NCBI RefSeq assembly: GCF_001752395.1
Contig: NZ_MKEK01000001.1
Location: 1,229,044 to 1,293,043 of the forward strand
Direction: 5' to 3'
DNA: 64,000 nt
Source: Rheinheimera salexigens
GTDB taxonomy: Bacteria > Pseudomonadota > Gammaproteobacteria > Enterobacterales > Alteromonadaceae
A program made the position numbers and the translations under genes. The notes under the pieces were generated by a model that saw nothing but the letters and a program-made list of their open reading frames with translations, was not told where the DNA came from and searched no databases. Below, piece after piece: positions 1 through 64,000 of the stretch. Numbering within the stretch: position 1 is the stretch's first letter; each line of letters begins with the position of its first letter.

Positions 1-792
1 GTGGTATTAAAAGGTAGTCAAGTTGACACTTACCGTTGGCTGCATGGTAAGTCAGAGCAGCAAGAAATAGAGCATTTAATCCCTTTAGACACTAACGGTG
101 TCGATATACTGAGGCGAAATGAGCTAGTTTATTACTTGCTGAGTGACAGACCTGCGTTTGTAGTCTCGGGTCACAGTATTGCTGAATTGCCTGCAATACT
201 GTTTGAATCTGACACCAAACTAAAGCAGCTGTATAATGCAGTTCCTGGCAGTAGCTCTGTAATGTCGGGGCGAAGCGCGCAGTTATTGCGCCTGACTGCT
301 AAGCAGCCGGGTCGTTATCATTATTGGTTGTGGCTAGATGATGAGACAGGCTTCCCATTGCGTATCGATACCTTGTCAGAACAACAAGCCCCGCTAGAGC
401 GATGGTTAGTCACCCATATGCAAATTACCCCAGAGTTTCCAGAGAACCTGCAAGCTTTACTGGTTGCAGATTTACCGCAACCGGCTGCAGCTGAGATTAA
501 ATCTATGCCTAATGCCAAGCAGCAATTAACTTGGTTGCCTGATGCTTATCATATTATTACTCAGCCGGCATCTATCCCACAATTAGAATCTAATTTACAA
601 AGCTATTGGTTATTAACCGATGGATTGCATCAAGTGTCGGTATTTGTTCAACCCAGTCAAGGCTTACCCACCCAAGCTTATCGTGATGGAGCCACCACTA
701 TTTTTGTGCAAAGCTCGCCAGTGCTTGAAGTCACGGTAATTGGCCCTGTGAGTATTGATATTGCCCGCCAGCTAGCAGCAGGAGTTAAGTAA
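1..792 (+). CDS. rseB: RseB, sigma-E regulatory protein (5' partial)
   Basis: Periplasmic regulator that binds the RseA anti-sigma factor and shields it from DegS cleavage; it senses lipoprotein or LPS intermediates. The window opens inside the gene: the first codon only looks like a GTG start, and family members are about 310-320 aa, so about 50-60 N-terminal residues including the signal peptide are missing. The visible part covers most of the LolA-like domain (ending near residue 160 of the fragment) and the whole smaller C-terminal domain, with the family-typical W-L-P-D/G segment before the second domain. The stop overlaps the rseC start by one base (TAATG), so the two are translationally coupled as in the rpoE-rseA-rseB-rseC operon. 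Confidence 0.9.
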   Translation: MVLKGSQVDTYRWLHGKSEQQEIEHLIPLDTNGVDILRRNELVYYLLSDRPAFVVSGHSIAELPAILFESDTKLKQLYNAVPGSSSVMSGRSAQLLRLTAKQPGRYHYWLWLDDETGFPLRIDTLSEQQAPLERWLVTHMQITPEFPENLQALLVADLPQPAAAEIKSMPNAKQQLTWLPDAYHIITQPASIPQLESNLQSYWLLTDGLHQVSVFVQPSQGLPTQAYRDGATTIFVQSSPVLEVTVIGPVSIDIARQLAAGVK

Positions 793-1247
793 TGGTAGAA
801 CAACTCGCTAGTGTAGTGGCAGCAGAAAACAATGGCGTTTGGTTAACCACTACGCCTGTCAGTAGCTGTAATGCTTGTAATGTCAGTGACGATTGCGGCA
901 CCGGCATCGTGGCTAAAACCCTGACACCTCGACAGCACCGCTTTTTTGTCAGTACCGATTTAAGCTTATTACCAGGTGAGCAAGTTAAAATAGCCGTTTC
1001 TGAGCAAAATTTATTACAAGCCGCCTTTATTGTCTATTTACTGCCTTTAGTATTAATGTTGCTAGCTGCTTTATTTGCTAGCCATAGCCTAATGTTAGCT
1101 GAAGGCTGGGTTATGTTAGCGGCGCTATTGGGCGCGAGTGTTGGTTTCTTGATAGCACGGCGCTATAGCTTATGGCAGCAAAGTCAAACTGAGCAAATCC
1201 ATATAATGCAAGTATTGCCACAACTTGCCATTCATCTCGCTGAATAA
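792..1247 (+). CDS. rseC: RseC/MucC family positive regulator of sigma-E
   Basis: Inner-membrane protein of the RseC/MucC family (151 aa, usual length about 155), linked to the sigma-E response and to reduction of SoxR. The N-terminal cytoplasmic part carries the conserved cysteine cluster (CNAC followed by a further CG, residues about 27-39). Two adjacent hydrophobic helices lie at about residues 74-96 and 102-120, followed by a short polar tail. It starts at ATG 792, sharing one base with the rseB stop. It is the last gene of the operon; a repeat-bearing gap separates it from lepA. Confidence 0.9.
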   Translation: MVEQLASVVAAENNGVWLTTTPVSSCNACNVSDDCGTGIVAKTLTPRQHRFFVSTDLSLLPGEQVKIAVSEQNLLQAAFIVYLLPLVLMLLAALFASHSLMLAEGWVMLAALLGASVGFLIARRYSLWQQSQTEQIHIMQVLPQLAIHLAE

Positions 1248-1287
1248 ACTATTTATCATTAGTTTTAAGCAAATAGACAGTAGCCTT

Positions 1288-1371
1288 TATTAAATAAAAC
1301 ATAGAAAGTATTAAATAAAGCATAGCAAGTATTAAATAACACCTAGCAAGTATTTAATAACACATAGCAAG
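1288..1371. repeat. Four tandem 21-bp repeats in the rseC-lepA gap
   Basis: Four consecutive 21-base units at 1288-1308, 1309-1329, 1330-1350 and 1351-1371, each of the form TATTAAATAA-n-rCmTAGcAAG with one to four mismatches between neighbours. AT-rich, not coding, and the only tandem array of this size in the window. It lies about 120 bases upstream of lepA and just before a TACAAT hexamer (1388-1393) that could be a -10 element. The rest of the 243-base gap shows no gene. Confidence 0.9.
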
Positions 1372-1490
1372 GCGCTGCGGGATAGAGTACAATTCGGGCT
1401 AATTTTTCAGAATAACCTGCGTTTTAGTGGCTGGTTGTGCTAAGCAAAATGCTGCACCCACCCTAAGTCGCCTAAAGCTTTGCGGACAAC

Positions 1491-3290
1491 ATGCCTAAAC
1501 TTAATCACATCAGAAATTTTTCTATCATTGCTCATATTGACCACGGTAAATCTACCTTATCAGATCGCCTTATCCAGTATTGTGGTGGCTTATCTGATCG
1601 CGAAATGCAAAAACAGGTATTAGACTCGATGGATTTAGAGCGCGAGCGCGGTATTACTATTAAAGCGCAAAGCGTTACCCTAAATTATAAAGCTGATGAT
1701 GGCGAAACTTATCAGTTAAACTTTATCGATACGCCAGGTCACGTAGACTTTAGCTATGAAGTTAGTCGCTCTTTAGCCGCCTGTGAAGGTGCATTGCTTG
1801 TTGTCGATGCTGGTCAAGGTGTGGAAGCGCAAACCGTAGCTAACTGTTACACCGCGTTAGATATGAATTTAGAAGTTATTCCAGTATTAAATAAAATAGA
1901 CTTGCCGCAAGCCGATCCCGATCGCGTTGCCGAAGAAGTTGAAGATATTATCGGTATTGAAGCCTTAGGGGCAGTGCAGTGCTCGGCTAAAACCGGTCTG
2001 GGTATTAAAGATGTGTTAGAAACCATCGTGAAAAAAATACCCGCACCAGATGGCGATGTAGATTTGCCAACCCAAGCATTGATCATCGATTCTTGGTTTG
2101 ATGCTTATCAAGGTGTAGTGTCATTAGTTCGAATTAAACACGGCAGTATTAAAACCAAAGACAAAATTAAAATCATGTCTACTGGCCAAGTATATGAAGT
2201 TGATGAAGTGGGTATTTTTAGCCCTAAAGCAACCAATACGGGGCAATTACACCCAGGCGAAGTAGGCTATATTATTGCCGGTATCAAAGAAATTAAAGGT
2301 GCACCAGTAGGTGATACCTTAACCTTATCGCGTAATAGTGCTGAAAAACCTCTACCAGGCTTTAAGCGCATTAAACCACAGGTTTATGCTGGTATATTCC
2401 CTGTTTCGTCAGATGATTATGAAGACTTCCGTGATGCCTTAGCTAAGTTGAGCTTAAACGATTCTTCGTTATTTTATGAGCCAGAAAGCTCAGGTGCATT
2501 AGGCTTTGGATTCCGCATTGGTTTCCTAGGCATGTTACACATGGAAATTATTCAAGAGCGCTTAGAGCGCGAATATGATTTAGATTTAATTACCACAGCG
2601 CCAACCGTAGTGTACGAGGTGGTGACCAAAGACGGCTCAGTGGTGCTGGTAGATAACCCAAGTGCGTTACCTTCCGTAAATGATATTGAAGAGATTCGCG
2701 AGCCAATCGTTGAAGCGCATATATTAGTGCCACAAGAATATTTAGGTAATGTAATTACCTTATGTATTGAAAAACGTGGTGTGCAAAAAAATATGAGCTA
2801 TCACGGTCGTCAAGTTGCGGTGGTATATGAACTACCCATGGCTGAAGTGGTTATGGATTTCTTTGACCGTTTAAAATCGACCAGCCGTGGCTATGCTTCG
2901 TTAGACTATTCGTTTAAACGCTTCCAATCTTCCAATATGCAACGAGTTGATATTTTAATTAATGGTGAGCGAGTTGATGCATTGGCTATTATTAGTCATG
3001 TCGATTTTGCTCAAGGTCGTGGCCGTCAATTAGCTGAAAAGTTAAAAGAGCTGATCCCACGCCAGATGTTTGATATCGCTATTCAAGCGGCTATTGGTAA
3101 CCATGTTATCGCCCGAACCACCATTAAGCAGATGCGTAAAAACGTATTAGCGAAATGTTATGGTGGTGATATTAGCCGGAAGAAAAAATTATTACAGAAA
3201 CAAAAAGACGGTAAAAAACGGATGAAGCATGTGGGTAACGTTGAAGTACCACAAGAAGCTTTCCTGGCTATTTTGAAAGTCGGTAAATAA
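1491..3290 (+). CDS. lepA: Elongation factor 4 (LepA) GTPase
   Basis: Ribosome-associated translational GTPase that acts on stalled or mis-translocated ribosomes and in 30S biogenesis. At 599 aa it has the exact family length. G1 AHIDHGKST is at residues 14-22, G3 DTPGH near residue 80 and G4 NKID near 134. EF-G-like domains II, III and V and the LepA-specific C-terminal domain (rich in lysine, about 490-599) follow. The first ATG of the frame fits the E. coli start ([11 protein letters not shown] against MKNIRNFS). The Shine-Dalgarno is weak. It is followed 13 bases later by lepB, the conserved lepA-lepB operon. Confidence 0.97.
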
Positions 3291-3303
3291 TTAAGGGATA
3301 TAC

Positions 3304-4227
3304 ATGGCAGGTTACTTTGCAATTTTTTTGGTGTTACTGACATTAGCTAGCGGTTTAATTTGGTTGTTAGATGCTTGGGTTTTAGCGCCTAAACGGCAGC
3401 AACGGTTAGTGTTAGCGCAATCAGCAATAGCGGGCGAGTTGCCAGAGTCGGCAAGCCAAGAGTTAGTAAAAGAGCCCTATATTGTTGAAACAGCAAAGTC
3501 GATTTTTCCTGTTATCGCCTTAATAACGTTATTTCGTTCTTTTATGTACGAGCCGTTTCAAATTCCATCAGGTTCGATGATGCCAACCTTATTGGTGGGT
3601 GATTTTATCCTGGTGGAAAAGTTTTCCTATGATGTCAAAGATCCGGTATGGCGCAAAACCTTATACAGCAATAAAACGCCTTCACGTGGTGATGTTGCAG
3701 TATTTAAGTATCCTGAGCAGCCTACCGTCGACTTTATTAAGCGCATAGTAGGTTTACCGGGCGATAGAGTTATTTATCGTAATAAACAGTTATTTATTCA
3801 AAAAGCCTGTGCTACTGAACAAACATCTGGCTGCGGTAAGTTAGAGATTGTTGACTTACAATTGAAAAATGAAGGTGAGTTTTTTCAAGAGCAATATCCG
3901 CAGCGCCGTTATACAGAGCAGTTAGGCGAAGTTAGCCATGATATTTTACAAACGCCAATGCGCCGCGAACCGACGCATATGTTTTATAAACAGGCGAATA
4001 CCGATATCGATGAATTTGTTGTGCCTGAAGGCCATTACTTTGCGCTAGGTGATAACCGTGATAATAGCCGTGATGGCCGATTCTGGGGCTTTGTACCTGC
4101 GGATAATTTAGTGGGTAAAGCGGTATTTATCTGGATGAGCTTTGAATTCAGTGACGATGCCGATAGCTGGTTACCTGGTTGGGTACCAGTAGGGGTTCGT
4201 TTTGAACGGTTAGGTGCAATTCACTAA
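3304..4227 (+). CDS. lepB: Signal peptidase I
   Basis: Inner-membrane serine protease that cleaves signal peptides of exported proteins. 307 aa (E. coli 324). An N-terminal transmembrane helix at about residues 4-24 and a second hydrophobic stretch at about 66-80 precede the catalytic domain. The Ser-Lys dyad is visible: Ser91 in PSGSMMPTL and Lys146 in FIKRIVGLPGD; the GDNRDNSRDGR box (about residues 248-258) is intact. An AAGGGA ribosome-binding site sits seven bases before ATG 3304. Lies between lepA and rnc as in E. coli. Confidence 0.97.
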   Translation: MAGYFAIFLVLLTLASGLIWLLDAWVLAPKRQQRLVLAQSAIAGELPESASQELVKEPYIVETAKSIFPVIALITLFRSFMYEPFQIPSGSMMPTLLVGDFILVEKFSYDVKDPVWRKTLYSNKTPSRGDVAVFKYPEQPTVDFIKRIVGLPGDRVIYRNKQLFIQKACATEQTSGCGKLEIVDLQLKNEGEFFQEQYPQRRYTEQLGEVSHDILQTPMRREPTHMFYKQANTDIDEFVVPEGHYFALGDNRDNSRDGRFWGFVPADNLVGKAVFIWMSFEFSDDADSWLPGWVPVGVRFERLGAIH

Positions 4228-4245
4228 CAAAGCAGATAAGAGACA

Positions 4246-4923
4246 ATGATGCAAAAAAGCTTAACGCCCTTGCAGGCAAAACTAGGCTATCAATTTACAG
4301 ATGCCGCTCTATTAGAGCAGGCACTGACTCACCGCAGTTGCAAAGGGCAACACAATGAGCGCCTTGAATATTTAGGTGATGCGGTATTAAGCTTAGTTAT
4401 AGCTGAAACTTTATATAGCCATTTTCCAAAAGCACGTGAAGGCGATTTAACCCGGATGCGCGCTATGTTAGTCAAAGGTGTGACCTTGGCTGAAATTGCT
4501 CAAGAGTTACAATTGTCTGAGTTTTTGCGCTTAGGCCCAGGTGAGTTAAAAAGTGGCGGCTTTCGCCGTGAATCTATTTTAGCCGATACGGTGGAAGCTA
4601 TTTTAGGCGCAATTTACTTAGATAACGGTATGGAAGCTTGTAAAGAGCGAATTTTATTCTGGTTTGCTTCGCGTTTAGCGGAGATCGCACCAGGTCAGCA
4701 AAAAGACTCTAAAACCTTATTACAAGAATATTTACAAGGGCTGCGTTTAGCGCTGCCTGAATACGATGTTATCGCCACACAAGGCGAGGCACATAAACAA
4801 ACCTTTACGGTAAGGTGTACTATTGCTGGTATGCCTCCTTTTACGGCTAGCGGAAGCTCGCGGCGTAAAGCTGAACAAGATGCTGCCAATATGGCACTGG
4901 AAAAAATATCTAATGACAGATAA
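4246..4923 (+). CDS. rnc: Ribonuclease III
   Basis: Double-strand-specific endoribonuclease that processes rRNA precursors and many mRNAs. 225 aa, the usual length (E. coli 226). The catalytic signature [13 protein letters not shown] lies at about residues 38-50 and the second metal-binding acidic cluster [14 protein letters not shown] near 110-124. The C-terminal double-stranded-RNA-binding domain (about 153-222) ends in the [10 protein letters not shown] helix. Two adjacent ATG codons (4246, 4249) are possible starts. The last 11 bases overlap the era start, implying translational coupling. Confidence 0.96.
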
Positions 4924-5833
4924 GCCTGTAACAGTTACTGATAGCACCACTTATGCTGGCTTAGTTGCCATAGTGGGTCGGCCTAATGTAGGTAAATCAA
5001 CCTTATTAAATAAGTTGATCGGCCAAAAAGTCAGTATCACATCGAAAAAACCGCAAACAACTCGGCACCGTATTGTCGGTATTGATACTCAAGAGAATTA
5101 CCAAACCGTTTATGTTGATACGCCTGGCCTACATATTGAAGAAAAAAGAGCTATTAACCGGTTAATGAATAAAGCGGCAGCTAGTTCAATTTTAGATGTT
5201 GAATTTGTGCTGTTTGTGGTTGAAGGTACCCGTTGGACTGATGATGACCAAATGGTATTAAACCGTTTAATTGCCGCTGATAAACCGGTTATCTTAGTGG
5301 TAAATAAAGTCGATTTATATCGAGATAAAGAAACGTTATTACCGCATATTCAATGGTTAGGCCAACAGTTAAATTCTATTGGTGTGGTGCCGTTATCTGC
5401 TGAAACCGGTGATAACGTTGAAGCGTTACGTCGCTTAGTACAAAAAAACTTATCGCCTTGCGAATTCTTTTTCCCTGACGACTATGTAACTGATCGCTCT
5501 ATGCGTTTTATGGCAGCAGAAATGGTCCGTGAAAAGCTAATGCGCTTTTTAGGTGATGAATTACCGTATTCTGTTACCGTTGAAATTGAGCGTTTTAAGT
5601 GGGAAGAAAAGCATTACCATATTGCCGCCTTAGTGTTAGTTGAGCGTGAAAGCCAAAAGCGGATGGTAATTGGTAACAAAGGTGAACGCATTAAGACTAT
5701 TGCCACTGAAGCTAGGCTTGATATGGCCGCAATGTTAGAACAACCGGTATTTTTACAAGTGTGGGTAAAAGTAAAATCGGGTTGGGCTGATGATGAACGT
5801 GCACTGCGCAGCTTAGGTTACGGCGAAGATTAA
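4913..5833 (+). CDS. era: GTPase Era
   Basis: Essential Ras-like GTPase that binds 16S rRNA near its 3' end and checks 30S maturation. 306 aa from ATG 4913 (E. coli 301). I chose this start because the open frame extends 30 codons upstream only as a shadow of rnc, and the Era G1 motif GRPNVGKST then falls at the usual distance from the N-terminus. DTPGLH (G3), NKVD (G4) and a C-terminal KH domain with [12 protein letters not shown] are visible. Start overlaps the rnc stop by 11 bases. Confidence 0.96.
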
Positions 5834-5863
5834 CACTTTCTGCCTGATGAAAAAATTACCGTG

Positions 5864-6541
5864 ATGCAAAATCCGCTTATCGCTGGTTATATTCTACACC
5901 GCAGGGCTTTAGGTGAAGATAAGCTGATTTTGCAGTTACTGATGCCTGAAATAGGCCGAATTTCAGCGGTAGTTCGTAAACGTAGCGGTAAACAACGCGT
6001 TGCATTACAGCCATTTCAAGCCTATAGCTTACAGCTAACGGGCCGTTCTGAATTAAAAACCATTGCCAAAATTGAAGAGCTTGCACCGGCATTTAATTTG
6101 CAGGGCAAAGTGCTATTTAGTGCTATGTATATAAATGAGTTAATCTGTCGGATTTGGCCCAATGATTTGGCAACTGATCAATTGTTTGGCTTATATCAGC
6201 AGAGCTTACAACAACTGGCAGAGGTAACTGATGCCGTGGTCGATTTAGAACCTTGCCTACGTCAGTTTGAGTTTGAATTACTAATTGAGCTAGGGATCGC
6301 CATCGATTGGACCTGTGATCATAGTGGCCAAACCATAATTGCGCAGCAACATTATCAATGGCTAGCCGAGCAAGGTTTTGTACCGGCAAAAACCGGTTGG
6401 TTAGGCCAGCATTTAGTTAATATAGGTAATCAGTACTGGGCAGATAGCGACACACGGCGTAGCGCTAAACAATTAAGCCGAGTATTATTAGCGCCTTTAC
6501 TGGGTGCTAAACCTTTGGCGAGTAAAGCTCTTTTTAATTGA
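5864..6541 (+). CDS. recO: DNA repair protein RecO
   Basis: Mediator of the RecFOR pathway that loads RecA on SSB-coated DNA. About 225 aa (E. coli 242). The N-terminal OB-fold opens with the family pattern A-Y-I-L-H-R-R-x-x-x-E and an R-x-R-S-G-K segment, and a helical C-terminal domain follows. The zinc-finger cysteines of Gram-positive RecO are absent, as in enteric proteins. A GTG at 5861 precedes the ATG and could be used; no clear ribosome-binding site separates them. Position after era matches the rnc-era-recO-pdxJ operon. Confidence 0.92.
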   Translation: MQNPLIAGYILHRRALGEDKLILQLLMPEIGRISAVVRKRSGKQRVALQPFQAYSLQLTGRSELKTIAKIEELAPAFNLQGKVLFSAMYINELICRIWPNDLATDQLFGLYQQSLQQLAEVTDAVVDLEPCLRQFEFELLIELGIAIDWTCDHSGQTIIAQQHYQWLAEQGFVPAKTGWLGQHLVNIGNQYWADSDTRRSAKQLSRVLLAPLLGAKPLASKALFN

Positions 6542-6671
6542 AAACTTACTGCGAATTAATTTATGAGCTTAATTTAAACCCCTCATTTTTGTGTTTAATT
6601 TAAAAAATTAAGTAAAGTGTTAACTCTAACGATGTTTTACGTTTAGTTGCCTTAATAATAAGGAGTATTGC

Positions 6672-7406
6672 ATGCAACAGCCTATTTTTCTTGGTGTGAA
6701 TATTGATCATATTGCAACGTTACGTCAGGCCAGAGGAACTTATTACCCTGAGCCCGTGCATGCTGCTTTAATTGCCGAGCAATCGGGTGCTGATGGTATT
6801 ACGATACATTTACGCGAAGATCGTCGGCACATTATAGATCGGGATGTTTATGTCCTTAGCCAAACCATCGCTACCCGGTTAAATTTTGAAATGGCTATAA
6901 CCGATGAAATGCTAAAAATTGCCAGCGATGTTAAACCGTATTTTGCCTGTTTTGTGCCAGAAAAGCGCCAAGAGCTCACCACAGAAGGTGGTTTAGATGT
7001 TATCAGTCAGGCCAGTAAAATTAGCGATGCTATTGCGCAAATGGCTGAGCACAATACTTTAGTGTCATTATTTATTGATGCCGATAAACAGCAAATAGAT
7101 GCCGCAGCAAAAGCCGGCGCCCCTTTTATTGAAATCCATACCGGTCAATATGCACAAGCAACGGACCCTAAGTTGCAACAAGCTGAACTAAAACGGATCC
7201 AAGAAGCGGCAGCTTATGCGGCTTCATTAGGTATTACCGTCAATGCCGGCCATGGTTTGCATTATCATAACGTACAACCGATAGCGGCAATTCCTGAAAT
7301 GTATGAGTTAAATATTGGTCATGCTATCGTCGCGCGTGCGGTATTTTCAGGCTTAGCCAATGCGGTGTCAGAAATGAAACGCTTAATGGTTGAGGCGCGT
7401 CGCTAA
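6672..7406 (+). CDS. pdxJ: Pyridoxine 5'-phosphate synthase
   Basis: Last step of the DXP-dependent vitamin B6 pathway: condenses 3-amino-1-hydroxyacetone phosphate with 1-deoxyxylulose 5-phosphate to give pyridoxine 5'-phosphate. 244 aa TIM barrel (E. coli 243). It opens with [16 protein letters not shown], followed by [19 protein letters not shown] and [10 protein letters not shown], all family signatures. An AAGGAG ribosome-binding site precedes ATG 6672. The 130-base gap after recO is AT-rich with two copies of TTAATTTAAA, but I cannot assign a clear promoter. acpS starts on the base after the pdxJ stop. Confidence 0.97.
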
Positions 7407-7799
7407 ATGGCCATTGTAGGCTTGGGTACAGACATTGTAGAAATTGCGCGAATAGCCACTAGTTTAGCGCGCAGCCCGGGCTTAGTTAAACGGGTTTTAA
7501 CCGCTGCAGAACAAGAAATTTATCAGCAGCGGTTTGCCATTAATCCTGAACAAGCAGGCCGTTATTTTGCTAAGCGGTTTGCGGCGAAAGAAGCGGCGGC
7601 TAAAGCCTTAGGCACAGGCATTGGCAGAGGTGTGTCGTTTCAACATATTCATATTAGCAATAATGAACAGGGTGCACCTTTACTTTGTTTTAGTGATTTT
7701 GCCGCTGAATTAGCGCAAAGCATGGCAGTCAGCCATATTTGGTTATCAATCACTGACGAGCAAGCCTATGCCGCCGCCACCGTTATCTTAGAACGTTAA
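7407..7799 (+). CDS. acpS: Holo-[acyl-carrier-protein] synthase
   Basis: Transfers 4'-phosphopantetheine from CoA to the serine of apo-ACP, activating fatty acid synthesis. 130 aa (E. coli 126). The N-terminal GLGTDIVEIARI contains the Mg-binding aspartate and FAKRFAAKEAAAKALGTGI the conserved E-x-x-x-K. ATG 7407 abuts the pdxJ stop (TAA-ATG), so it depends on translational coupling. Last gene of the lepA-to-acpS series; a palindromic repeat lies between it and the convergent barA. Confidence 0.96.
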   Translation: MAIVGLGTDIVEIARIATSLARSPGLVKRVLTAAEQEIYQQRFAINPEQAGRYFAKRFAAKEAAAKALGTGIGRGVSFQHIHISNNEQGAPLLCFSDFAAELAQSMAVSHIWLSITDEQAYAAATVILER

Positions 7800-7833
7800 T
7801 CTCAAATTTTTAATAGTCCTGAATTAACTAGGA

Positions 7834-7913
7834 TGGACTATCTAAGTTGCATTATTGAGGGGCGGTTTTACGGCGTGTTAGTGTGGGTAAACCGCCCCTT
7901 ATATACACTGAAG
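7834..7913 (-). repeat. Palindromic dispersed repeat, copy A (short form)
   Basis: Short member of the repeat family also found at about 18.5 and 39.7 kb, here in reverse orientation. The perfect 10-bp stem GGGGCGGTTT (7859-7868) / AAACCGCCCC (7889-7898) encloses a 20-base loop that matches the TTACCCACACTAACACGCCGTA core of the long copies. Shared flanks are TGTATAT on one side and CCTCAATAAT...CTTAG...AGTCCA on the other. It lies exactly between convergent acpS and barA, so it may act as a two-way terminator, although no long U-tract follows on either strand. Confidence 0.8.
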
Positions 7914-7921
7914 TTTAGCAT

Positions 7922-10681
7922 TCACCCTTCAACATCTGGCCATTCTGGCCATTGTTGCTGTTCTTGTAACAAGGTCTGCAGTAAATCGTCTAATTCAAAA
8001 AATTCAGGCTCTAAAGTTTGTAGCGGGACTTGCTGCTTTAAGCTGGTTTCAATAATCTCGGCTAACTGTTTTAACCTTGGCACGCCGGTATAACAACAGC
8101 CGCCATGCAATTTATGAATATGCTGTAATAAAGCAGCACGGTCGTGTTGTTTAATGGCTTGCTGTATAGCGAGTTGGGTCGGCTCTATGCTGCTAATTAA
8201 CATCGCTAGCATATCCTGCATTAGGTTAACTTTACCGTTAGCTTGCTGTAAAGCTAGTGCCCAGTCGACTATTTTGCTTTCTGGCCAAGCTGGGGTAGGG
8301 TTAATGGCAGCGGTTGCTGTAATCTGCTTATGCTGGCAGAACTCTTGTAAAATACACTGCAGCATCTTTTCATCTAGCGGCTTACTTAAAAACTCATCAA
8401 AGCCGAGCATCATTAAACGCTCACGCTCGCCATCGGCAGTATGTGCGGTTACGGCAATTATAGGCGTATGTTCATTTAGTGAGCTTTGTCTAATACGCTG
8501 ACAGGCATTAATACCATCCATAATCGGCATATTAATATCTAAAAAGATAATGTCATACACATGCTGGGTGGCTTTGTGCCAAGCTTCGGCGCCATCAAAA
8601 GCCGATTCTATGTGCTCAACTTGTTCAGCCAATAAGGTATTTATTAATTTTAAATTAGCTTCATTATCATCCACAGTCAGCACTTTTAACTGCGCTTTTT
8701 TGGGCAATAGTATTTCATCGCTACTGGCTTGATGCTGTAAATAAGGATGGGCTAATGCCATGGCCAATTTAGTTAAATGAGCTGGTTTGGATAAACAAGC
8801 GTCTGCACCAGAATTAAGCAATGTTTCGCGAATACTGGGGGATAAAGTATTAACCAATAAGTACAGATAATCGGTTTGCGGTTTAATTTTTTGCATCACG
8901 CTAATAATGTGATTAACTTGATTAATCGCTACTGTTTTACCAATGATAGCAATATCATAATGTTGTTGTTGGGCTAGCGTGTGCTGTAACTGGCTTAAGG
9001 TACTGCAAATGGTCACGTTTAAATACCAACTTTGTAACAGCTGGAGCATGGCTTCACGTGAATGTTGTTGTGGCTCAAAGTACAGCACGGTTTTCTGCTC
9101 TAATACTGCGATAGGTAAGTTTTCTGCCACGGTTAATTGATGGCGTTTACATTTAAGCGTAAACCAAAAAGTAGAGCCTTCAGCTTGAGTACTTTCAAAA
9201 CCAATTTTCCCGCCCATCGCTTCCACTAAACGTTGCGAAATCATTAAACCTAAGCCTGAACCTGATTGATGGCTACTGGGATCAGAAGAGCCAAAACCAT
9301 GGAATAATTGTTGTTGTTGTTCACTGCTAATACCACGGCCGGTATCTTGAACTGAGCAATGTAAAATTATTTGGTCATCATTTAAAGAATTACAGCTGAC
9401 TCGAATCACGATACTGCCATGGTCAGTAAATTTAATGGCATTACCGGCAATATTCATCAGCACTTGGCTAAAGCGCTTCGGATCAGCAATGATGTCATCC
9501 GGACACTCAGGATCGATCATTAGCACTAATTCTAAATATTTATCAAACGCATTAGCAGCTAACAATTCAGTTGCGTCGTTTAACATATCGCGCAGTGAAA
9601 ATGGTTCAGGATTAATAGACAGTCGACCTTCTTCTAACTTAGAAAAATCTAGGACATCATTTACTAAGTGTAAAAGGCTATTAGCAGACTTTTGAATAGT
9701 GGTTAAATAGTCATGTTGGTTACTGGTTAATTTGGTTTTAAGCACTTGTCGGGTAAAGCCAATAACCCCATTTAATGGCGTACGTAATTCATGGCTCATT
9801 TTGGCTAAGAATTCTGATTTTTGTCGGTTTTCTTCCAGGGCTTTGCGCCGCGCAAAATCGAGTTGCACGTTATGTACTTCTAACTGCTCTAATGTTTGTT
9901 GTAAGTCACTATTAGCTTGATCTATCTGCTGTTGCATTTCATGTTCTTGGCTAACAATTTGGGCACTTAATTTGTTTAACCCTTGCTGCATCTCAATCAG
10001 CTCTTTGGCAGTAGCTTTGGGCTTACGCGTGACTAACGGGATGTTATTAGTATGATCATGATTAATTAATTGTTTAAGTTGGATGTTCATAAGCCGAACC
10101 GGCCGATATAACCGCTGCAAAATATAAAATGCTGGGGCACAGCTTAATAATAAACAACTGATTAAAATTAGTATCATTTCTAACGCACTACTTTGCTGAC
10201 GCAAATGTAATGTATCTTTATGCAAATCTAATACTAAGTAACCTAAGTGCAACTGTTGACCGTTTTGCGCTAGGGTCAGTGGGTGGTAGAATATTAAGTT
10301 AGTTGCAGTTTCACTATAAAAGCCATGTTCAGTTAGATCGGTTTGCTGCTTACTGGCTAAAGCAGTGGCAGTGAATTGGGGATTACTATTATACACTAGC
10401 TGATTTTGCTGATTAAATATGGCTATGCTGGTTAATAAAGGTGAATTGTAGCGGTGGCTAGTATCAATAAGCTGTTGTAAGGGTAACTGTTGTTCAGATG
10501 CCAATAAGCTAGCGCTGGTAATAGCCAGCGGAACGGCAATATGTCGTGCTTGCTCAGATAAAGAAAACTGTAACTCATGGTGACGAACATAGCTAAAATA
10601 GCCGCCAGAGAATACACTAATTAGCAGCGCGGGTAATAAGCTACACAGTAGCAACCAAATACGTAATCTTATTTTTGTCAT
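7922..10681 (-). CDS. barA: Hybrid sensor histidine kinase BarA
   Basis: Tripartite kinase of the BarA/UvrY (GacS/GacA) system controlling csr small RNAs and carbon flux. 919 aa from ATG 10681 (E. coli 918); a longer frame begins 17 codons upstream but MTKIRLRIW matches the usual N-terminus. Order: TM helix (about 8-26), periplasmic sensor, TM (about 168-186), HAMP, coiled coil, HisKA with SHELRTPLNG (His297), HATPase, a first receiver lacking the phospho-acceptor aspartate, a second receiver with FLDINMP, and an HPt domain with HKLHGGCCYTG. Divergent from rlmD with 83 bases between starts; convergent with acpS. The cognate regulator uvrY is not in the window. Confidence 0.95.
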   Translation of the reverse strand: MTKIRLRIWLLLCSLLPALLISVFSGGYFSYVRHHELQFSLSEQARHIAVPLAITSASLLASEQQLPLQQLIDTSHRYNSPLLTSIAIFNQQNQLVYNSNPQFTATALASKQQTDLTEHGFYSETATNLIFYHPLTLAQNGQQLHLGYLVLDLHKDTLHLRQQSSALEMILILISCLLLSCAPAFYILQRLYRPVRLMNIQLKQLINHDHTNNIPLVTRKPKATAKELIEMQQGLNKLSAQIVSQEHEMQQQIDQANSDLQQTLEQLEVHNVQLDFARRKALEENRQKSEFLAKMSHELRTPLNGVIGFTRQVLKTKLTSNQHDYLTTIQKSANSLLHLVNDVLDFSKLEEGRLSINPEPFSLRDMLNDATELLAANAFDKYLELVLMIDPECPDDIIADPKRFSQVLMNIAGNAIKFTDHGSIVIRVSCNSLNDDQIILHCSVQDTGRGISSEQQQQLFHGFGSSDPSSHQSGSGLGLMISQRLVEAMGGKIGFESTQAEGSTFWFTLKCKRHQLTVAENLPIAVLEQKTVLYFEPQQHSREAMLQLLQSWYLNVTICSTLSQLQHTLAQQQHYDIAIIGKTVAINQVNHIISVMQKIKPQTDYLYLLVNTLSPSIRETLLNSGADACLSKPAHLTKLAMALAHPYLQHQASSDEILLPKKAQLKVLTVDDNEANLKLINTLLAEQVEHIESAFDGAEAWHKATQHVYDIIFLDINMPIMDGINACQRIRQSSLNEHTPIIAVTAHTADGERERLMMLGFDEFLSKPLDEKMLQCILQEFCQHKQITATAAINPTPAWPESKIVDWALALQQANGKVNLMQDMLAMLISSIEPTQLAIQQAIKQHDRAALLQHIHKLHGGCCYTGVPRLKQLAEIIETSLKQQVPLQTLEPEFFELDDLLQTLLQEQQQWPEWPDVEG

Positions 10682-10764
10682 TAAACTCAAGTTTATATTG
10701 TTAAAGCACCCAGGCAGATAATGACACAACACGCCGCACTTGCCTATAACCTGATAGAGAACCT

Positions 10765-12096
10765 ATGGTCAGCATTTACAAAGCAAAAACAAAACCTAGC
10801 CGTATTGGCAATATCATTAATCTAAGCATTGATAGTACTGACTATGAAGTGCAAGGTATTGCTAAAATAGATAATAAAATAGCCTTTGTTACTGGCGCGC
10901 TAGCGGGAGAGAAAGTACAGGCCAAAGTGTTGGAAGACAAAGCTGGCTTTATTAAGGCAAGCGTTACCTCGGTTAAACAAGCTGTGCCAGAGCGAGTAAA
11001 CGCTCCCTGTCGTTATGCCAAACAATGTGGTGGTTGCCAGTTACAATATATCGCCGTTAGTGACCAACAACGCTTAAAACAACTAGGAATTGATGACTTA
11101 TTAAGCCATCAGCTAGGCTTAACTGACCTACCTTGGCAACCGATGCTAGCTGCAGACAACATAGCCTACCGTCGCCGTGCCAGAATAGGCGTATGGTATG
11201 ATAAAAAACAACGCAAATTTAGTATTGGTTTTCGCCAAGCCAATGCCAAACAAATTGTTAATATTCAACACTGCTTAGTGCTATCGCCAGTTTTAGCGCC
11301 AGTATTTACCGTGCTAGCTACGCAATTACCGTTACTGTCGACCAACAGTGCCGTTACCCATGTTGAAGTGATTGACGCCGCAGGCCAAGCTTATATTATT
11401 GTCCGTCATACTCAGCCATTAACTTTGCAAGATAAGCAGCGCTTAATTGATGCTTGGCCAACAGCTATTTGGTTGGGTGAGTTTGAGTCGGGCCAGTTTA
11501 GTCCTTGGCAACCAGAGCATGCACAATATCAAGCGGAATATTCACTGCCAGAGCAAGGGCTACGATTACAGTTTGGCCTTGATAATTTTATTCAGGTTAA
11601 CGCTGCGGTCAATCAAGAAATGGTCAGCCAAGCGCTGCAATGGTTAGCGCCAACAGCAACCGACACTATTTTAGATTTATATGCAGGCATAGGTAATTTT
11701 AGCCTGGCTTTAGCCCAGCAGGTAAAAGCTGTACATGCTGTTGAAGGTATCGACAAGATGGTGCAACAATTATTACATAATGCTAAAGTGAATCAATTAA
11801 GCAATGTCACTGCTAGCCAAGCAGACTTGCATTTACCTTGGCCAAAAGCCAGTTGGAATACTGCTCAGTATAATAAAGTGCTACTTGACCCCGCTAGAGC
11901 AGGTGCCCATGGTGCGATTGAGCAAGTGGTGAAGTTAAAACCTAAAACCATTTTATATGTATCCTGTAATGCAGCAACATTAGCACGCGACAGTAAAGTT
12001 TTATTGGATAGTGGTTACCGTTTAGAAAAGCTCAGTGGCATTGATATGTTTCCACATACTCGTCATTTAGAGTTAATGGCCTTATTTAGCAAATAG
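10765..12096 (+). CDS. rlmD: 23S rRNA (uracil-1939-C5)-methyltransferase RlmD
   Basis: SAM-dependent methyltransferase (formerly RumA) modifying U1939 of 23S rRNA. 443 aa (E. coli 433). An N-terminal TRAM domain (about residues 10-70) is followed by the [4Fe-4S] ligand cluster CRYAKQCGGC (about 81-90) plus a later Cys in QHCLVL, then the Rossmann methyltransferase with LDLYAGIGNFSL and the catalytic cysteine in SCNAATLARD. Divergent to barA and followed by relA, the arrangement in E. coli. A pair of short overlapping frames here are shadows. Confidence 0.95.
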   Translation: MVSIYKAKTKPSRIGNIINLSIDSTDYEVQGIAKIDNKIAFVTGALAGEKVQAKVLEDKAGFIKASVTSVKQAVPERVNAPCRYAKQCGGCQLQYIAVSDQQRLKQLGIDDLLSHQLGLTDLPWQPMLAADNIAYRRRARIGVWYDKKQRKFSIGFRQANAKQIVNIQHCLVLSPVLAPVFTVLATQLPLLSTNSAVTHVEVIDAAGQAYIIVRHTQPLTLQDKQRLIDAWPTAIWLGEFESGQFSPWQPEHAQYQAEYSLPEQGLRLQFGLDNFIQVNAAVNQEMVSQALQWLAPTATDTILDLYAGIGNFSLALAQQVKAVHAVEGIDKMVQQLLHNAKVNQLSNVTASQADLHLPWPKASWNTAQYNKVLLDPARAGAHGAIEQVVKLKPKTILYVSCNAATLARDSKVLLDSGYRLEKLSGIDMFPHTRHLELMALFSK

Positions 12097-12183
12097 CTTA
12101 ATCACAATCAAGGTCGATAGCGTAGTAAAAGCTAAAGTAGCCAAGTAAAAAGTTTAGCCAATAGCGACAAGAGGGATTGATGT

Positions 12184-14382
12184 ATGGTTAAAGTTCGCCA
12201 ATCACATAGCACCGCTTACAACAGTGATGACACTCTAGCCTGGCTAGGTTCACTTGAGTTAACTGAGAAAAAAATCAGTGACTTAATGGCAGCAGAAACT
12301 TGGCTAAAACAGCGTAATTTAGATGCATCAGAGCCTGAAGTGAAAACGGGTTGGGAGATGGTCGAAATTCTTGCTGAGTTAAGAATGGATATCGACTCTT
12401 TATTAGCGGCATTACTATTCCCCATTATTGAAGCTAAATTAATAGATGAAGATAGCTTAGCCGAGCAGTTCTCGAATCATGTCATTCGTTTGCTAAGTTC
12501 AGTTAAGCAAATGGAAGCGATTAGAAGCATTCCTACCGACCCTAACCATAGCGTTAGCCCACAACAAGCCGATAATTTACGCCGCATGCTTTTAGCGATG
12601 GTTGAAGATGTGCGGGCAGTCGTAATTAAATTGGCCGGGCAAATTTGTTATTTGCGCTACGTCAAAGATGCCGATGAAGAAACCCGGGTGTTAGCCGCAA
12701 AAGAAACCAATGCGATATTTGGTCCCTTAGCCAATAGGCTAGGTATCGGCCAATTAAAGTGGGAGCTAGAAGACTTAGCGTTTCGTTATTTACATCCGGT
12801 GTTATATAAGCAGATAGCCGGCTTATTAGAAGAGCGCCGCTTAGACCGAGAACAGTATCTGCAAGATTTCGTATGTTCGGTGCAGCAAAAAATGGCTCAT
12901 GAACAGCTCACCGTTGATGTCCAAGGCCGGCCGAAACATATTTATAGTATTTGGAAAAAAATGCAAAAAAAACAGCTGCCGTTTGAGCAGCTGTATGATA
13001 TTCGCGCTGTGCGTATTGTCACCGATAAAGTGCAAGATTGTTATGCCGCATTAGGCATAGTGCATACTAGCTGGCGCCATTTACCTAAAGAGTTTGATGA
13101 TTATATTGCTACGCCAAAGCAAAATGGCTATCAATCTATTCATACCGTGGTATTTGGTCCGCAAGGTCGGGTGATTGAAGTGCAAATTCGTACCCGACAA
13201 ATGCATGAAGACTCAGAGTTAGGGGTTGCCGCACACTGGCGGTATAAAGAAGGTGCCTCTAATAGTAAATCTGCGGCAAATGATGAAAAAGTAGAATGGC
13301 TGCGTAAGCTATTACAATGGCAAGAAGAAGTGGTTGATTCTGCCGATTTAGCCGAAGAATTACGAAATCAGGTTATTGAAGACCGCGTATATGTGTTTAC
13401 GCCCAAAGGCGATATTGTCGACTTACCTTTAGGCTCGACCCCCTTAGACTTTGCCTATTATGTTCATTCCAATGTCGGACACAGATGTATAGGGGCTAAA
13501 ATCTCTGGTCGTATCGTACCTTTCACCTATCAGTTAAAAACCGGTGATCAAGTTGATATATTAACCGGCCGAGAGCCTAACCCAAGTCGCGACTGGCTAA
13601 ACCCACATCTTGGCTATATAAAATCCAGTCGTGCTCGGTCTAAAGTGCAGTATTGGTTTCGCCAACAAGATAAAGATAAAAACTTAGCCGCCGGTAAAGA
13701 ATTGCTCGACACTGAGTTAATGCGGCTGAACTTGCAATTAGAACAAACTCAAAAGTTATTAAAACGCTTTAATGTTAATTCAATGGATGAATTATTTGTT
13801 GGCATTGGTGGCAGCGATATTAAGTTAACCCAAGTGGTGCACTTTATTCAAAGCCAGCATGATAAGGCGCAAGCACCGGAAATAGATCCGCGCTTAATTA
13901 CCAAGCCATTACCGGCGGCGCTAAAAGCTAAAAGCGATGTTATCGTACAAGGTGTGGGTAATTTATTAACTCATACCGCAGGTTGTTGTCAGCCGTTACC
14001 GGGTGACGCCATTGTGGGTTATATTACCCAAGGTCGTGGCATAGCTATCCATCGTGATGATTGTGAGCAATTTAAAACCTTATTAGACAGCCACCCAGAG
14101 CGGGCAGTTGAGGCTAATTGGGGCGGTAAATATGCTTCGGGTTATGAGGTTGATATCCGGATCATTGCCCATGATCGCAGTAACTTATTGCGTGATATCA
14201 CCAATATTTTAGCTAATGAAAAAGCCAACGTTACAAAACTGTCAAGCAGCTCAGATACTAAAGCGCAAACGGCAGTGTTGGATATGACCTTAGAGTTGTA
14301 TAATTTAGACTCGCTAAATAAATTACTGAGTAAAATTAATCAGTTAGAAGATATAATTGAAGCTAAACGTTTCACTCATTAA
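12184..14382 (+). CDS. relA: GTP pyrophosphokinase RelA, (p)ppGpp synthetase I
   Basis: Ribosome-associated synthetase that makes (p)ppGpp when uncharged tRNA occupies the A site. 732 aa (E. coli 744). The N-terminal domain has lost the HD-box hydrolase residues (FPIIEA where SpoT has HDxxED), as expected of a synthetase-only protein. The synthetase domain has GRPKHIYSIWKKMQKK and the RelA-type EFDD motif before the NGYQSIH loop. TGS (about residues 390-460), a zinc-finger-like region with GCCQPLPGD, and a C-terminal ACT/RRM follow. GAGGGA ribosome-binding site upstream. Between rlmD and mazG as in E. coli; no mazEF pair intervenes. Confidence 0.97.
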   Translation: MVKVRQSHSTAYNSDDTLAWLGSLELTEKKISDLMAAETWLKQRNLDASEPEVKTGWEMVEILAELRMDIDSLLAALLFPIIEAKLIDEDSLAEQFSNHVIRLLSSVKQMEAIRSIPTDPNHSVSPQQADNLRRMLLAMVEDVRAVVIKLAGQICYLRYVKDADEETRVLAAKETNAIFGPLANRLGIGQLKWELEDLAFRYLHPVLYKQIAGLLEERRLDREQYLQDFVCSVQQKMAHEQLTVDVQGRPKHIYSIWKKMQKKQLPFEQLYDIRAVRIVTDKVQDCYAALGIVHTSWRHLPKEFDDYIATPKQNGYQSIHTVVFGPQGRVIEVQIRTRQMHEDSELGVAAHWRYKEGASNSKSAANDEKVEWLRKLLQWQEEVVDSADLAEELRNQVIEDRVYVFTPKGDIVDLPLGSTPLDFAYYVHSNVGHRCIGAKISGRIVPFTYQLKTGDQVDILTGREPNPSRDWLNPHLGYIKSSRARSKVQYWFRQQDKDKNLAAGKELLDTELMRLNLQLEQTQKLLKRFNVNSMDELFVGIGGSDIKLTQVVHFIQSQHDKAQAPEIDPRLITKPLPAALKAKSDVIVQGVGNLLTHTAGCCQPLPGDAIVGYITQGRGIAIHRDDCEQFKTLLDSHPERAVEANWGGKYASGYEVDIRIIAHDRSNLLRDITNILANEKANVTKLSSSSDTKAQTAVLDMTLELYNLDSLNKLLSKINQLEDIIEAKRFTH

Positions 14383-14400
14383 GCTTAACTCAAATAAAAT

Positions 14401-15192
14401 ATGGAAAGCACAGTGACAGATAATATCCCACGCTTACTGAATATAATGGCGAAATTACGCGATACCAATAACGGTTGTCCATGGGATCTTAAGCAAAATT
14501 ACGCCAGCATAGTGCCCTACACCATAGAAGAAGCTTACGAAGTGGCTGATGCTATTGCCCGCGAAGATTTTGTTGAGCTTAAAGATGAACTGGGTGATTT
14601 ACTATTCCAAGTGGTGTTTTATGCCCAGATCGCCAAAGAAGAAGGCCGCTTTCAATTTGATGATTGCGTTGCTGCTATCTGCGATAAGTTAGAGCGCCGC
14701 CATCCGCATGTATTTGGTGAACAGGCGTTAGATGATGCTGATGCAGTACTAAAAAATTGGGAGTCATTAAAAAGCGCTGAGCGTAAAGATAATGGCCAAC
14801 CTAGTGTGTTGGACAATATCCCTCAGGCCATGCCCGCATTAAGTCGGGCCAATAAACTGCAAAAACGCTGTGCTAATGTTGGTTTTGATTGGCCTACTGT
14901 AGAAGGCTGCTGGCTTAAAGTAAAAGAAGAAGTATTGGAAGTTGAGGAAACCGCGGACGGTAGCCCTGAACTGGCAGAAGAGCTAGGCGACTTAATGTTT
15001 GCCTTAGTCAATGTGGTTCGCAAGCATAAATTAGATCCAGAAGCGGTGTTGCGGGCGGCGAATAATAAATTTGAAAGCCGTTTTCGAGCTGTAGAGCAAC
15101 ATATAAGCGCAGAAAATCGCAGCCTAGAGCAGGCGACATTGGATGAAATGGAAGCAATTTGGCAAAAAGTTAAACGCCAAACAAAGAATTAA
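14401..15192 (+). CDS. mazG: Nucleoside triphosphate pyrophosphohydrolase MazG
   Basis: Hydrolyses all canonical and aberrant (d)NTPs to NMP and PPi; in E. coli it lowers ppGpp and removes damaged nucleotides. 263 aa, the same length as E. coli. Two tandem MazG domains: the first with EEAYEVADAI and ELKDELGDLLFQVVF (metal-binding ExxE/ExxD), the second with KEEVLEVEE and ELAEELGDLMFALVN. Follows relA by 18 bases, so the two probably share a transcript. A GTG at 14413 is an alternative start. Confidence 0.96.
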   Translation: MESTVTDNIPRLLNIMAKLRDTNNGCPWDLKQNYASIVPYTIEEAYEVADAIAREDFVELKDELGDLLFQVVFYAQIAKEEGRFQFDDCVAAICDKLERRHPHVFGEQALDDADAVLKNWESLKSAERKDNGQPSVLDNIPQAMPALSRANKLQKRCANVGFDWPTVEGCWLKVKEEVLEVEETADGSPELAEELGDLMFALVNVVRKHKLDPEAVLRAANNKFESRFRAVEQHISAENRSLEQATLDEMEAIWQKVKRQTKN

Positions 15193-15214
15193 TCCAGAAA
15201 GCCTCAGCTTTACG

Positions 15215-15243
15215 TTGAGTGCTTAGCTTGGCTTTGCTATAAT
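15215..15243 (+). promoter_or_regulatory. Sigma-70 promoter for pyrG
   Basis: TTGAGT (15215-15220), a 17-base spacer and a perfect TATAAT (15238-15243) with an extended -10 TG at 15235-15236. This is the best match in the mazG-pyrG gap. Transcription should start near 15250 in a pyrimidine-rich stretch (CTCCC), leaving a leader of about 115 bases before the AGGGG ribosome-binding site of pyrG. No terminator-like hairpin is obvious in the leader. Confidence 0.75.
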
Positions 15244-15322
15244 TTTCTCCCGTCCTGATACCAATTCTTGAACTATCTTTTTCTTCCCTGTGTTTACGCA
15301 CTGGGAGCTTAGTATTTTTTAG

Positions 15323-17002
<1,680 letters not shown>

Positions 17003-17009
17003 TATTTAT

Positions 17010-18351
<1,342 letters not shown>

Positions 18352-18370
18352 TACTAATACTACTACTTAA

Positions 18371-18455
18371 AGCCCTGCATTAGCTTACCGCTAATTCTGG
18401 GCTGCAATAGTTAGTTTAGGCTAAAAGCGTTCCTCAATAATTTATGTTAGTCAGC
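18371..18455 (+). repeat. Degenerate right-half copy of the palindromic repeat
   Basis: Directly after eno. It contains nested short stems AGCCC (18371-18375) / GGGCT (18399-18403) and ATTAGC (18379-18384) / GCTAAT (18390-18395). It then continues as CTGCAATAGTTAGTTTAGG, CTAAAAGCGTTCCTCAATAA and TTTATGTTAG, recognisably the right half of the long repeat that follows at 18477. The left arm is missing. It could still fold at the 3' end of the eno mRNA. Confidence 0.6.
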
Positions 18456-18476
18456 CCACACTTAAAACTTAACACT

Positions 18477-18618
18477 CAAGTGTATATACGGTTCGGTTTA
18501 CCCACACTAACACGCCGTAAACCCATCCCTGGGGGCTCATTTACGCCCGTCCAGGGCTGCAATGGTTAGTTTAGGGTAAAACCGAACCTCAATAATTTAT
18601 CTTAAGTTAGTCCACAGT
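18477..18618 (+). repeat. Palindromic dispersed repeat, copy B (long form)
   Basis: Long member of the family. The outer stem GGTTCGGTTTACCC (18490-18503) pairs with 18574-18588 (one bulged A). A second stem is ACTAAC (18506-18511) / GTTAGT (18565-18570). An inner stem is CCCTGG (18527-18532) / CCAGGG (18551-18556), capped by GGGC / GCCC. Flanks are TGTATATAC on the left and CCTCAATAATTTATCTTAAG...AGTCCA on the right. No reading frame. Lies between convergent eno and ppiC; together with the half copy it fills this 308-base gap. Confidence 0.85.
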
Positions 18619-18659
18619 CCAAACTAAACACTCAGCACTCAAAACTCAGCACTAAACAT

Positions 18660-18935
18660 TTAACTGCGATAAAGGGTTTTAATTAAATGAAAACCAAATT
18701 GGGTTTTTACCGGGCCATGTACTTCTAAAACTGGCTTTTTAAATACCACATCGTCAAACGCTTTTACCATTTGGCCTTTACTAAACTCGCCCAAATCACC
18801 GCCTTTTTTACCTGATGGACAAGTGGAGTGTTGCTTAGCAAGCTTGCCAAAATCTGCACCTTTAGCTAATTGCTGTTTTAACTTTTCTGCTTCCGCTTGG
18901 GTTTTCACTAAAATATGTAAAGCACAGGCTTTCAT
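18660..18935 (-). CDS. ppiC: Peptidyl-prolyl cis-trans isomerase C (parvulin)
   Basis: Small cytoplasmic parvulin-type prolyl isomerase, a single catalytic domain without signal peptide. About 91 aa (E. coli PpiC 93). Conserved stretches [32 protein letters not shown] and [13 protein letters not shown] carry the usual histidine and cysteine of the active site. An AGGA ribosome-binding site precedes both GTG 18938 and ATG 18935; I prefer the ATG. Stands alone, convergent with eno across the repeat. Confidence 0.95.
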
Positions 18936-19062
18936 CACTATTTAATCCTAAAAAATAATAATGGATATAATAGCAATTATTCAGCTAAACCCCTAGGTAT
19001 CTACATTGCATACTAGTTTGGCGCGTATATAGCTATGACATAAACATTTACAATTTGTAAGT

Positions 19063-19089
19063 TTGATGAAACATTTACTTTGCTATACT
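19063..19089 (+). promoter_or_regulatory. Candidate promoter for the Sel1-like gene
   Basis: Extended -10 TGC-TATACT (19081-19089) with a possible TTGATG -35 (19063-19068) at a short 15-base spacing. Start would be near 19096, about 28 bases before the gene. The extended -10 carries most of the weight. Confidence 0.4.
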
Positions 19090-19123
19090 GAATAGGAATT
19101 CAGCGGATGATGGTAAAAGAAAA

Positions 19124-19684
19124 ATGAAAAAACTTGCAATGGTTGCCTTAGCGACATCTCTATTAACGGGTGTCTTTAGTCCTAATTTGTATGCTAATGA
19201 CGCCGTGGGAGCCGAAGAAAAGCGCATTCGTAGCTTTCTTTATACAACTGACTTTGACAACGCTATAGGCCAAGTACAACGGAGAGAGTTTGCAGAAGCA
19301 TATCCAAACTTATTGCAATTTGCGCGCTATGGTGAAAAGTATGCGCAATATTCGTTAGGGTTGTTATTGGTCTCTGGTGAGGGAGTGCCCCTAGATATCG
19401 AACAAGGTTTAGTCTGGATGCGTTTAGCCTTAGAGCAAAAAACCAGTGACTGGGAAAAGCGCTATGAAGCGGTGACTAAAAACCTAACTAAAGAGCAAAT
19501 GGCTGCATTAGAGCCGATGTATCAAGAATATAAACGTAAATACGGCGCTGATGCCCAAAATATGCGTTGTGCTTCTGAAACCCGCCGTGGTTCTAATATG
19601 CGCATTCATGTGTGTCGTAAAACGTTATTAAACCAAGAGTTTTACTCAGTGGTTGAATACGCAGAAGATAAACCAACTAACTAA
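19124..19684 (+). CDS. Secreted Sel1-repeat-like protein, function unknown
   Basis: 186 aa with a clear Sec signal peptide (KK then a hydrophobic core, cleavage likely after YANA/ANDA near residue 25). Residues about 58-100 form a Sel1/TPR-like pair (AEAYPNLLQFARYGEKYAQ followed by YSLGLLLVSGEGVPLDIEQG and LVWMRLAL). A charged helical stretch and a C-terminal part with two cysteines (MRCASE, HVCRK), possibly a disulfide, follow. Sel1 repeats mediate protein contacts; the partner is unknown. Stands alone between divergent ppiC and convergent aguA. Confidence 0.8.
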   Translation: MKKLAMVALATSLLTGVFSPNLYANDAVGAEEKRIRSFLYTTDFDNAIGQVQRREFAEAYPNLLQFARYGEKYAQYSLGLLLVSGEGVPLDIEQGLVWMRLALEQKTSDWEKRYEAVTKNLTKEQMAALEPMYQEYKRKYGADAQNMRCASETRRGSNMRIHVCRKTLLNQEFYSVVEYAEDKPTN

Positions 19685-19739
19685 GCTATTAGTTTAGCTA
19701 ATAGTTTAGCTGTTAGATTAAACTAGCGCTTTAAACAAT

Positions 19740-19772
19740 AAAAAACGTTTGCCAAGGCAAACCGTTTTTTAT
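19740..19772. terminator. Two-way terminator between the Sel1-like gene and aguA
   Basis: AAAAAACG-TTTGCC / GGCAAA-C-CGTTTTTT: a stem with a two-base loop (AA) and one bulged C, flanked by A and T runs on both sides, so it can stop transcription from either direction between these convergent genes. Confidence 0.8.
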
Positions 19773-19790
19773 TTAGTGATTACGTGAAGC

Positions 19791-20906
19791 TTACTTAGCG
19801 GGTTGTTGTTGGGTAATACAATGTATATTACCGCCACCGAGTAAAATTTCCCGACCTGGCACCATAACCACTTTATGCTCTGGGAACAGTTTCTGTAATA
19901 TATCTGCGGCCACTTTATCGTTTGGATCATCAAAACTTGGCATTATTAAACCGCCATTACACAAGTAAAAGTTAATGTATGAGCCGGCCAAACGGGTATT
20001 GGCTTCACGAGGCTTAGCCATCATAGAATCATCTACCGTGGCATACTCATCAGCGGTAGCAATAATAGGCGCTGGTTGTGGTAGCTTATGCACAATAATT
20101 TTACGGCCTTTAGCATCGGTACTGGCTTCTAAGTAGTCTAATGCCGCTTTAGAACGCGCATATTGCGGATCAGTTTCGTCATCAGTCCAAGCTAATACTA
20201 CTTCGCCAGGTTTAACAAAACAGGCCATATTATCGATATGATCATCTGTTTCGTCATTAAAAATGCCTTGCTTGAGCCACAGTACTTTATCAATACCTAA
20301 ATACTCACGCATTTGCTGTTCAATTTGCTCACGGCTTAAATCAGGGTTACGGTTGCTATTTAATAAGCATTCTTCTGTTGTTAGCAACGTACCTTCGCCA
20401 TCAACATGAATAGCACCGCCTTCTAGAATAAAGTCATCGGTACGGTAGCGGGGTAATTGTTCAATACCTAATACTTTACTGGCAACTTGGTCATCTTTAT
20501 CCCAAGGGAAATATAAGCCGCCATTTAAGCCGCCCCAGGCATTAAATGCCCAATCGATACCACGGACATCACCTGCAGCATTAGTCACAAAAGTAGGGCC
20601 AGTGTCGCGACACCAGGCATCGTTATTAGCCATTTCTACCACACGGATAGCAAATTTACTGCCCGTGTCGGTGAGCTGTGCCACTGCGTTTGCATATTGT
20701 TTTGCTGATACGCCAACACTAACAGGCTCAAACTCAGCGATAGCTTTAATAACAGCAACAAAGGCTTGCTGCGCTGGCTTGGAGCCTAAACGCCAGCTGT
20801 CTGTACGCTCTGGCCAAATCATCCAAGTTTGTTTATGCGCCACCCATTCGGCCGGCATACTAAAGCCATCAGCGCGAGGGGTGTTGGATAAATTACAGTA
20901 AGCCAC
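19791..20906 (-). CDS. aguA: Agmatine deiminase
   Basis: Converts agmatine to N-carbamoylputrescine and ammonia in the arginine-decarboxylase route to putrescine. 371 aa, a guanidine-modifying-enzyme fold. Family stretches seen: [32 protein letters not shown], and the catalytic cysteine in the C-terminal GGGNIHC. The start is GTG directly after the aguB stop (TAA-GTG). This places TPRADGF eight residues from the N-terminus, as in homologues; the first ATG would cut this off. Co-transcribed after aguB. Confidence 0.95.
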
Positions 20907-21803
20907 TTAGTTCGACCCTTGTGTTTTAGGTTGTTTAGTTACGCCGTCTTTAGTTGCAACGGTGCCATAAAAGTCGATGCGACGATCGCGAAATACACCC
21001 CAAGCACGGCGCGTAGCGGCTATAGCATCTAAATCAAAAGTATGGACTAACACGGCTTCTTCAGTGCGGCCCGCTTCTTGTACCATAGCGCCAGACTCGT
21101 CAGCGATAAATGAGCAGCCATAGAAGGTTATTTCAGAATCACCTTCAGTTTCTTTACCAATACGGTTAGACGCTATTAATGGCGTCACGTTTGCCGCGGC
21201 ATGACCTTGCTGGGTGCGTTGCCAATGACCACTTGAGTCGATAGTGGCATCATGCGGCTCAGTACCAATAGCGGTTGGGTAGAATAATAACTCAGCACCC
21301 ATTAATGCCATGCAACGGGCGCATTCTGGAAACCACTGATCCCAGCAAATACCGACACCAATTTTGGCATATTGGGTATCAAAGACTTTGAAACCGGTAT
21401 CACCTGGCGTGAAGTAATATTTTTCGCTGTAGCCTGGGCCATCAGGGATATGACTTTTACGATAAATACCTAAGTTACTGCCATCTGCATCGATAATTAC
21501 TACAGTGTTATATAAACAGTGACCAGCACGCTCATAGATACTGATTGGTAATACCACGTTTAACTCTTTAGCAATTTTACTAAAGTGTAATACAGCAGGG
21601 TTTTCTTCTACTGAGGTAGCAAAATCTAAATAGTCAGGCTTTTGTTTCTGACAAAAGTAATTACGTTCAAATAATTCTTGAAGTAGAACAATTTGTGCAC
21701 CTTGACTCACAGCATCACGCACTAAGCGTTCAGCACGCTGAATGTTTTGTTCAACATCCCAGCCACCAATCATTTGTGTTGCAGCAACAGTTACATTACG
21801 CAT
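20907..21803 (-). CDS. aguB: N-carbamoylputrescine amidase
   Basis: Nitrilase-superfamily hydrolase producing putrescine, CO2 and ammonia from N-carbamoylputrescine; completes the pathway with aguA downstream. 298 aa. The Glu-Lys-Cys triad is visible: Glu in LLQELFERNYF (about residue 43), Lys in YRKSHIPDGPGY (about 116), Cys in GVGICWDQWFPE (about 153). GGAG ribosome-binding site seven bases before the ATG. The pair forms an operon transcribed leftwards; no arginine decarboxylase (speA) is in the window. Confidence 0.95.
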   Translation of the reverse strand: MRNVTVAATQMIGGWDVEQNIQRAERLVRDAVSQGAQIVLLQELFERNYFCQKQKPDYLDFATSVEENPAVLHFSKIAKELNVVLPISIYERAGHCLYNTVVIIDADGSNLGIYRKSHIPDGPGYSEKYYFTPGDTGFKVFDTQYAKIGVGICWDQWFPECARCMALMGAELLFYPTAIGTEPHDATIDSSGHWQRTQQGHAAANVTPLIASNRIGKETEGDSEITFYGCSFIADESGAMVQEAGRTEEAVLVHTFDLDAIAATRRAWGVFRDRRIDFYGTVATKDGVTKQPKTQGSN

Positions 21804-21973
21804 TAGCTATCTCCAGCAGAAATAAAACCAATAGGCTAGCACTAGAAGTAGGCTAAGCCAAATAGGGCGCGAAAATGCCGTATTTTTGCTCAGCCGTCAA
21901 GCTCTATTGTCAATTTTACTACCTGCTAGGTACAATAAGTACTAAAGCAATTGAGACAAGTGAAGTTAACCCA

Positions 21974-23149
21974 ATGAAATACGATGTGATTGTTGTTGGC
22001 GGCGGTATGGTAGGGGCTGCAACAGCTTTAGCTTTAGGTGAGGCTGGATTGCAAGTAGCGTTAGTTGAACAGCACCAACCAGAGCCCTATAGCAATAGCT
22101 TAGACACCAACAATGATGCCGATTTACGGGTATCGTCAATAAACTTAGCCAGTGAGGCTTGGCTAAGTAAGCTAGGTGCTTGGCAGCATTTGCAACAGAT
22201 GCGGTTATGTCCGTATCAACGCTTACAAGCTTTTGAACATCAACATAGTGTGGTCAGCTTCTCTGCGCAAGATATTAAACATACTCATCTTGGCCATATT
22301 GTCGAAAATAGATTATTACAATTAGCTATCTTTAAGCAGCTTTCAAACAATGTAACCTTATATTGCCCCGCGCAAATTACTGCGTTACAGCAAGATGCTG
22401 AACACGCCACCGTGACTTTAAATAGTGGTGAAGTCTTACAGGCAAAATTAGTTGTTGCAGCAGATGGCGCAAATTCACAATTACGCCAATTAGCAGCAAT
22501 GGGTACTCATGGTTGGCAATATCAGCAGGCTTGTTTAATTGCTTTAGTCCGTACGCCTTATCCGCAACAAGATATTACTTGGCAGCAATTTACTGAGCAG
22601 GGCCCTAGAGCATTTTTACCCTTAACCAATAATCAAGCCTCTCTGGTTTGGTATGACAATGCCGTTAAAGTTAAACAATTAGCTGCTTTAACCCCAGAGC
22701 AACTACAGCCATTATTGTTGCAAGCTTTTCCTGAGCAATTAGGTCAAGTAGAAGTCATTAAGTCAGGCTGGTTTCCGTTAGCCAAAATGCAGGTTAATAA
22801 TTACTTTCAACATCGGGTAGTAGTAGTGGGCGATGCGGCACATACCATTAACCCTTTAGCTGGCCAAGGGGTTAATTTAGGTTTTGCCGATAGCAAATTA
22901 TTAACCGAGCTGGTTATTGCTGCTTATACTAACGGCGAAGATCTTGCTGCTAAAGGAATGCTAGAAAATTATCAACGTAAGCGTCGCCTAGCCAATACTT
23001 TGATGATGGCTGCTATGGATACGTTTTATGTTGGTTTTAGCCAGCAAATGCCGCTAGTGCGCAAATTACGCCAGTTAGCTATGAAGGCTGCCAATAATAG
23101 TGGTGAGTTAAAAAATATTGTTGCTAGATATGCGGTAGGCTTAAGCTAA
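21974..23149 (+). CDS. ubiF: UbiF-type FAD monooxygenase of ubiquinone synthesis
   Basis: FAD-dependent hydroxylase of the UbiH/UbiF/COQ6 family; the closest resemblance I can see is to UbiF (C6 hydroxylation of the demethoxy-quinol). 391 aa from ATG 21974, the same length as E. coli UbiF; the frame is open 33 codons further upstream but the Rossmann GGGMVGAA motif then lies abnormally deep. Conserved ADGANSQLRQ, STWQQFT-like TWQQFTEQGPRAFLPL and the second FAD motif VGDAAHTINPLAGQGVNLG are present. UbiH or VisC as alternatives are less likely. A strong hairpin terminator follows. Confidence 0.88.
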   Translation: MKYDVIVVGGGMVGAATALALGEAGLQVALVEQHQPEPYSNSLDTNNDADLRVSSINLASEAWLSKLGAWQHLQQMRLCPYQRLQAFEHQHSVVSFSAQDIKHTHLGHIVENRLLQLAIFKQLSNNVTLYCPAQITALQQDAEHATVTLNSGEVLQAKLVVAADGANSQLRQLAAMGTHGWQYQQACLIALVRTPYPQQDITWQQFTEQGPRAFLPLTNNQASLVWYDNAVKVKQLAALTPEQLQPLLLQAFPEQLGQVEVIKSGWFPLAKMQVNNYFQHRVVVVGDAAHTINPLAGQGVNLGFADSKLLTELVIAAYTNGEDLAAKGMLENYQRKRRLANTLMMAAMDTFYVGFSQQMPLVRKLRQLAMKAANNSGELKNIVARYAVGLS

Positions 23150-23171
23150 GGTAACAATAAGCTGAAAATAG

Positions 23172-23199
23172 AAAACCCAGCAAAAGCTGGGTTTTTTAT
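23172..23199. terminator. Two-way terminator between ubiF and the tRNA operon
   Basis: Perfect 10-bp stem AAAACCCAGC / GCTGGGTTTT with an AAAA loop, continuing into more T residues on the + strand and a T-run on the - strand. It serves ubiF and the leftward tRNA operon. Confidence 0.88.
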
Positions 23200-23203
23200 T
23201 TAA

Positions 23204-23278
23204 TGGCAGGGGCGGCTGGATTCGAACCAACGCATGACGGGATCAAAACCCGTTGCCTTACCGCTTGGCTACGCCCCT
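23204..23278 (-). tRNA. glnW: tRNA-Gln (UUG), distal copy
   Basis: 75 bases including an encoded CCA. Acceptor AGGGGCG / CGCCCCT with discriminator G. Anticodon loop TTTTGAT in an ACGGG/CCCGT stem gives UUG; T-loop TTCGAAT. Identical in sequence to the neighbouring copy. Last gene of the leftward operon. The first base pair is A1-U72, the reverse of the weak U1-A72 of E. coli tRNA-Gln. Confidence 0.95.
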
Positions 23279-23335
23279 GCAAAACGGGGTGTGTCATAAT
23301 CGTTTAATACTTTAAACCATTAACACTAAAATTAA

Positions 23336-23410
23336 TGGCAGGGGCGGCTGGATTCGAACCAACGCATGACGGGATCAAAACCCGTTGCCTTACCGCTTGG
23401 CTACGCCCCT
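23336..23410 (-). tRNA. glnU: tRNA-Gln (UUG), proximal copy
   Basis: Exact duplicate of the tRNA-Gln at 23204-23278, separated by 57 bases. Same UUG anticodon, encoded CCA and A1-U72 pair. A duplicated UUG tRNA-Gln at this place matches glnU-glnW of the E. coli metT operon. Confidence 0.95.
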
Positions 23411-23438
23411 GCTGTACTTGTGTGCACCACTTAAAAAG

Positions 23439-23523
23439 TGGTGCGGAAAGAGAGACTCGAACTCTCACACCTTGCGGCGCTGGAACCTAAATCCAGTGCG
23501 TCTACCAATTCCGCCATTCCCGC
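23439..23523 (-). tRNA. leuW: tRNA-Leu (UAG)
   Basis: 85 bases including encoded CCA, with the long variable arm of class II tRNAs. Acceptor GCGGGAA / TTTCCGC (one G-U pair); anticodon loop TTTAGGT in a CTGGA/TCCAG stem gives UAG (codons CUN). Second gene of the operon. Confidence 0.95.
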
Positions 23524-23541
23524 ATGCACAGGTAAAGTAAG

Positions 23542-23618
23542 TGGTGGCTACAGCGGGAATCGAACCTGCGACCCCAGCATTATGAGTGCTGTGCTCTAAC
23601 CAGCTGAGCTATGTAGCC
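23542..23618 (-). tRNA. metT: Elongator tRNA-Met (CAU)
   Basis: 77 bases including encoded CCA. Acceptor GGCTACA / TGTAGCC; anticodon loop CTCATAA in a CAGCA/TGCTG stem gives CAU. A regular paired 1-72 position excludes the initiator. First gene of the operon, 31 bases after the -10 element. Confidence 0.93.
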
Positions 23619-23649
23619 TTACTAAACTTCACCTAAGCAAGTGGCGCGT

Positions 23650-23678
23650 ATTATCCTGAACTGACCGCATAGCGTCAA
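23650..23678 (-). promoter_or_regulatory. Promoter of the metT-leuW-glnU-glnW tRNA operon
   Basis: On the minus strand TTGACG (23678-23673), a 17-base spacer, then GATAAT (23655-23650). The discriminator that follows is GC-rich (ACGCGCC), typical of stable-RNA promoters under stringent (ppGpp) control, and an A-run lies upstream of the -35 as a possible UP element. The best promoter match in the window. Confidence 0.85.
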
Positions 23679-23838
23679 CCGTTTTTTTAAGATTAAATTC
23701 TTTTCTTGGTTCGTTTGCCGAATTAATATGCAAAACGGCGAATTGATAGCCAGATTTACTGGTAGGCGAACAGGTTGGCGCATAAGTTATTTGAAAATTA
23801 ATGAAATTTAACTCGGCTTTATTTATGCCAGAAACAAT

Positions 23839-23862
23839 AAAACCGGTGCAAGCACCGGTTTT
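23839..23862 (-). terminator. Terminator after ychF
   Basis: Perfect 11-bp stem AAAACCGGTGC / GCACCGGTTTT with a 2-base loop; on the minus strand it runs into TTTTATTG. Ends the rplY-pth-ychF transcript. Between here and the tRNA promoter (23680-23838) I see no gene; 23869-23892 holds two tandem 12-base AAGTACTTATAA units. Confidence 0.82.
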
Positions 23863-23908
23863 AAAATTAAGTACTTATAAAAGTACTTATAAAATAACGG
23901 AAATAAAT

Positions 23909-25000
23909 TTAGACGTTAAAGCGGAAATGCATAACATCACCATCTTTAACAATATATTCTTTACCTTCTAAGCGCCATTTACCGGCTTCTTTAGCACCGG
24001 CTTCACCTTTGAATTGCACAAAGTCTTCATAGCCTACTACTTCAGCACGAATAAAACCTTTTTCAAAGTCGGTATGGATAACGCCTGCAGCTTGTGGAGC
24101 TGTAGAACCAATAGTAACAGTCCATGCCCGAACTTCTTTTACGCCGGCTGTAAAGTAGGTGTGTAAGCTGAGTAAAGAATAACCACCACGAATAACGCGG
24201 TTAAGACCTGGCTCTTCTAAGCCCATGTCAGCCATAAACTCAGCACGTTCATCGTCGTCTAACTCGGCAATTTCTGATTCAATGGCAGCACAAACCGGAA
24301 CAACAATAGCGCCTTCTTTATCAGCAATGGCTTGGACGATATCTAAATAAGGATTATTTTCAAAACCGTCTTCAGTCACGTTAGCAATATACATGGTTGG
24401 CTTAAGCGTTAAGAAGTTCATGTAAGCAATTAACGCGACTTCATCTTTATCTAAATCAAGCTTGCGTAAGGTCTCGCCTTGTTCTAAATGCAGTTTTACT
24501 TTTTCCAGTACAGCTATTTCAGCTTTAGCATCTTTATCGCCGCCTTTAGCTCTTTTAGCAATACGGAAAATAGCGCGCTCTGCAGTATCCATATCAGATA
24601 ATACTAATTCCATATTAATGGTATCAATATCGTCTGCTGGATCAATTTTATTGGCTACGTGAATAATATTATCATCATCAAAACAACGTACCACATGACC
24701 AATTGCGTCGGTTTCACGAATATTAGCTAAAAATTTATTACCTAAGCCTTCACCTCTAGAGGCGCCTTTTACTAAACCGGCGATATCAACAAATTCCATC
24801 GTGGTAGGTAAAACACGCTGCGGCTTAACAATTGCTGCCAGCTGATCTAAACGTAAGTCGGGTACCGGTACTACGCCAGTATTTGGCTCAATAGTACAGA
24901 ACGGGAAGTTTGCAGCTTCAATACCGGCCTTGGTTAACGCGTTAAAGAGAGTAGATTTACCAACATTGGGTAAGCCAACTATGCCACATTTAAAACCCAT
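23909..25000 (-). CDS. ychF: Redox-regulated ATPase YchF (Obg-like)
   Basis: Obg-family P-loop protein that prefers ATP over GTP, binds ribosomes and inhibits catalase in E. coli. 363 aa, the exact family length. G1 [12 protein letters not shown] at residues 8-19; the G4 position reads NVTE instead of NKxD, the reason for ATP use. A coiled-coil arm (about 130-200) and a C-terminal TGS domain ([21 protein letters not shown]) follow. Downstream of pth in the conserved pth-ychF pair. Confidence 0.97.
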
Positions 25001-25042
25001 AAGATGTTCCTTTGCGTGCTGTAGGTATGGAGCCGGCTGAAT

Positions 25043-25645
25043 TTAGCTGGCTTTAAAACTATGTAAGCGATTTTGTGCCTTAACTAGGCCTTCGCGTGCT
25101 AATAAGTCAAAACAACTGACGGCTTCATCAATACAGCTTTCAATTAGTTGTTGTTCAGACTGAGGCGCTTTACCTAACACATAACCGGTTACCCGATCTT
25201 TATGTCCAGGATGGCCAATGCCTAATCGTAATCGATAAAAATTAGCGTTATTACTTAGCCTAGCGATAATATCGCGCAAACCATTATGGCCAGCGTGTCC
25301 GCCACCTAATTTAAATTTTGCGCTACCTGGATCAAGCGCCAATTCGTCATGCGCTACCAGTATTTGTTCAGGAGTGAGCTTGTAAAATTGTGCCATTGCT
25401 AACACCGCTTTACCGCTTAAATTCATGTAAGTTGCTGGGATCAGCAATTTATATTCTTGGCCCGCACAAATAAATTTGCCGGTATAACCAAAAAATTTAG
25501 GTTCACTTTTCAAATTAACATTAAAAGCACGTGCTAATTGAGAAACAAACCAGACACCAGCATTATGCCGGGTCTGGCTGTATTCAGGGCCTGGATTACC
25601 CAGGCCCACAATCAACTGCACTGCTGACTGAGTATTGACAGACAT
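25043..25645 (-). CDS. pth: Peptidyl-tRNA hydrolase
   Basis: Releases tRNA from prematurely dropped peptidyl-tRNA; essential. 200 aa (E. coli 194). [17 protein letters not shown] carries the catalytic His, followed by [18 protein letters not shown] and [12 protein letters not shown]. The ATG shares one base with the rplY stop (TAATG), so translation is coupled to rplY. Followed by ychF after 42 bases. Confidence 0.97.
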
Positions 25646-26274
25646 TACTCAGGCGTTGCAGTTTCTTCTTCTGCTTCATCGCTGTCATCAACAGCTTTAC
25701 CGCCAGGCTTGTTCACAGAAACGATAGCGATATCGTGACCTTCACCTTTGGTTAATTGAAGGAAAGTAACACCTTTAGGTGCTTTTAACTCAGACAAGTG
25801 GATCGTTGAACCGACAGCCATTTCGCTGATGTCAACTTCTAGTGCGTCTGGTAAGTCTTTAGGCAAACAAGAAATTTCTACTTCGTTAGCACCACGTACA
25901 ACCACACCACCTTTCTTCACTGCCGCTTCTTCATTGATTAAATGAATAGCAATGATAGATTTTAATTCATGACCAGCTTCAACGCGTTGGAAGTCAACGT
26001 GCATGATGGTTGGTTTAAATGGGTGACGCTGCATTGCTTTAACGATAGCTTTAATTTTCTCTTTACCAACAGTAAGGGTGATAATTTGAGAATAAAAAGC
26101 TTCATCGGTTTGCGCTTTTAATAATTTAGAATGCTCTAAAGTAATAGATAACGCGTCTTTACTGCCACCGTAGATGATAGCTGGAACTTTGTCTGCATGA
26201 CGTAGGCGGCGGCTCGCACCTTTCCCCGAGTCAGTACGGACTTCTGCATTTAATGTGATTGTTGCATCAGACAT
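25645..26274 (-). CDS. rplY: 50S ribosomal protein bL25 (long, CTC type)
   Basis: 5S-rRNA-binding ribosomal protein. 209 aa: N-terminal L25 domain (about residues 1-95, with [10 protein letters not shown] and VPAIIYGG) plus the C-terminal TL5 domain and an acidic tail, unlike the 94-aa E. coli L25. I use ATG 26274 because an ideal GGAG lies six bases upstream; the longer frame adds only four codons and ignores it. First gene of rplY-pth-ychF, preceded by a structured leader. Confidence 0.95.
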
Positions 26275-26295
26275 GATGTACTCCAATAATTAGTG

Positions 26296-26346
26296 TGTCC
26301 CAAGACTTGCGACCAGTCTCAGGTTGGATGCCCCCTATTTAGGGGC
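26296..26346 (-). promoter_or_regulatory. Structured 5' leader of rplY mRNA
   Basis: Two hairpins read on the minus strand between the predicted start and the ribosome-binding site: GCCCC-TAAATAG-type stem (26330-26334 with 26342-26346) and AGACT (26319-26315 strand) / AGTCT (26307-26303) with a 7-base loop, closed by CCA/TGG. Autogenous control of rplY through two leader stem-loops that resemble 5S loop E is described for E. coli relatives; that this leader does the same is inference from position and shape. Confidence 0.5.
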
Positions 26347-26351
26347 GCGAC

Positions 26352-26380
26352 ATATTACCATTGGCCCAGCATAGCTGCAA
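26352..26380 (-). promoter_or_regulatory. Candidate rplY promoter
   Basis: Minus strand: TTGCAG (26380-26375), 17 bases, TAATAT (26357-26352) with an extended TGG just before it. Start would be near 26346, exactly at the first leader hairpin. The -35 is poor; the extended -10 supports it. Confidence 0.5.
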
Positions 26381-26628
26381 ATGAAAATACTGACAGCGGC
26401 AGGCAGAATTAAGAACTTATTGCAATGTTGTCAGTAAGTTTTACTTTTTTGTTATGAATATTGAAGTTTTATTTCGACAGTTTTTTGATTAAGTAGTTGT
26501 TTTATATTAAATATTTAATCATGGAATGGCTTTTGCTTTATCTAAATTGACTTACAGTGTTAGCTACAACTTAACGTTATGTTGCACTTAACATTGTATT
26601 TTCTAACTACTTGATTAGGAGATATTGT

Positions 26629-26820
26629 ATGAATAGCGATATTGCAGAAGGTAAGTGGAAACAAATGACTGGCTCTATTAAAGAAAAATGGGGCAAATTA
26701 ACCGATGATGACTTACAAGAAGTTAGCGGTAAATCTGAGAAATTTTGCGGTAAAATGCAAGAGCGTTACGGCATGTCACGCGAACAGGCTGAACAAGAGT
26801 TCAACCGTTTTAAAAGCTAG
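26629..26820 (+). CDS. CsbD/YjbJ family small stress protein
   Basis: 63 aa from ATG 26629, preceded by AGGAG at 8 bases; a longer frame begins at 26611 but lacks a ribosome-binding site. It matches the CsbD fold: GKWKQMTGSIKEKWGKLTDDDL followed by GKxxxxxGKxQERYG. Family members are abundant, acidic-basic helical proteins induced by general stress or stationary phase; their biochemical role is unknown. It is set into the prs-rplY interval on the opposite strand. The 354-base gap upstream is AT-rich and otherwise holds only the rplY promoter and leader; I cannot assign a firm promoter to csbD. Confidence 0.9.
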   Translation: MNSDIAEGKWKQMTGSIKEKWGKLTDDDLQEVSGKSEKFCGKMQERYGMSREQAEQEFNRFKS

Positions 26821-26905
26821 GCTTACGTGAGTTTGAAACGTAGTTCTACTGGTAACTCTACTTAATGCCAGTGCCGGTCATTAAAGTAATCATAGCTTTG
26901 TATTA

Positions 26906-26943
26906 AGCACTAACTAACACTTCTAAAGTTGTTAGTTAGTGCT
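26906..26943. terminator. Perfect 14-bp inverted repeat between csbD and prs
   Basis: AGCACTAACTAACA (26906-26919) and its exact complement (26930-26943) with a 10-base loop. Likely a stem at the 3' end of the csbD transcript, although no T-run follows on the + strand. Confidence 0.6.
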
Positions 26944-26954
26944 ATAACAGATTT

Positions 26955-26992
26955 AAAAAACTGAAATATTATTATTTATAATAATATTTCAG
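26955..26992 (-). terminator. Terminator after prs
   Basis: Perfect 14-bp palindrome CTGAAATATTATTA / TAATAATATTTCAG with a 4-base loop, followed on the minus strand by TTTTTT. An unusually AT-rich intrinsic terminator three bases after the prs stop. Confidence 0.78.
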
Positions 26993-26995
26993 GTA

Positions 26996-27940
26996 TTAAT
27001 CAAACATAGAAGAAATAGATTCTTCATTGCTAATACGACGAATACACTCTGCCAACATTTCACTTAAGGTTAATTGACGAACTTTTGCCACAGCCTTCAT
27101 CTCTGCAGTCAGTGGGATAGTATCGGTAACAATTAACTCATCAATCACTGATTCTTCAATGTTTTTAGCGGCGTCACCAGAGAAAACAGGGTGAGTGGCA
27201 TAAGCGAATACGCGCTTAGCACCATGTGCTTTTAACGCTTCTGCGGCTTTACACAAGGTACCACCAGTATCAATCATATCGTCGACAATAATACAGTCAC
27301 GGTCTTTAACATCACCAATAATATGCATTACTTGGGCAATATTAGCTTTTGGCCGGCGCTTATCAATGATGGCTAAATCGGCATCATTTAATAATTTAGC
27401 AATAGCACGAGCACGAACCACACCACCAATATCAGGAGAAACCACAACAGGGGCTGTAAAGCCTTTTTTGCGCATATCTTCTAATAATACTGGGCTGGCG
27501 AACACGTTATCCACTGGCACATCAAAGAAGCCTTGGATTTGTTCAGCATGTAAGTCAACCGTTAGCACGCGGTCCACACCTACGCTAGATAAGAAGTCAG
27601 CGACAACTTTAGCTGTAATAGGCACACGAGCAGAACGAACGCGACGATCTTGACGAGCATAACCAAAGTAAGGCATAACCGCTGTAATACGACCGGCAGA
27701 TGCGCGGCGTAAGGCGTCAACCATTACAATTAATTCCATTAGGTTATCGTTAGTTGGAGCGCAAGTAGACTGGATGATAAATACATCAGCCCCACGTACA
27801 TTTTCGTTTATCTGTACACTAACTTCGCCATCACTGAAACGGCCAACTTCGGCATCTCCCAGTTTAATGTACAGGCGGCTGGCGATTTTACTTGCGAGTT
27901 CTGGTATGGCGTTACCAGCGAAAACCTTCATGTCGGGCAC
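26996..27940 (-). CDS. prs: Ribose-phosphate pyrophosphokinase
   Basis: Makes PRPP from ribose 5-phosphate and ATP for nucleotide, His, Trp and NAD synthesis. 314 aa (E. coli 315). The GTG start gives [11 protein letters not shown], the same N-terminus as E. coli; GAGG lies upstream. Motifs: flexible-loop [20 protein letters not shown], and the PRPP-binding [10 protein letters not shown]. Downstream of ispE in the lolB-ispE-prs series, with 74 bases between them. Confidence 0.97.
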
Positions 27941-28014
27941 GGTGGGGATCCTCAGGGCAGTTGTGAGTCCGGTTTATCATAAAACAGTCACTAAAATAGT
28001 GACTATCAGTTAGC

Positions 28015-28869
28015 TTATTCGGTATCTGCCAACGCAGCCAACAACGGCGACTGGTTGACCCCTTGAGCAATAAAACCACGCCAATCAGCGGGTAAATTTG
28101 CTAGGGCATGCTGAGCACTGGTCTGGTCAGGGAATTCGGCGAACACACTGGCGCCAGTACCCGTCATACGAGACGGGGCGTATTCTACCAACCACTGCAA
28201 GGTTTTTGCAACAATAGGCTGCAGCTTCTCGACTAAAGGTTGGCAATCGTTACGCCAAGGAGATTGCATTAAGTTGTCAAGTGTTAATGCTGTGCTATTT
28301 CTTGTTAACTCTGGATGGGTAAAAATGTCCGCAGTGCTAACATGACAATCTGGCGTCACGATTAAATATAATTTAGTGGCTAAATCAACCGGTGTTAATT
28401 GTTCGCCAACTCCCTCAGCAAAAGCAGTGCGGCCGTAAACAAACAATGGCACATCGGCACCAAGTTGTAATCCTAGTTTAGCTAGTTTTTCGGTAGATAA
28501 CTTTAGTTGCCATAATTTATTTAAACCCAATAGCGTAGTGGCGGCATCTGAAGAACCGCCGCCTAAACCGCCGCCCATAGGTAAGCGTTTATCTAAATAA
28601 ATATCACAACCGGCTGTGATGCCTTGTTGCTGGGCTATTTGTTGCAGTAAGTTGGCTGCGCGCAATACTAAGTTATCATTATTAATTAAAGCTTTGTCGT
28701 TACAGTCAAGTGTCAGCATATTATCTTGGCGTAAGCTAAAAGTGAGCTGGTCACCGACGTTTAATAATTGAAATAAGGTTTGTAAATTATGATAGCCATC
28801 ACTGCGACGGCCGGTAATATGCAAAAATAAATTTAATTTTGCTACCGCGGGTAGCGTAAGACTCGTCAT
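28015..28869 (-). CDS. ispE: 4-diphosphocytidyl-2-C-methyl-D-erythritol kinase
   Basis: GHMP kinase of the non-mevalonate isoprenoid pathway, phosphorylating CDP-ME at the 2-position. 284 aa from ATG 28869 (E. coli 283). Near the N-terminus VAKLNLFLHITGRRSDGYH, then the ATP-binding GGGLGGGSSDAA and the C-terminal MTGTGASVFAEF. Its ATG overlaps the lolB stop (ATGA), and GGAG lies six bases upstream; a TTG two codons earlier is less likely. Coupled to lolB. Confidence 0.96.
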   Translation of the reverse strand: MTSLTLPAVAKLNLFLHITGRRSDGYHNLQTLFQLLNVGDQLTFSLRQDNMLTLDCNDKALINNDNLVLRAANLLQQIAQQQGITAGCDIYLDKRLPMGGGLGGGSSDAATTLLGLNKLWQLKLSTEKLAKLGLQLGADVPLFVYGRTAFAEGVGEQLTPVDLATKLYLIVTPDCHVSTADIFTHPELTRNSTALTLDNLMQSPWRNDCQPLVEKLQPIVAKTLQWLVEYAPSRMTGTGASVFAEFPDQTSAQHALANLPADWRGFIAQGVNQSPLLAALADTE

Positions 28870-29474
28870 TGCCAACTCCGAATAACCAGTTTTATTTTTG
28901 TACTTTCGCTGCTAAGCAGTAAGCGTTTTGGTAAGGATAAGCTGTCTGAAAAAAAGCTTTGATACTCCAGTTGCCAAATGATACCGGTACTATCGGTTAA
29001 GCTAAAGCTAGTCACCCGGCCAAATTCATCTACGTTAATGTGCTGGCTATTGTTGCTTGGTAAGCCACGTAACCATAAAGGCATATCGGCTAATGGCATC
29101 GACCAGCCAGAGAGTTGCCATAATAAACTACTGGTATCAACACCATAATAGGTTTCGCCTCTAAGTTGAATTTGGCTACCGGTTGCATCTTGTTGCAGCT
29201 CAAATAAACTAATGCCCAGAAAATTACTTAAACGGGCGTTATAATACTCAGGCTGTAATTGCTGCCAGTGTAAATTACCACTAATCGCGTCTGCTGCGGT
29301 TTTAATACTTACACTGGCTTGTATGGTAAACTGCTGCATAGCTTGCAATTGTTGCTGTCTAGCACTTGCCGCCAGCGGCTGTTCAGGCAACGGTTTGCTA
29401 TTAAGTGTGCTACATCCTGTTAACCATAGGGCTAGCGCAACAACAAATAACGTGCGATAACAGCGATAAGCCAT
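28866..29474 (-). CDS. lolB: Outer-membrane lipoprotein LolB
   Basis: Receives lipoproteins from LolA and inserts them into the outer membrane. 202 aa from ATG 29474: this gives a 20-residue lipoprotein signal peptide ending in the lipobox LTGC. The frame is open to TTG 29522, which has AGGAGG four bases before it, so a longer start is possible, but the signal peptide would then have an unusual 23-residue head. The mature part fits the LolA/LolB half-barrel (QASVSIKTAADAISGNLHWQQ, FLGISLFEL). Divergent from hemA, as in E. coli. Confidence 0.9.
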   Translation of the reverse strand: MAYRCYRTLFVVALALWLTGCSTLNSKPLPEQPLAASARQQQLQAMQQFTIQASVSIKTAADAISGNLHWQQLQPEYYNARLSNFLGISLFELQQDATGSQIQLRGETYYGVDTSSLLWQLSGWSMPLADMPLWLRGLPSNNSQHINVDEFGRVTSFSLTDSTGIIWQLEYQSFFSDSLSLPKRLLLSSESTKIKLVIRSWQ

Positions 29475-29542
29475 ACTAAAGTCCATCACTGTGCTTTTCT
29501 TAGTTAGGGCTTTTTCGTACAATTCGCCTCCTAATAATTTTG

Positions 29543-30802
29543 ATGATACAGGTGATAGCCATTTTCGCTCTAGGCATTAATCATAAAACGGCACCAGTGG
29601 CGCTGCGTGAGAAAGTTGCGTTTGCACCGGAACAAGTGCCTATGGCCTTGCGCGAACTGACAACAATGACCAGCATTTTAGATGCCGTTGTGTTGTCAAC
29701 CTGCAACCGTACTGAATTATATTTTAGCGGTTCACAGACGCAAGCGGAACAAGTAATTGCATGGTTGGCTAAATTTCACCAACTAGACGCTGCTGAATTA
29801 CAACCTCATCTATATTTGCATCAAGACAATGCCGCAGCGATACATTTAATGCAAGTTGCTTCCGGTCTGGATTCTTTAGTATTGGGTGAGCCGCAAATAT
29901 TTGGTCAAGTCAAACAAGCTTATAATCAAGCCCGAAATGCGGGTACCATTAATCCGCAATTTGAACGTTTATTTCAAAAAACGTTTGCCGTAGCCAAACA
30001 GGTGCGTACCGAAACGGATATAGGTGCTAATGCGGTCTCGGTTGCGTTTGCAGCTGTGAGTTTAGCCAGACAAATATTTGGCAGTTTAAGTAAAGTTAAA
30101 GTATTACTTATTGGCGCCGGCGAAACCATAGAATTAGTTGCCCGTCACTTACAAGAGCATGGCGCAGAGCAATTAACCGTCGCAAATCGTACTTACGAAC
30201 GTGCGGTTAATTTAGCGGAACAATTTAATGCCCAAGCTATTACGTTAGCCCAAGTACCGCCACATTTAGCACAAGCCGACATTGTGATTAGCTCTACCGC
30301 CAGTACTTTACCAATAGTGGGTAAAGGTATGGTCGAGCAGGCCTTAAAAATACGCCGGCATAAACCGATGTTTTTAGTCGACTTGGCAGTGCCGCGGGAT
30401 ATAGAGTCGCAAGTGGCAGATTTAGAAGACGCTTATTTGTACACCGTTGATGATTTACAATCGATCGTGGCGCAAAACATGAATAATCGCCAACAAGCCG
30501 CTGAGCAAGCCAAACAGATGATCGTTATTGGTGCTGATGAATTCGCCCAATGGTTGGCGTTGCAAGGCAATGTTGACTGGGTCAGGGACTACCGTCAAGG
30601 CTGTGAGCAAATACGAGCAGAATTATTAGCCAAAGCTGTTAATCAGCTGGCAACCGGTCAAGATGCTGAAAAGGTTTTGGCTGAATTATCCCATAAACTT
30701 AGTAATCGGCTGATGCACAGCCCGACGAAAGCTATTCGGCAGTTATTGCAGGATCAAGCGCTGAGTCAACAATCATTGATCAACACTTTGTGTGATCTGT
30801 AA
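29543..30802 (+). CDS. hemA: Glutamyl-tRNA reductase
   Basis: First committed step of C5 tetrapyrrole synthesis: NADPH reduction of glutamyl-tRNA(Glu) to glutamate-1-semialdehyde. 419 aa (E. coli 418). ALGINHKTAPVALREKV at the N-terminus, catalytic Cys in VLSTCNRTE (about residue 54), LVLGEPQIFGQVK, and the NADPH-binding GAGETIELVARHL. Start uncertain: ATG 29543 or GTG 29552, neither with a clear ribosome-binding site; the GTG places the Cys closer to its E. coli position. Leads the hemA-prfA-prmC-sirB2-kdsA operon. Confidence 0.95.
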   Translation: MIQVIAIFALGINHKTAPVALREKVAFAPEQVPMALRELTTMTSILDAVVLSTCNRTELYFSGSQTQAEQVIAWLAKFHQLDAAELQPHLYLHQDNAAAIHLMQVASGLDSLVLGEPQIFGQVKQAYNQARNAGTINPQFERLFQKTFAVAKQVRTETDIGANAVSVAFAAVSLARQIFGSLSKVKVLLIGAGETIELVARHLQEHGAEQLTVANRTYERAVNLAEQFNAQAITLAQVPPHLAQADIVISSTASTLPIVGKGMVEQALKIRRHKPMFLVDLAVPRDIESQVADLEDAYLYTVDDLQSIVAQNMNNRQQAAEQAKQMIVIGADEFAQWLALQGNVDWVRDYRQGCEQIRAELLAKAVNQLATGQDAEKVLAELSHKLSNRLMHSPTKAIRQLLQDQALSQQSLINTLCDL

Positions 30803-30817
30803 TCAGGTAAAAAAAGC

Positions 30818-31909
30818 ATGAATGAATCGGTATATCGCAAGCTCGAAGGATTGGTTGAGCGCCATGAAGAACTACAAGCATTATTAAGTGATGCTTCAGT
30901 TATTAGTGATCAAAACCGTTATCGTGAATTTTCTAAAGAATATAGCCAGTTAGAAGACATCATTAAGGCATTTACAGATTATCAGCAAGCTAAGCAAGAT
31001 TTGTTATCCGCAGAGGAAATGCAAAAAGATAGCGATCTGGATATGCGGGAAATGGCGCAAGAAGAATATAAAGATGCCAAGCAACGGATTGAGCAATTAG
31101 AAAGCGATTTACAAATATTATTATTACCAAAAGATCCTAATGATAGCAGTAACTGTTTTATTGAAATTCGTGCGGGTGCGGGTGGTGACGAAGCCGCTAT
31201 TTTTGCTGGTGATGTGTTTCGGATGTACAGCCGCTTTGCTGAAAAGCAACGTTGGAAACTAGAAGTGGTTAGCGCTAACGAAGGTGAGCATGGTGGCTAT
31301 AAAGAAATTATTGCCAGCCTGCAAGGCGAGGGCGCTTATGGTTCGTTAAAATTTGAATCCGGTGGCCATCGCGTGCAGCGTGTGCCAGATACAGAATCAC
31401 AAGGCCGAGTGCATACTTCAGCTTGTACTGTAGCCATTATGCCAGAAGTGCCAGAAAGCGAAGCAATTGAGATTAACCCTGCTGATTTAAAAGTAGACAC
31501 CTTTCGTGCGTCAGGCGCCGGTGGTCAGCACGTTAACCGAACCGATTCGGCTATCCGGATTACCCATTTACCCACGGGTATTGTGGTTGAGTGTCAAGAT
31601 GAACGCTCGCAACATAAAAACCGTGCTCGAGCTATGAGTGTTTTGCAGTCGCGTATTCAAGCAGCCGAAGATGAAAGACGTCGCTTAGCCGAAGAATCGA
31701 CCCGACGCTCATTAGTCGGCAGTGGCGATCGCTCAGAGCGCATTCGGACGTATAACTTCCCGCAAGGCCGTTTAACTGATCATCGCATTAACTTAACCAT
31801 TTATCGGTTATTAGATGTGATGGAAGGTGATTTAAACCAAGTAATAGAACCGCTAAAACAAGAGCATCAAGCTGATTTGTTAGCCGCATTAGCAGAAGAG
31901 AATCGCTAA
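30818..31909 (+). CDS. prfA: Peptide chain release factor 1
   Basis: Terminates translation at UAA and UAG. 363 aa (E. coli 360). The GGQ motif is in [17 protein letters not shown] near residue 235 and will be N5-methylated by PrmC, encoded next. The codon-recognition tripeptide, PAT or PVT in most RF1 proteins, reads PDT here ([14 protein letters not shown]). A 15-base duplication covers the stop codon. AGG ribosome-binding site before ATG 30818. Confidence 0.97.
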
Positions 31910-31930
31910 GTGGATAATCGCTAAGTGATA
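31901..31930. repeat. 15-bp tandem duplication over the prfA stop codon
   Basis: AATCGCTAAGTGGAT (31901-31915) is followed by AATCGCTAAGTGATA (31916-31930), differing only at the end. The prfA TAA lies in the first unit. It looks like a slippage or duplication event that lengthened the prfA-prmC spacer. Confidence 0.85.
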
Positions 31931-31941
31931 GTGATCAGAGC

Positions 31942-32802
31942 ATGAGCCTAACTCCAAACCAAAGCCAAAACATCAGTATAAGGCAATGGCAGCAACAGGC
32001 GAGAGCGGCATTAGCCAATGTCAGCCCAACAGCTGATATTGAAGCTAGGCTCTGTTTATGCCACGTACTCCACGTTAAACCAAGCTACTTATATAGCGAA
32101 GCGGAGCAATTACTTAGCACTGATCAATTACAGCAACTCAGCCGCTTGCTTGAACAACGCAGTAGTGGCCAACCTTTGGCTTACTTATTTGGTTATTGGC
32201 ACTTTTACGATTTACAGCTAGAAGTAGCGCCTTGTACGTTAATCCCAAGACCCGACACTGAATGCTTAGTTGAGCAAGCGCTAAGCTTGCCGTTACCCAA
32301 AACAGCGAAAGTATTGGATTTAGGCACAGGTACGGGGGCTATTGCTTTAGCCTTAGCTAAAAACAAACCGCATTGGCAAGTTACGGCAGTTGATTATGTA
32401 CAAGATGCAGTAGCCCTTGCTAAGCGTAATCAGCAGCAATTACAGCTAACCAATTGTCAGGTGTTAGAAAGCAATTGGTTTAGCGCCTTAAAAGCAAAGC
32501 AGTTTGATTTAATTGTTAGCAATCCCCCTTATATCGACAGCAGCGATGAGCATTTAGCAGCACTAGCCTTTGAACCCATAACAGCTTTAACTTCAGCTGA
32601 GCATGGATTAGCAGATATTCGCTATATTATTCAACAGGCTCCACAGTATTTAACCACTAATGGTTGGTTATGGTTAGAACATGGTTATAATCAAGCCGAA
32701 GCAGTACAAAGCTTATTACAACAACAAGGTTTTACTCAAGTTGAGTCTAAACAAGATTATGGCGCTAATTGGCGTATAACCGGCGGGTGTTGGCTCAATT
32801 AA
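31942..32802 (+). CDS. prmC: Release factor glutamine methyltransferase PrmC
   Basis: Methylates the GGQ glutamine of RF1 and RF2 (formerly HemK). 286 aa (E. coli 277). Helical N-terminal domain (about residues 10-85), then the SAM-binding VLDLGTGTGAIALALA and the substrate motif NPPYIDS. Directly after its target prfA, with a 32-base spacer. The Shine-Dalgarno is weak (CAGAG). Confidence 0.96.
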   Translation: MSLTPNQSQNISIRQWQQQARAALANVSPTADIEARLCLCHVLHVKPSYLYSEAEQLLSTDQLQQLSRLLEQRSSGQPLAYLFGYWHFYDLQLEVAPCTLIPRPDTECLVEQALSLPLPKTAKVLDLGTGTGAIALALAKNKPHWQVTAVDYVQDAVALAKRNQQQLQLTNCQVLESNWFSALKAKQFDLIVSNPPYIDSSDEHLAALAFEPITALTSAEHGLADIRYIIQQAPQYLTTNGWLWLEHGYNQAEAVQSLLQQQGFTQVESKQDYGANWRITGGCWLN

Positions 32803-32884
32803 TTACAATTAAGCCTAATTGTAATTAATTTCTAACTGCTAAGTTAGGCTATTCCGTTATATTTTATCAAAAGGATAATCATCA

Positions 32885-33265
32885 ATGTATATGGCGTTTA
32901 AACATACTCACTTATTGTTAGTGTTTGTTAGTGTTAGTTTTTTATTAGTCCGTTTTGTTATGAGCTTAAAATCAGCGCCGCTGTTGCAGCGTAAGTTTTT
33001 TAAAATTGCGCCACATGTCATCGATACCTTTTTATTGTTATCGGCAGTTGGCTTAATGCTGGTTTTAAAGCAATACCCGTTCGTTAATCCGTGGCTTACT
33101 GAGAAGTTATTTGCTGTTATTGCTTATATAATTTTGGGCGTTATGGCATTTAAAGGTCGCACTATAGCAATTCGCTGGTTTTGTTTATTAGGTGCCTTGG
33201 GTTGGTTAGCCTTAGCTATCCGGGTTGCTATTACTAAGCAGCCAGTATTTATTAGCATGTTTTAA
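32885..33265 (+). CDS. SirB2/YchQ family membrane protein
   Basis: 126 aa with four predicted transmembrane helices (about residues 7-26, 42-62, 73-90, 97-116). Matches the SirB2 (YchQ) family by the N-terminal FKHTHLLLVF, the mid-protein P-H-V-I-D-T-F-L-L and the late G-R-T motif; function unknown despite its name (invasion regulator). In E. coli sirB2 is followed by sirB1 (ychA) and kdsA; here sirB1 is absent and kdsA follows at once. AAGGA ribosome-binding site. Confidence 0.85.
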   Translation: MYMAFKHTHLLLVFVSVSFLLVRFVMSLKSAPLLQRKFFKIAPHVIDTFLLLSAVGLMLVLKQYPFVNPWLTEKLFAVIAYIILGVMAFKGRTIAIRWFCLLGALGWLALAIRVAITKQPVFISMF

Positions 33266-33301
33266 TCAAGCCTGGTTTTCAACAGACTCTGATAAAAGTG
33301 A

Positions 33302-34174
<873 letters not shown>

Positions 34175-34181
34175 TAATATC

Positions 34182-34208
34182 AAGGGGAGCAGTTAACTGC
34201 TTCCCCTT
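34182..34208. terminator. Hairpin after kdsA
   Basis: AAGGGG-AGCAG / CTGCT-T-CCCCTT with a TTAA loop and one bulged T: an 11-bp stem at the end of the hemA-kdsA operon, facing the convergent DUF3718-like gene. Short T-run only. Confidence 0.65.
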
Positions 34209-34252
34209 AATCTAATAATGATTGGCTCAGAGCTTAAGACAACAAGTTGTTA

Positions 34253-34594
34253 TTAGTTCGCTGGTGGGGCGGTTACATCTTGAATAATTACCCGACCTTT
34301 AATCCGATCTGCATAAGGTTTTAGCATAGAGCTAACTCTATATGCTTGATTAAATTCAGCAAAAGCCATTAAGCGTTTACCATTACACATGACTTTTTCT
34401 ACCGCATTTTGTTTGCTAATACGGTGAGAGCGTAATGTTTTATGTAAACCAACTCGATCATCTTGGGCTGCTTCGCTACAAACCTGAACTAATGCAGTAT
34501 GAATATAGCTATTTGGTTCATAGTCTTGGCTAAATGCGGGTACTGCGAAAGTTGCACTCGCCAGAGAGATTGTGAAAATAAGTGCGGTTTTCAT
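34253..34594 (-). CDS. Small exported protein, DUF3718-like
   Basis: 113 aa. Signal peptide (MKTALIFTISLASATFAVPAFS, cleavage after about residue 22). The mature part has two cysteines (VQVCSEAA and VMCNGKRLMAFA) probably forming a disulfide; the C-N-G-x-x-L-x-x-F-A pattern recalls the DUF3718 family of Alteromonadales. No known function. Transcribed alone, convergent with kdsA; the 141-base gap to the LytTR gene shows no other signal I can name. Confidence 0.7.
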   Translation of the reverse strand: MKTALIFTISLASATFAVPAFSQDYEPNSYIHTALVQVCSEAAQDDRVGLHKTLRSHRISKQNAVEKVMCNGKRLMAFAEFNQAYRVSSMLKPYADRIKGRVIIQDVTAPPAN

Positions 34595-34735
34595 TGTTCT
34601 ATCCTCTGCGTTTTATGGCGTTTGCCACGAAGAGAGTCTGGCAGTACCTAAGCTTTTTTTCTGCCTAATTGGGGTAAGCGGGTTAGACGTTGTTACTAAG
34701 TGACGAGCCGATGTTAACTAGGGATAAGCGGATGA

Positions 34736-35476
34736 TTATTGCGCTAACAGTGTTGTTAGTTGTTGGCTCCAGTTAGTTTTATAGCGACGAGAGGCATGAA
34801 CTTGTTGGCCATTACTTAAGATAAATTGATAATCATTATTATGCGGTTGCAGCTTATGCACATGGTGTAAGTTAAGTAATATCGACCGATGTACTTGAAC
34901 AAATTGCTCAGGTAAACGTAGCAATAGTTCTTTTAAGGTCTCGCGGATCACCATAGTTTCGTTAAGGGTATGAATACACATATAATTACCGGCAGCTTCT
35001 ATCATTAATATTTCTACATCCTCCAGCAGTAGTACCGTGGCACCGGTTTTAAAGCTTAACTTAGTGCTAACGGATTGCTGGCCAAAATGTACCGGTTTAT
35101 TTAAAGCTGTGCAGGCATTGACCAAGCTTTGCGCTAGGCGCTGGCGTGAGACTGGCTTTAATAGATAGTCAAAAGCAAAGTGTTCAAAAGCGGCAAAAGC
35201 AAACTTATCATAGGCTGTAACCAAAATAAAAAGCGGCCGACTCATCGAGCATGACTTATTGGTTTTTTTAAGGATATCAATGCCTTTTATGCCAGGCATC
35301 TGAATATCAAGAAACACCAGATCAATATCAGGTGTTTGCTGGATGCAGCTTAGCGTGTCATCGCCATTATCAAAACAGCCAATAATAACTAAGTTAGGAT
35401 AGGTGGCGAGCTTGGCTTTTAAGTTACTGATAGCCAGCGGCTCATCGTCAGCAATAATAACTTTAAGCGCTGTCAT
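34736..35476 (-). CDS. LytTR-family response regulator
   Basis: 246 aa. Receiver domain (about residues 4-120) with the acidic pair ADDEP, phospho-acceptor Asp in LVFLDIQMPG (about residue 56) and Lys in YLLKPV; then a LytTR DNA-binding domain (about 145-245) with FVQVHRSILLNLHHV. Family members bind direct-repeat promoters. GGGAG lies seven bases before the ATG, which overlaps the upstream kinase gene by 14 bases, so regulator and kinase are coupled. Target unknown; the neighbouring genes give no clear hint. Confidence 0.9.
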   Translation of the reverse strand: MTALKVIIADDEPLAISNLKAKLATYPNLVIIGCFDNGDDTLSCIQQTPDIDLVFLDIQMPGIKGIDILKKTNKSCSMSRPLFILVTAYDKFAFAAFEHFAFDYLLKPVSRQRLAQSLVNACTALNKPVHFGQQSVSTKLSFKTGATVLLLEDVEILMIEAAGNYMCIHTLNETMVIRETLKELLLRLPEQFVQVHRSILLNLHHVHKLQPHNNDYQFILSNGQQVHASRRYKTNWSQQLTTLLAQ

Positions 35477-36539
35477 CTAAAGGCTCCCTGGGTAAAGTAA
35501 TCTGGCTAAAAAAGCCGTTATCACTATTGGCTAAGAGCAAGTTTGCTCTAGTGCCAAATAATAATTCTAGGCGCTGGGCTAAATTAAGTAAATTGGTTGG
35601 GTACTGCTGTTGTGGCCATTTATCCTCAGCGCTGGCACTGGGTTGTGCCAAGCATATCGTTAATGTGGACTGAGTTAACTCGATACTGATGTTAAGCTCA
35701 ATTTTACCCGCTCGTTCTGCCACACTATATTGGATGGCATTTTCTGCTAAAGGGTGCAATAACAACGGCGGGATCCGCACTTTCACTATGTGTTGCGGAA
35801 TTTGCCAATCTAGGTGTAAGCGCTGGCCAAAACGGACTTGTTGAATTGCCATATAAGCGTATAACGCATCCAATTCTTGTTGTAACGGGATAAACTGATC
35901 ATGTTGGTTAGTTAATGAATGGCGTAAATAAGTAGATAAATGGCCAATTAATTGTTCTGCTGCTGCACCATTATGTTCGATGATTAGCGTGTTAAGCGCA
36001 TTTAAGGTATTAAACATAAAGTGCGGATTAAGTTGATAACGTAATACTTTTAGTTGAGCTTGTCGGGCTTTTTTGATTAGCCGTTGTTGTTGTAACAGAC
36101 CAGATAAATGTAATTGATTGGCTTTTATTAACATAAATACCGCTAACCAACCGGCTATAGGTAACAGCACTAACATAAAAGCAGTCGCGTATTTTAGGAT
36201 CGAGTCAACATCATTTAAAGCGGTAGTGGCATAGCTCATTACCAGCGACTGGCGTAACACCACCAGCACGCAACAAAGCGGGATCAACACTAAAAGTAGC
36301 CGCTGTAATTGGTTGAATAACGGCCGTTGACTTTTAAGCTCATGCTGCGCCAGCATACCGGTAACAATAATATTAATCAGGGTAATTAGGCTATAAATCC
36401 ACAAATAGGGCCAGGCCGATTCGTCTTGCAGTGGCACTAGAATAGTAAGATGAGTATATTTAACCAGCAAATAACTTAACCAATACAACAAATGCCAGTA
36501 ACCGAAATGGATCCGTGGTTGTAACTTAGCTTGCTGCAT
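35463..36539 (-). CDS. LytS-type sensor histidine kinase with degenerate ATP lid
   Basis: 358 aa from ATG 36539, five bases after the upstream kinase's stop codon begins to be read through (TAA-TA-ATG) and with AGGA nine bases before; longer TTG or ATG starts overlap that gene. Four hydrophobic helices in the first 165 residues, then the His_kinase signature RYQLNPHFMFNTLNALNTL and an N box (HPLAENAIQYSVAE). Where the DxGxG G1 box should be, the sequence reads LAQPSASAEDKWPQQQYP, so ATP binding may be impaired. Middle gene of a kinase-kinase-regulator operon. Confidence 0.85.
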   Translation of the reverse strand: MQQAKLQPRIHFGYWHLLYWLSYLLVKYTHLTILVPLQDESAWPYLWIYSLITLINIIVTGMLAQHELKSQRPLFNQLQRLLLVLIPLCCVLVVLRQSLVMSYATTALNDVDSILKYATAFMLVLLPIAGWLAVFMLIKANQLHLSGLLQQQRLIKKARQAQLKVLRYQLNPHFMFNTLNALNTLIIEHNGAAAEQLIGHLSTYLRHSLTNQHDQFIPLQQELDALYAYMAIQQVRFGQRLHLDWQIPQHIVKVRIPPLLLHPLAENAIQYSVAERAGKIELNISIELTQSTLTICLAQPSASAEDKWPQQQYPTNLLNLAQRLELLFGTRANLLLANSDNGFFSQITLPREPLDDSA

Positions 36540-36541
36540 TA

Positions 36542-37591
36542 TTATCGGTCCTGCCATGGCAGACAAATATCTACGGTATAGCCTTGAGCTGAGGCTGACG
36601 TTTGTAGTTGAGCAGCTGCGCCAAAATGCTGCAATAACCGATTGCGGATATTATTCAAGCCAACACCGGCGCCGCTGTTATTGTTAGCTAAAGCCTCGCC
36701 AGGACCGTCATCGGCAATTTTTAGATGTAAGTTATGTTGCTGGCGTTGAGCACTTATAGTAATAGTTGCACCTTGCTTACTATTAGCAACCGCATATTTA
36801 ATGGCGTTTTCAATGATGGGTTGTAGCAATAAAGCCGGAATATGTTGCTGTTTTAATTTATTATCAATGCACCAGTTTACTTTTAACTTATTGCCAAAGC
36901 GGGTTTTTTGCAGTTGTAGATAGGCATTAATCGCGGCGAGTTCATCAGCTAAAGACACTAGGCTGTCTGCAGACTTACTTAGCGAGTAACGTAAAAAACT
37001 GGCGAGCTGTTCGGACATAATTTCGGCATCAGCATAGCGTTTAGCTTCTAGTAGCGCACAGAGTGAATTTAAGGCATTAAAGGTAAAGTGCGGATTAAAT
37101 TGATGACTTAAAGCTTGCAGCTCAAGTTGTTGTATTTTATGGCTTAATCTATTGCTTTCAGCTAAGTTTATTCGTTGTTGTCGATGCTCTAGCATAGTTA
37201 AATAACAAGCGGTCCAAACAAAGAAGGCTAATACGGCGGTATCAAGATTACTGATTAACATCCGCAAATTAATATCTTCCTGCTCCCAAAGTAACATCCA
37301 CATGGCATTTTCTGCAGGAATATATAACGCTGCAACAACGGCAACGGCGCTTAATAGCCGCCAACTGCTAAAACGATGAGGTTGCAGGCGGCGATATGAC
37401 CACATCACTAGTATTGCTGTTAACAACATAGCAAACAGCTCACTGGCTAATAACATGGGTAAATAGCGCCAGTTAAAAGCTTTATCGTATAAGGCATTAG
37501 CGTGCCATGAGCTAATGACGCCCATCATAAAAATAGCTAACCAGTAATAGGCATTAAAGCATAATAATTGCCTGAGATTGACCAATGGCAT
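36542..37591 (-). CDS. LytS-type sensor histidine kinase
   Basis: 349 aa. Four hydrophobic helices (about residues 12-30, 42-64, 78-100, 110-130), a short coiled coil, then LSHQFNPHFTFNALNSL with the phospho-accepting histidine, N box PIIENAIKYAVANS and an intact G1 box ADDGPGE with GAGVGLNNIRNRL. AGGAG ribosome-binding site. First gene of a three-gene leftward operon with a second kinase and a LytTR regulator; the sensor has no recognised ligand domain, so the signal is probably membrane-borne. Confidence 0.88.
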   Translation of the reverse strand: MPLVNLRQLLCFNAYYWLAIFMMGVISSWHANALYDKAFNWRYLPMLLASELFAMLLTAILVMWSYRRLQPHRFSSWRLLSAVAVVAALYIPAENAMWMLLWEQEDINLRMLISNLDTAVLAFFVWTACYLTMLEHRQQRINLAESNRLSHKIQQLELQALSHQFNPHFTFNALNSLCALLEAKRYADAEIMSEQLASFLRYSLSKSADSLVSLADELAAINAYLQLQKTRFGNKLKVNWCIDNKLKQQHIPALLLQPIIENAIKYAVANSKQGATITISAQRQQHNLHLKIADDGPGEALANNNSGAGVGLNNIRNRLLQHFGAAAQLQTSASAQGYTVDICLPWQDR

Positions 37592-37700
37592 AACAAGCTC
37601 CTGTACGAAGGAGCTTTAAGTATAAGCCAAAGCAGTCATTCTGCTGATATTGTCAGGGCTTATAATGAATTAATTAAGCTGAACGATAGCTTAGATAAGG

Positions 37701-38393
37701 TTAATTTGTCGTTAAATTGAGATGGGGTTTGCCAATAATATAAGCGCGGCGAAATTCGTTAAAGTAATGGCTTAACGCCATTGCTGCCGCGTTATCTTGC
37801 GCTAACTTTAATACTTCTATCGCCACTTCTGCAGTACAGAGTTGATGTAAATGCGCGGCCTCGCGTAACTGATAACTTGATGCTTGCTCTGGTTGAATAC
37901 CCAACACGGGCAGCGTTGCTAAGTAAGGGCTTTTAAACATTTTCTTCGCTTCGCGCCAAGTGCCATCGAGCATTATAAATAATGGGATTTTACTATTATC
38001 CGTATTAGCGACTTGTAACGGAGAATCAATGCAGCGCTCAGCCTCAGCATATTGCTGTGGGAACACGATTATAGGCGCATATTTCTCATTAGCTAATAAC
38101 GCTAGCATATCAATATCAGGCTTTGTTCTATCCCAAACAAAAGCATGATTATCAGCAATAACATCGGCAATAATACGGCCGGTATTACTGGGTTTATAGC
38201 ACTCACCGGTATACATAATAAAACAAAAAGCACTATGGCTGGCGACATCTGGTTTGGCGTCACAAATACAGGCTGAGCTTGGCAGTAAACACTGCTCGCA
38301 GCGTACTACTTTACTGCCCCTAGCATTGAAAACCCGAGTCGATAAAACCAATTGCTGATTACGCAGAGTTAAAACAGAATTGTTATGTGGCAT
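37701..38393 (-). CDS. DTW-domain tRNA-uridine aminocarboxypropyltransferase
   Basis: 230 aa, TapT/YfiP-like. DTW-domain enzymes transfer the 3-amino-3-carboxypropyl group of SAM to uridine of tRNA (acp3U47 in E. coli). N-terminal zinc-type cysteines RCEQCLLPSSACIC (about residues 31-44), then the signature LDGTWREAKKMF (about 140-151), and late L-R-E-A followed by H-x-L-C-T-A-E. Homology to TapT rather than the paralogous TuaA-type is a guess. No clear ribosome-binding site at ATG 38393. Stands alone. Confidence 0.85.
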   Translation of the reverse strand: MPHNNSVLTLRNQQLVLSTRVFNARGSKVVRCEQCLLPSSACICDAKPDVASHSAFCFIMYTGECYKPSNTGRIIADVIADNHAFVWDRTKPDIDMLALLANEKYAPIIVFPQQYAEAERCIDSPLQVANTDNSKIPLFIMLDGTWREAKKMFKSPYLATLPVLGIQPEQASSYQLREAAHLHQLCTAEVAIEVLKLAQDNAAAMALSHYFNEFRRAYIIGKPHLNLTTN

Positions 38394-38509
38394 GGATGTA
38401 TGAGCACTTAATTAACATAGATAGATAACCTAGAATGACGATATAAATATACCACACAGCAAGTTCAGCCGAGAATATAACACTGGCTATTTTAGCGTTG
38501 AGTAGTAGT

Positions 38510-38542
38510 AAACTACAACCTAACTACAACCAAACTGCAACC
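38510..38542. repeat. Three 11-bp tandem repeats
   Basis: AAACTACAACC, TAACTACAACC and AAACTGCAACC in direct succession, followed by AAACGG. In the 258-base divergent gap between the tapT-like gene and the pseudouridine synthase; no coding sequence there. Confidence 0.8.
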
Positions 38543-38651
38543 AAACGGATATATAACAGTAGATAAAACCATATAAGCCTATATAACATAAGCTTTGTGT
38601 TAGGCTTAGGCCGAAATTATTCAGTACTAAATTTTACTAAAGGGTGTCAAC

Positions 38652-39560
38652 GTGTCTATTGCTGCACAAGCGTCAAAAGTGTCATTACCAGCTGATGCAG
38701 CTGGCTTTGGTACTGTATTTGAATTTTTATGCGCCAAATTTCCGTATATTGCGCCACAGGTTTGGCAGCAGCGCATTGCTGATGGCAAAGTGTATTGGCA
38801 TCAGGGCGAGTGTATTACGGAGCAAACACCCTTTATGCCTAGCAAGCTGCTCTGTTATTATCGCGAAGTAGAAATTGAGCCAGAAGTGCCATTCTCACAT
38901 CAGATTTTATATCAAGACCAACACCTTATTGTTGCCGATAAACCGCATTTTTTGCCGGTTACCCCCGGTGGTCAATACGTTAATGAATGTTTACTGGCAC
39001 GACTTAAACGGCAAACCGGGCTAACTGATATCGTGCCGTTACATCGTTTGGATAGAGATACCGCTGGCTTAGTATTATTTTCAATTAACCCGCAAAGTAG
39101 GGCTGCCTATTATGCCCTGTTTAGTGGTCAGACGATTAGCAAACAATATCAAGCGGTAGCTATGTTATCAGCCGCAGTAAAACAGCAGTTGGAAACAGAA
39201 ACGTTACCGCTAGAGTGGCAGATTAAAAATCGGATCGAAAAAGCCAATCCGCGTTTTATTAATCATATAGTAGCAGGGGAAGCGAATAGCGAGTCTGAGA
39301 TCAGCTTAACTAAGGTGCAAGGTGACAAAGGTTTATTTACGTTGATGCCGTTAACCGGTAAAACCCACCAGTTACGCTTACATATGCTTAGCTTAGGCAT
39401 GCCCATATTACATGATATTTACTACCCCGAATTACAACCTAAGCAGCCCCCGCAGTTTGCAACGCCATTGCAGTTATTAGCTAAAGAATTGCAGTTTATT
39501 GATCCAGTCAGCGGTATTAAGCACAGCTTTGCATCCCAGCTACAACTAACCGCTTGGTAA
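38652..39560 (+). CDS. RluA-family pseudouridine synthase
   Basis: 302 aa from GTG 38652 with AGGG seven bases upstream. N-terminal part (about residues 25-75) looks like an S4-type RNA-binding region; the catalytic domain starts at ILYQDQHLIVADKPHFLPV and contains the catalytic aspartate in LHRLDRDTAGLVLF (about residue 138), then L-T-G-K-T-H-Q-L-R-L-H. The target uridine (rRNA or tRNA) cannot be told from sequence alone; it is not one of the E. coli orthologues I recognise with confidence. Confidence 0.88.
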   Translation: MSIAAQASKVSLPADAAGFGTVFEFLCAKFPYIAPQVWQQRIADGKVYWHQGECITEQTPFMPSKLLCYYREVEIEPEVPFSHQILYQDQHLIVADKPHFLPVTPGGQYVNECLLARLKRQTGLTDIVPLHRLDRDTAGLVLFSINPQSRAAYYALFSGQTISKQYQAVAMLSAAVKQQLETETLPLEWQIKNRIEKANPRFINHIVAGEANSESEISLTKVQGDKGLFTLMPLTGKTHQLRLHMLSLGMPILHDIYYPELQPKQPPQFATPLQLLAKELQFIDPVSGIKHSFASQLQLTAW

Positions 39561-39590
39561 CTGCAACGTTAAATTTAAATCTAAATTTGA

Positions 39591-39621
39591 GTGTATATAC
39601 GGTTCGGTTTACCCACACTAA
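39591..39621 (+). repeat. Left-end fragment of the palindromic repeat
   Basis: GTGTATATACGGTTCGG then TTTACCCACACTAA: an isolated left end of the long repeat, 20 bases before the complete copy C and in the same direction. The right arm is absent, so it cannot form the outer stem by itself, but it could compete with the left arm of copy C. Confidence 0.75.
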
Positions 39622-39641
39622 AAAATAAAAACTCAACACTT

Positions 39642-39775
39642 AAGTATATATACGGTTCGGTATACCCACACTAACACGCCGTAAACCCATCCCTGGGGGC
39701 TCACTTCCGCCCATCCAGGGCTAATGGTTAGTTTAGGGTAAAACCGAACCTCAAAAATTTATCTTAGCCAGTCCA
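39642..39775 (+). repeat. Palindromic dispersed repeat, copy C (long form)
   Basis: Nearly identical to copy B. The outer stem GGTTCGGTATACCC (39654-39667) pairs with 39736-39750, ACTAAC with GTTAGT, and CCCTGG with CCAGGG around a GGGC-type inner loop. Right flank CCTCAAAAATTTATCTTAG...AGTCCA. One left-arm change (TTTACCC to TATACCC) weakens a pair. Lies between the convergent pseudouridine synthase and yaiI genes and, with the left-end fragment, fills this 252-base gap. Confidence 0.85.
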
Positions 39776-39812
39776 TTCAATTAACTAAACACTTAACACT
39801 CAACGCTTAAAA

Positions 39813-40262
39813 CTATCCGCTATAGCGCTGCAGCAAGGCATCTAACTTATTAGCAAAAGCTTGCCTATCGCTTTGGTTTAATGGCGGTGGACCACCGGTA
39901 TGCACGCCACTACCACGTAGGTTATCCATAAAATCCCGCATAGTGAGTTTTTGCTTAATGGTATCGTGGCTATATAGCTCACCACGCGGGTTTAATGCAT
40001 AGCCATTTTTTTCTAATACCTCAGCAGCTAGCGGGATATCAGCAGTGATCACTAAGTCACCTGCTTCACAGCGGCGGACTATTTCATTATCAGCTTCATC
40101 AAAGCCATGGGATACTTGTAACGCCGAAATAAAGCGCGAAGGCGGCACTTTAATTAACTGATTAGCCACTAAAATAGTCTGAATTTGTTTGCGCTCTGCC
40201 GCGCGAAAAATAATTTCTTTAATTACTACTGGGCAGGCATCAGCATCTACATATATTTTCAT
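39813..40262 (-). CDS. yaiI: UPF0178 (YaiI/YqxD) family protein
   Basis: 149 aa, DUF188 family (E. coli YaiI 152). Begins [13 protein letters not shown] with the acidic D-A-D-A-C-P typical of PIN-like nuclease folds, then [24 protein letters not shown] and the C-terminal [12 protein letters not shown]. Suggested to be a metal-dependent nuclease by fold; function unproven. Alone, convergent with the pseudouridine synthase. The 110 bases up to aceK show nothing further. Confidence 0.92.
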
Positions 40263-40372
40263 ATAACCTATATTTTCTGTTAAGCGTAAAATGAAACTGC
40301 GTATTGTAAGTATTGAATGGATTGTAGCATAACCCGCTTATTCGCTTAGGTTAACTAAGACCCGCTAAGGCA

Positions 40373-42097
40373 TCAATAATCATGATAAAAGCGGGTTTCA
40401 TCTGGGTATGGATAAATATCTTCAACTAAGCCTTGGCGTATATTTTGTTGTTTAAGTTGCCAGTATTTAGCATCTAAAAGCTCGGGGTGCTTATCAAATA
40501 GCAACGCGCGGATGCTAGGCTGTGGAGTGACGAAAGTAGCCATTTGTTCAGGAAATACATCACCGGGTGCTGCACAGACCGTACCCTCAGCAAACATAGC
40601 ATCTTCATAGTTATCCGTTTTTGGAAAACTTCTAAAGTTAACATCAAGCATATATTGCACTTCATCATAGTCATAAAACACTACGCGTTTATGCCGAGTG
40701 ACGCCAAAGTTTTTTAGTAGCATATCGCCAGGGAAAATATTAGCGGCGATCATTTCTTTAATCGCATTGCCATAGTCATCCATAATTATCGCTTGCTCGG
40801 CATCAGAGGCTTGGTCTAAATATAAATTAAGAGGCAGCATGCGCCGTTCAATATATAAATGCTTAATAATCACTAAGTCATCTTCAATCGTCATTGAGCC
40901 GGCAATTGATTGCTCTAGCTCGGTGAGTAACTCGGCAGAAAAGCGACTTTTGGGGAGGGCAACATAAGAGTATTCTAAGGTGTCAGCCATACGACCCACT
41001 CGGTCATGCTTTTTAACTAAAAAGTAGCGTGCTTTAACCGTTTCACGACCAAACTCTTTACTAGGTGCAAATTTATCCCGAATCACTTTAAACACGTAGG
41101 GAAACGAGGGTAGGGTAAATACCATCATCACCATGCCGCGGATACCTGGGGCAGCTACAAACTGATCTTTGCTTTGGCCTAAATGGGTTAATAACTCGCG
41201 ATAAAATTCGGTTTTACCTTGTTTATGTAATCCGATGCAGGCATATAATTCTGCTAATGTTTTATGCGGTAATATTTCACGTAAAAAATGGACTAAAGCC
41301 GAAGGTACTTGGGTAGCCACCATAAAGTATGCCCGCGAAAAACCAAAAATAATGGTCATTTGCATCGGGTCAGTAACTAAAGTGTCAATAAATAACCCCC
41401 TGTTCTCATTGTGTAAAACAGGAATAATAAAAGGTTGCTGACCATCAGGAGTCACCGCGCGACCAACAATATACGCGGCTTTATTACGAAAAAACAAACA
41501 GGTTAAGATATCAAATCTAATTTGATAAATAGCGCGTTTACCATGGCTAGATTGGGCGATAAAGTGCTGTACCATTAACCGAATATCACGATCTAAATCA
41601 ATAAAAGGCGTAGCAAAGTTAAAGCTGGCAATAATCTGGCGTAAAGTGGCTTTTAAACCATCTTGAGCCGGAAAGTAACTTTGATATACCGAGGCAATAG
41701 GGGCGGGTAAGCATTGTTTATTTAGCGTCGACTCAACAAAAATATTATTATTATGGAAGTATTTACGATCAAATAGGTGACAAAATACCGAGTTATAAAA
41801 TGTTTCGGCTAATTCTGCTTGCGGGTGAAAAGTTAAGCACTCTATATAATGTTGCTTAACTTGTTGCCATAAAGCTTCATTTAAACATTCATCAGGTAAT
41901 TGCTGCTTTAACTGGGCGATAGTTTCATTAACTCGCAAATCATAAAAGGAAATACGCTGTGAACTATCGCGCTGATAAGCCTGCCAATCAGCTAACTCAA
42001 AGCGCTGCTTGGCTTTGGCGGTAATGGCTTGAAATAAATTAAAATGGCGACGAAAGCCTTTTAAAATAATTTCTGCAACTCGTTTCGGCTGATTCAT
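40373..42097 (-). CDS. aceK: Isocitrate dehydrogenase kinase/phosphatase
   Basis: Bifunctional enzyme that phosphorylates and dephosphorylates isocitrate dehydrogenase to divert carbon into the glyoxylate shunt. 574 aa (E. coli 578). ATG 42097 has GGGAG close upstream; a TTG five codons earlier is less likely. The N-terminal regulatory half opens with ILKGFRRHFNLFQ; the kinase-like half contains IRGMVMMVFTLPSFPYVFKVI (ATP loop and Lys), HLYIERRMLPLNLYL and VFYDYDEVQY. Not linked to aceBA here, unlike in E. coli, so its regulation is likely separate. Confidence 0.95.
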   Translation of the reverse strand: MNQPKRVAEIILKGFRRHFNLFQAITAKAKQRFELADWQAYQRDSSQRISFYDLRVNETIAQLKQQLPDECLNEALWQQVKQHYIECLTFHPQAELAETFYNSVFCHLFDRKYFHNNNIFVESTLNKQCLPAPIASVYQSYFPAQDGLKATLRQIIASFNFATPFIDLDRDIRLMVQHFIAQSSHGKRAIYQIRFDILTCLFFRNKAAYIVGRAVTPDGQQPFIIPVLHNENRGLFIDTLVTDPMQMTIIFGFSRAYFMVATQVPSALVHFLREILPHKTLAELYACIGLHKQGKTEFYRELLTHLGQSKDQFVAAPGIRGMVMMVFTLPSFPYVFKVIRDKFAPSKEFGRETVKARYFLVKKHDRVGRMADTLEYSYVALPKSRFSAELLTELEQSIAGSMTIEDDLVIIKHLYIERRMLPLNLYLDQASDAEQAIIMDDYGNAIKEMIAANIFPGDMLLKNFGVTRHKRVVFYDYDEVQYMLDVNFRSFPKTDNYEDAMFAEGTVCAAPGDVFPEQMATFVTPQPSIRALLFDKHPELLDAKYWQLKQQNIRQGLVEDIYPYPDETRFYHDY

Positions 42098-42232
42098 GGC
42101 GCTCCCAGCCAATAAATAGAATAATCTTCACTGTAATCAGTTAAGCCGTTAATTACTAGGCACAACGGGTTGATTATAGATTATTTTGTAAAACTAAAAA
42201 ACGCTAGAATGCGGTCGTAATTGGTTAAGATG

Positions 42233-42263
42233 TTAAACGAACGCACTAAAATTGGACTATAAT
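42233..42263 (+). promoter_or_regulatory. Candidate promoter for the YeiH-type gene
   Basis: A perfect TATAAT at 42258-42263 with a weak TTAAAC (42233-42238) at an over-long 19-base spacing. Start would be near 42270, about 26 bases before the gene. Rests mainly on the -10 hexamer. The remaining aceK-yeiH gap shows nothing else. Confidence 0.4.
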
Positions 42264-42295
42264 AGGCGCGGTTTAATTTATCTAAGTCTATTTTT

Positions 42296-43237
42296 ATGCT
42301 GACACACCCTGCTATTAAAGATGGCCGTTTTTGGCTATTTAGTGCATTAGCCGTACTTTGTTTATTTCCTATAATTAGTTCACCTATCGCCTTAATTTTA
42401 GGCTTTTTATTAGCTTCATTTGGCCTATTACCGAAATCAATCAATATAGCGGCTTTGACACCTGCTTTGTTGTCCATTTCCATTGTGGGGTTAGGCTTTG
42501 GTATTCATTTGCAACAAGCAATTGAGATTAGTCAGCAAAGCTTACCGTTAGTAGTGGGTTCTATTGTATTTACCTTAGTACTGGGGCTAATACTCACTAA
42601 GTTACTAAAACTTGACCAAAAAACCGGCTATCTAATTGGTGCCGGTACTGCAATTTGTGGTGGTAGCGCTATAGCAGCCGTAGCACCAGCAATTAAAGCT
42701 AAAGCTGAGCAGATAGCTATCGCGTTAGCGTGCGTCTTTGTGCTTAACTCCATTGCTTTATTTGTTTTTCCGCTGGTAGGTCATTACTTAGAGTTGTCGC
42801 AATATGACTTTGGTTTATGGAGTGCCATTGCTATTCATGACACCTCTTCCGTTGTCGGTGCGGCATCTAGTTATGGCGATCAAGCGTTAGAAGTGGCGAC
42901 GACCACTAAATTAGCCCGGGCTTTATGGATAGTGCCAGTGGCATTAATATCGTCCATGGCATTTGGGGGTAACAGTAAATCTATCCGCATACCTGGCTTT
43001 ATCTTGGCTTATATTGCAGCCATTCTAATTAGTTATTTTTTACCGCAATTTAGCTCATTTTATGATGTGTTGTTTGCTATTTCTAAACGTACCTTAGTAG
43101 TGTGTTTGTTCTTTATTGGTGCCGGTATTACCCTGCGAAAAATGCGTGACGCTGGGGCTAAACCAATGATTTTAGCGGTACTACTATGGATAGCCATTGC
43201 GGTTAGTTCGTTAGCCTATATTACGATGGTAAATTAA
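42296..43237 (+). CDS. YeiH/UPF0324 family membrane protein
   Basis: 313 aa with about ten hydrophobic helices. Matches the YeiH family (called putative sulfate exporter) through GIHLQQAIEISQQ, the intramembrane GYLIGAGTAICGGSAIAA, the central AIHDTSSVVGAA and the late FFIGAGITL. Substrate unproven; some relatives are linked to sulfonate or taurine use. No LysR-type yieE neighbour is here. A leftward frame at 42181-42483 is its shadow. Confidence 0.87.
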   Translation: MLTHPAIKDGRFWLFSALAVLCLFPIISSPIALILGFLLASFGLLPKSINIAALTPALLSISIVGLGFGIHLQQAIEISQQSLPLVVGSIVFTLVLGLILTKLLKLDQKTGYLIGAGTAICGGSAIAAVAPAIKAKAEQIAIALACVFVLNSIALFVFPLVGHYLELSQYDFGLWSAIAIHDTSSVVGAASSYGDQALEVATTTKLARALWIVPVALISSMAFGGNSKSIRIPGFILAYIAAILISYFLPQFSSFYDVLFAISKRTLVVCLFFIGAGITLRKMRDAGAKPMILAVLLWIAIAVSSLAYITMVN

Positions 43238-43258
43238 ACCATAAATGTAGCTTAAGCC

Positions 43259-43286
43259 GTCGCCCCATGCACTGACTTGGGGCGAC
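43259..43286. terminator. GC-rich hairpin between yeiH-type gene and gltD
   Basis: Perfect 9-bp stem GTCGCCCCA (43259-43267) / TGGGGCGAC (43278-43286) with a 10-base loop, between two convergent genes. No T-run follows on either strand, so it may be a transcript-stabilising or weak terminator. Confidence 0.55.
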
Positions 43287-43298
43287 AGTCATAACCAC

Positions 43299-43322
43299 TG
43301 TCATCACCAATGTCATCACCAC
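43299..43322. repeat. 12-bp tandem repeat before the gltD stop
   Basis: TGTCATCACCAA (43299-43310) and TGTCATCACCAC (43311-43322), preceded by a degraded third unit. Just outside the 3' end of gltD. Confidence 0.7.
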
Positions 43323-44752
<1,430 letters not shown>

Positions 44753-44763
44753 TTAATATTAAG

Positions 44764-47700
44764 TTACATGGCTTGGACTCGTAACTCAGCTGATGAGCGA
44801 GCGCGATGTCCTAATAAGGTATTTACATCACTAGTTTTTGGTTTAACTAGCTTAAACTGGGCTAAATAATGGCTAAAATTATTCAGGATATGTTGCGCTT
44901 TAGCACTGCCGGTTTGTTCAACATGTTGGTGTAGTAAACTGCGCAGATGCTCTTGCAATATAGGCGTAGCAACTTCTAAGGCTTCAACTAATTCGGCATT
45001 AAGCCGCAGCTCAAGATCGGCTGACTCATCCAGTAAATATGCAAAGCCGCCCGTCATGCCGGCGCCAAAGTTAATACCAGTAGCCCCTAGTAAAACCACC
45101 ACACCACCGGTCATATATTCACAGCCGTTATCACCACAGCCCTCTACCACCGCAATAGCACCTGAGTTTCGCACCGCAAAACGTTCACCCACCGAGCCGG
45201 CTGCATAAAAATAGCCGCCGGTAGCACCGTATAAACAGGTGTTACCCGCTATGGTAAAGCCGGGCTTAGCATACTGAGCACCGCGATGCGGATACAAGGC
45301 CAACTGTCCCCCGGTCATGCCTTTGCCTACATAGTCATTCGCATCACCTTGCAGTGACATATGTAAACCACCGGTATTCCATACCCCAAAACTTTGGCCG
45401 GCAGTACCGGTAAAATTTAATTGAATAGGATGGGTGGCCATGCCTTGGTTACCGTGGATACTAGCAATTAAGCCAGATAATGCGGCACCTACCGAACGGT
45501 CAGTGTTTTGAATAGGTAAATTAATATGACCGCCGCTTTTGTGTCGGATCATCTGCTCGCACTTGGCTAGTAATAGCTGATTAAGCTTGCCTTGATCCAA
45601 CGGGGTATTATTTTGCACACAAAATAGCGCTTGTGCTGACTTAACTCCGCTAGCCGCTAGGATAGGAGTAAGGTTTAGCCTGGCTTGCTTTTGGGTTTCA
45701 GCGGCTTTGATGTCAAGTAAATCGGTACGACCAATTAATTGGGTTAGCTCTGTTACGCCAAGTTGGGCCATTAACTGTCGAGTCTCTTCAGCAATAAAGC
45801 TAAAGTAATTCATTACTCGTTCTGGTAAGCCCGTAAAATGATCTCGTCTTAGAGTTTCATCTTGGGTAGCAACACCCGTTGCACAGTTATTTAAATGGCA
45901 GATGCGTAAAAATTTACAGCCTAAAGCCACCATGGGGCCCGTACCAAATCCAAAGCTTTCGGCGCCTAAAATAGCGGCTTTAACGACATCTAAACCGGTT
46001 TTTAAACCGCCATCAACTTGCAAGCGAATGCGATCTCTTAAGCCATTCTCAACTAAGGCTTGATGCACTTCAGCTAAACCTAGCTCCCATGGGCTACCGG
46101 CATATTTTACTGAGCTTTGTGGGCTGGCACCGGTGCCACCATCGTAGCCCGACACGGTTATTAAATCGGCATAGGCTTTAGCCACACCGGTGGCAATTGT
46201 TCCTATCCCTGGTTCTGAGACTAGTTTTACCGAAACTAATGCTTTGGGATTAACTTGCTTTAAATCAAAGATCAGCTGGGCTAAATCTTCTATAGAATAG
46301 ATATCGTGATGCGGTGGCGGTGAAATTAAAGTAACGCCCGGTACTGAGTATCGCAACCTTGCAATTTCAGCGGTTACTTTTTCTCCTGGTAACTGGCCAC
46401 CTTCACCAGGCTTAGCGCCTTGAGCCAGTTTAATTTGGATCACTTCGGCATTAACTAAATAATGGGCCGTGACGCCAAAGCGACCGGAAGCCACCTGTTT
46501 AATTTTAGAGTTTTTCTCAGTGGCAAAACGCCGAGGATCTTCACCACCTTCACCAGAATTAGACCTCCCGCCTAAACGATTCATGGCAATAGCTAAGGCT
46601 TCATGCGCTTCGGGGCTTAGGGCACCAATCGACATAGCTGCGCTATCAAAACGGCGATATAAACTAGTGGCACTTTCAACGGTATCTAAAGCGATAGGCT
46701 CATGGCTAGGCTTGATACTAAATAAATCCCGTAAATGGGTGATAGGGCGTTCATTTACTAATTGACTATAGCGTTGATAGTCTTCATATCGTCCGGAATA
46801 AACCGCCTTTTGTAAGCTAAGCACCACATCTGGGTTATAGGCATGATATTCCCCATCATGCACATACTTTAAGAGACCACCATGATTTACCGCTTTGCGT
46901 TTTAACCATGCCTGTTTAGCTAATTGCTGTAAATCCTGCTCGATATGCAAAAAGCTGGCGCCGGAAATTCTGGACAGCAAATCGCTAAAGCAAAGCTGCA
47001 TCACATCCTCAGCTAGACCGATTATTTCAAATAAACTGGCACAACGGTAACTTGCGATGGTTGAAATGCCCATTTTGGACATGATTTTATACAAGCCTTT
47101 ATTAATACCTTTGCGATAATTTAATACTGCTTGGCGGGCTTCAAGATTAATTTGACCCTTATTAACCAATTGCTCAACGGTTTCGTAGGCCATAAATGGA
47201 TAAATAGCGGTAGCACCTAAGCCAAGTAAGACGGCAAAGTGATGTGAATCACGGGCAGCGGCGGTTTCGACAATAATATTAGCATCGCAACGCAGTTGCT
47301 CCTGCACTAAAGCTTGCTGTACGGCGCCAACCGCCATGGCCACTGGGATCGGCAGTTGCTCTGGATCAATATCGCGATCAGATAAAATAATCACTACCAC
47401 TTGTTGCTCACGCACCGCATTTATAACATTGCTAGTGAGTTGTGCTATCGCTTGGGCTAAATCTTGCTGACTGGGTGCGAAGTTAAGTGAAAATTTTTGC
47501 TGCCGATAGTGGTTTTCATCTGCTTGCTTCAGTTGTTTCAGATCAGAGTACATTAAAATGGGTGAAGCAAACTGGATCCGCCGGGCATAGCCGGCAGTTT
47601 CGGTAAACACATTCTGCTCGCGGCCAATGCTTGTCGCGAGCGACATAACATGAGCTTCGCGTAACGGATCGATAGCCGGATTAGTAACCTGGGCAAATTG

Positions 47701-49227
47701 TTGCCTAAAATAATCAAAAAAGCTGCGAGGCTGGCGCGATAAAACGGCCATGGGGGTATCGTCGCCCATAGAGCCAACCGCCTCTTGACCATCCTTTGCC
47801 AGTACGGTAATTATCTGCTCTATCTCTTCGTAACTATAATTAAACAGTTTATGATAAATTTTCATGGTGTCGTCAGTGAATAAACGCTGACCAATAAGAT
47901 CAGTTTCATACTCTTCATAAGGCACTAAGCGTTGCACATGATTATTCAACCATTGCCGGTAGGGGTGGCGCTGCATTAGCTCTTTATCAATATCATCTGA
48001 ATGCCAAATTTTTCCGCTGCTGGTATCTATCGCTAGCATTTCACCTGGGCCAACTCGGCCTTTACTGACCACTTCATCAGGCGTGTAATCCCAAATGCCG
48101 ACCTCTGAAGCTAACGTAATTAGCTTATCGCGGGTAATAACATAGCGGGCAGGGCGCAAGCCATTGCGATCTAAGTTACAAGCAACATGTTTACCATTGG
48201 TTAAAACAATACCTGCTGGGCCGTCCCAAGGTTCCATATGCATGGAATTAAATTCATAAAAAGCTTTTAGGTTATCGTCCATCACTTTATTACTTTGCCA
48301 TGCTGGTGGCACCAGTAAGCGCATGGCGCGAAATAAGTCCATACCGCCAGCGAGTAGTAACTCCAACATATTATCTAAAGAGCTGGAATCTGAACCGGTT
48401 TGACTAACAAAGGGGGCGGCATCTTGCAAATCGTGTAATAAAGGTGATCGAAATTTATATTGCCGCGCCCGTGCCCATTGCCGATTACCGGTAATGGTAT
48501 TAATTTCGCCATTATGAGCTAAAAATCGAAACGGTTGGGCTAAGGGCCAACGGGGTAGAGTATTGGTAGAAAAACGTTGATGAAATAAACAAATCGCTGT
48601 TTGCAGCCGAATATCGGCTAAATCTAAATAATAATGCGGTAAATCTACCGGCATCATTAAGCCTTTAAATACAATTACCAGAGAAGATAAACTGGCTATA
48701 TAGAATTCATTATCATCGAATAAATGTTTTTCAACCCGACGCCGTAACATATATAAGCGCCGCTCTAAATCATGCTCACTCCAGCCGGCTGGCGCATTAA
48801 CAATAAGCTGAACAATATTAGGCATAGAGCTAAGTGCTAAAGGTCCCAATACACTGCTATCAATTGGCACTGTGCGCCAAGCAACTAAGGTTAAAAACTC
48901 GCGTTGTACTTGTTGTTCTATAAAGGCTTTAGCTTGAGCGGTTTTAATAGGGTCTTGGCTAAAGAAAAACATGCCAACACCATATTGTTTAGCCAGTTGC
49001 CAATTATTCTCAAGAGCCAATGCCTGAAAAAAACTATCCGGCTTTTGCAGTAATAAACCACAGCCATCTCCGGTTTTACCATCGGCTGAAATTCCACCAC
49101 GATGTTGCATTCTAGCTAAGCCACTGATCGCCGTTCTGACAATTTTATGGCTTGGCACGCCTTCAAGATGGGCTATTAAGCCAAAACCACAATTATCTTT
49201 AGCCTGACTATGGTGGTATAACGTCAT
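44764..49227 (-). CDS. gltB: Glutamate synthase (NADPH) large subunit
   Basis: Transfers the amide nitrogen of glutamine to 2-oxoglutarate, giving two glutamates. 1487 aa. A 12-residue propeptide precedes the catalytic Cys13 of the class II amidotransferase (DN-CGFGLIAH). The central domain links to the FMN/synthase barrel (SVKLVSEPGIG, GYDGGTGASP) with the [3Fe-4S] ligands CKFLRICHLNNC, and the C-terminal GXGXG beta-helix ends with TGGVVVLLG. GAGG ribosome-binding site. First gene of gltBD. Unless the gltD break is an artefact, this subunit lacks its partner. Confidence 0.97.
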   Translation of the reverse strand: MTLYHHSQAKDNCGFGLIAHLEGVPSHKIVRTAISGLARMQHRGGISADGKTGDGCGLLLQKPDSFFQALALENNWQLAKQYGVGMFFFSQDPIKTAQAKAFIEQQVQREFLTLVAWRTVPIDSSVLGPLALSSMPNIVQLIVNAPAGWSEHDLERRLYMLRRRVEKHLFDDNEFYIASLSSLVIVFKGLMMPVDLPHYYLDLADIRLQTAICLFHQRFSTNTLPRWPLAQPFRFLAHNGEINTITGNRQWARARQYKFRSPLLHDLQDAAPFVSQTGSDSSSLDNMLELLLAGGMDLFRAMRLLVPPAWQSNKVMDDNLKAFYEFNSMHMEPWDGPAGIVLTNGKHVACNLDRNGLRPARYVITRDKLITLASEVGIWDYTPDEVVSKGRVGPGEMLAIDTSSGKIWHSDDIDKELMQRHPYRQWLNNHVQRLVPYEEYETDLIGQRLFTDDTMKIYHKLFNYSYEEIEQIITVLAKDGQEAVGSMGDDTPMAVLSRQPRSFFDYFRQQFAQVTNPAIDPLREAHVMSLATSIGREQNVFTETAGYARRIQFASPILMYSDLKQLKQADENHYRQQKFSLNFAPSQQDLAQAIAQLTSNVINAVREQQVVVIILSDRDIDPEQLPIPVAMAVGAVQQALVQEQLRCDANIIVETAAARDSHHFAVLLGLGATAIYPFMAYETVEQLVNKGQINLEARQAVLNYRKGINKGLYKIMSKMGISTIASYRCASLFEIIGLAEDVMQLCFSDLLSRISGASFLHIEQDLQQLAKQAWLKRKAVNHGGLLKYVHDGEYHAYNPDVVLSLQKAVYSGRYEDYQRYSQLVNERPITHLRDLFSIKPSHEPIALDTVESATSLYRRFDSAAMSIGALSPEAHEALAIAMNRLGGRSNSGEGGEDPRRFATEKNSKIKQVASGRFGVTAHYLVNAEVIQIKLAQGAKPGEGGQLPGEKVTAEIARLRYSVPGVTLISPPPHHDIYSIEDLAQLIFDLKQVNPKALVSVKLVSEPGIGTIATGVAKAYADLITVSGYDGGTGASPQSSVKYAGSPWELGLAEVHQALVENGLRDRIRLQVDGGLKTGLDVVKAAILGAESFGFGTGPMVALGCKFLRICHLNNCATGVATQDETLRRDHFTGLPERVMNYFSFIAEETRQLMAQLGVTELTQLIGRTDLLDIKAAETQKQARLNLTPILAASGVKSAQALFCVQNNTPLDQGKLNQLLLAKCEQMIRHKSGGHINLPIQNTDRSVGAALSGLIASIHGNQGMATHPIQLNFTGTAGQSFGVWNTGGLHMSLQGDANDYVGKGMTGGQLALYPHRGAQYAKPGFTIAGNTCLYGATGGYFYAAGSVGERFAVRNSGAIAVVEGCGDNGCEYMTGGVVVLLGATGINFGAGMTGGFAYLLDESADLELRLNAELVEALEVATPILQEHLRSLLHQHVEQTGSAKAQHILNNFSHYLAQFKLVKPKTSDVNTLLGHRARSSAELRVQAM

Positions 49228-49358
49228 TATTTACCTCACTCAGACTTTACTGAACATGCTAACAATGTAACTTTATATTCATTATTAACGACTGGAAGAC
49301 ACACGTCTTGTTAGCAGTTAAGCGATTAAATACTTAGCCATCTAAACGCTTACACTTA

Positions 49359-49387
49359 CATATATCCTGCTTTTAAACCTAGCGCAA
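49359..49387 (-). promoter_or_regulatory. Candidate gltB promoter
   Basis: Minus strand TTGCGC (49387-49382), 17-base spacer, TATATG (49364-49359). Start would be near 49352, leaving a leader of about 125 bases with a GAGG site at the ATG. Three of six and four of six consensus bases, so tentative. Elsewhere in this 472-base gltB/S51 gap I see an imperfect GCATTG/CAATGC hairpin (49509-49527) and TGTCAC-CTTC-GTGACA (49648-49663), but no gene. Confidence 0.35.
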
Positions 49388-49647
49388 GTTATTTAAGCCT
49401 GTTTTTCGTACGATATGTCGTGGTATTGCTCTTTATCAAAGATTTTAATAAAAACAAAAACAGCTGTTTAAACGCAAAGTCACTTGTGAATATTTATGGT
49501 GTTAAGTTGCATTGTTATTCGCAATGCTAGGTACTGACTTTGTAAGAGTGGGATTAATTGATTGGATTAATTAATATTGTTGTTTGTTGCTAATTGGCAA
49601 AGAAGTCAATAAAGGATAATCTATGGCATTATAATTTATAGGGTAAG

Positions 49648-49663
49648 TGTCACCTTCGTGACA
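49648..49663. promoter_or_regulatory. Inverted repeat upstream of the S51-like gene
   Basis: TGTCAC-CTTC-GTGACA, a perfect 6-bp palindrome 37 bases before the start codon and just after a TATAAT (49630-49635). Could be an operator or a hairpin in the leader; no -35 is recognisable. Confidence 0.4.
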
Positions 49664-49699
49664 TGATGTTAACTGCGCTTAAGAATAAGAAAGAGAATA

Positions 49700-51550
49700 A
49701 TGAAATTACTAAGCCTGTATTTATCAACTATTTTAATGGCCTGTTCAGTCACTGCTGCTAATAGCGTGAGCTCGGCAGCAAATAATACACCTGACTATAA
49801 TATGGTATTAATTGGCGACGGTTTAAAGATTTGTAGCTCAATTGATATTCGGTTCTGCACCAGCAAAGATGTATTTACGGATGCAGCTAAAGGCACCACT
49901 AAATTTGGTTTAACGAGTGACAATATCAAAAATGTTGCTCTGGCAGATTTTTGGGGCGAGCAACGTATTATCGAACAACAACAAGTTATAGCGTTGCTGC
50001 AGCATATTGCCAATCGCTTAAACAACGAACTGATAACTGAGCGTGAATTACTGCGTTATTTTCGCGGTGCTGATGTTGAAGTTGACGGCGTTTGGATATC
50101 AGGTCGAGTGGTTTATGCTGCGTTAACCGATCGCGAAATCAATTTTGTTTTTGACCAATTACAAGTGTTGGTGCCAACAGATACAAATAAACGCAATAAT
50201 GACCGTAAAAAAGAATATGCCGATTTAAGTCAAACCACAGACCGATTCTCAGTAGAAATTTATAGTAAAATTGTCGAGTTAGCACGCCAAGTAGCAGGGC
50301 CACTGCGCAAACCAAGAATTTTGGTCGTTACAGCTGGCGCTAGAGACCCTTTTGCTGATGTAGACTTTTATACTAATTTATTTACAGAAGCGGGGGCAAC
50401 GGCAAGTTGGTTTCCTATTAATGCAGCTTATCAAATAGCGCAACAGCAGCGAGATACTGATAAAACAGCTTGTAAACAATTACCGCAATTGTTAGCCGAA
50501 TATCACGGCAGTTATCAGCGGCAACGGGTTTATCCGCAGTTAATGGCAGAATTAGAAACATTCTGCCAAGCGGGTACAGAAGCTGCAGTCAACCAGTTAA
50601 AACGTGCAGATGCTATTTTTATTGCCGATGGAAAGCCAAGTCAGATTATTCAAGCTTTGCGTTTACAAGATGGTTCTGCCTCAGCTGAGTTACAACAGCT
50701 AGATCGCATGGTTAAAGCTGGCCATATTATATTAGCAGCCAATAGCCGAGCGTCAGCAGCATTGTCTGGTCGCAGCTACCAAGGCATTCGAACCCCCATG
50801 CTAACTAATGGTGACAGTTATAGTGCTATGCAATTTGGTGCTTTTGACCTGCCAGCACCAGAAGGGGGCTGTGATAAGGACCAAAGTTGTATAAATGGCT
50901 TAGCCGAGCATCATTTAACCTTTAATAGCCAAGGTGGCTTAGGCTTATTTCCGTGGGGCGTGCTGGATAGTCAATTATCTGAACAAGGTAGGCAGGGTCG
51001 TATGATTCGCTTATTACACGACAGCCAAAGCCAATTTGGTTTTGGTATCGATGAAAACACCGCTTTACTAGTGAAACTACAAGCAACGGCCGATAATGAG
51101 CAAGTCATTCAATTTAAAGTATTAGGTGAAAATGGCGTTTTCCTGGTTGATAATCAGAGTACTGAAACAACAGGTGAGGGGGGTAATTTAACCCTGAAAC
51201 AAGTAACAACACATTATTTAACTCGTGATGATACAGCTGAATTAAAGCAGGGTTTGCTCAGAACTCAATTTGCAGACTGGAAATTTGCACCCAATACCAT
51301 GCAAATGCCAATGTTAGTTTCAGGAGATATTTTTGAGCGTGATAATTATCGTCAATTGGCGCAATTATTATGTTTAACCCAAAGCCGCCAAGCAGATGGT
51401 AAAGCGGTGCGAGTAGGGCAAGGTCATGCTATAACTTTATATAAAGATCATAGTTCGCATACTCGTCAAGGGGTATACCGTCAACAAGGTGCAGAGGTAC
51501 AATACTGTTCTTATCGCAATGTTCTGGTCGATATTCAGCCAATAATATAA
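49700..51550 (+). CDS. Secreted cyanophycinase-like (peptidase S51) protein
   Basis: 616 aa, much longer than classical cyanophycinase (about 270-420). Signal peptide, cleavage near VTAANS (about residue 20). The N-terminal 200 residues have no family I recognise; the second half resembles peptidase S51: LVVTAGARDPFADVDFYTNLF, ADAIFIADGKPSQII, ILAANSRASAALSG and GLGLFPWGVLDSQLSEQGRQ with GIDENTALLV. The family nucleophile elbow GTSAGAS reads AANSRAS: the serine is kept, but the flanking A-G is changed to R-A. Cyanophycin or related beta-aspartyl peptides would be the family substrate; this one may have another role. Confidence 0.75.
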   Translation: MKLLSLYLSTILMACSVTAANSVSSAANNTPDYNMVLIGDGLKICSSIDIRFCTSKDVFTDAAKGTTKFGLTSDNIKNVALADFWGEQRIIEQQQVIALLQHIANRLNNELITERELLRYFRGADVEVDGVWISGRVVYAALTDREINFVFDQLQVLVPTDTNKRNNDRKKEYADLSQTTDRFSVEIYSKIVELARQVAGPLRKPRILVVTAGARDPFADVDFYTNLFTEAGATASWFPINAAYQIAQQQRDTDKTACKQLPQLLAEYHGSYQRQRVYPQLMAELETFCQAGTEAAVNQLKRADAIFIADGKPSQIIQALRLQDGSASAELQQLDRMVKAGHIILAANSRASAALSGRSYQGIRTPMLTNGDSYSAMQFGAFDLPAPEGGCDKDQSCINGLAEHHLTFNSQGGLGLFPWGVLDSQLSEQGRQGRMIRLLHDSQSQFGFGIDENTALLVKLQATADNEQVIQFKVLGENGVFLVDNQSTETTGEGGNLTLKQVTTHYLTRDDTAELKQGLLRTQFADWKFAPNTMQMPMLVSGDIFERDNYRQLAQLLCLTQSRQADGKAVRVGQGHAITLYKDHSSHTRQGVYRQQGAEVQYCSYRNVLVDIQPII

Positions 51551-51587
51551 ACTGTAGTGGGTTTTTACTTACTAAAGTTAAGCGCTG

Positions 51588-53882
51588 ATGCAGAGTCCAG
51601 TTCACCCGCAAATTAGAGCTTTGGCCCATTGGATCCGCCAATGGGGCAAGCTTAGATCAGCAATATCTTGTTTATTCATTATTGCGTGCTTTGCTGCGGC
51701 TATAAGTACCGCAGCCAGTGTGGTTTCAACTAATCAGATAGACTGGAACCTGGTTAAAGGCTCAATGCTTTTAGCTGTTGTGCTGGGGCCAATATTTATC
51801 GCGTTTATGTTTTATTTAGTGTTGCATCTTGATGCGGCTTTATCTTATTTACAAGATTCAGCTCATCAAGAGCGCTTACTAAATGAAAGTATGCAAGACA
51901 ATATTCGCCAGTTAAATTATGAAATAGAAGAACGAAAAAAAGCGTTTCAGGCTAAGCGCCGTGCTATTGATGAGTTGCGACGAGAAATAGCAGAACGAAA
52001 AAAAGCCCAGACAGAACTCGATGACCAAGCCTTATTAATCCGCTCTATTGTCGATAGCTCGCCCGATTTATTTTATTACCGTGATGAAACTGGCCGATTT
52101 GCTAGCTGTAATAAAATGTTTGAAATTATTATGGGTAAAACAGCATCTGAATTAATAGGCTGTTATCCAGCAGAAATATTTGCCGCTGATAGTGCCCAAG
52201 CCGCCATTTTAACTGAGCAGCAAGAGGTATCACGCTTACGCACAGAGTTAATTTTAGATGTTGAGTTTATAAAAGATAATGGTCAATTGTTGTGGCTAGA
52301 AGTACGCAAAGTGCCTTTTTATGATAAACAAGGCCGTTATATAGGCTTATTAGGCTTTGGTCGTGACATCACATCACGTAAATTAGCCGAACAAGCCTTA
52401 GAAAAAGCCTACTTGGATAAAGGTAAGTTTATCGCCACATTAAGTCATGAATTACGCACCCCTCTTAATGGTGTCGTTGGCTTAAGCCGGCGTCTATTAC
52501 AAAGCGATTTAGATAATCAGCAACATGCTTGGGCTAATACTATTTTTAGTAGTGCTGAAACCTTGGGTAATATTTTTAACGATATTATCGATTTAGATAA
52601 AATAGATCGCCAAGATTTAGATATTGTTGAACAAAGTATCTCGCTAAGTCAGTTTGTTAGTGATATTGCCAACTTTGCTGAATTACTCTGTCAGCAAAAA
52701 GGTCTGGAGTTTAAGTTAGATATAACCAGCAATACCGATTACTACCTAACATTAGATCCTACTCGGCTACGGCAAATTTTGTGGAACCTTATAAATAACG
52801 CGGTTAAATTTACCGCTACAGGTAGTATTACCCTGCACTGCGATTTGGATATAACCACGCCAGCACTTAACTTCGATATTATTGATACCGGCATTGGTAT
52901 CGACCCTGACGAACAAACGCGTATTTTTGATATGTATTATAAGTCGCAAGATGGCCGACGGTTAAGCATAGTAGGCTCAGGCATAGGTTTATCGGTATCT
53001 AAAGCCCTAATTGAAGCTATGAAGGGTAGTATTGAATTAACCAGTACTATGGGCCAAGGCAGCCGTTTTAGTCTGTGTATTCCAACCCAAATTACAGCCA
53101 AGCCAGAAGAGGTTGTTGTCAGTTGTCCAGCCTTAACTATTTTATTGATTGAAGATATTCCGCTTAATGCCGATATTGCTATCGCCTTATTAGAACAACG
53201 TGGCCATTCAGTATTGCACGCAGAAACCGGTGAAGATGCGCTAGCCTTGTTAGATACCGAAGATGATATTGATTTAGTGCTGCTGGATATGCAATTACCC
53301 GATATGGAAGGGACTGAGATTGCTAAATTTATTCGCAGCGAAGCGCATTTGAAAAACTTACCCATCATTGTTTTAAGCGCCAATGTGCGCAAAGCCGAGC
53401 AGCAATTAGCCGGGATTAAAATTGATGGTTCGCTAGCCAAACCTTTAAATACCAGTAAATTAGATAATAAATTAGCTCAGTTATTTTCACCTAGTGCGGT
53501 TAAGTTTAGTCAACAAAAGCAAGAGTTTAACCATAATCTAGAACAGCAGATATTAAATAAATACATTATAAATGATTATATAGCCTCGCTAGGTAAGGCT
53601 TCGGTGAAGCGCAGTGCATTATTATTTGCCCAGTTGTTTCCGGGGTATATGAATAAACTCTTAGAAGCCGCCATTCAGCAACGACCAGCAGAACTAAAAG
53701 ACGCGGCACATACGCTTAAAGGTGCGGCTGCAACAGTTGGTTTAATGTGGGTACAACAACAAGCGGCTAAATTAGAAGACGAGCAGATAAATTGGCAAGG
53801 TTTAGAACGGCAATTAGCAGACTTTCAGTTAGAAACAGAGCAGCACATGGCTGCTCTGGAAGAATATATAGAACAATTTTAA
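51588..53882 (+). CDS. arcB: Aerobic respiration control sensor kinase ArcB
   Basis: Tripartite kinase that phosphorylates ArcA when quinones are reduced. 764 aa (E. coli 778). Order: TM1 (about residues 25-43), TM2 (about 60-80), coiled coil with two EERKKA-type leucine-rich helices, PAS (about 150-260), HisKA with LSHELRTPLNG (His287), HATPase with DTGIG and GSGIGL, receiver with LVLLDMQLPD (Asp567), and HPt with AAHTLKGAAATVG (His708). Of the two redox-sensing cysteines of E. coli ArcB the first is kept (Cys174, FASCNKM) but the second position is Trp236; an extra Cys192 is nearby. Convergent with arcA, five bases apart. Confidence 0.95.
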   Translation: MQSPVHPQIRALAHWIRQWGKLRSAISCLFIIACFAAAISTAASVVSTNQIDWNLVKGSMLLAVVLGPIFIAFMFYLVLHLDAALSYLQDSAHQERLLNESMQDNIRQLNYEIEERKKAFQAKRRAIDELRREIAERKKAQTELDDQALLIRSIVDSSPDLFYYRDETGRFASCNKMFEIIMGKTASELIGCYPAEIFAADSAQAAILTEQQEVSRLRTELILDVEFIKDNGQLLWLEVRKVPFYDKQGRYIGLLGFGRDITSRKLAEQALEKAYLDKGKFIATLSHELRTPLNGVVGLSRRLLQSDLDNQQHAWANTIFSSAETLGNIFNDIIDLDKIDRQDLDIVEQSISLSQFVSDIANFAELLCQQKGLEFKLDITSNTDYYLTLDPTRLRQILWNLINNAVKFTATGSITLHCDLDITTPALNFDIIDTGIGIDPDEQTRIFDMYYKSQDGRRLSIVGSGIGLSVSKALIEAMKGSIELTSTMGQGSRFSLCIPTQITAKPEEVVVSCPALTILLIEDIPLNADIAIALLEQRGHSVLHAETGEDALALLDTEDDIDLVLLDMQLPDMEGTEIAKFIRSEAHLKNLPIIVLSANVRKAEQQLAGIKIDGSLAKPLNTSKLDNKLAQLFSPSAVKFSQQKQEFNHNLEQQILNKYIINDYIASLGKASVKRSALLFAQLFPGYMNKLLEAAIQQRPAELKDAAHTLKGAAATVGLMWVQQQAAKLEDEQINWQGLERQLADFQLETEQHMAALEEYIEQF

Positions 53883-53887
53883 AACTA

Positions 53888-54595
53888 TTACTTTTCTAAC
53901 TTACCAACAAAGCGGTAACCTTCACCATGGATAGTGCTGATTAACTCTGGGCTTTCCACGTCTGATTCGAAGTGTTTACGAATACGGCGGATAGTCACAT
54001 CGACAGTACGATCATTCGGACGTAAATCACGGCCAGTCATATGGCGAATTAATTGCTCACGGTTAAAAATTTTACCTGGGGTATCAAGCATTAAACGTAA
54101 AGCGCGATATTCACCTTTAGGTAAACGACGAGCAACGCCTTTAGGTGAAGTTAAATTACGGCTGTTTTCGTCTAGCGTCCAACCATTAAACTTAACCACA
54201 CTTTTATGCTCTTCAACAACGGGTTGAGCAACAGTACGATTCAATAAATTACGGGCACGGATAGTTAATTCACGTGGGTTAAAAGGCTTAGTTAAATAAT
54301 CATCAGCACCAATTTCCAATCCTAAAATGCGGTCAACTTCACTGTCGCGGCCGGTTAAGAATATTAAACCTATATTTTCTTTCTGACGCAGTTCACGCGC
54401 CAAAATCAAACCATTTTTACCTGGTAAATTAATGTCCATTACCACTAAGTTAACCTTAGTATCGGCTAACCGTTGATTCATTTCCTCGCCATTCACCGCC
54501 TCGATGACTTCATAACCTTCACCTTGGAATAAATTAACCAGATTTAGGCGAGTTACTTCTTCGTCTTCGACGATAAGGATCACGGGTGTTTGCAT
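53888..54595 (-). CDS. arcA: Response regulator ArcA
   Basis: OmpR/PhoB-type DNA-binding regulator that represses aerobic metabolism under low oxygen. 235 aa (E. coli 238). Receiver with [13 protein letters not shown], Asp54 in [30 protein letters not shown] and Lys in TKPFNPREL. Winged-helix domain from about residue 135 with [16 protein letters not shown]. It lies tail to tail with its kinase gene arcB with only five bases between stops. AAGG lies ten bases before the ATG. Own promoter must lie in 54596-54787, an AT-rich gap with no gene. Confidence 0.96.
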
Positions 54596-54787
54596 GAAAT
54601 AAGGACCTTTTATGTAAAAGTAGTGAATTTAATGATAATGTGATGCTTTATAGATGACATCTAGTTGTCAAATAATACGTAATTATAACCACCAGTGCAA
54701 TTGTTAACAAGTTATTTGTTAACAATTGACTGAAATGGCATCAAAGTATTGAAATGTATGCGAATAAATTATTCAGAACAACGAGTT

Positions 54788-55804
54788 TTACTGCTTGAAA
54801 GCCTGATAAATAGTAAAGCCATTAGCTTTAGCTTTAATCTCAACTTGTTTAAAACACTGTTGTAATATAGGCAAATATTGTAAATGGCTATTCGCTACTA
54901 TGGTCAGGCTACCTTTGTTAATTAACCGCTGCGCGCTTTGCTGAATAAATTGTTCAGCTATTGCGTAATTAGTTTTAATCCCGGTATGAAATGGCGGGTT
55001 GCTAACAATCGCAGCAAATTGTGCTGGGTTATCAGGTATACCATCAGCAGTAATAACAGTACCAGTTAATTCATTAGCCTGTAATGTCAGCTTTGTCGCT
55101 TCGGTAGCCAAGGTACTTATATCAGAGCAATATAAATCAATATTTGGCTTAGTGAGTTTTAATACTGCACCAATGACGCCATTTCCACAGGCGAAGTCGA
55201 GTACTTTACCATGACTAATGGCGGGTAAATTTGCTAATAATAATGCTGTGCCAATATCTAATTTACCATGGTTAAACACCCCAGGCAGAGAATAAATGGT
55301 TAAATTTTTATCGGCAATATTAATGTTAAAGCTGCTGGCGGTTGTGGCTTTTATAGCAGCAAAGTCACCGTGCAGCATAAACCATAAACAATGTTTGGCA
55401 TTATCTAATTTATTCGCGGCTAAGCCGAGTTTTTGGGCATGGCTAGCTAAGCTTTTTATGCCACCTTTGTTCTCACCAACTACAAAGACATGGCTATTAA
55501 CATCAATAGCGGTTTTAAGCTGGGCTAAGGTTAAGTCGAGTTGTTCTTTACTTTTAGGGTAAAAGATAACAATGGTATCAAAAGGTTGGCTAAACTTAGG
55601 CTTAGCATCAAACAGCAATTCAATCGATGGATGCTGCCATTGGTTAGCTACGGCTTTGTCGGTACTAAAGCAGCTAAGGCTTAAGTCTGCACCGCTTGCT
55701 AACAGTTGTGAGCCAAGTTCGTCGGCAACGGGCTCTACAATAAGTACTCTGCCGCGTAAATCATTTATATTGCGTAATACTAGCTGACTGCTATTGGCTA
55801 ACAT
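54788..55804 (-). CDS. rsmC: 16S rRNA (guanine-1207-N2)-methyltransferase RsmC
   Basis: Methylates G1207 in helix 34 of the 30S subunit. 338 aa (E. coli 343). N-terminal pseudo-methyltransferase domain (about residues 1-165) followed by an active SAM domain with VLDFACGNGVIGAVL and the catalytic SNPPFHTG. The ATG starts on the base after the trmB stop (TAG-ATG), so the two are coupled. Confidence 0.93.
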   Translation of the reverse strand: MLANSSQLVLRNINDLRGRVLIVEPVADELGSQLLASGADLSLSCFSTDKAVANQWQHPSIELLFDAKPKFSQPFDTIVIFYPKSKEQLDLTLAQLKTAIDVNSHVFVVGENKGGIKSLASHAQKLGLAANKLDNAKHCLWFMLHGDFAAIKATTASSFNINIADKNLTIYSLPGVFNHGKLDIGTALLLANLPAISHGKVLDFACGNGVIGAVLKLTKPNIDLYCSDISTLATEATKLTLQANELTGTVITADGIPDNPAQFAAIVSNPPFHTGIKTNYAIAEQFIQQSAQRLINKGSLTIVANSHLQYLPILQQCFKQVEIKAKANGFTIYQAFKQ

Positions 55805-56569
55805 CTAGCTTTCCTTTTTATACATAAGATCCCAAACACCATGACCTAACCGCTGGCCGCGCTGTTCAAATTTGGTTAAAGGCCGATGCTCTGGGCGCTC
55901 TACATAGTCGTTGCTGGTAGACATATTACTAAAGCCTGCTATTGGCTGCATCACTTCTAGCATATATTCAGCATAGTTTTGCCAATCAGTTGCCATATGG
56001 AACACACCACCAGGCTTAAGTTTTCTTTGCACTAAGCTGGCAAATTCAGTTTGGACAATCCGTCTTTTATGATGGCGTTTTTTATGCCAAGGATCAGGGA
56101 AAAACAATTGCACGGTGTCCAAGCTATTATCAGCAATACTGTGTTCAAGAATTTCTACAGCATCATGCTGAAAAACCTTTAAATTGGTAACATTACGCGC
56201 TTGGGCAGTGGCTAAACAGGCACCGACACCTGGACGATGCACTTCAATACCAATAAAATCTTTATCAGCAGCATCTGCCGCCATTTGTACCAGTGATTGC
56301 CCCATACCAAAGCCAATTTCTAATACCCGAGGCTTATCGCGACCGAACACTTGTGTTAAATCAAAAGCCTCAGTTTGATATTGCAACCCGTAATCAGACC
56401 AGAAGTTATCTAAAGCATGTTGTTGGCCTTTAGTGAGCCTACCTTCGCGCAGTACAAAAGAGCGGATTTTACGCATGTAAGTTGGGGTGTCATTGTCTGT
56501 TGTAGCCAGCGTGCTTTTGCTATCTTTAGGCAGGCTGTCGCTCATGCTTTGTTTCGTACTGTCATTCAT
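55805..56569 (-). CDS. trmB: tRNA (guanine-N7)-methyltransferase TrmB
   Basis: Makes m7G46 in the variable loop of tRNAs. 254 aa (E. coli 239); the N-terminal 30 residues ([19 protein letters not shown]...) are polar and poorly conserved and may not all be translated, since ATG 56569 and in-frame ATGs nearby are possible starts. Core: SAM motif [16 protein letters not shown], the [15 protein letters not shown] box and late T-K-F-E-Q-R-G. Divergent from mutY, as in E. coli, and coupled to rsmC. Confidence 0.93.
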
Positions 56570-56699
56570 ACGGGGCTCCGAATATAGGTTAATTCAGCTA
56601 TTATCCTTGTATTAATCGATTAGCTCAACCTTGTTTAGAGTTGGCAACGCTGTTTTAGCTACTTATACTGCTGCCATTAATTGTTAATAGGGCTAAAAG

Positions 56700-57749
56700 T
56701 TGCAAAAACAAGATGCACAATGGTTTTCAGATCAAGTTGTTAGTTGGTATCACCTGCATGGTCGCAAGCAGTTACCCTGGCAGCTCGATACAAGCCCCTA
56801 TAAAACCTGGTTAAGTGAAGTGATGTTGCAACAAACCCAAGTTGCCACTGTGATCCCATATTTTCAGCGCTTTATTCAGCAGTACCCCAATATCACAGCA
56901 TTAGCACAAGCGCCGTTAGATCATGTGCTGCACTTGTGGACCGGCCTGGGTTATTACGCTCGTGCCCGCAATTTGCATAAAGCCGCCAATATCATTCTTG
57001 AGCAATATAACGGTGAATTTCCCCAGCAGTTTGAGCAAGTGTTAGCCTTACCGGGGATAGGCCGCTCTACAGCCGGTGCGATTTTATCTTTATCCTTGCA
57101 ACAGCATTGGCCTATTTTAGATGGTAATTGTAAACGGGTATTAAGTCGTTTTGCCGCAATAGATGGCTGGCCTGGCAATAAAGCCGTTGAGCAACAATTA
57201 TGGCAACTTGCAGAGCAAGTCACGCCAGAGCAGGATGTTACCGCGTTTAATCAAGCCATGATGGACTTAGGCGCAACGCTGTGTACTAGATCTAAACCAC
57301 GTTGTGTTGATTGCCCATTAAAATTACATTGCCAAGCTGCACTTAAAGGTGAGCAAGCATTGTTTCCCGGTAAAAAACCGAAAAAAACCATACCAGAACG
57401 ACAAAGCTATTGGTTGATTATAGAACATAACACCCAAGTGTTATTAGTTCAGCGACCTGCCAGTGGTTTATGGGGCGGTTTGTATGGCTTTTTAGAGTTT
57501 GATAGCGCCGAGTTACGCCAGCAATATTGTGATCTTAATGCCTTTAAAGCCCAACAATTTGAAGATATGCCTGCATTTAGGCATACTTTTAGTCATTTTC
57601 ATTTATGGATCCAACCGCAGCGTTTAATACTGGCGCAATTCCCCAGTAGCGTGCAGCAATCTGCGGCAACTTGGTTTACAATGGGTGCTATACCTACAGT
57701 TGGCTTGTCGGCTCCGGCTAAGCAGCTGTTTTTACAAATTTCGTCTTAA
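56700..57749 (+). CDS. mutY: A/G-specific adenine glycosylase MutY
   Basis: Removes adenine mispaired with 8-oxoguanine. 349 aa (E. coli 350). TTG start with AGGG seven bases before; [14 protein letters not shown] lines up with the E. coli N-terminus. Catalytic Glu in [16 protein letters not shown] (about residue 40), helix-hairpin-helix [12 protein letters not shown], catalytic Asp in [10 protein letters not shown], [4Fe-4S] cluster [17 protein letters not shown] with 6-2-5 spacing, and a C-terminal MutT-like domain. Pairs with yggX as in E. coli. Confidence 0.97.
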
Positions 57750-57793
57750 ACTTCAATAGCCTTAATAACTTCAACAACATCAGGATAATTTAC

Positions 57794-58066
57794 ATGAGTC
57801 GTACTGTTTTTTGTCAACACCTTAAAAAAGACGCCCCAGGTTTAGATTTTCAACCCTATCCAGGTGAGCTAGGTAAAAAAATATTTAATGAGATAAGTAA
57901 AGAAGCTTGGGCTAAGTGGATGTCGAAGCAAATTATGCTGATTAACGAAAATAAGCTTAATATGATGAACCAAGAGCATAGAGCCTATTTAGAGCAGCAA
58001 ATGGAAGCCTATTTATTTCAAGGCGAAGACATTAAAATTGAAGGCTATAAGCCAGTACAAAAGTAG
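57794..58066 (+). CDS. yggX: YggX family oxidative-damage protection protein
   Basis: 90 aa (E. coli 91). [19 protein letters not shown] carries the single conserved Cys; [22 protein letters not shown] and [16 protein letters not shown] follow. Linked to protection of Fe-S proteins and iron trafficking during oxidative stress. Follows mutY, whose Fe-S cluster is a plausible client; the pair is conserved. The 134 bases after it hold an inverted repeat but no gene. Confidence 0.95.
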
Positions 58067-58095
58067 TGTTAGTACACTGTTTTACCCGCTAAGTT

Positions 58096-58139
58096 CAGTG
58101 CTAAGTTAAGTGCTTAGTTAAGCGCTATAAATAGCACTG
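58096..58139. repeat. Inverted repeat between yggX and gcvA
   Basis: CAGTGCTA (58096-58103) and TAGCACTG (58132-58139) around a stretch with two TTAAGYGCT motifs. Likely folds at the end of the yggX transcript; no T-run. Confidence 0.55.
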
Positions 58140-58200
58140 TGTTAGCTACTTGTTTTATTTTCAATAAACACCCTTTATTCAGGTTACTTCTAAGGAAACT

Positions 58201-59136
58201 ATGGCGCGTCGCTTACCACCGCTAAATGCTCTTAAAGCTTTTGAAACGGCTGCTCGCCATTTAAGTTTTACCAAAGCTGCAGAAGAGATGTATGTTACTC
58301 AAGCTGCTATTAGCCATCAGATTAAAGCACTGGAAGAGCATTTGGGCATAAAGCTATTTATGCGTAAAAACCGCTCTTTATTATTAACTGAAGAAGGTCA
58401 AAGCTATTTTTTAGATATAAAAGATATTTTTATTCAGTTATATGAGTCCACAGAAAAACTACTGGCTCGAGGTGCTAAAGGTTCATTAACCGTTAGTTTG
58501 CAGCCGAGTTTTGCCATCCAATGGTTAGTGCCGCGATTAAATCAGTTTTCTGAGCAACACCCTGATATCGATGTGCGCATTAAAGCCGTGGATTTAGATG
58601 AAGGCTCGCTAACCGATGATGTTGATATCGCCATTTATTATGGCCGTGGTAATTGGCGTAATTTACATGCTGATAAACTGCACCCAGAATATTTGCTACC
58701 GGTATGTTCGCCATTATTACTTACCAGCGGGAAAAAGCTTTCTGAACCGTCCGATCTTAAGCATCATAATTTACTCCATGATGGTTCACGCCGGGCGTGG
58801 AAAGCTTGGTTTACTAGCCAAGGTTTAAAGCAATTCAATGTTAATCAAGGGCCTATCTTTAGCCATTCATCTATGGTGTTGCAAGCGGCTATTCATGGCC
58901 AAGGTGTGGCATTGGCGCATAACGTATTAACCCGGCCTGATATTAATTCTGGCCGTTTAATTGTGCCTTTTAATCATGTCTTAATTAGTAAAGATGCTTA
59001 TTACTTAGTCTGTCGCGAAAGTCAGTCTGAACTGGGTAAAATTGCCGCATTTCGTCAATGGATGATGGACATGGTGGAGATTGAAAAAAATGCCTTTGCT
59101 GAGCAACAATTTACTAATGCCGTTGCCATTGATTAG
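58201..59136 (+). CDS. gcvA: LysR-type regulator GcvA
   Basis: Activator or repressor of the glycine-cleavage operon gcvTHP in response to glycine and purines. 311 aa (E. coli 305). The N-terminal wHTH MARRLPPLNALKAFETAARH and RNRSLLLTEEGQSYFLDIK match GcvA, as do SLQPSFAIQWLVPRL, IYYGRGNW and FSHSSMVLQAAIHGQGVAL in the effector domain. AAGGA ribosome-binding site. The gcvTHP targets and gcvB small RNA are not in the window; no GcvB sequence is recognisable upstream. Confidence 0.94.
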   Translation: MARRLPPLNALKAFETAARHLSFTKAAEEMYVTQAAISHQIKALEEHLGIKLFMRKNRSLLLTEEGQSYFLDIKDIFIQLYESTEKLLARGAKGSLTVSLQPSFAIQWLVPRLNQFSEQHPDIDVRIKAVDLDEGSLTDDVDIAIYYGRGNWRNLHADKLHPEYLLPVCSPLLLTSGKKLSEPSDLKHHNLLHDGSRRAWKAWFTSQGLKQFNVNQGPIFSHSSMVLQAAIHGQGVALAHNVLTRPDINSGRLIVPFNHVLISKDAYYLVCRESQSELGKIAAFRQWMMDMVEIEKNAFAEQQFTNAVAID

Positions 59137-59758
59137 TACGCCAAACCAGCCAATAGCACGTTTAATACTGGCCCATGGTGCCGGCGCGGGTGCCGACAGT
59201 GAGGTAATGCAGCAATTGGCGGCTGCACTGGTGGCCGAGCAAATAGAAGTCATTAGATTTAATTTTCCGTATATGCAACGTCAATTAACGTTGGGTCGTA
59301 AAAGCTTTCCTGATAAAATGCCGCTGTTACTAACGGCAATGCAAGCGCAAATACAGCAATGCACCACTGAGCTACCCTTATTTATTGGTGGTAAATCGCT
59401 GGGTGGTCGTGTTGCAAGTTTAATAACCGAACCATCTTGTCAAGTAAGTCAGCGGCGTGTGTTGGCTAACTTTGCTTTTGGTTATCCGTTTCATGCACCC
59501 AACAAGACAGTTTGGCGCACTGAGCATTTTACTCGCTTAGAAAGACCGATGCATATTATTCAAGGCGAGCGTGATGCCTTTGGTAATAAGCAAGAGTTAG
59601 CGGATAAAGCGTGGCCAGGGGTAACTATGGATTGGCTGCCTGATGGCGATCATGATTTTAAACCGCGTAAGGCCAGTGGTTATACTCAAGCAGAACTTAT
59701 TGTATTAAGTGCGCGATTATGTCGAGAGAAAATAGATGAAATACTTCTGGCAAATTAG
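59090..59758 (+). CDS. Alpha/beta-fold hydrolase, KANL3/Tex30-like
   Basis: 222 aa from ATG 59090. Motifs: LILAHGAGAGADSEVM (oxyanion region), the nucleophile elbow GGKSLGGRVAS, HIIQGERDAFGN with the acid, and the catalytic His in DGDHDFKPR. Such small hydrolases are annotated as dienelactone hydrolase-like; substrate unknown. It overlaps the end of gcvA by 47 bases and the next gene by 23, so it is translated from within the operon. Start uncertain: TTG 59081 and ATG 59117 are alternatives. Confidence 0.82.
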   Translation: MPLLSNNLLMPLPLISTPNQPIARLILAHGAGAGADSEVMQQLAAALVAEQIEVIRFNFPYMQRQLTLGRKSFPDKMPLLLTAMQAQIQQCTTELPLFIGGKSLGGRVASLITEPSCQVSQRRVLANFAFGYPFHAPNKTVWRTEHFTRLERPMHIIQGERDAFGNKQELADKAWPGVTMDWLPDGDHDFKPRKASGYTQAELIVLSARLCREKIDEILLAN

Positions 59759-60110
59759 TCAAAGCCTCACCGCATTATATGGCGCTGCTGTGGTCGGTTT
59801 TGCCGCCGCTTTAATGCATTTATGGCAAGGCGATATAACCAGCCAAGGGTTAGCGCGAGTGCTCAGTGCCATAGCTATGCTAGCATTTCACTGTTTAGCA
59901 TTAATGGTTTTAAATATACAATCTAGTCAGAAGAAACTCAGTCGGTTAGTCGCTATATTGTGGCATTTAGGCTTAATTTGCTTTGTTTGGACGTTATTGG
60001 CGGGAGTTTTTTTCTTGCCGTTTTATTTTTCGCAATTGGCACCTATTGGTGGCCAGTTGCTTATAGTTGCTTGGCTATTATTAGCGTTTTCAGCCTGGCA
60101 GCGGAGTTAA
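59736..60110 (+). CDS. ygdD: YgdD/DUF423 family membrane protein
   Basis: 124 aa with four hydrophobic helices. Small membrane protein of the DUF423 family, function unknown. Its place between gcvA and rlmM is that of E. coli ygdD, which supports the assignment as much as the sequence does. GAGAG lies upstream of the ATG; overlaps the hydrolase by 23 bases; rlmM starts two bases after its stop. Confidence 0.82.
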   Translation: MKYFWQISQSLTALYGAAVVGFAAALMHLWQGDITSQGLARVLSAIAMLAFHCLALMVLNIQSSQKKLSRLVAILWHLGLICFVWTLLAGVFFLPFYFSQLAPIGGQLLIVAWLLLAFSAWQRS

Positions 60111-60111
60111 T

Positions 60112-61191
60112 ATGAAACAGTTATTATTATATTGCCGTGCTGGGTTTGAAAAAGAATGTGCAGCAGAAATTCAAGATCAAACAGCAAAACACAATGTGTT
60201 TGGTTTTTGTAAGTTAACCGCAAATAGTGCTTTTGTTATTTTTGAAGCTTACGATGCAAACGAATTAGCTAAATTTTATAGCGACTACGATTTTAATAAA
60301 TTTATTTTTATTCGTCAGTGGTGTTTATTACAAGCAGATCTACTTAGCTTTGAACCAACTGATCGTATTGCAGCGGTGCTTGAAGCGGTATTAGCCGCTG
60401 AATTAACTGGGCTGGGCGAACTTAGAGTTGAATATCCTGATACTAATGACGGTAAAACCTTATCTACTTTAGCCCGTAAATTAACTGTGCCATTGCGCCA
60501 AGCGTTAAGACAAGCTGGCGTATTGTTAGCCAGAGAAAATAAACGCGCACCCGTATTACATTTACTGCTTATTAGTGGCCAGCAAGGTTATGTTGGTATT
60601 TCTTATGCGGAAAATAATAGCCCGTTAGAAAACGGCATTATGCGCTTAAAGTTTCCAAATGAGTCGCCAAGTCGCAGTACCTTAAAGTTAGAAGAGGCCT
60701 TTATTCAGTTTATCCCTAAGGATGAATGGGAAAACCGTTTAAGCAGTGGTATGCGCGCAGTAGATTTAGGGGCTTGCCCAGGCGGTTGGACGTATCAGTT
60801 AGTTAAACGCAGCATGATGGTTGTCGCTATTGATAATGGCCCAATGGCCCAATCTTTAATGGATACCGGCCAAGTTAAACACTTAATGATTGATGGCTTT
60901 AAATATGAGCCACAAAAACAAAATGTCTATTGGTTAGTCTGCGATATGATTGAACAACCCAAGCGTGTGGCAGATCGCATTGCGGATTGGATCATTAATA
61001 AATGGTGCCAAGAAACTATTTTTAATCTTAAGTTACCAATGAAGAAGCGTTATGAAACGGTACAAGAAATTTTAGCGAACTTTGAGCAGCGCTTACAAAC
61101 AGCAGGCATCAAATATCAATTACAAGTAAAACACTTGTACCATGACCGAGAAGAAGTCACAGTACATGTGCGTAATTTAACTATCCGCTAA
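60112..61191 (+). CDS. rlmM: 23S rRNA (cytidine-2498-2'-O)-methyltransferase RlmM
   Basis: Methylates the ribose of C2498. 359 aa (E. coli 366). N-terminal THUMP-like part begins LLYCRAGFEKECAAEI; the Rossmann domain has the SAM motif VDLGACPGGWTYQL and AIDNGPMAQSL, with the catalytic K-D-K type residues in NLKLPMKKR. Convergent with the EEP-family gene at only five bases. Confidence 0.95.
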   Translation: MKQLLLYCRAGFEKECAAEIQDQTAKHNVFGFCKLTANSAFVIFEAYDANELAKFYSDYDFNKFIFIRQWCLLQADLLSFEPTDRIAAVLEAVLAAELTGLGELRVEYPDTNDGKTLSTLARKLTVPLRQALRQAGVLLARENKRAPVLHLLLISGQQGYVGISYAENNSPLENGIMRLKFPNESPSRSTLKLEEAFIQFIPKDEWENRLSSGMRAVDLGACPGGWTYQLVKRSMMVVAIDNGPMAQSLMDTGQVKHLMIDGFKYEPQKQNVYWLVCDMIEQPKRVADRIADWIINKWCQETIFNLKLPMKKRYETVQEILANFEQRLQTAGIKYQLQVKHLYHDREEVTVHVRNLTIR

Positions 61192-61196
61192 AACGC

Positions 61197-62420
61197 TTAG
61201 TCTTCAGTTAATGCCAGTTTCAGCCATACCATACGGTGATCTGAACTGGCATTACGTGAACTTACCAACTCATAACCTGCTTCATCTTTTGCCGGCCAAA
61301 ACACACCGCTATTTTTAACCGTAAAACCTAACTTAGACGGTAATACATAATCAGCCCGCATGCGCCAAGCGGCGGTATGATAAGCTGCGACTGGGTTATC
61401 TGGAGTGTGTTCTGCAGCACCATTACTTTTCGGTGTTAAGCTATTATTAACCTTTAAGTGATTGACTAAACCCGATATAGCACTATTAATTGCATCACCT
61501 TCTTTATCAACAGAAGCATTCTGGTCGCCCATAATCACAAAACGAACACTTTTATCTAATCCACCTTTAACACCCTTATCATCATAAATATAATCAGCTT
61601 TACCGCTAGTAATGTAATCAGACCAAAACCGAATTTCATCATGGTTACGCTTAACATTGCGTTTTTCAGCACCATCAAAAGCGGGCGGTGTAGGGTGGCT
61701 TGCTAAAATATGGACAATTTTATTATTAATAGTAAGCGGGATATCCCAGTGGCTTTTCGAAGACAGCGGAAATTGTGCCCAAGCTTCCGTACTGTACCAA
61801 GCACTGCCATCAGCTTTTGTAGTTGGCATAAAATTAGGCATATCTTGCCATTTAAAATGTTGAAATGTGCGTATCTGCTGAGTATTAATAGGATATTTTG
61901 ATAATAGCACCATGCCATATTGGCCAGGATAAAAGCCAAACCCCCAAGCATCAGCACCGATATTACTGGCTTTACCATCATTATCTAAATCAAAAGAACT
62001 AGGTTGCCCGGTATTTACCGTACTGTAATAAAAATAAGGATAATCAATAGCCTTTGCTTGGCCTTGGGCCTGATTTAAATAGTGCTTAATAAAGGCTTTA
62101 ATGCCTTGCTCAGGATCGGCTATATAATCAAATTCGTTAAGTAGTAATACATCTGGCCGCACTAATTGAATAATATGAGCAATATTGCGAATTTGGCTAT
62201 GCTGACCCTCTTTTAGTAACTTAGCTAAGACAGTGCTATCACCGGTTTCACCTCTAGGTAAATAATTTTGCGCTTCCATACTGACATTAAAGGTAGCAAA
62301 GGTGAGGTCAGTGGCAGACGCGGGCATACAAACTCCAAGGCTAATGATTACAGCGCTACAGTATTTTGTTAAAAAATAATGATTAATAAAATACCAGCAA
62401 CGGCAAAAAAGTTTTTTCAT
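61197..62420 (-). CDS. Secreted endonuclease/exonuclease/phosphatase-family protein
   Basis: 407 aa. N-terminal region with a hydrophobic stretch and a likely cleavage after PASA (about residue 36), so exported; the 20 residues before the hydrophobic core make a long n-region. EEP-fold motifs: LTFATFNVSMEAQN, LLLNEFDYI (metal-binding Glu), LASHPTPP, IMGDQNAS and the C-terminal NASSDHRMVW with catalytic Asp-His. Could be a nuclease or a phosphodiesterase; no substrate is suggested by the neighbourhood, where rlmM converges and a TonB receptor diverges. No ribosome-binding site is evident. Confidence 0.85.
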   Translation of the reverse strand: MKKLFCRCWYFINHYFLTKYCSAVIISLGVCMPASATDLTFATFNVSMEAQNYLPRGETGDSTVLAKLLKEGQHSQIRNIAHIIQLVRPDVLLLNEFDYIADPEQGIKAFIKHYLNQAQGQAKAIDYPYFYYSTVNTGQPSSFDLDNDGKASNIGADAWGFGFYPGQYGMVLLSKYPINTQQIRTFQHFKWQDMPNFMPTTKADGSAWYSTEAWAQFPLSSKSHWDIPLTINNKIVHILASHPTPPAFDGAEKRNVKRNHDEIRFWSDYITSGKADYIYDDKGVKGGLDKSVRFVIMGDQNASVDKEGDAINSAISGLVNHLKVNNSLTPKSNGAAEHTPDNPVAAYHTAAWRMRADYVLPSKLGFTVKNSGVFWPAKDEAGYELVSSRNASSDHRMVWLKLALTED

Positions 62421-62555
62421 AATAATAATTTATTGGCGAACGGGCCGTTAATAATAAGGTTGCATGACAATAAAAACCAGTAGTAGCAGGCTTATGTATT
62501 AAACAAACAATAAACTGCTGTAAATTTCTACAAATATTTTTTTGCTGACTACGCA

Positions 62556-62577
62556 TGTAACAGTTGATTATGTTACA
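62556..62577. promoter_or_regulatory. Perfect inverted repeat upstream of the TonB receptor gene
   Basis: TGTAACA (62556-62562), 8 bases, TGTTACA (62571-62577). The right arm overlaps an extended -10 candidate TGT-TACACT (62571-62579). This placement is that of a repressor operator. The transcript would have a leader of about 170 bases before the ATG at 62759; I see no riboswitch in it. The rest of the 338-base gap holds nothing else I can name. Confidence 0.5.
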
Positions 62578-62758
62578 CTTATATTTCAGCGGCCTAAGAC
62601 AATAGATTGGGTAAAAAGTTCCCTCAGCTCTTAAAAGATCGCATAGGCGTAAAAAATTTGTAATATAAGTTTGTTAATCTTATCGCTCAGATTAAATACG
62701 TCGGCTGTATTTAATTAGAATTAGATAAATACCTACAACTACCAGGTGAAAAAACGAT

Positions 62759-64000
62759 ATGAAAGTTAAACATTTAGCGTTGGCAGTTACTTTAGCTCTT
62801 GGCGTACCTAGCCTTGCGATAGCAGACGATGTGTCATCCTCTATTCGTGGCAACATTGTTACATCTTCAGGTCAAGTAGCACCTAAAGCAAGAATTGAAA
62901 TAGTACACGTTCCAACAGGTACGCGTAATATTGCGGTTTCAAACGACTCAGGCTCTTTCTCTAGTACCGGTTTACGTGTTGGTGGCCCTTACACTATTAC
63001 TATTACTAGTGATCAAGGTGCTAAAACTTACAATAATGTTTTCTTAACCCTTGGTGAAGCGTTGCGTTTAAACGCAGAATTAGAATCAACTCAACAAGTT
63101 GAACGTATCGCGGTAACAGGTAGTTCGTTAGCTTTAAGTAATAACACTGGTAGCAGCAGCTACTTTGGTGCTGGTGCTATTGAAAACGCACCAACCTTTA
63201 ACCGCGACTTAAAAGAAGTTGCGCGTATGAACCCATATGCCAACATGTTGCCAGGTGAAGGCGCTCCATTAAGTATTGGTGGTGTTAACCCTAAATTTAA
63301 CAGCGTTTCAATAGACGGTGTTGGTGTTAATGATGACTTCGGTTTAAATAGCAACGGTTATCCAACCCAGAGCTCACCTGTTTCTATCGATGCTATCGAT
63401 CAAATCGCTGTTGATGTAGCACCATTTGATGCCAGTGAAGGCGGTTACTCTGGTGGCCGTATTAACGCGGTAACAAAATCAGGTACTAACGAAGTTCATG
63501 GCTCGTTAACTTACGAAAAAATGTCTGATTCATGGGCAGGTACACCAAAAGATCCAAATAGCGGTAGAGATGTTACGTTAGATTATAAACGTGACACCTA
63601 TAGCGTTACTTTAGGTGGTCCAATTGTTAAAGATGAATTGTTTTTCTTCTTAGCCTACGAAAAATCAACTCAGCCAAGCAGTGTTGAATACGGCCCAGCT
63701 GGCGCTGGCGCGGCAAGTGATAGTAAAATCACCTTAGCTGAATATGATCGAATTAAAGAAATAGCTAGTCGTGTTTACGGTGTTGATGCCGGTGAGTGGA
63801 ACTCTTCTCCAGATACTGAAGATAAAAACTTATTAGTTAAATTAGACTGGAACATTAACGATGACCACCGTGCCGCATTTACCTACAATTTAACTGAAGG
63901 TAATAACGTTCGTAACCAAAGTAGTAATAACGGTACGTTGCAACTTGATACTAACTGGTATAACTATCTGCAAAATATGGACTTATATAAGTTTTCATTG
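62759..64000 (+). CDS. TonB-dependent receptor with carboxypeptidase-regulatory domain (3' partial)
   Basis: The first 414 codons are open and run off the window end. Signal peptide MKVKHLALAVTLALGVPSLA-IA, then a carboxypeptidase-regulatory-like (Oar-type) domain (about residues 27-110, with IRGNIVTSSG and PTGTRNIAVSNDSG). The plug begins near 115 (RIAVTGSSL) and contains a KEVARMNPY segment and VDVAPFDASEGGYSGGRINAVTKSGTN; the beta-barrel starts near 240 (GSLTYEKMSD). Oar-like receptors are typical of marine Alteromonadales; the ligand is not predictable here. AGGTG lies upstream of the ATG. Confidence 0.9.
   Translation, partial: MKVKHLALAVTLALGVPSLAIADDVSSSIRGNIVTSSGQVAPKARIEIVHVPTGTRNIAVSNDSGSFSSTGLRVGGPYTITITSDQGAKTYNNVFLTLGEALRLNAELESTQQVERIAVTGSSLALSNNTGSSSYFGAGAIENAPTFNRDLKEVARMNPYANMLPGEGAPLSIGGVNPKFNSVSIDGVGVNDDFGLNSNGYPTQSSPVSIDAIDQIAVDVAPFDASEGGYSGGRINAVTKSGTNEVHGSLTYEKMSDSWAGTPKDPNSGRDVTLDYKRDTYSVTLGGPIVKDELFFFLAYEKSTQPSSVEYGPAGAGAASDSKITLAEYDRIKEIASRVYGVDAGEWNSSPDTEDKNLLVKLDWNINDDHRAAFTYNLTEGNNVRNQSSNNGTLQLDTNWYNYLQNMDLYKFSL

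Follow-up and report, generated by a model that had tools for sequence, protein, structure and literature searches.

A dispersed palindromic repeat with GGA-loop hairpins in Rheinheimera salexigens and other Gammaproteobacteria

What is the palindromic repeat that recurs between tail-to-tail genes of Rheinheimera salexigens, and what keeps it there? The window, by which we mean the whole stretch of 64,000 nucleotides analysed, holds five stretches of this repeat, which a preliminary description took for a mobile REP- or MITE-like element, always placed between convergent genes and tolerated or selected as a two-way 3'-end processing or terminator module. The explanation developed here, to which we give an even chance, is that of a non-autonomous, dispersed, palindromic, REP/MITE-like element whose GGA-loop strand would be recognised when folded, and which would be tolerated or used as a 3'-end structure.

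Copies in the window and their anatomy

The positions of all five repeat stretches were borne out (Table 1), as were the names of the flanking genes, acpS/barA, eno/ppiC and RluA-family pseudouridine synthase/YaiI; the family match scores of the synthase fall under the curated cut-off. The 22-base core, ACCCACACTAACACGCCGTAAA, has three matches in the window when up to three mismatches are allowed, and none in 100 shuffles. Two of the three copies described as full, at eno/ppiC and synthase/yaiI, are so; the third, at acpS/barA, keeps the outer stem and the core without the inner hairpins, and is a deletion derivative. On both strands the two full copies have more stable predicted folds than their dinucleotide shuffles (z between -3.1 and -5.0), as has the shortened one (z -5.2 and -3.2).

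Table 1. Copies of the element in the window and their parts.
Feature	Position	Strand	Parts
Shortened copy, acpS/barA gap	7834..7913	-	core 7867-7888; both inner hairpins absent
Outer stem of the shortened copy	7858-7868 pairing with 7889-7899	-	11 perfect pairs, own sequence
Partial copy (right half), 3' of eno	18371..18455	+	
Full copy, eno/ppiC gap	18478..18617	+	left arm 18490-18503; core 18500-18521; hairpin 1 18522-18533; hairpin 2 18545-18557; right arm 18574-18588
Partial copy (left half), 3' of the RluA-family pseudouridine synthase gene	39591..39621	+	
Full copy, pseudouridine synthase/yaiI gap	39642..39775	+	left arm 39654-39667; core 39664-39685; hairpin 1 39686-39697; hairpin 2 39709-39721; right arm 39736-39750

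On the strand read in the preliminary description, here called the TCC strand, the element runs from a left outer arm through CACNCTAACACGCCGTRAA, hairpin 1 (CCCATCCCTGGG, TACATCCCTGTA), GGCTC, hairpin 2 (GCCCGTCCAGGGC, AGGCATCCATGCCT) and CAACGGTTAG or a variant of it to a right outer arm; the complementary strand, the GGA strand, has GGA within the hairpin loops. Some relatives' copies (L025, L031, L035, L046) have two extra hairpins, i.e., four in all, and in other genera the majority of copies consist of two hairpins closed by a long, variable, self-complementary stem. Both hairpins appear in the minimum-energy fold of the GGA strand in 96 of 124 copies from stretches with named holders (the named set), 82 of 89 in the distant genome G113 and 14 of the 18 class-set copies, and in 10 of 24 genus copies and 8 of 22 in the R. 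salexigens genome. Neither is found in the predicted fold of 13 of those 22 R. salexigens copies, because hairpins 1 and 2 can pair together. A Y shape is predicted to be typical outside the genus and is uncertain for the window copies.

Copy number, empty sites and gene context

In the whole R. salexigens genome the core has 24 matches with up to three mismatches, while a reversed-pattern control has none. The preliminary description had proposed a covariance search of the genome and its relatives, and this search, with a model built on 39 copies, did find further ones: 33 matches in R. salexigens and 11 to 65 per genome across the genus, where 31 of 31 genomes were positive with 1016 matches in total. 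As the RNA model (R1) has lost most of the outer stem and retains only 19 pairs, these counts are mainly sequence evidence. Beyond the genus, CGCCGTRAANNCRTCCNTG is present in 25 of 229 Gammaproteobacteria genomes (its reversed control gave one match, in one genome), G113 alone holding 89 copies of the element; some single matches sit inside long reading frames (L058, L070, L072) and are probably due to chance. At least 120 named stretches carry the element, and among the 80 matches listed with titles 78 are gammaproteobacterial and two are titled only Proteobacteria. The holders include Xanthomonas, Stenotrophomonas, Arenimonas, Marinobacter, Microbulbifer, Alteromonas, Idiomarina, Shewanella and several Rheinheimera, the copies of the latter having the same extended form as those of the window.

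At gathering score, Rfam (release 15, 4227 families) matched only tRNAs in the window and nothing at 20 element loci from this and other genera, and we found no earlier description of the repeat family in open-licence papers. If the distribution holds, this would be a structured repeat that is widespread in Gammaproteobacteria and absent from Rfam. Carriage as phage or plasmid cargo was rejected: a window copy had no match in phages and a G113 copy none in plasmids, and viral contigs gave a single matching stretch, which carries the element's hairpins.

Related genomes offer natural experiments, a given site being filled in one species and empty in another, or occupied in opposite orientations. 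In the sister genome G269, the sites corresponding to acpS/barA, L006/L007 and L015/L016/L022 are short, with neither copy nor arms, and at L005, L012 and L013/L014 the element is absent and other sequence is present. For the synthase/yaiI junction, both genes are convergent, 12 to 143 bases apart, in 19 of 29 relatives' loci, and none of these 19 has the core; the remaining 10 loci, G269 among them, have no yaiI in reach. The presence of the element where related genomes have empty sites bears out its description as a dispersed palindromic element, and from presence and absence at orthologous sites we infer that it spreads by copying or transposition. Two nearby inverted copies (L152) that share core and hairpin 2 and differ in their arms suggested that a core had been inserted into an existing palindrome; this was ruled out for the R. 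salexigens genome, since the empty sites of G269 have no arms.

At 4 of 11 loci common to several species the element occurs in both orientations between collinear flanking genes (the orthologous pairs L034/L051 and L050/L513 were left out, as the alignment covered only one side or a different junction). Element identity averaged 0.89 for same-locus copies in the same orientation; inverted pairs averaged 0.82, and copies at different loci 0.75. The L032 group with L037, and L502/L507 with L506 (0.85-0.90), would fit an inversion in place, and L046/L047 with L508 (0.71-0.74) a separate insertion; the fourth locus has an identity between these cases.

The statement that the repeat always lies between convergent genes is true of the three window copies and not of the genome, where 19 junctions, that of L062 included, comprise 13 convergent, 6 codirectional and no divergent ones. 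Counted by copy, the numbers are 15, 9 and 0 (n = 24), or, in an alternative tally, 14, 9 and 0 plus L021, which is overlapped by a 77-aa frame; these contexts cover 25 viewed copies of the 33 model matches. Relatives' junctions were 12 convergent, 16 codirectional and 0 divergent (n = 28), and model-found loci of relatives, one of which (L495) is the sister's eno locus, 12, 10 and 1 (n = 23). Of the background junctions, taken from 400 kb of the sister genome with gaps of at least 30 bases, 37 are convergent, 141 are codirectional and 47 are divergent. Convergent junctions are therefore enriched in the genus, with 24 of 51 relatives' loci against 37 of 225 in the background (p about 3e-7, an optimistic value because the loci are partly orthologous and not all independent). 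The tabulation of flanking gene orientation that the preliminary description had called for thus gives a convergent bias in the genus and none in G113, where only 9 of 88 classed copies are convergent, with 73 codirectional, 6 divergent and one unclassed (n = 89). In 63 of these 73 codirectional copies the TCC strand is the sense strand. Judged by eye, some G113 copies separate apparently co-transcribed genes, which speaks against a terminator role, and some sit between what are presumably lpxA-lpxB, pilB-pilC and tdh-kbl neighbours. Contexts of named loci come from a simple ORF caller, with 40 of 134 unclassed and 12 uncertain divergent cases.

Stem pairing, strand asymmetry and known repeat systems

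The element is multi-copy, is absent at orthologous sites of relatives and, outside the R. salexigens genome, keeps its stem paired despite sequence change. Across the 124 named copies an arm pairs with its own partner at a median score of 22, against 8 with arms of neighbouring listed copies. Within single genomes, arms vary among copies and yet pair in G208 (own 21.8, other 8.0), G109 (21.1 and 10.8) and G119 (25.6 and 13.7), and are alike between copies in G131, G181 and G097. In R. salexigens both scores are 12 because its arms are alike between copies; covariation there is slight, with double changes at 4 of 30 pairs and a term of +0.11.

The mismatches of this stem are not symmetric. On the TCC strand, A.C exceeds G.T by 164 to 29 in the named set (80 copies against 10, with 26 ties), by 149 to 38 in G113 (111 to 36 among those seen once), by 30 to 3 in the class set and by 44 to 14 in six further genomes, among which G181 (7:8) and G097 (0:1) show no excess; the difference is not significant in R. 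salexigens (12:7, p 0.36) or in the genus (17:7, p 0.06). An A.C on the TCC strand is a G.T on its complement, so that pairing of the GGA strand is favoured, and this one-strand bias may indicate which strand is recognised. In the named set the bias is present in every gene context (33:6 in GGA-sense, 38:6 in TCC-sense, 40:9 in convergent and 18:2 in divergent placement), which makes a dependence on transcription of the neighbouring genes unlikely in general; among G113 copies, those in TCC-sense placement show less of it (92:32 vs 57:6 elsewhere, p 0.012). Folded singly as RNA, the GGA strand does better in 200 of 277 copies and worse in 71, and better in 36 of 39 genus copies; the RNAalifold consensus of the 39 genus copies is lower for the TCC strand (-54.87) than for the GGA strand (-51.21).

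We looked for a mobiliser at Y1_Tnp genes, with flanks of about 1.5 kb, some ended by contig ends. With up to two mismatches the core was found at 0 of 34 loci, that is, at 0 of 4 in R. salexigens and 0 of 30 in further genomes, 12 of the 15 further element-bearing genomes having Y1_Tnp; near the four R. salexigens genes there are GGGGTCAGA-like motifs instead. The preliminary description had seen no transposase and had suggested a search for a RAYT/IS200-type enzyme carrying the element's ends; none turned up at these 34 loci, and a REP mobilised by a RAYT finds no support. Inverted copy pairs surround genes in G136 and G164; among the ORFs that they enclose, no transposase was recognised by eye.

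In behaviour the element resembles known palindromic repeats; its unusual traits are a fold favoured on one strand, GGA in the hairpin loops and opposite orientations at one site in related species. In the passages of PMC3733652 on REPs, these lie between convergent and codirectional genes, and GT pairs in their stems are taken as a hint of RNA function. With the GTAG REPs that accompany RAYTs, as described there, the element shares dispersed intergenic palindromes near 3' ends, sometimes clustered, with GT pairs in the stem, and its placement 3' of genes is similar, a single locus of 70 in the genus being divergent. It differs in size, about 75-140 bp against the 20-40 bp given in those passages, in the long variable stem that encloses two inner hairpins, and in adjoining none of the 34 Y1_Tnp genes, whereas GTAG REPs flank the RAYT/Y1 gene; the aligned copies showed no GTAG at their ends, which are defined within their own genus only. 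CGTC REPs are marked by a CGTC tag, a stem of 8-9 bp and an unpaired CCA-like tail; in H. neapolitanus, CGTC-1 dimers sit inside 41-bp palindromes, so that two hairpins within an outer palindrome are common to both, and the part of PMC3733652 that deals with them likewise reports no dedicated transposase. The CGTC-1 consensus printed there has attcacg before the 3' arm, and the GGA strand of the element has TTYACGG; the remainder of that consensus, compared as printed, is unlike the element. The H. neapolitanus palindromes may belong to the same family. ERIC/NEMIS-type MITEs, as outlined in that source, share size range, inverted repeats, lack of coding capacity and proximity to genes, and the element, too, has both filled and empty sites; unlike them, it has no parent transposase among the Y1_Tnp genes examined and no terminal repeats common to genera, its arms differing from genus to genus.

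Candidate roles at gene ends

Both a 3'-end role and a link to Csr are put forward here as hypotheses. The GGA loops suggest one candidate protein partner, CsrA, and a role for CsrA/RsmA is possible; gene-strand orientation gives it no support. The element would then be a dispersed CsrA/RsmA-binding RNA, whose GGA strand, once transcribed, would present at least two CANGGANG-loop hairpins and serve as a sponge or as a local regulator, which we consider distinctly unlikely; just as doubtful is the wider proposal of a class-wide dispersed family with paired CsrA/RsmA-type hairpins on the fold-constrained strand, whose expansion or flipping would rewire or buffer the Csr/Rsm network in each lineage. 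The loops fit the CsrA SELEX consensus RUACARGGAUGU and the Rsm motif CANGGANG, as given in the parts of PMC7652899 and PMC6849547, respectively, that concern them. On the GGA strand, hairpin 2, which is free of search constraint, carries CANGGANG in 76 of 85 G113 copies, in 10 of 15 from the genus and in 85 of the 107 named copies where the hairpin was found. For hairpin 1 one tally is biased and left out, most of its loci having been fetched by a pattern that fixes the loop; where the search left this loop free, TCC is retained in 26 of 26 R. salexigens and 84 of 87 G113 copies. The wobble-tolerant strand is also the GGA strand. However, GGA-sense placement is not in excess of TCC-sense placement (5:4 in R. 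salexigens, 8:8 in the genus, 20:28 in the named set and 10:63 in G113), the wobble bias is independent of gene direction in the named set, and the window copies match the motif in hairpin 1 and, for want of the A (UGGAC or UGGAU), incompletely in hairpin 2. CsrA was matched in 194 of the 229 class genomes; of the 25 motif-bearing genomes 22 have such a match, the exceptions being G226 (98% complete, 3 copies), G038 (75% complete, 1 copy) and G123 (1 copy, in a reading frame). Sponge RNAs such as CsrB and RsmZ resemble the element in having several GGA-loop hairpins; the element differs in its tens of dispersed copies and in hairpins set within a long stem.

An explanation without any function is that palindrome correction by template switching keeps drifting arms complementary. 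Arms that vary widely among the copies of one genome and yet pair, as in G208, agree with it, as do the L152 copies with their common core and hairpin 2 and dissimilar arms; but template switching predicts equal numbers of G.T and A.C mismatches, far from the 164:29 found, and leaves unexplained why core and GGA loops are conserved from genus to genus, so that we hold it to be very unlikely. If, on the other hand, the host selected the element as a two-way 3'-end module, kept for ending or protecting transcripts from both sides with its spread being secondary, the convergent excess and divergent avoidance in the genus would follow, and either orientation at one site is what a symmetric function permits. 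Against such selection, the convergent synthase/yaiI pair is retained without the element in all 19 relatives, G113 has no convergent enrichment and 73 of its 89 copies are codirectional, no T-tract stands behind the element, and copy L012 adjoins a canonical-looking terminator; we regard selection of this kind as unlikely. The dispersed-element account that we favour would run as follows: a variable outer stem closes the conserved core and the two (in some relatives four) GGA-loop hairpins; the element would spread by copying or transposition; some factor would recognise the GGA-loop strand folded as single-stranded DNA or RNA; and insertions would persist mainly 3' of stop codons, since an insertion in such a place leaves promoters intact. 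Once placed, the hairpin could serve in either orientation as a 3'-end structure, whether a read-through barrier or a protector of mRNA ends.

The eno junction, where the element may have replaced a terminator, bears on both of these readings. Among the 30 eno loci fetched out of 31 matched, only those of R. salexigens and G269 have the element; by a simple terminator rule, a terminator-like hairpin follows eno in 24 of the 28 element-free relatives and in neither of the two element-bearing genomes, as would be expected of a lineage in which this glycolytic gene seems to have swapped its terminator for the repeat. The element itself does not pass as an intrinsic terminator, its stem having no T-tract after it, and the eno/ppiC and synthase/yaiI junctions have no terminator-like match. 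The acpS/barA junction has two such matches (mean 1.1 in shuffles), both outside the element.

Heptamer-like repeats at occupied and empty sites

Many copies of the element in this genome are bordered by heptamer-like direct repeats (CACTCAG, ACTTAAC, AACACTN), which resemble the TAACTGA heptamers known from Beggiatoaceae (PMC4679880). The same repeats are also present at sites of the sister genome G269 that lack the element (L393, L395 and L399), and are therefore independent of it. At L393 and L395, which correspond to the element-bearing loci L013 and L005 of this genome, G269 instead has short hairpins lined up in series, with GTCACT-like spacers between them.

Additional hairpins and a second palindrome family

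Two additional hairpins, of the GAACTTCATCCATGAAGTTC and CAAATTCGTTCCTGACGAATTTG types, were found in eight copies (L025, L031, L035, L037, L042, L043, L046 and L049). At one locus, they are present in L046 whereas L047 lacks them, indicating that the pair is gained or lost together, as a block.

Another family of palindromes, GGGGTCAGA / AGGGTCAGA, lies near the Y1_Tnp transposase genes of this genome (L053-L056). Members of this family directly adjoin two element copies, L005 and L012.

Other repeats in the window

Two of the clustered tRNA genes are identical across 81 bases.

Repeat features by window position
Feature	Position	Remarks
Heptamer-like direct repeats	18629-18653; 39784-39814	also at element locus L015
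tRNA gene cluster	23207-23618	four genes
Tandem repeat, 21-base unit	1288-1371	four copies; intergenic
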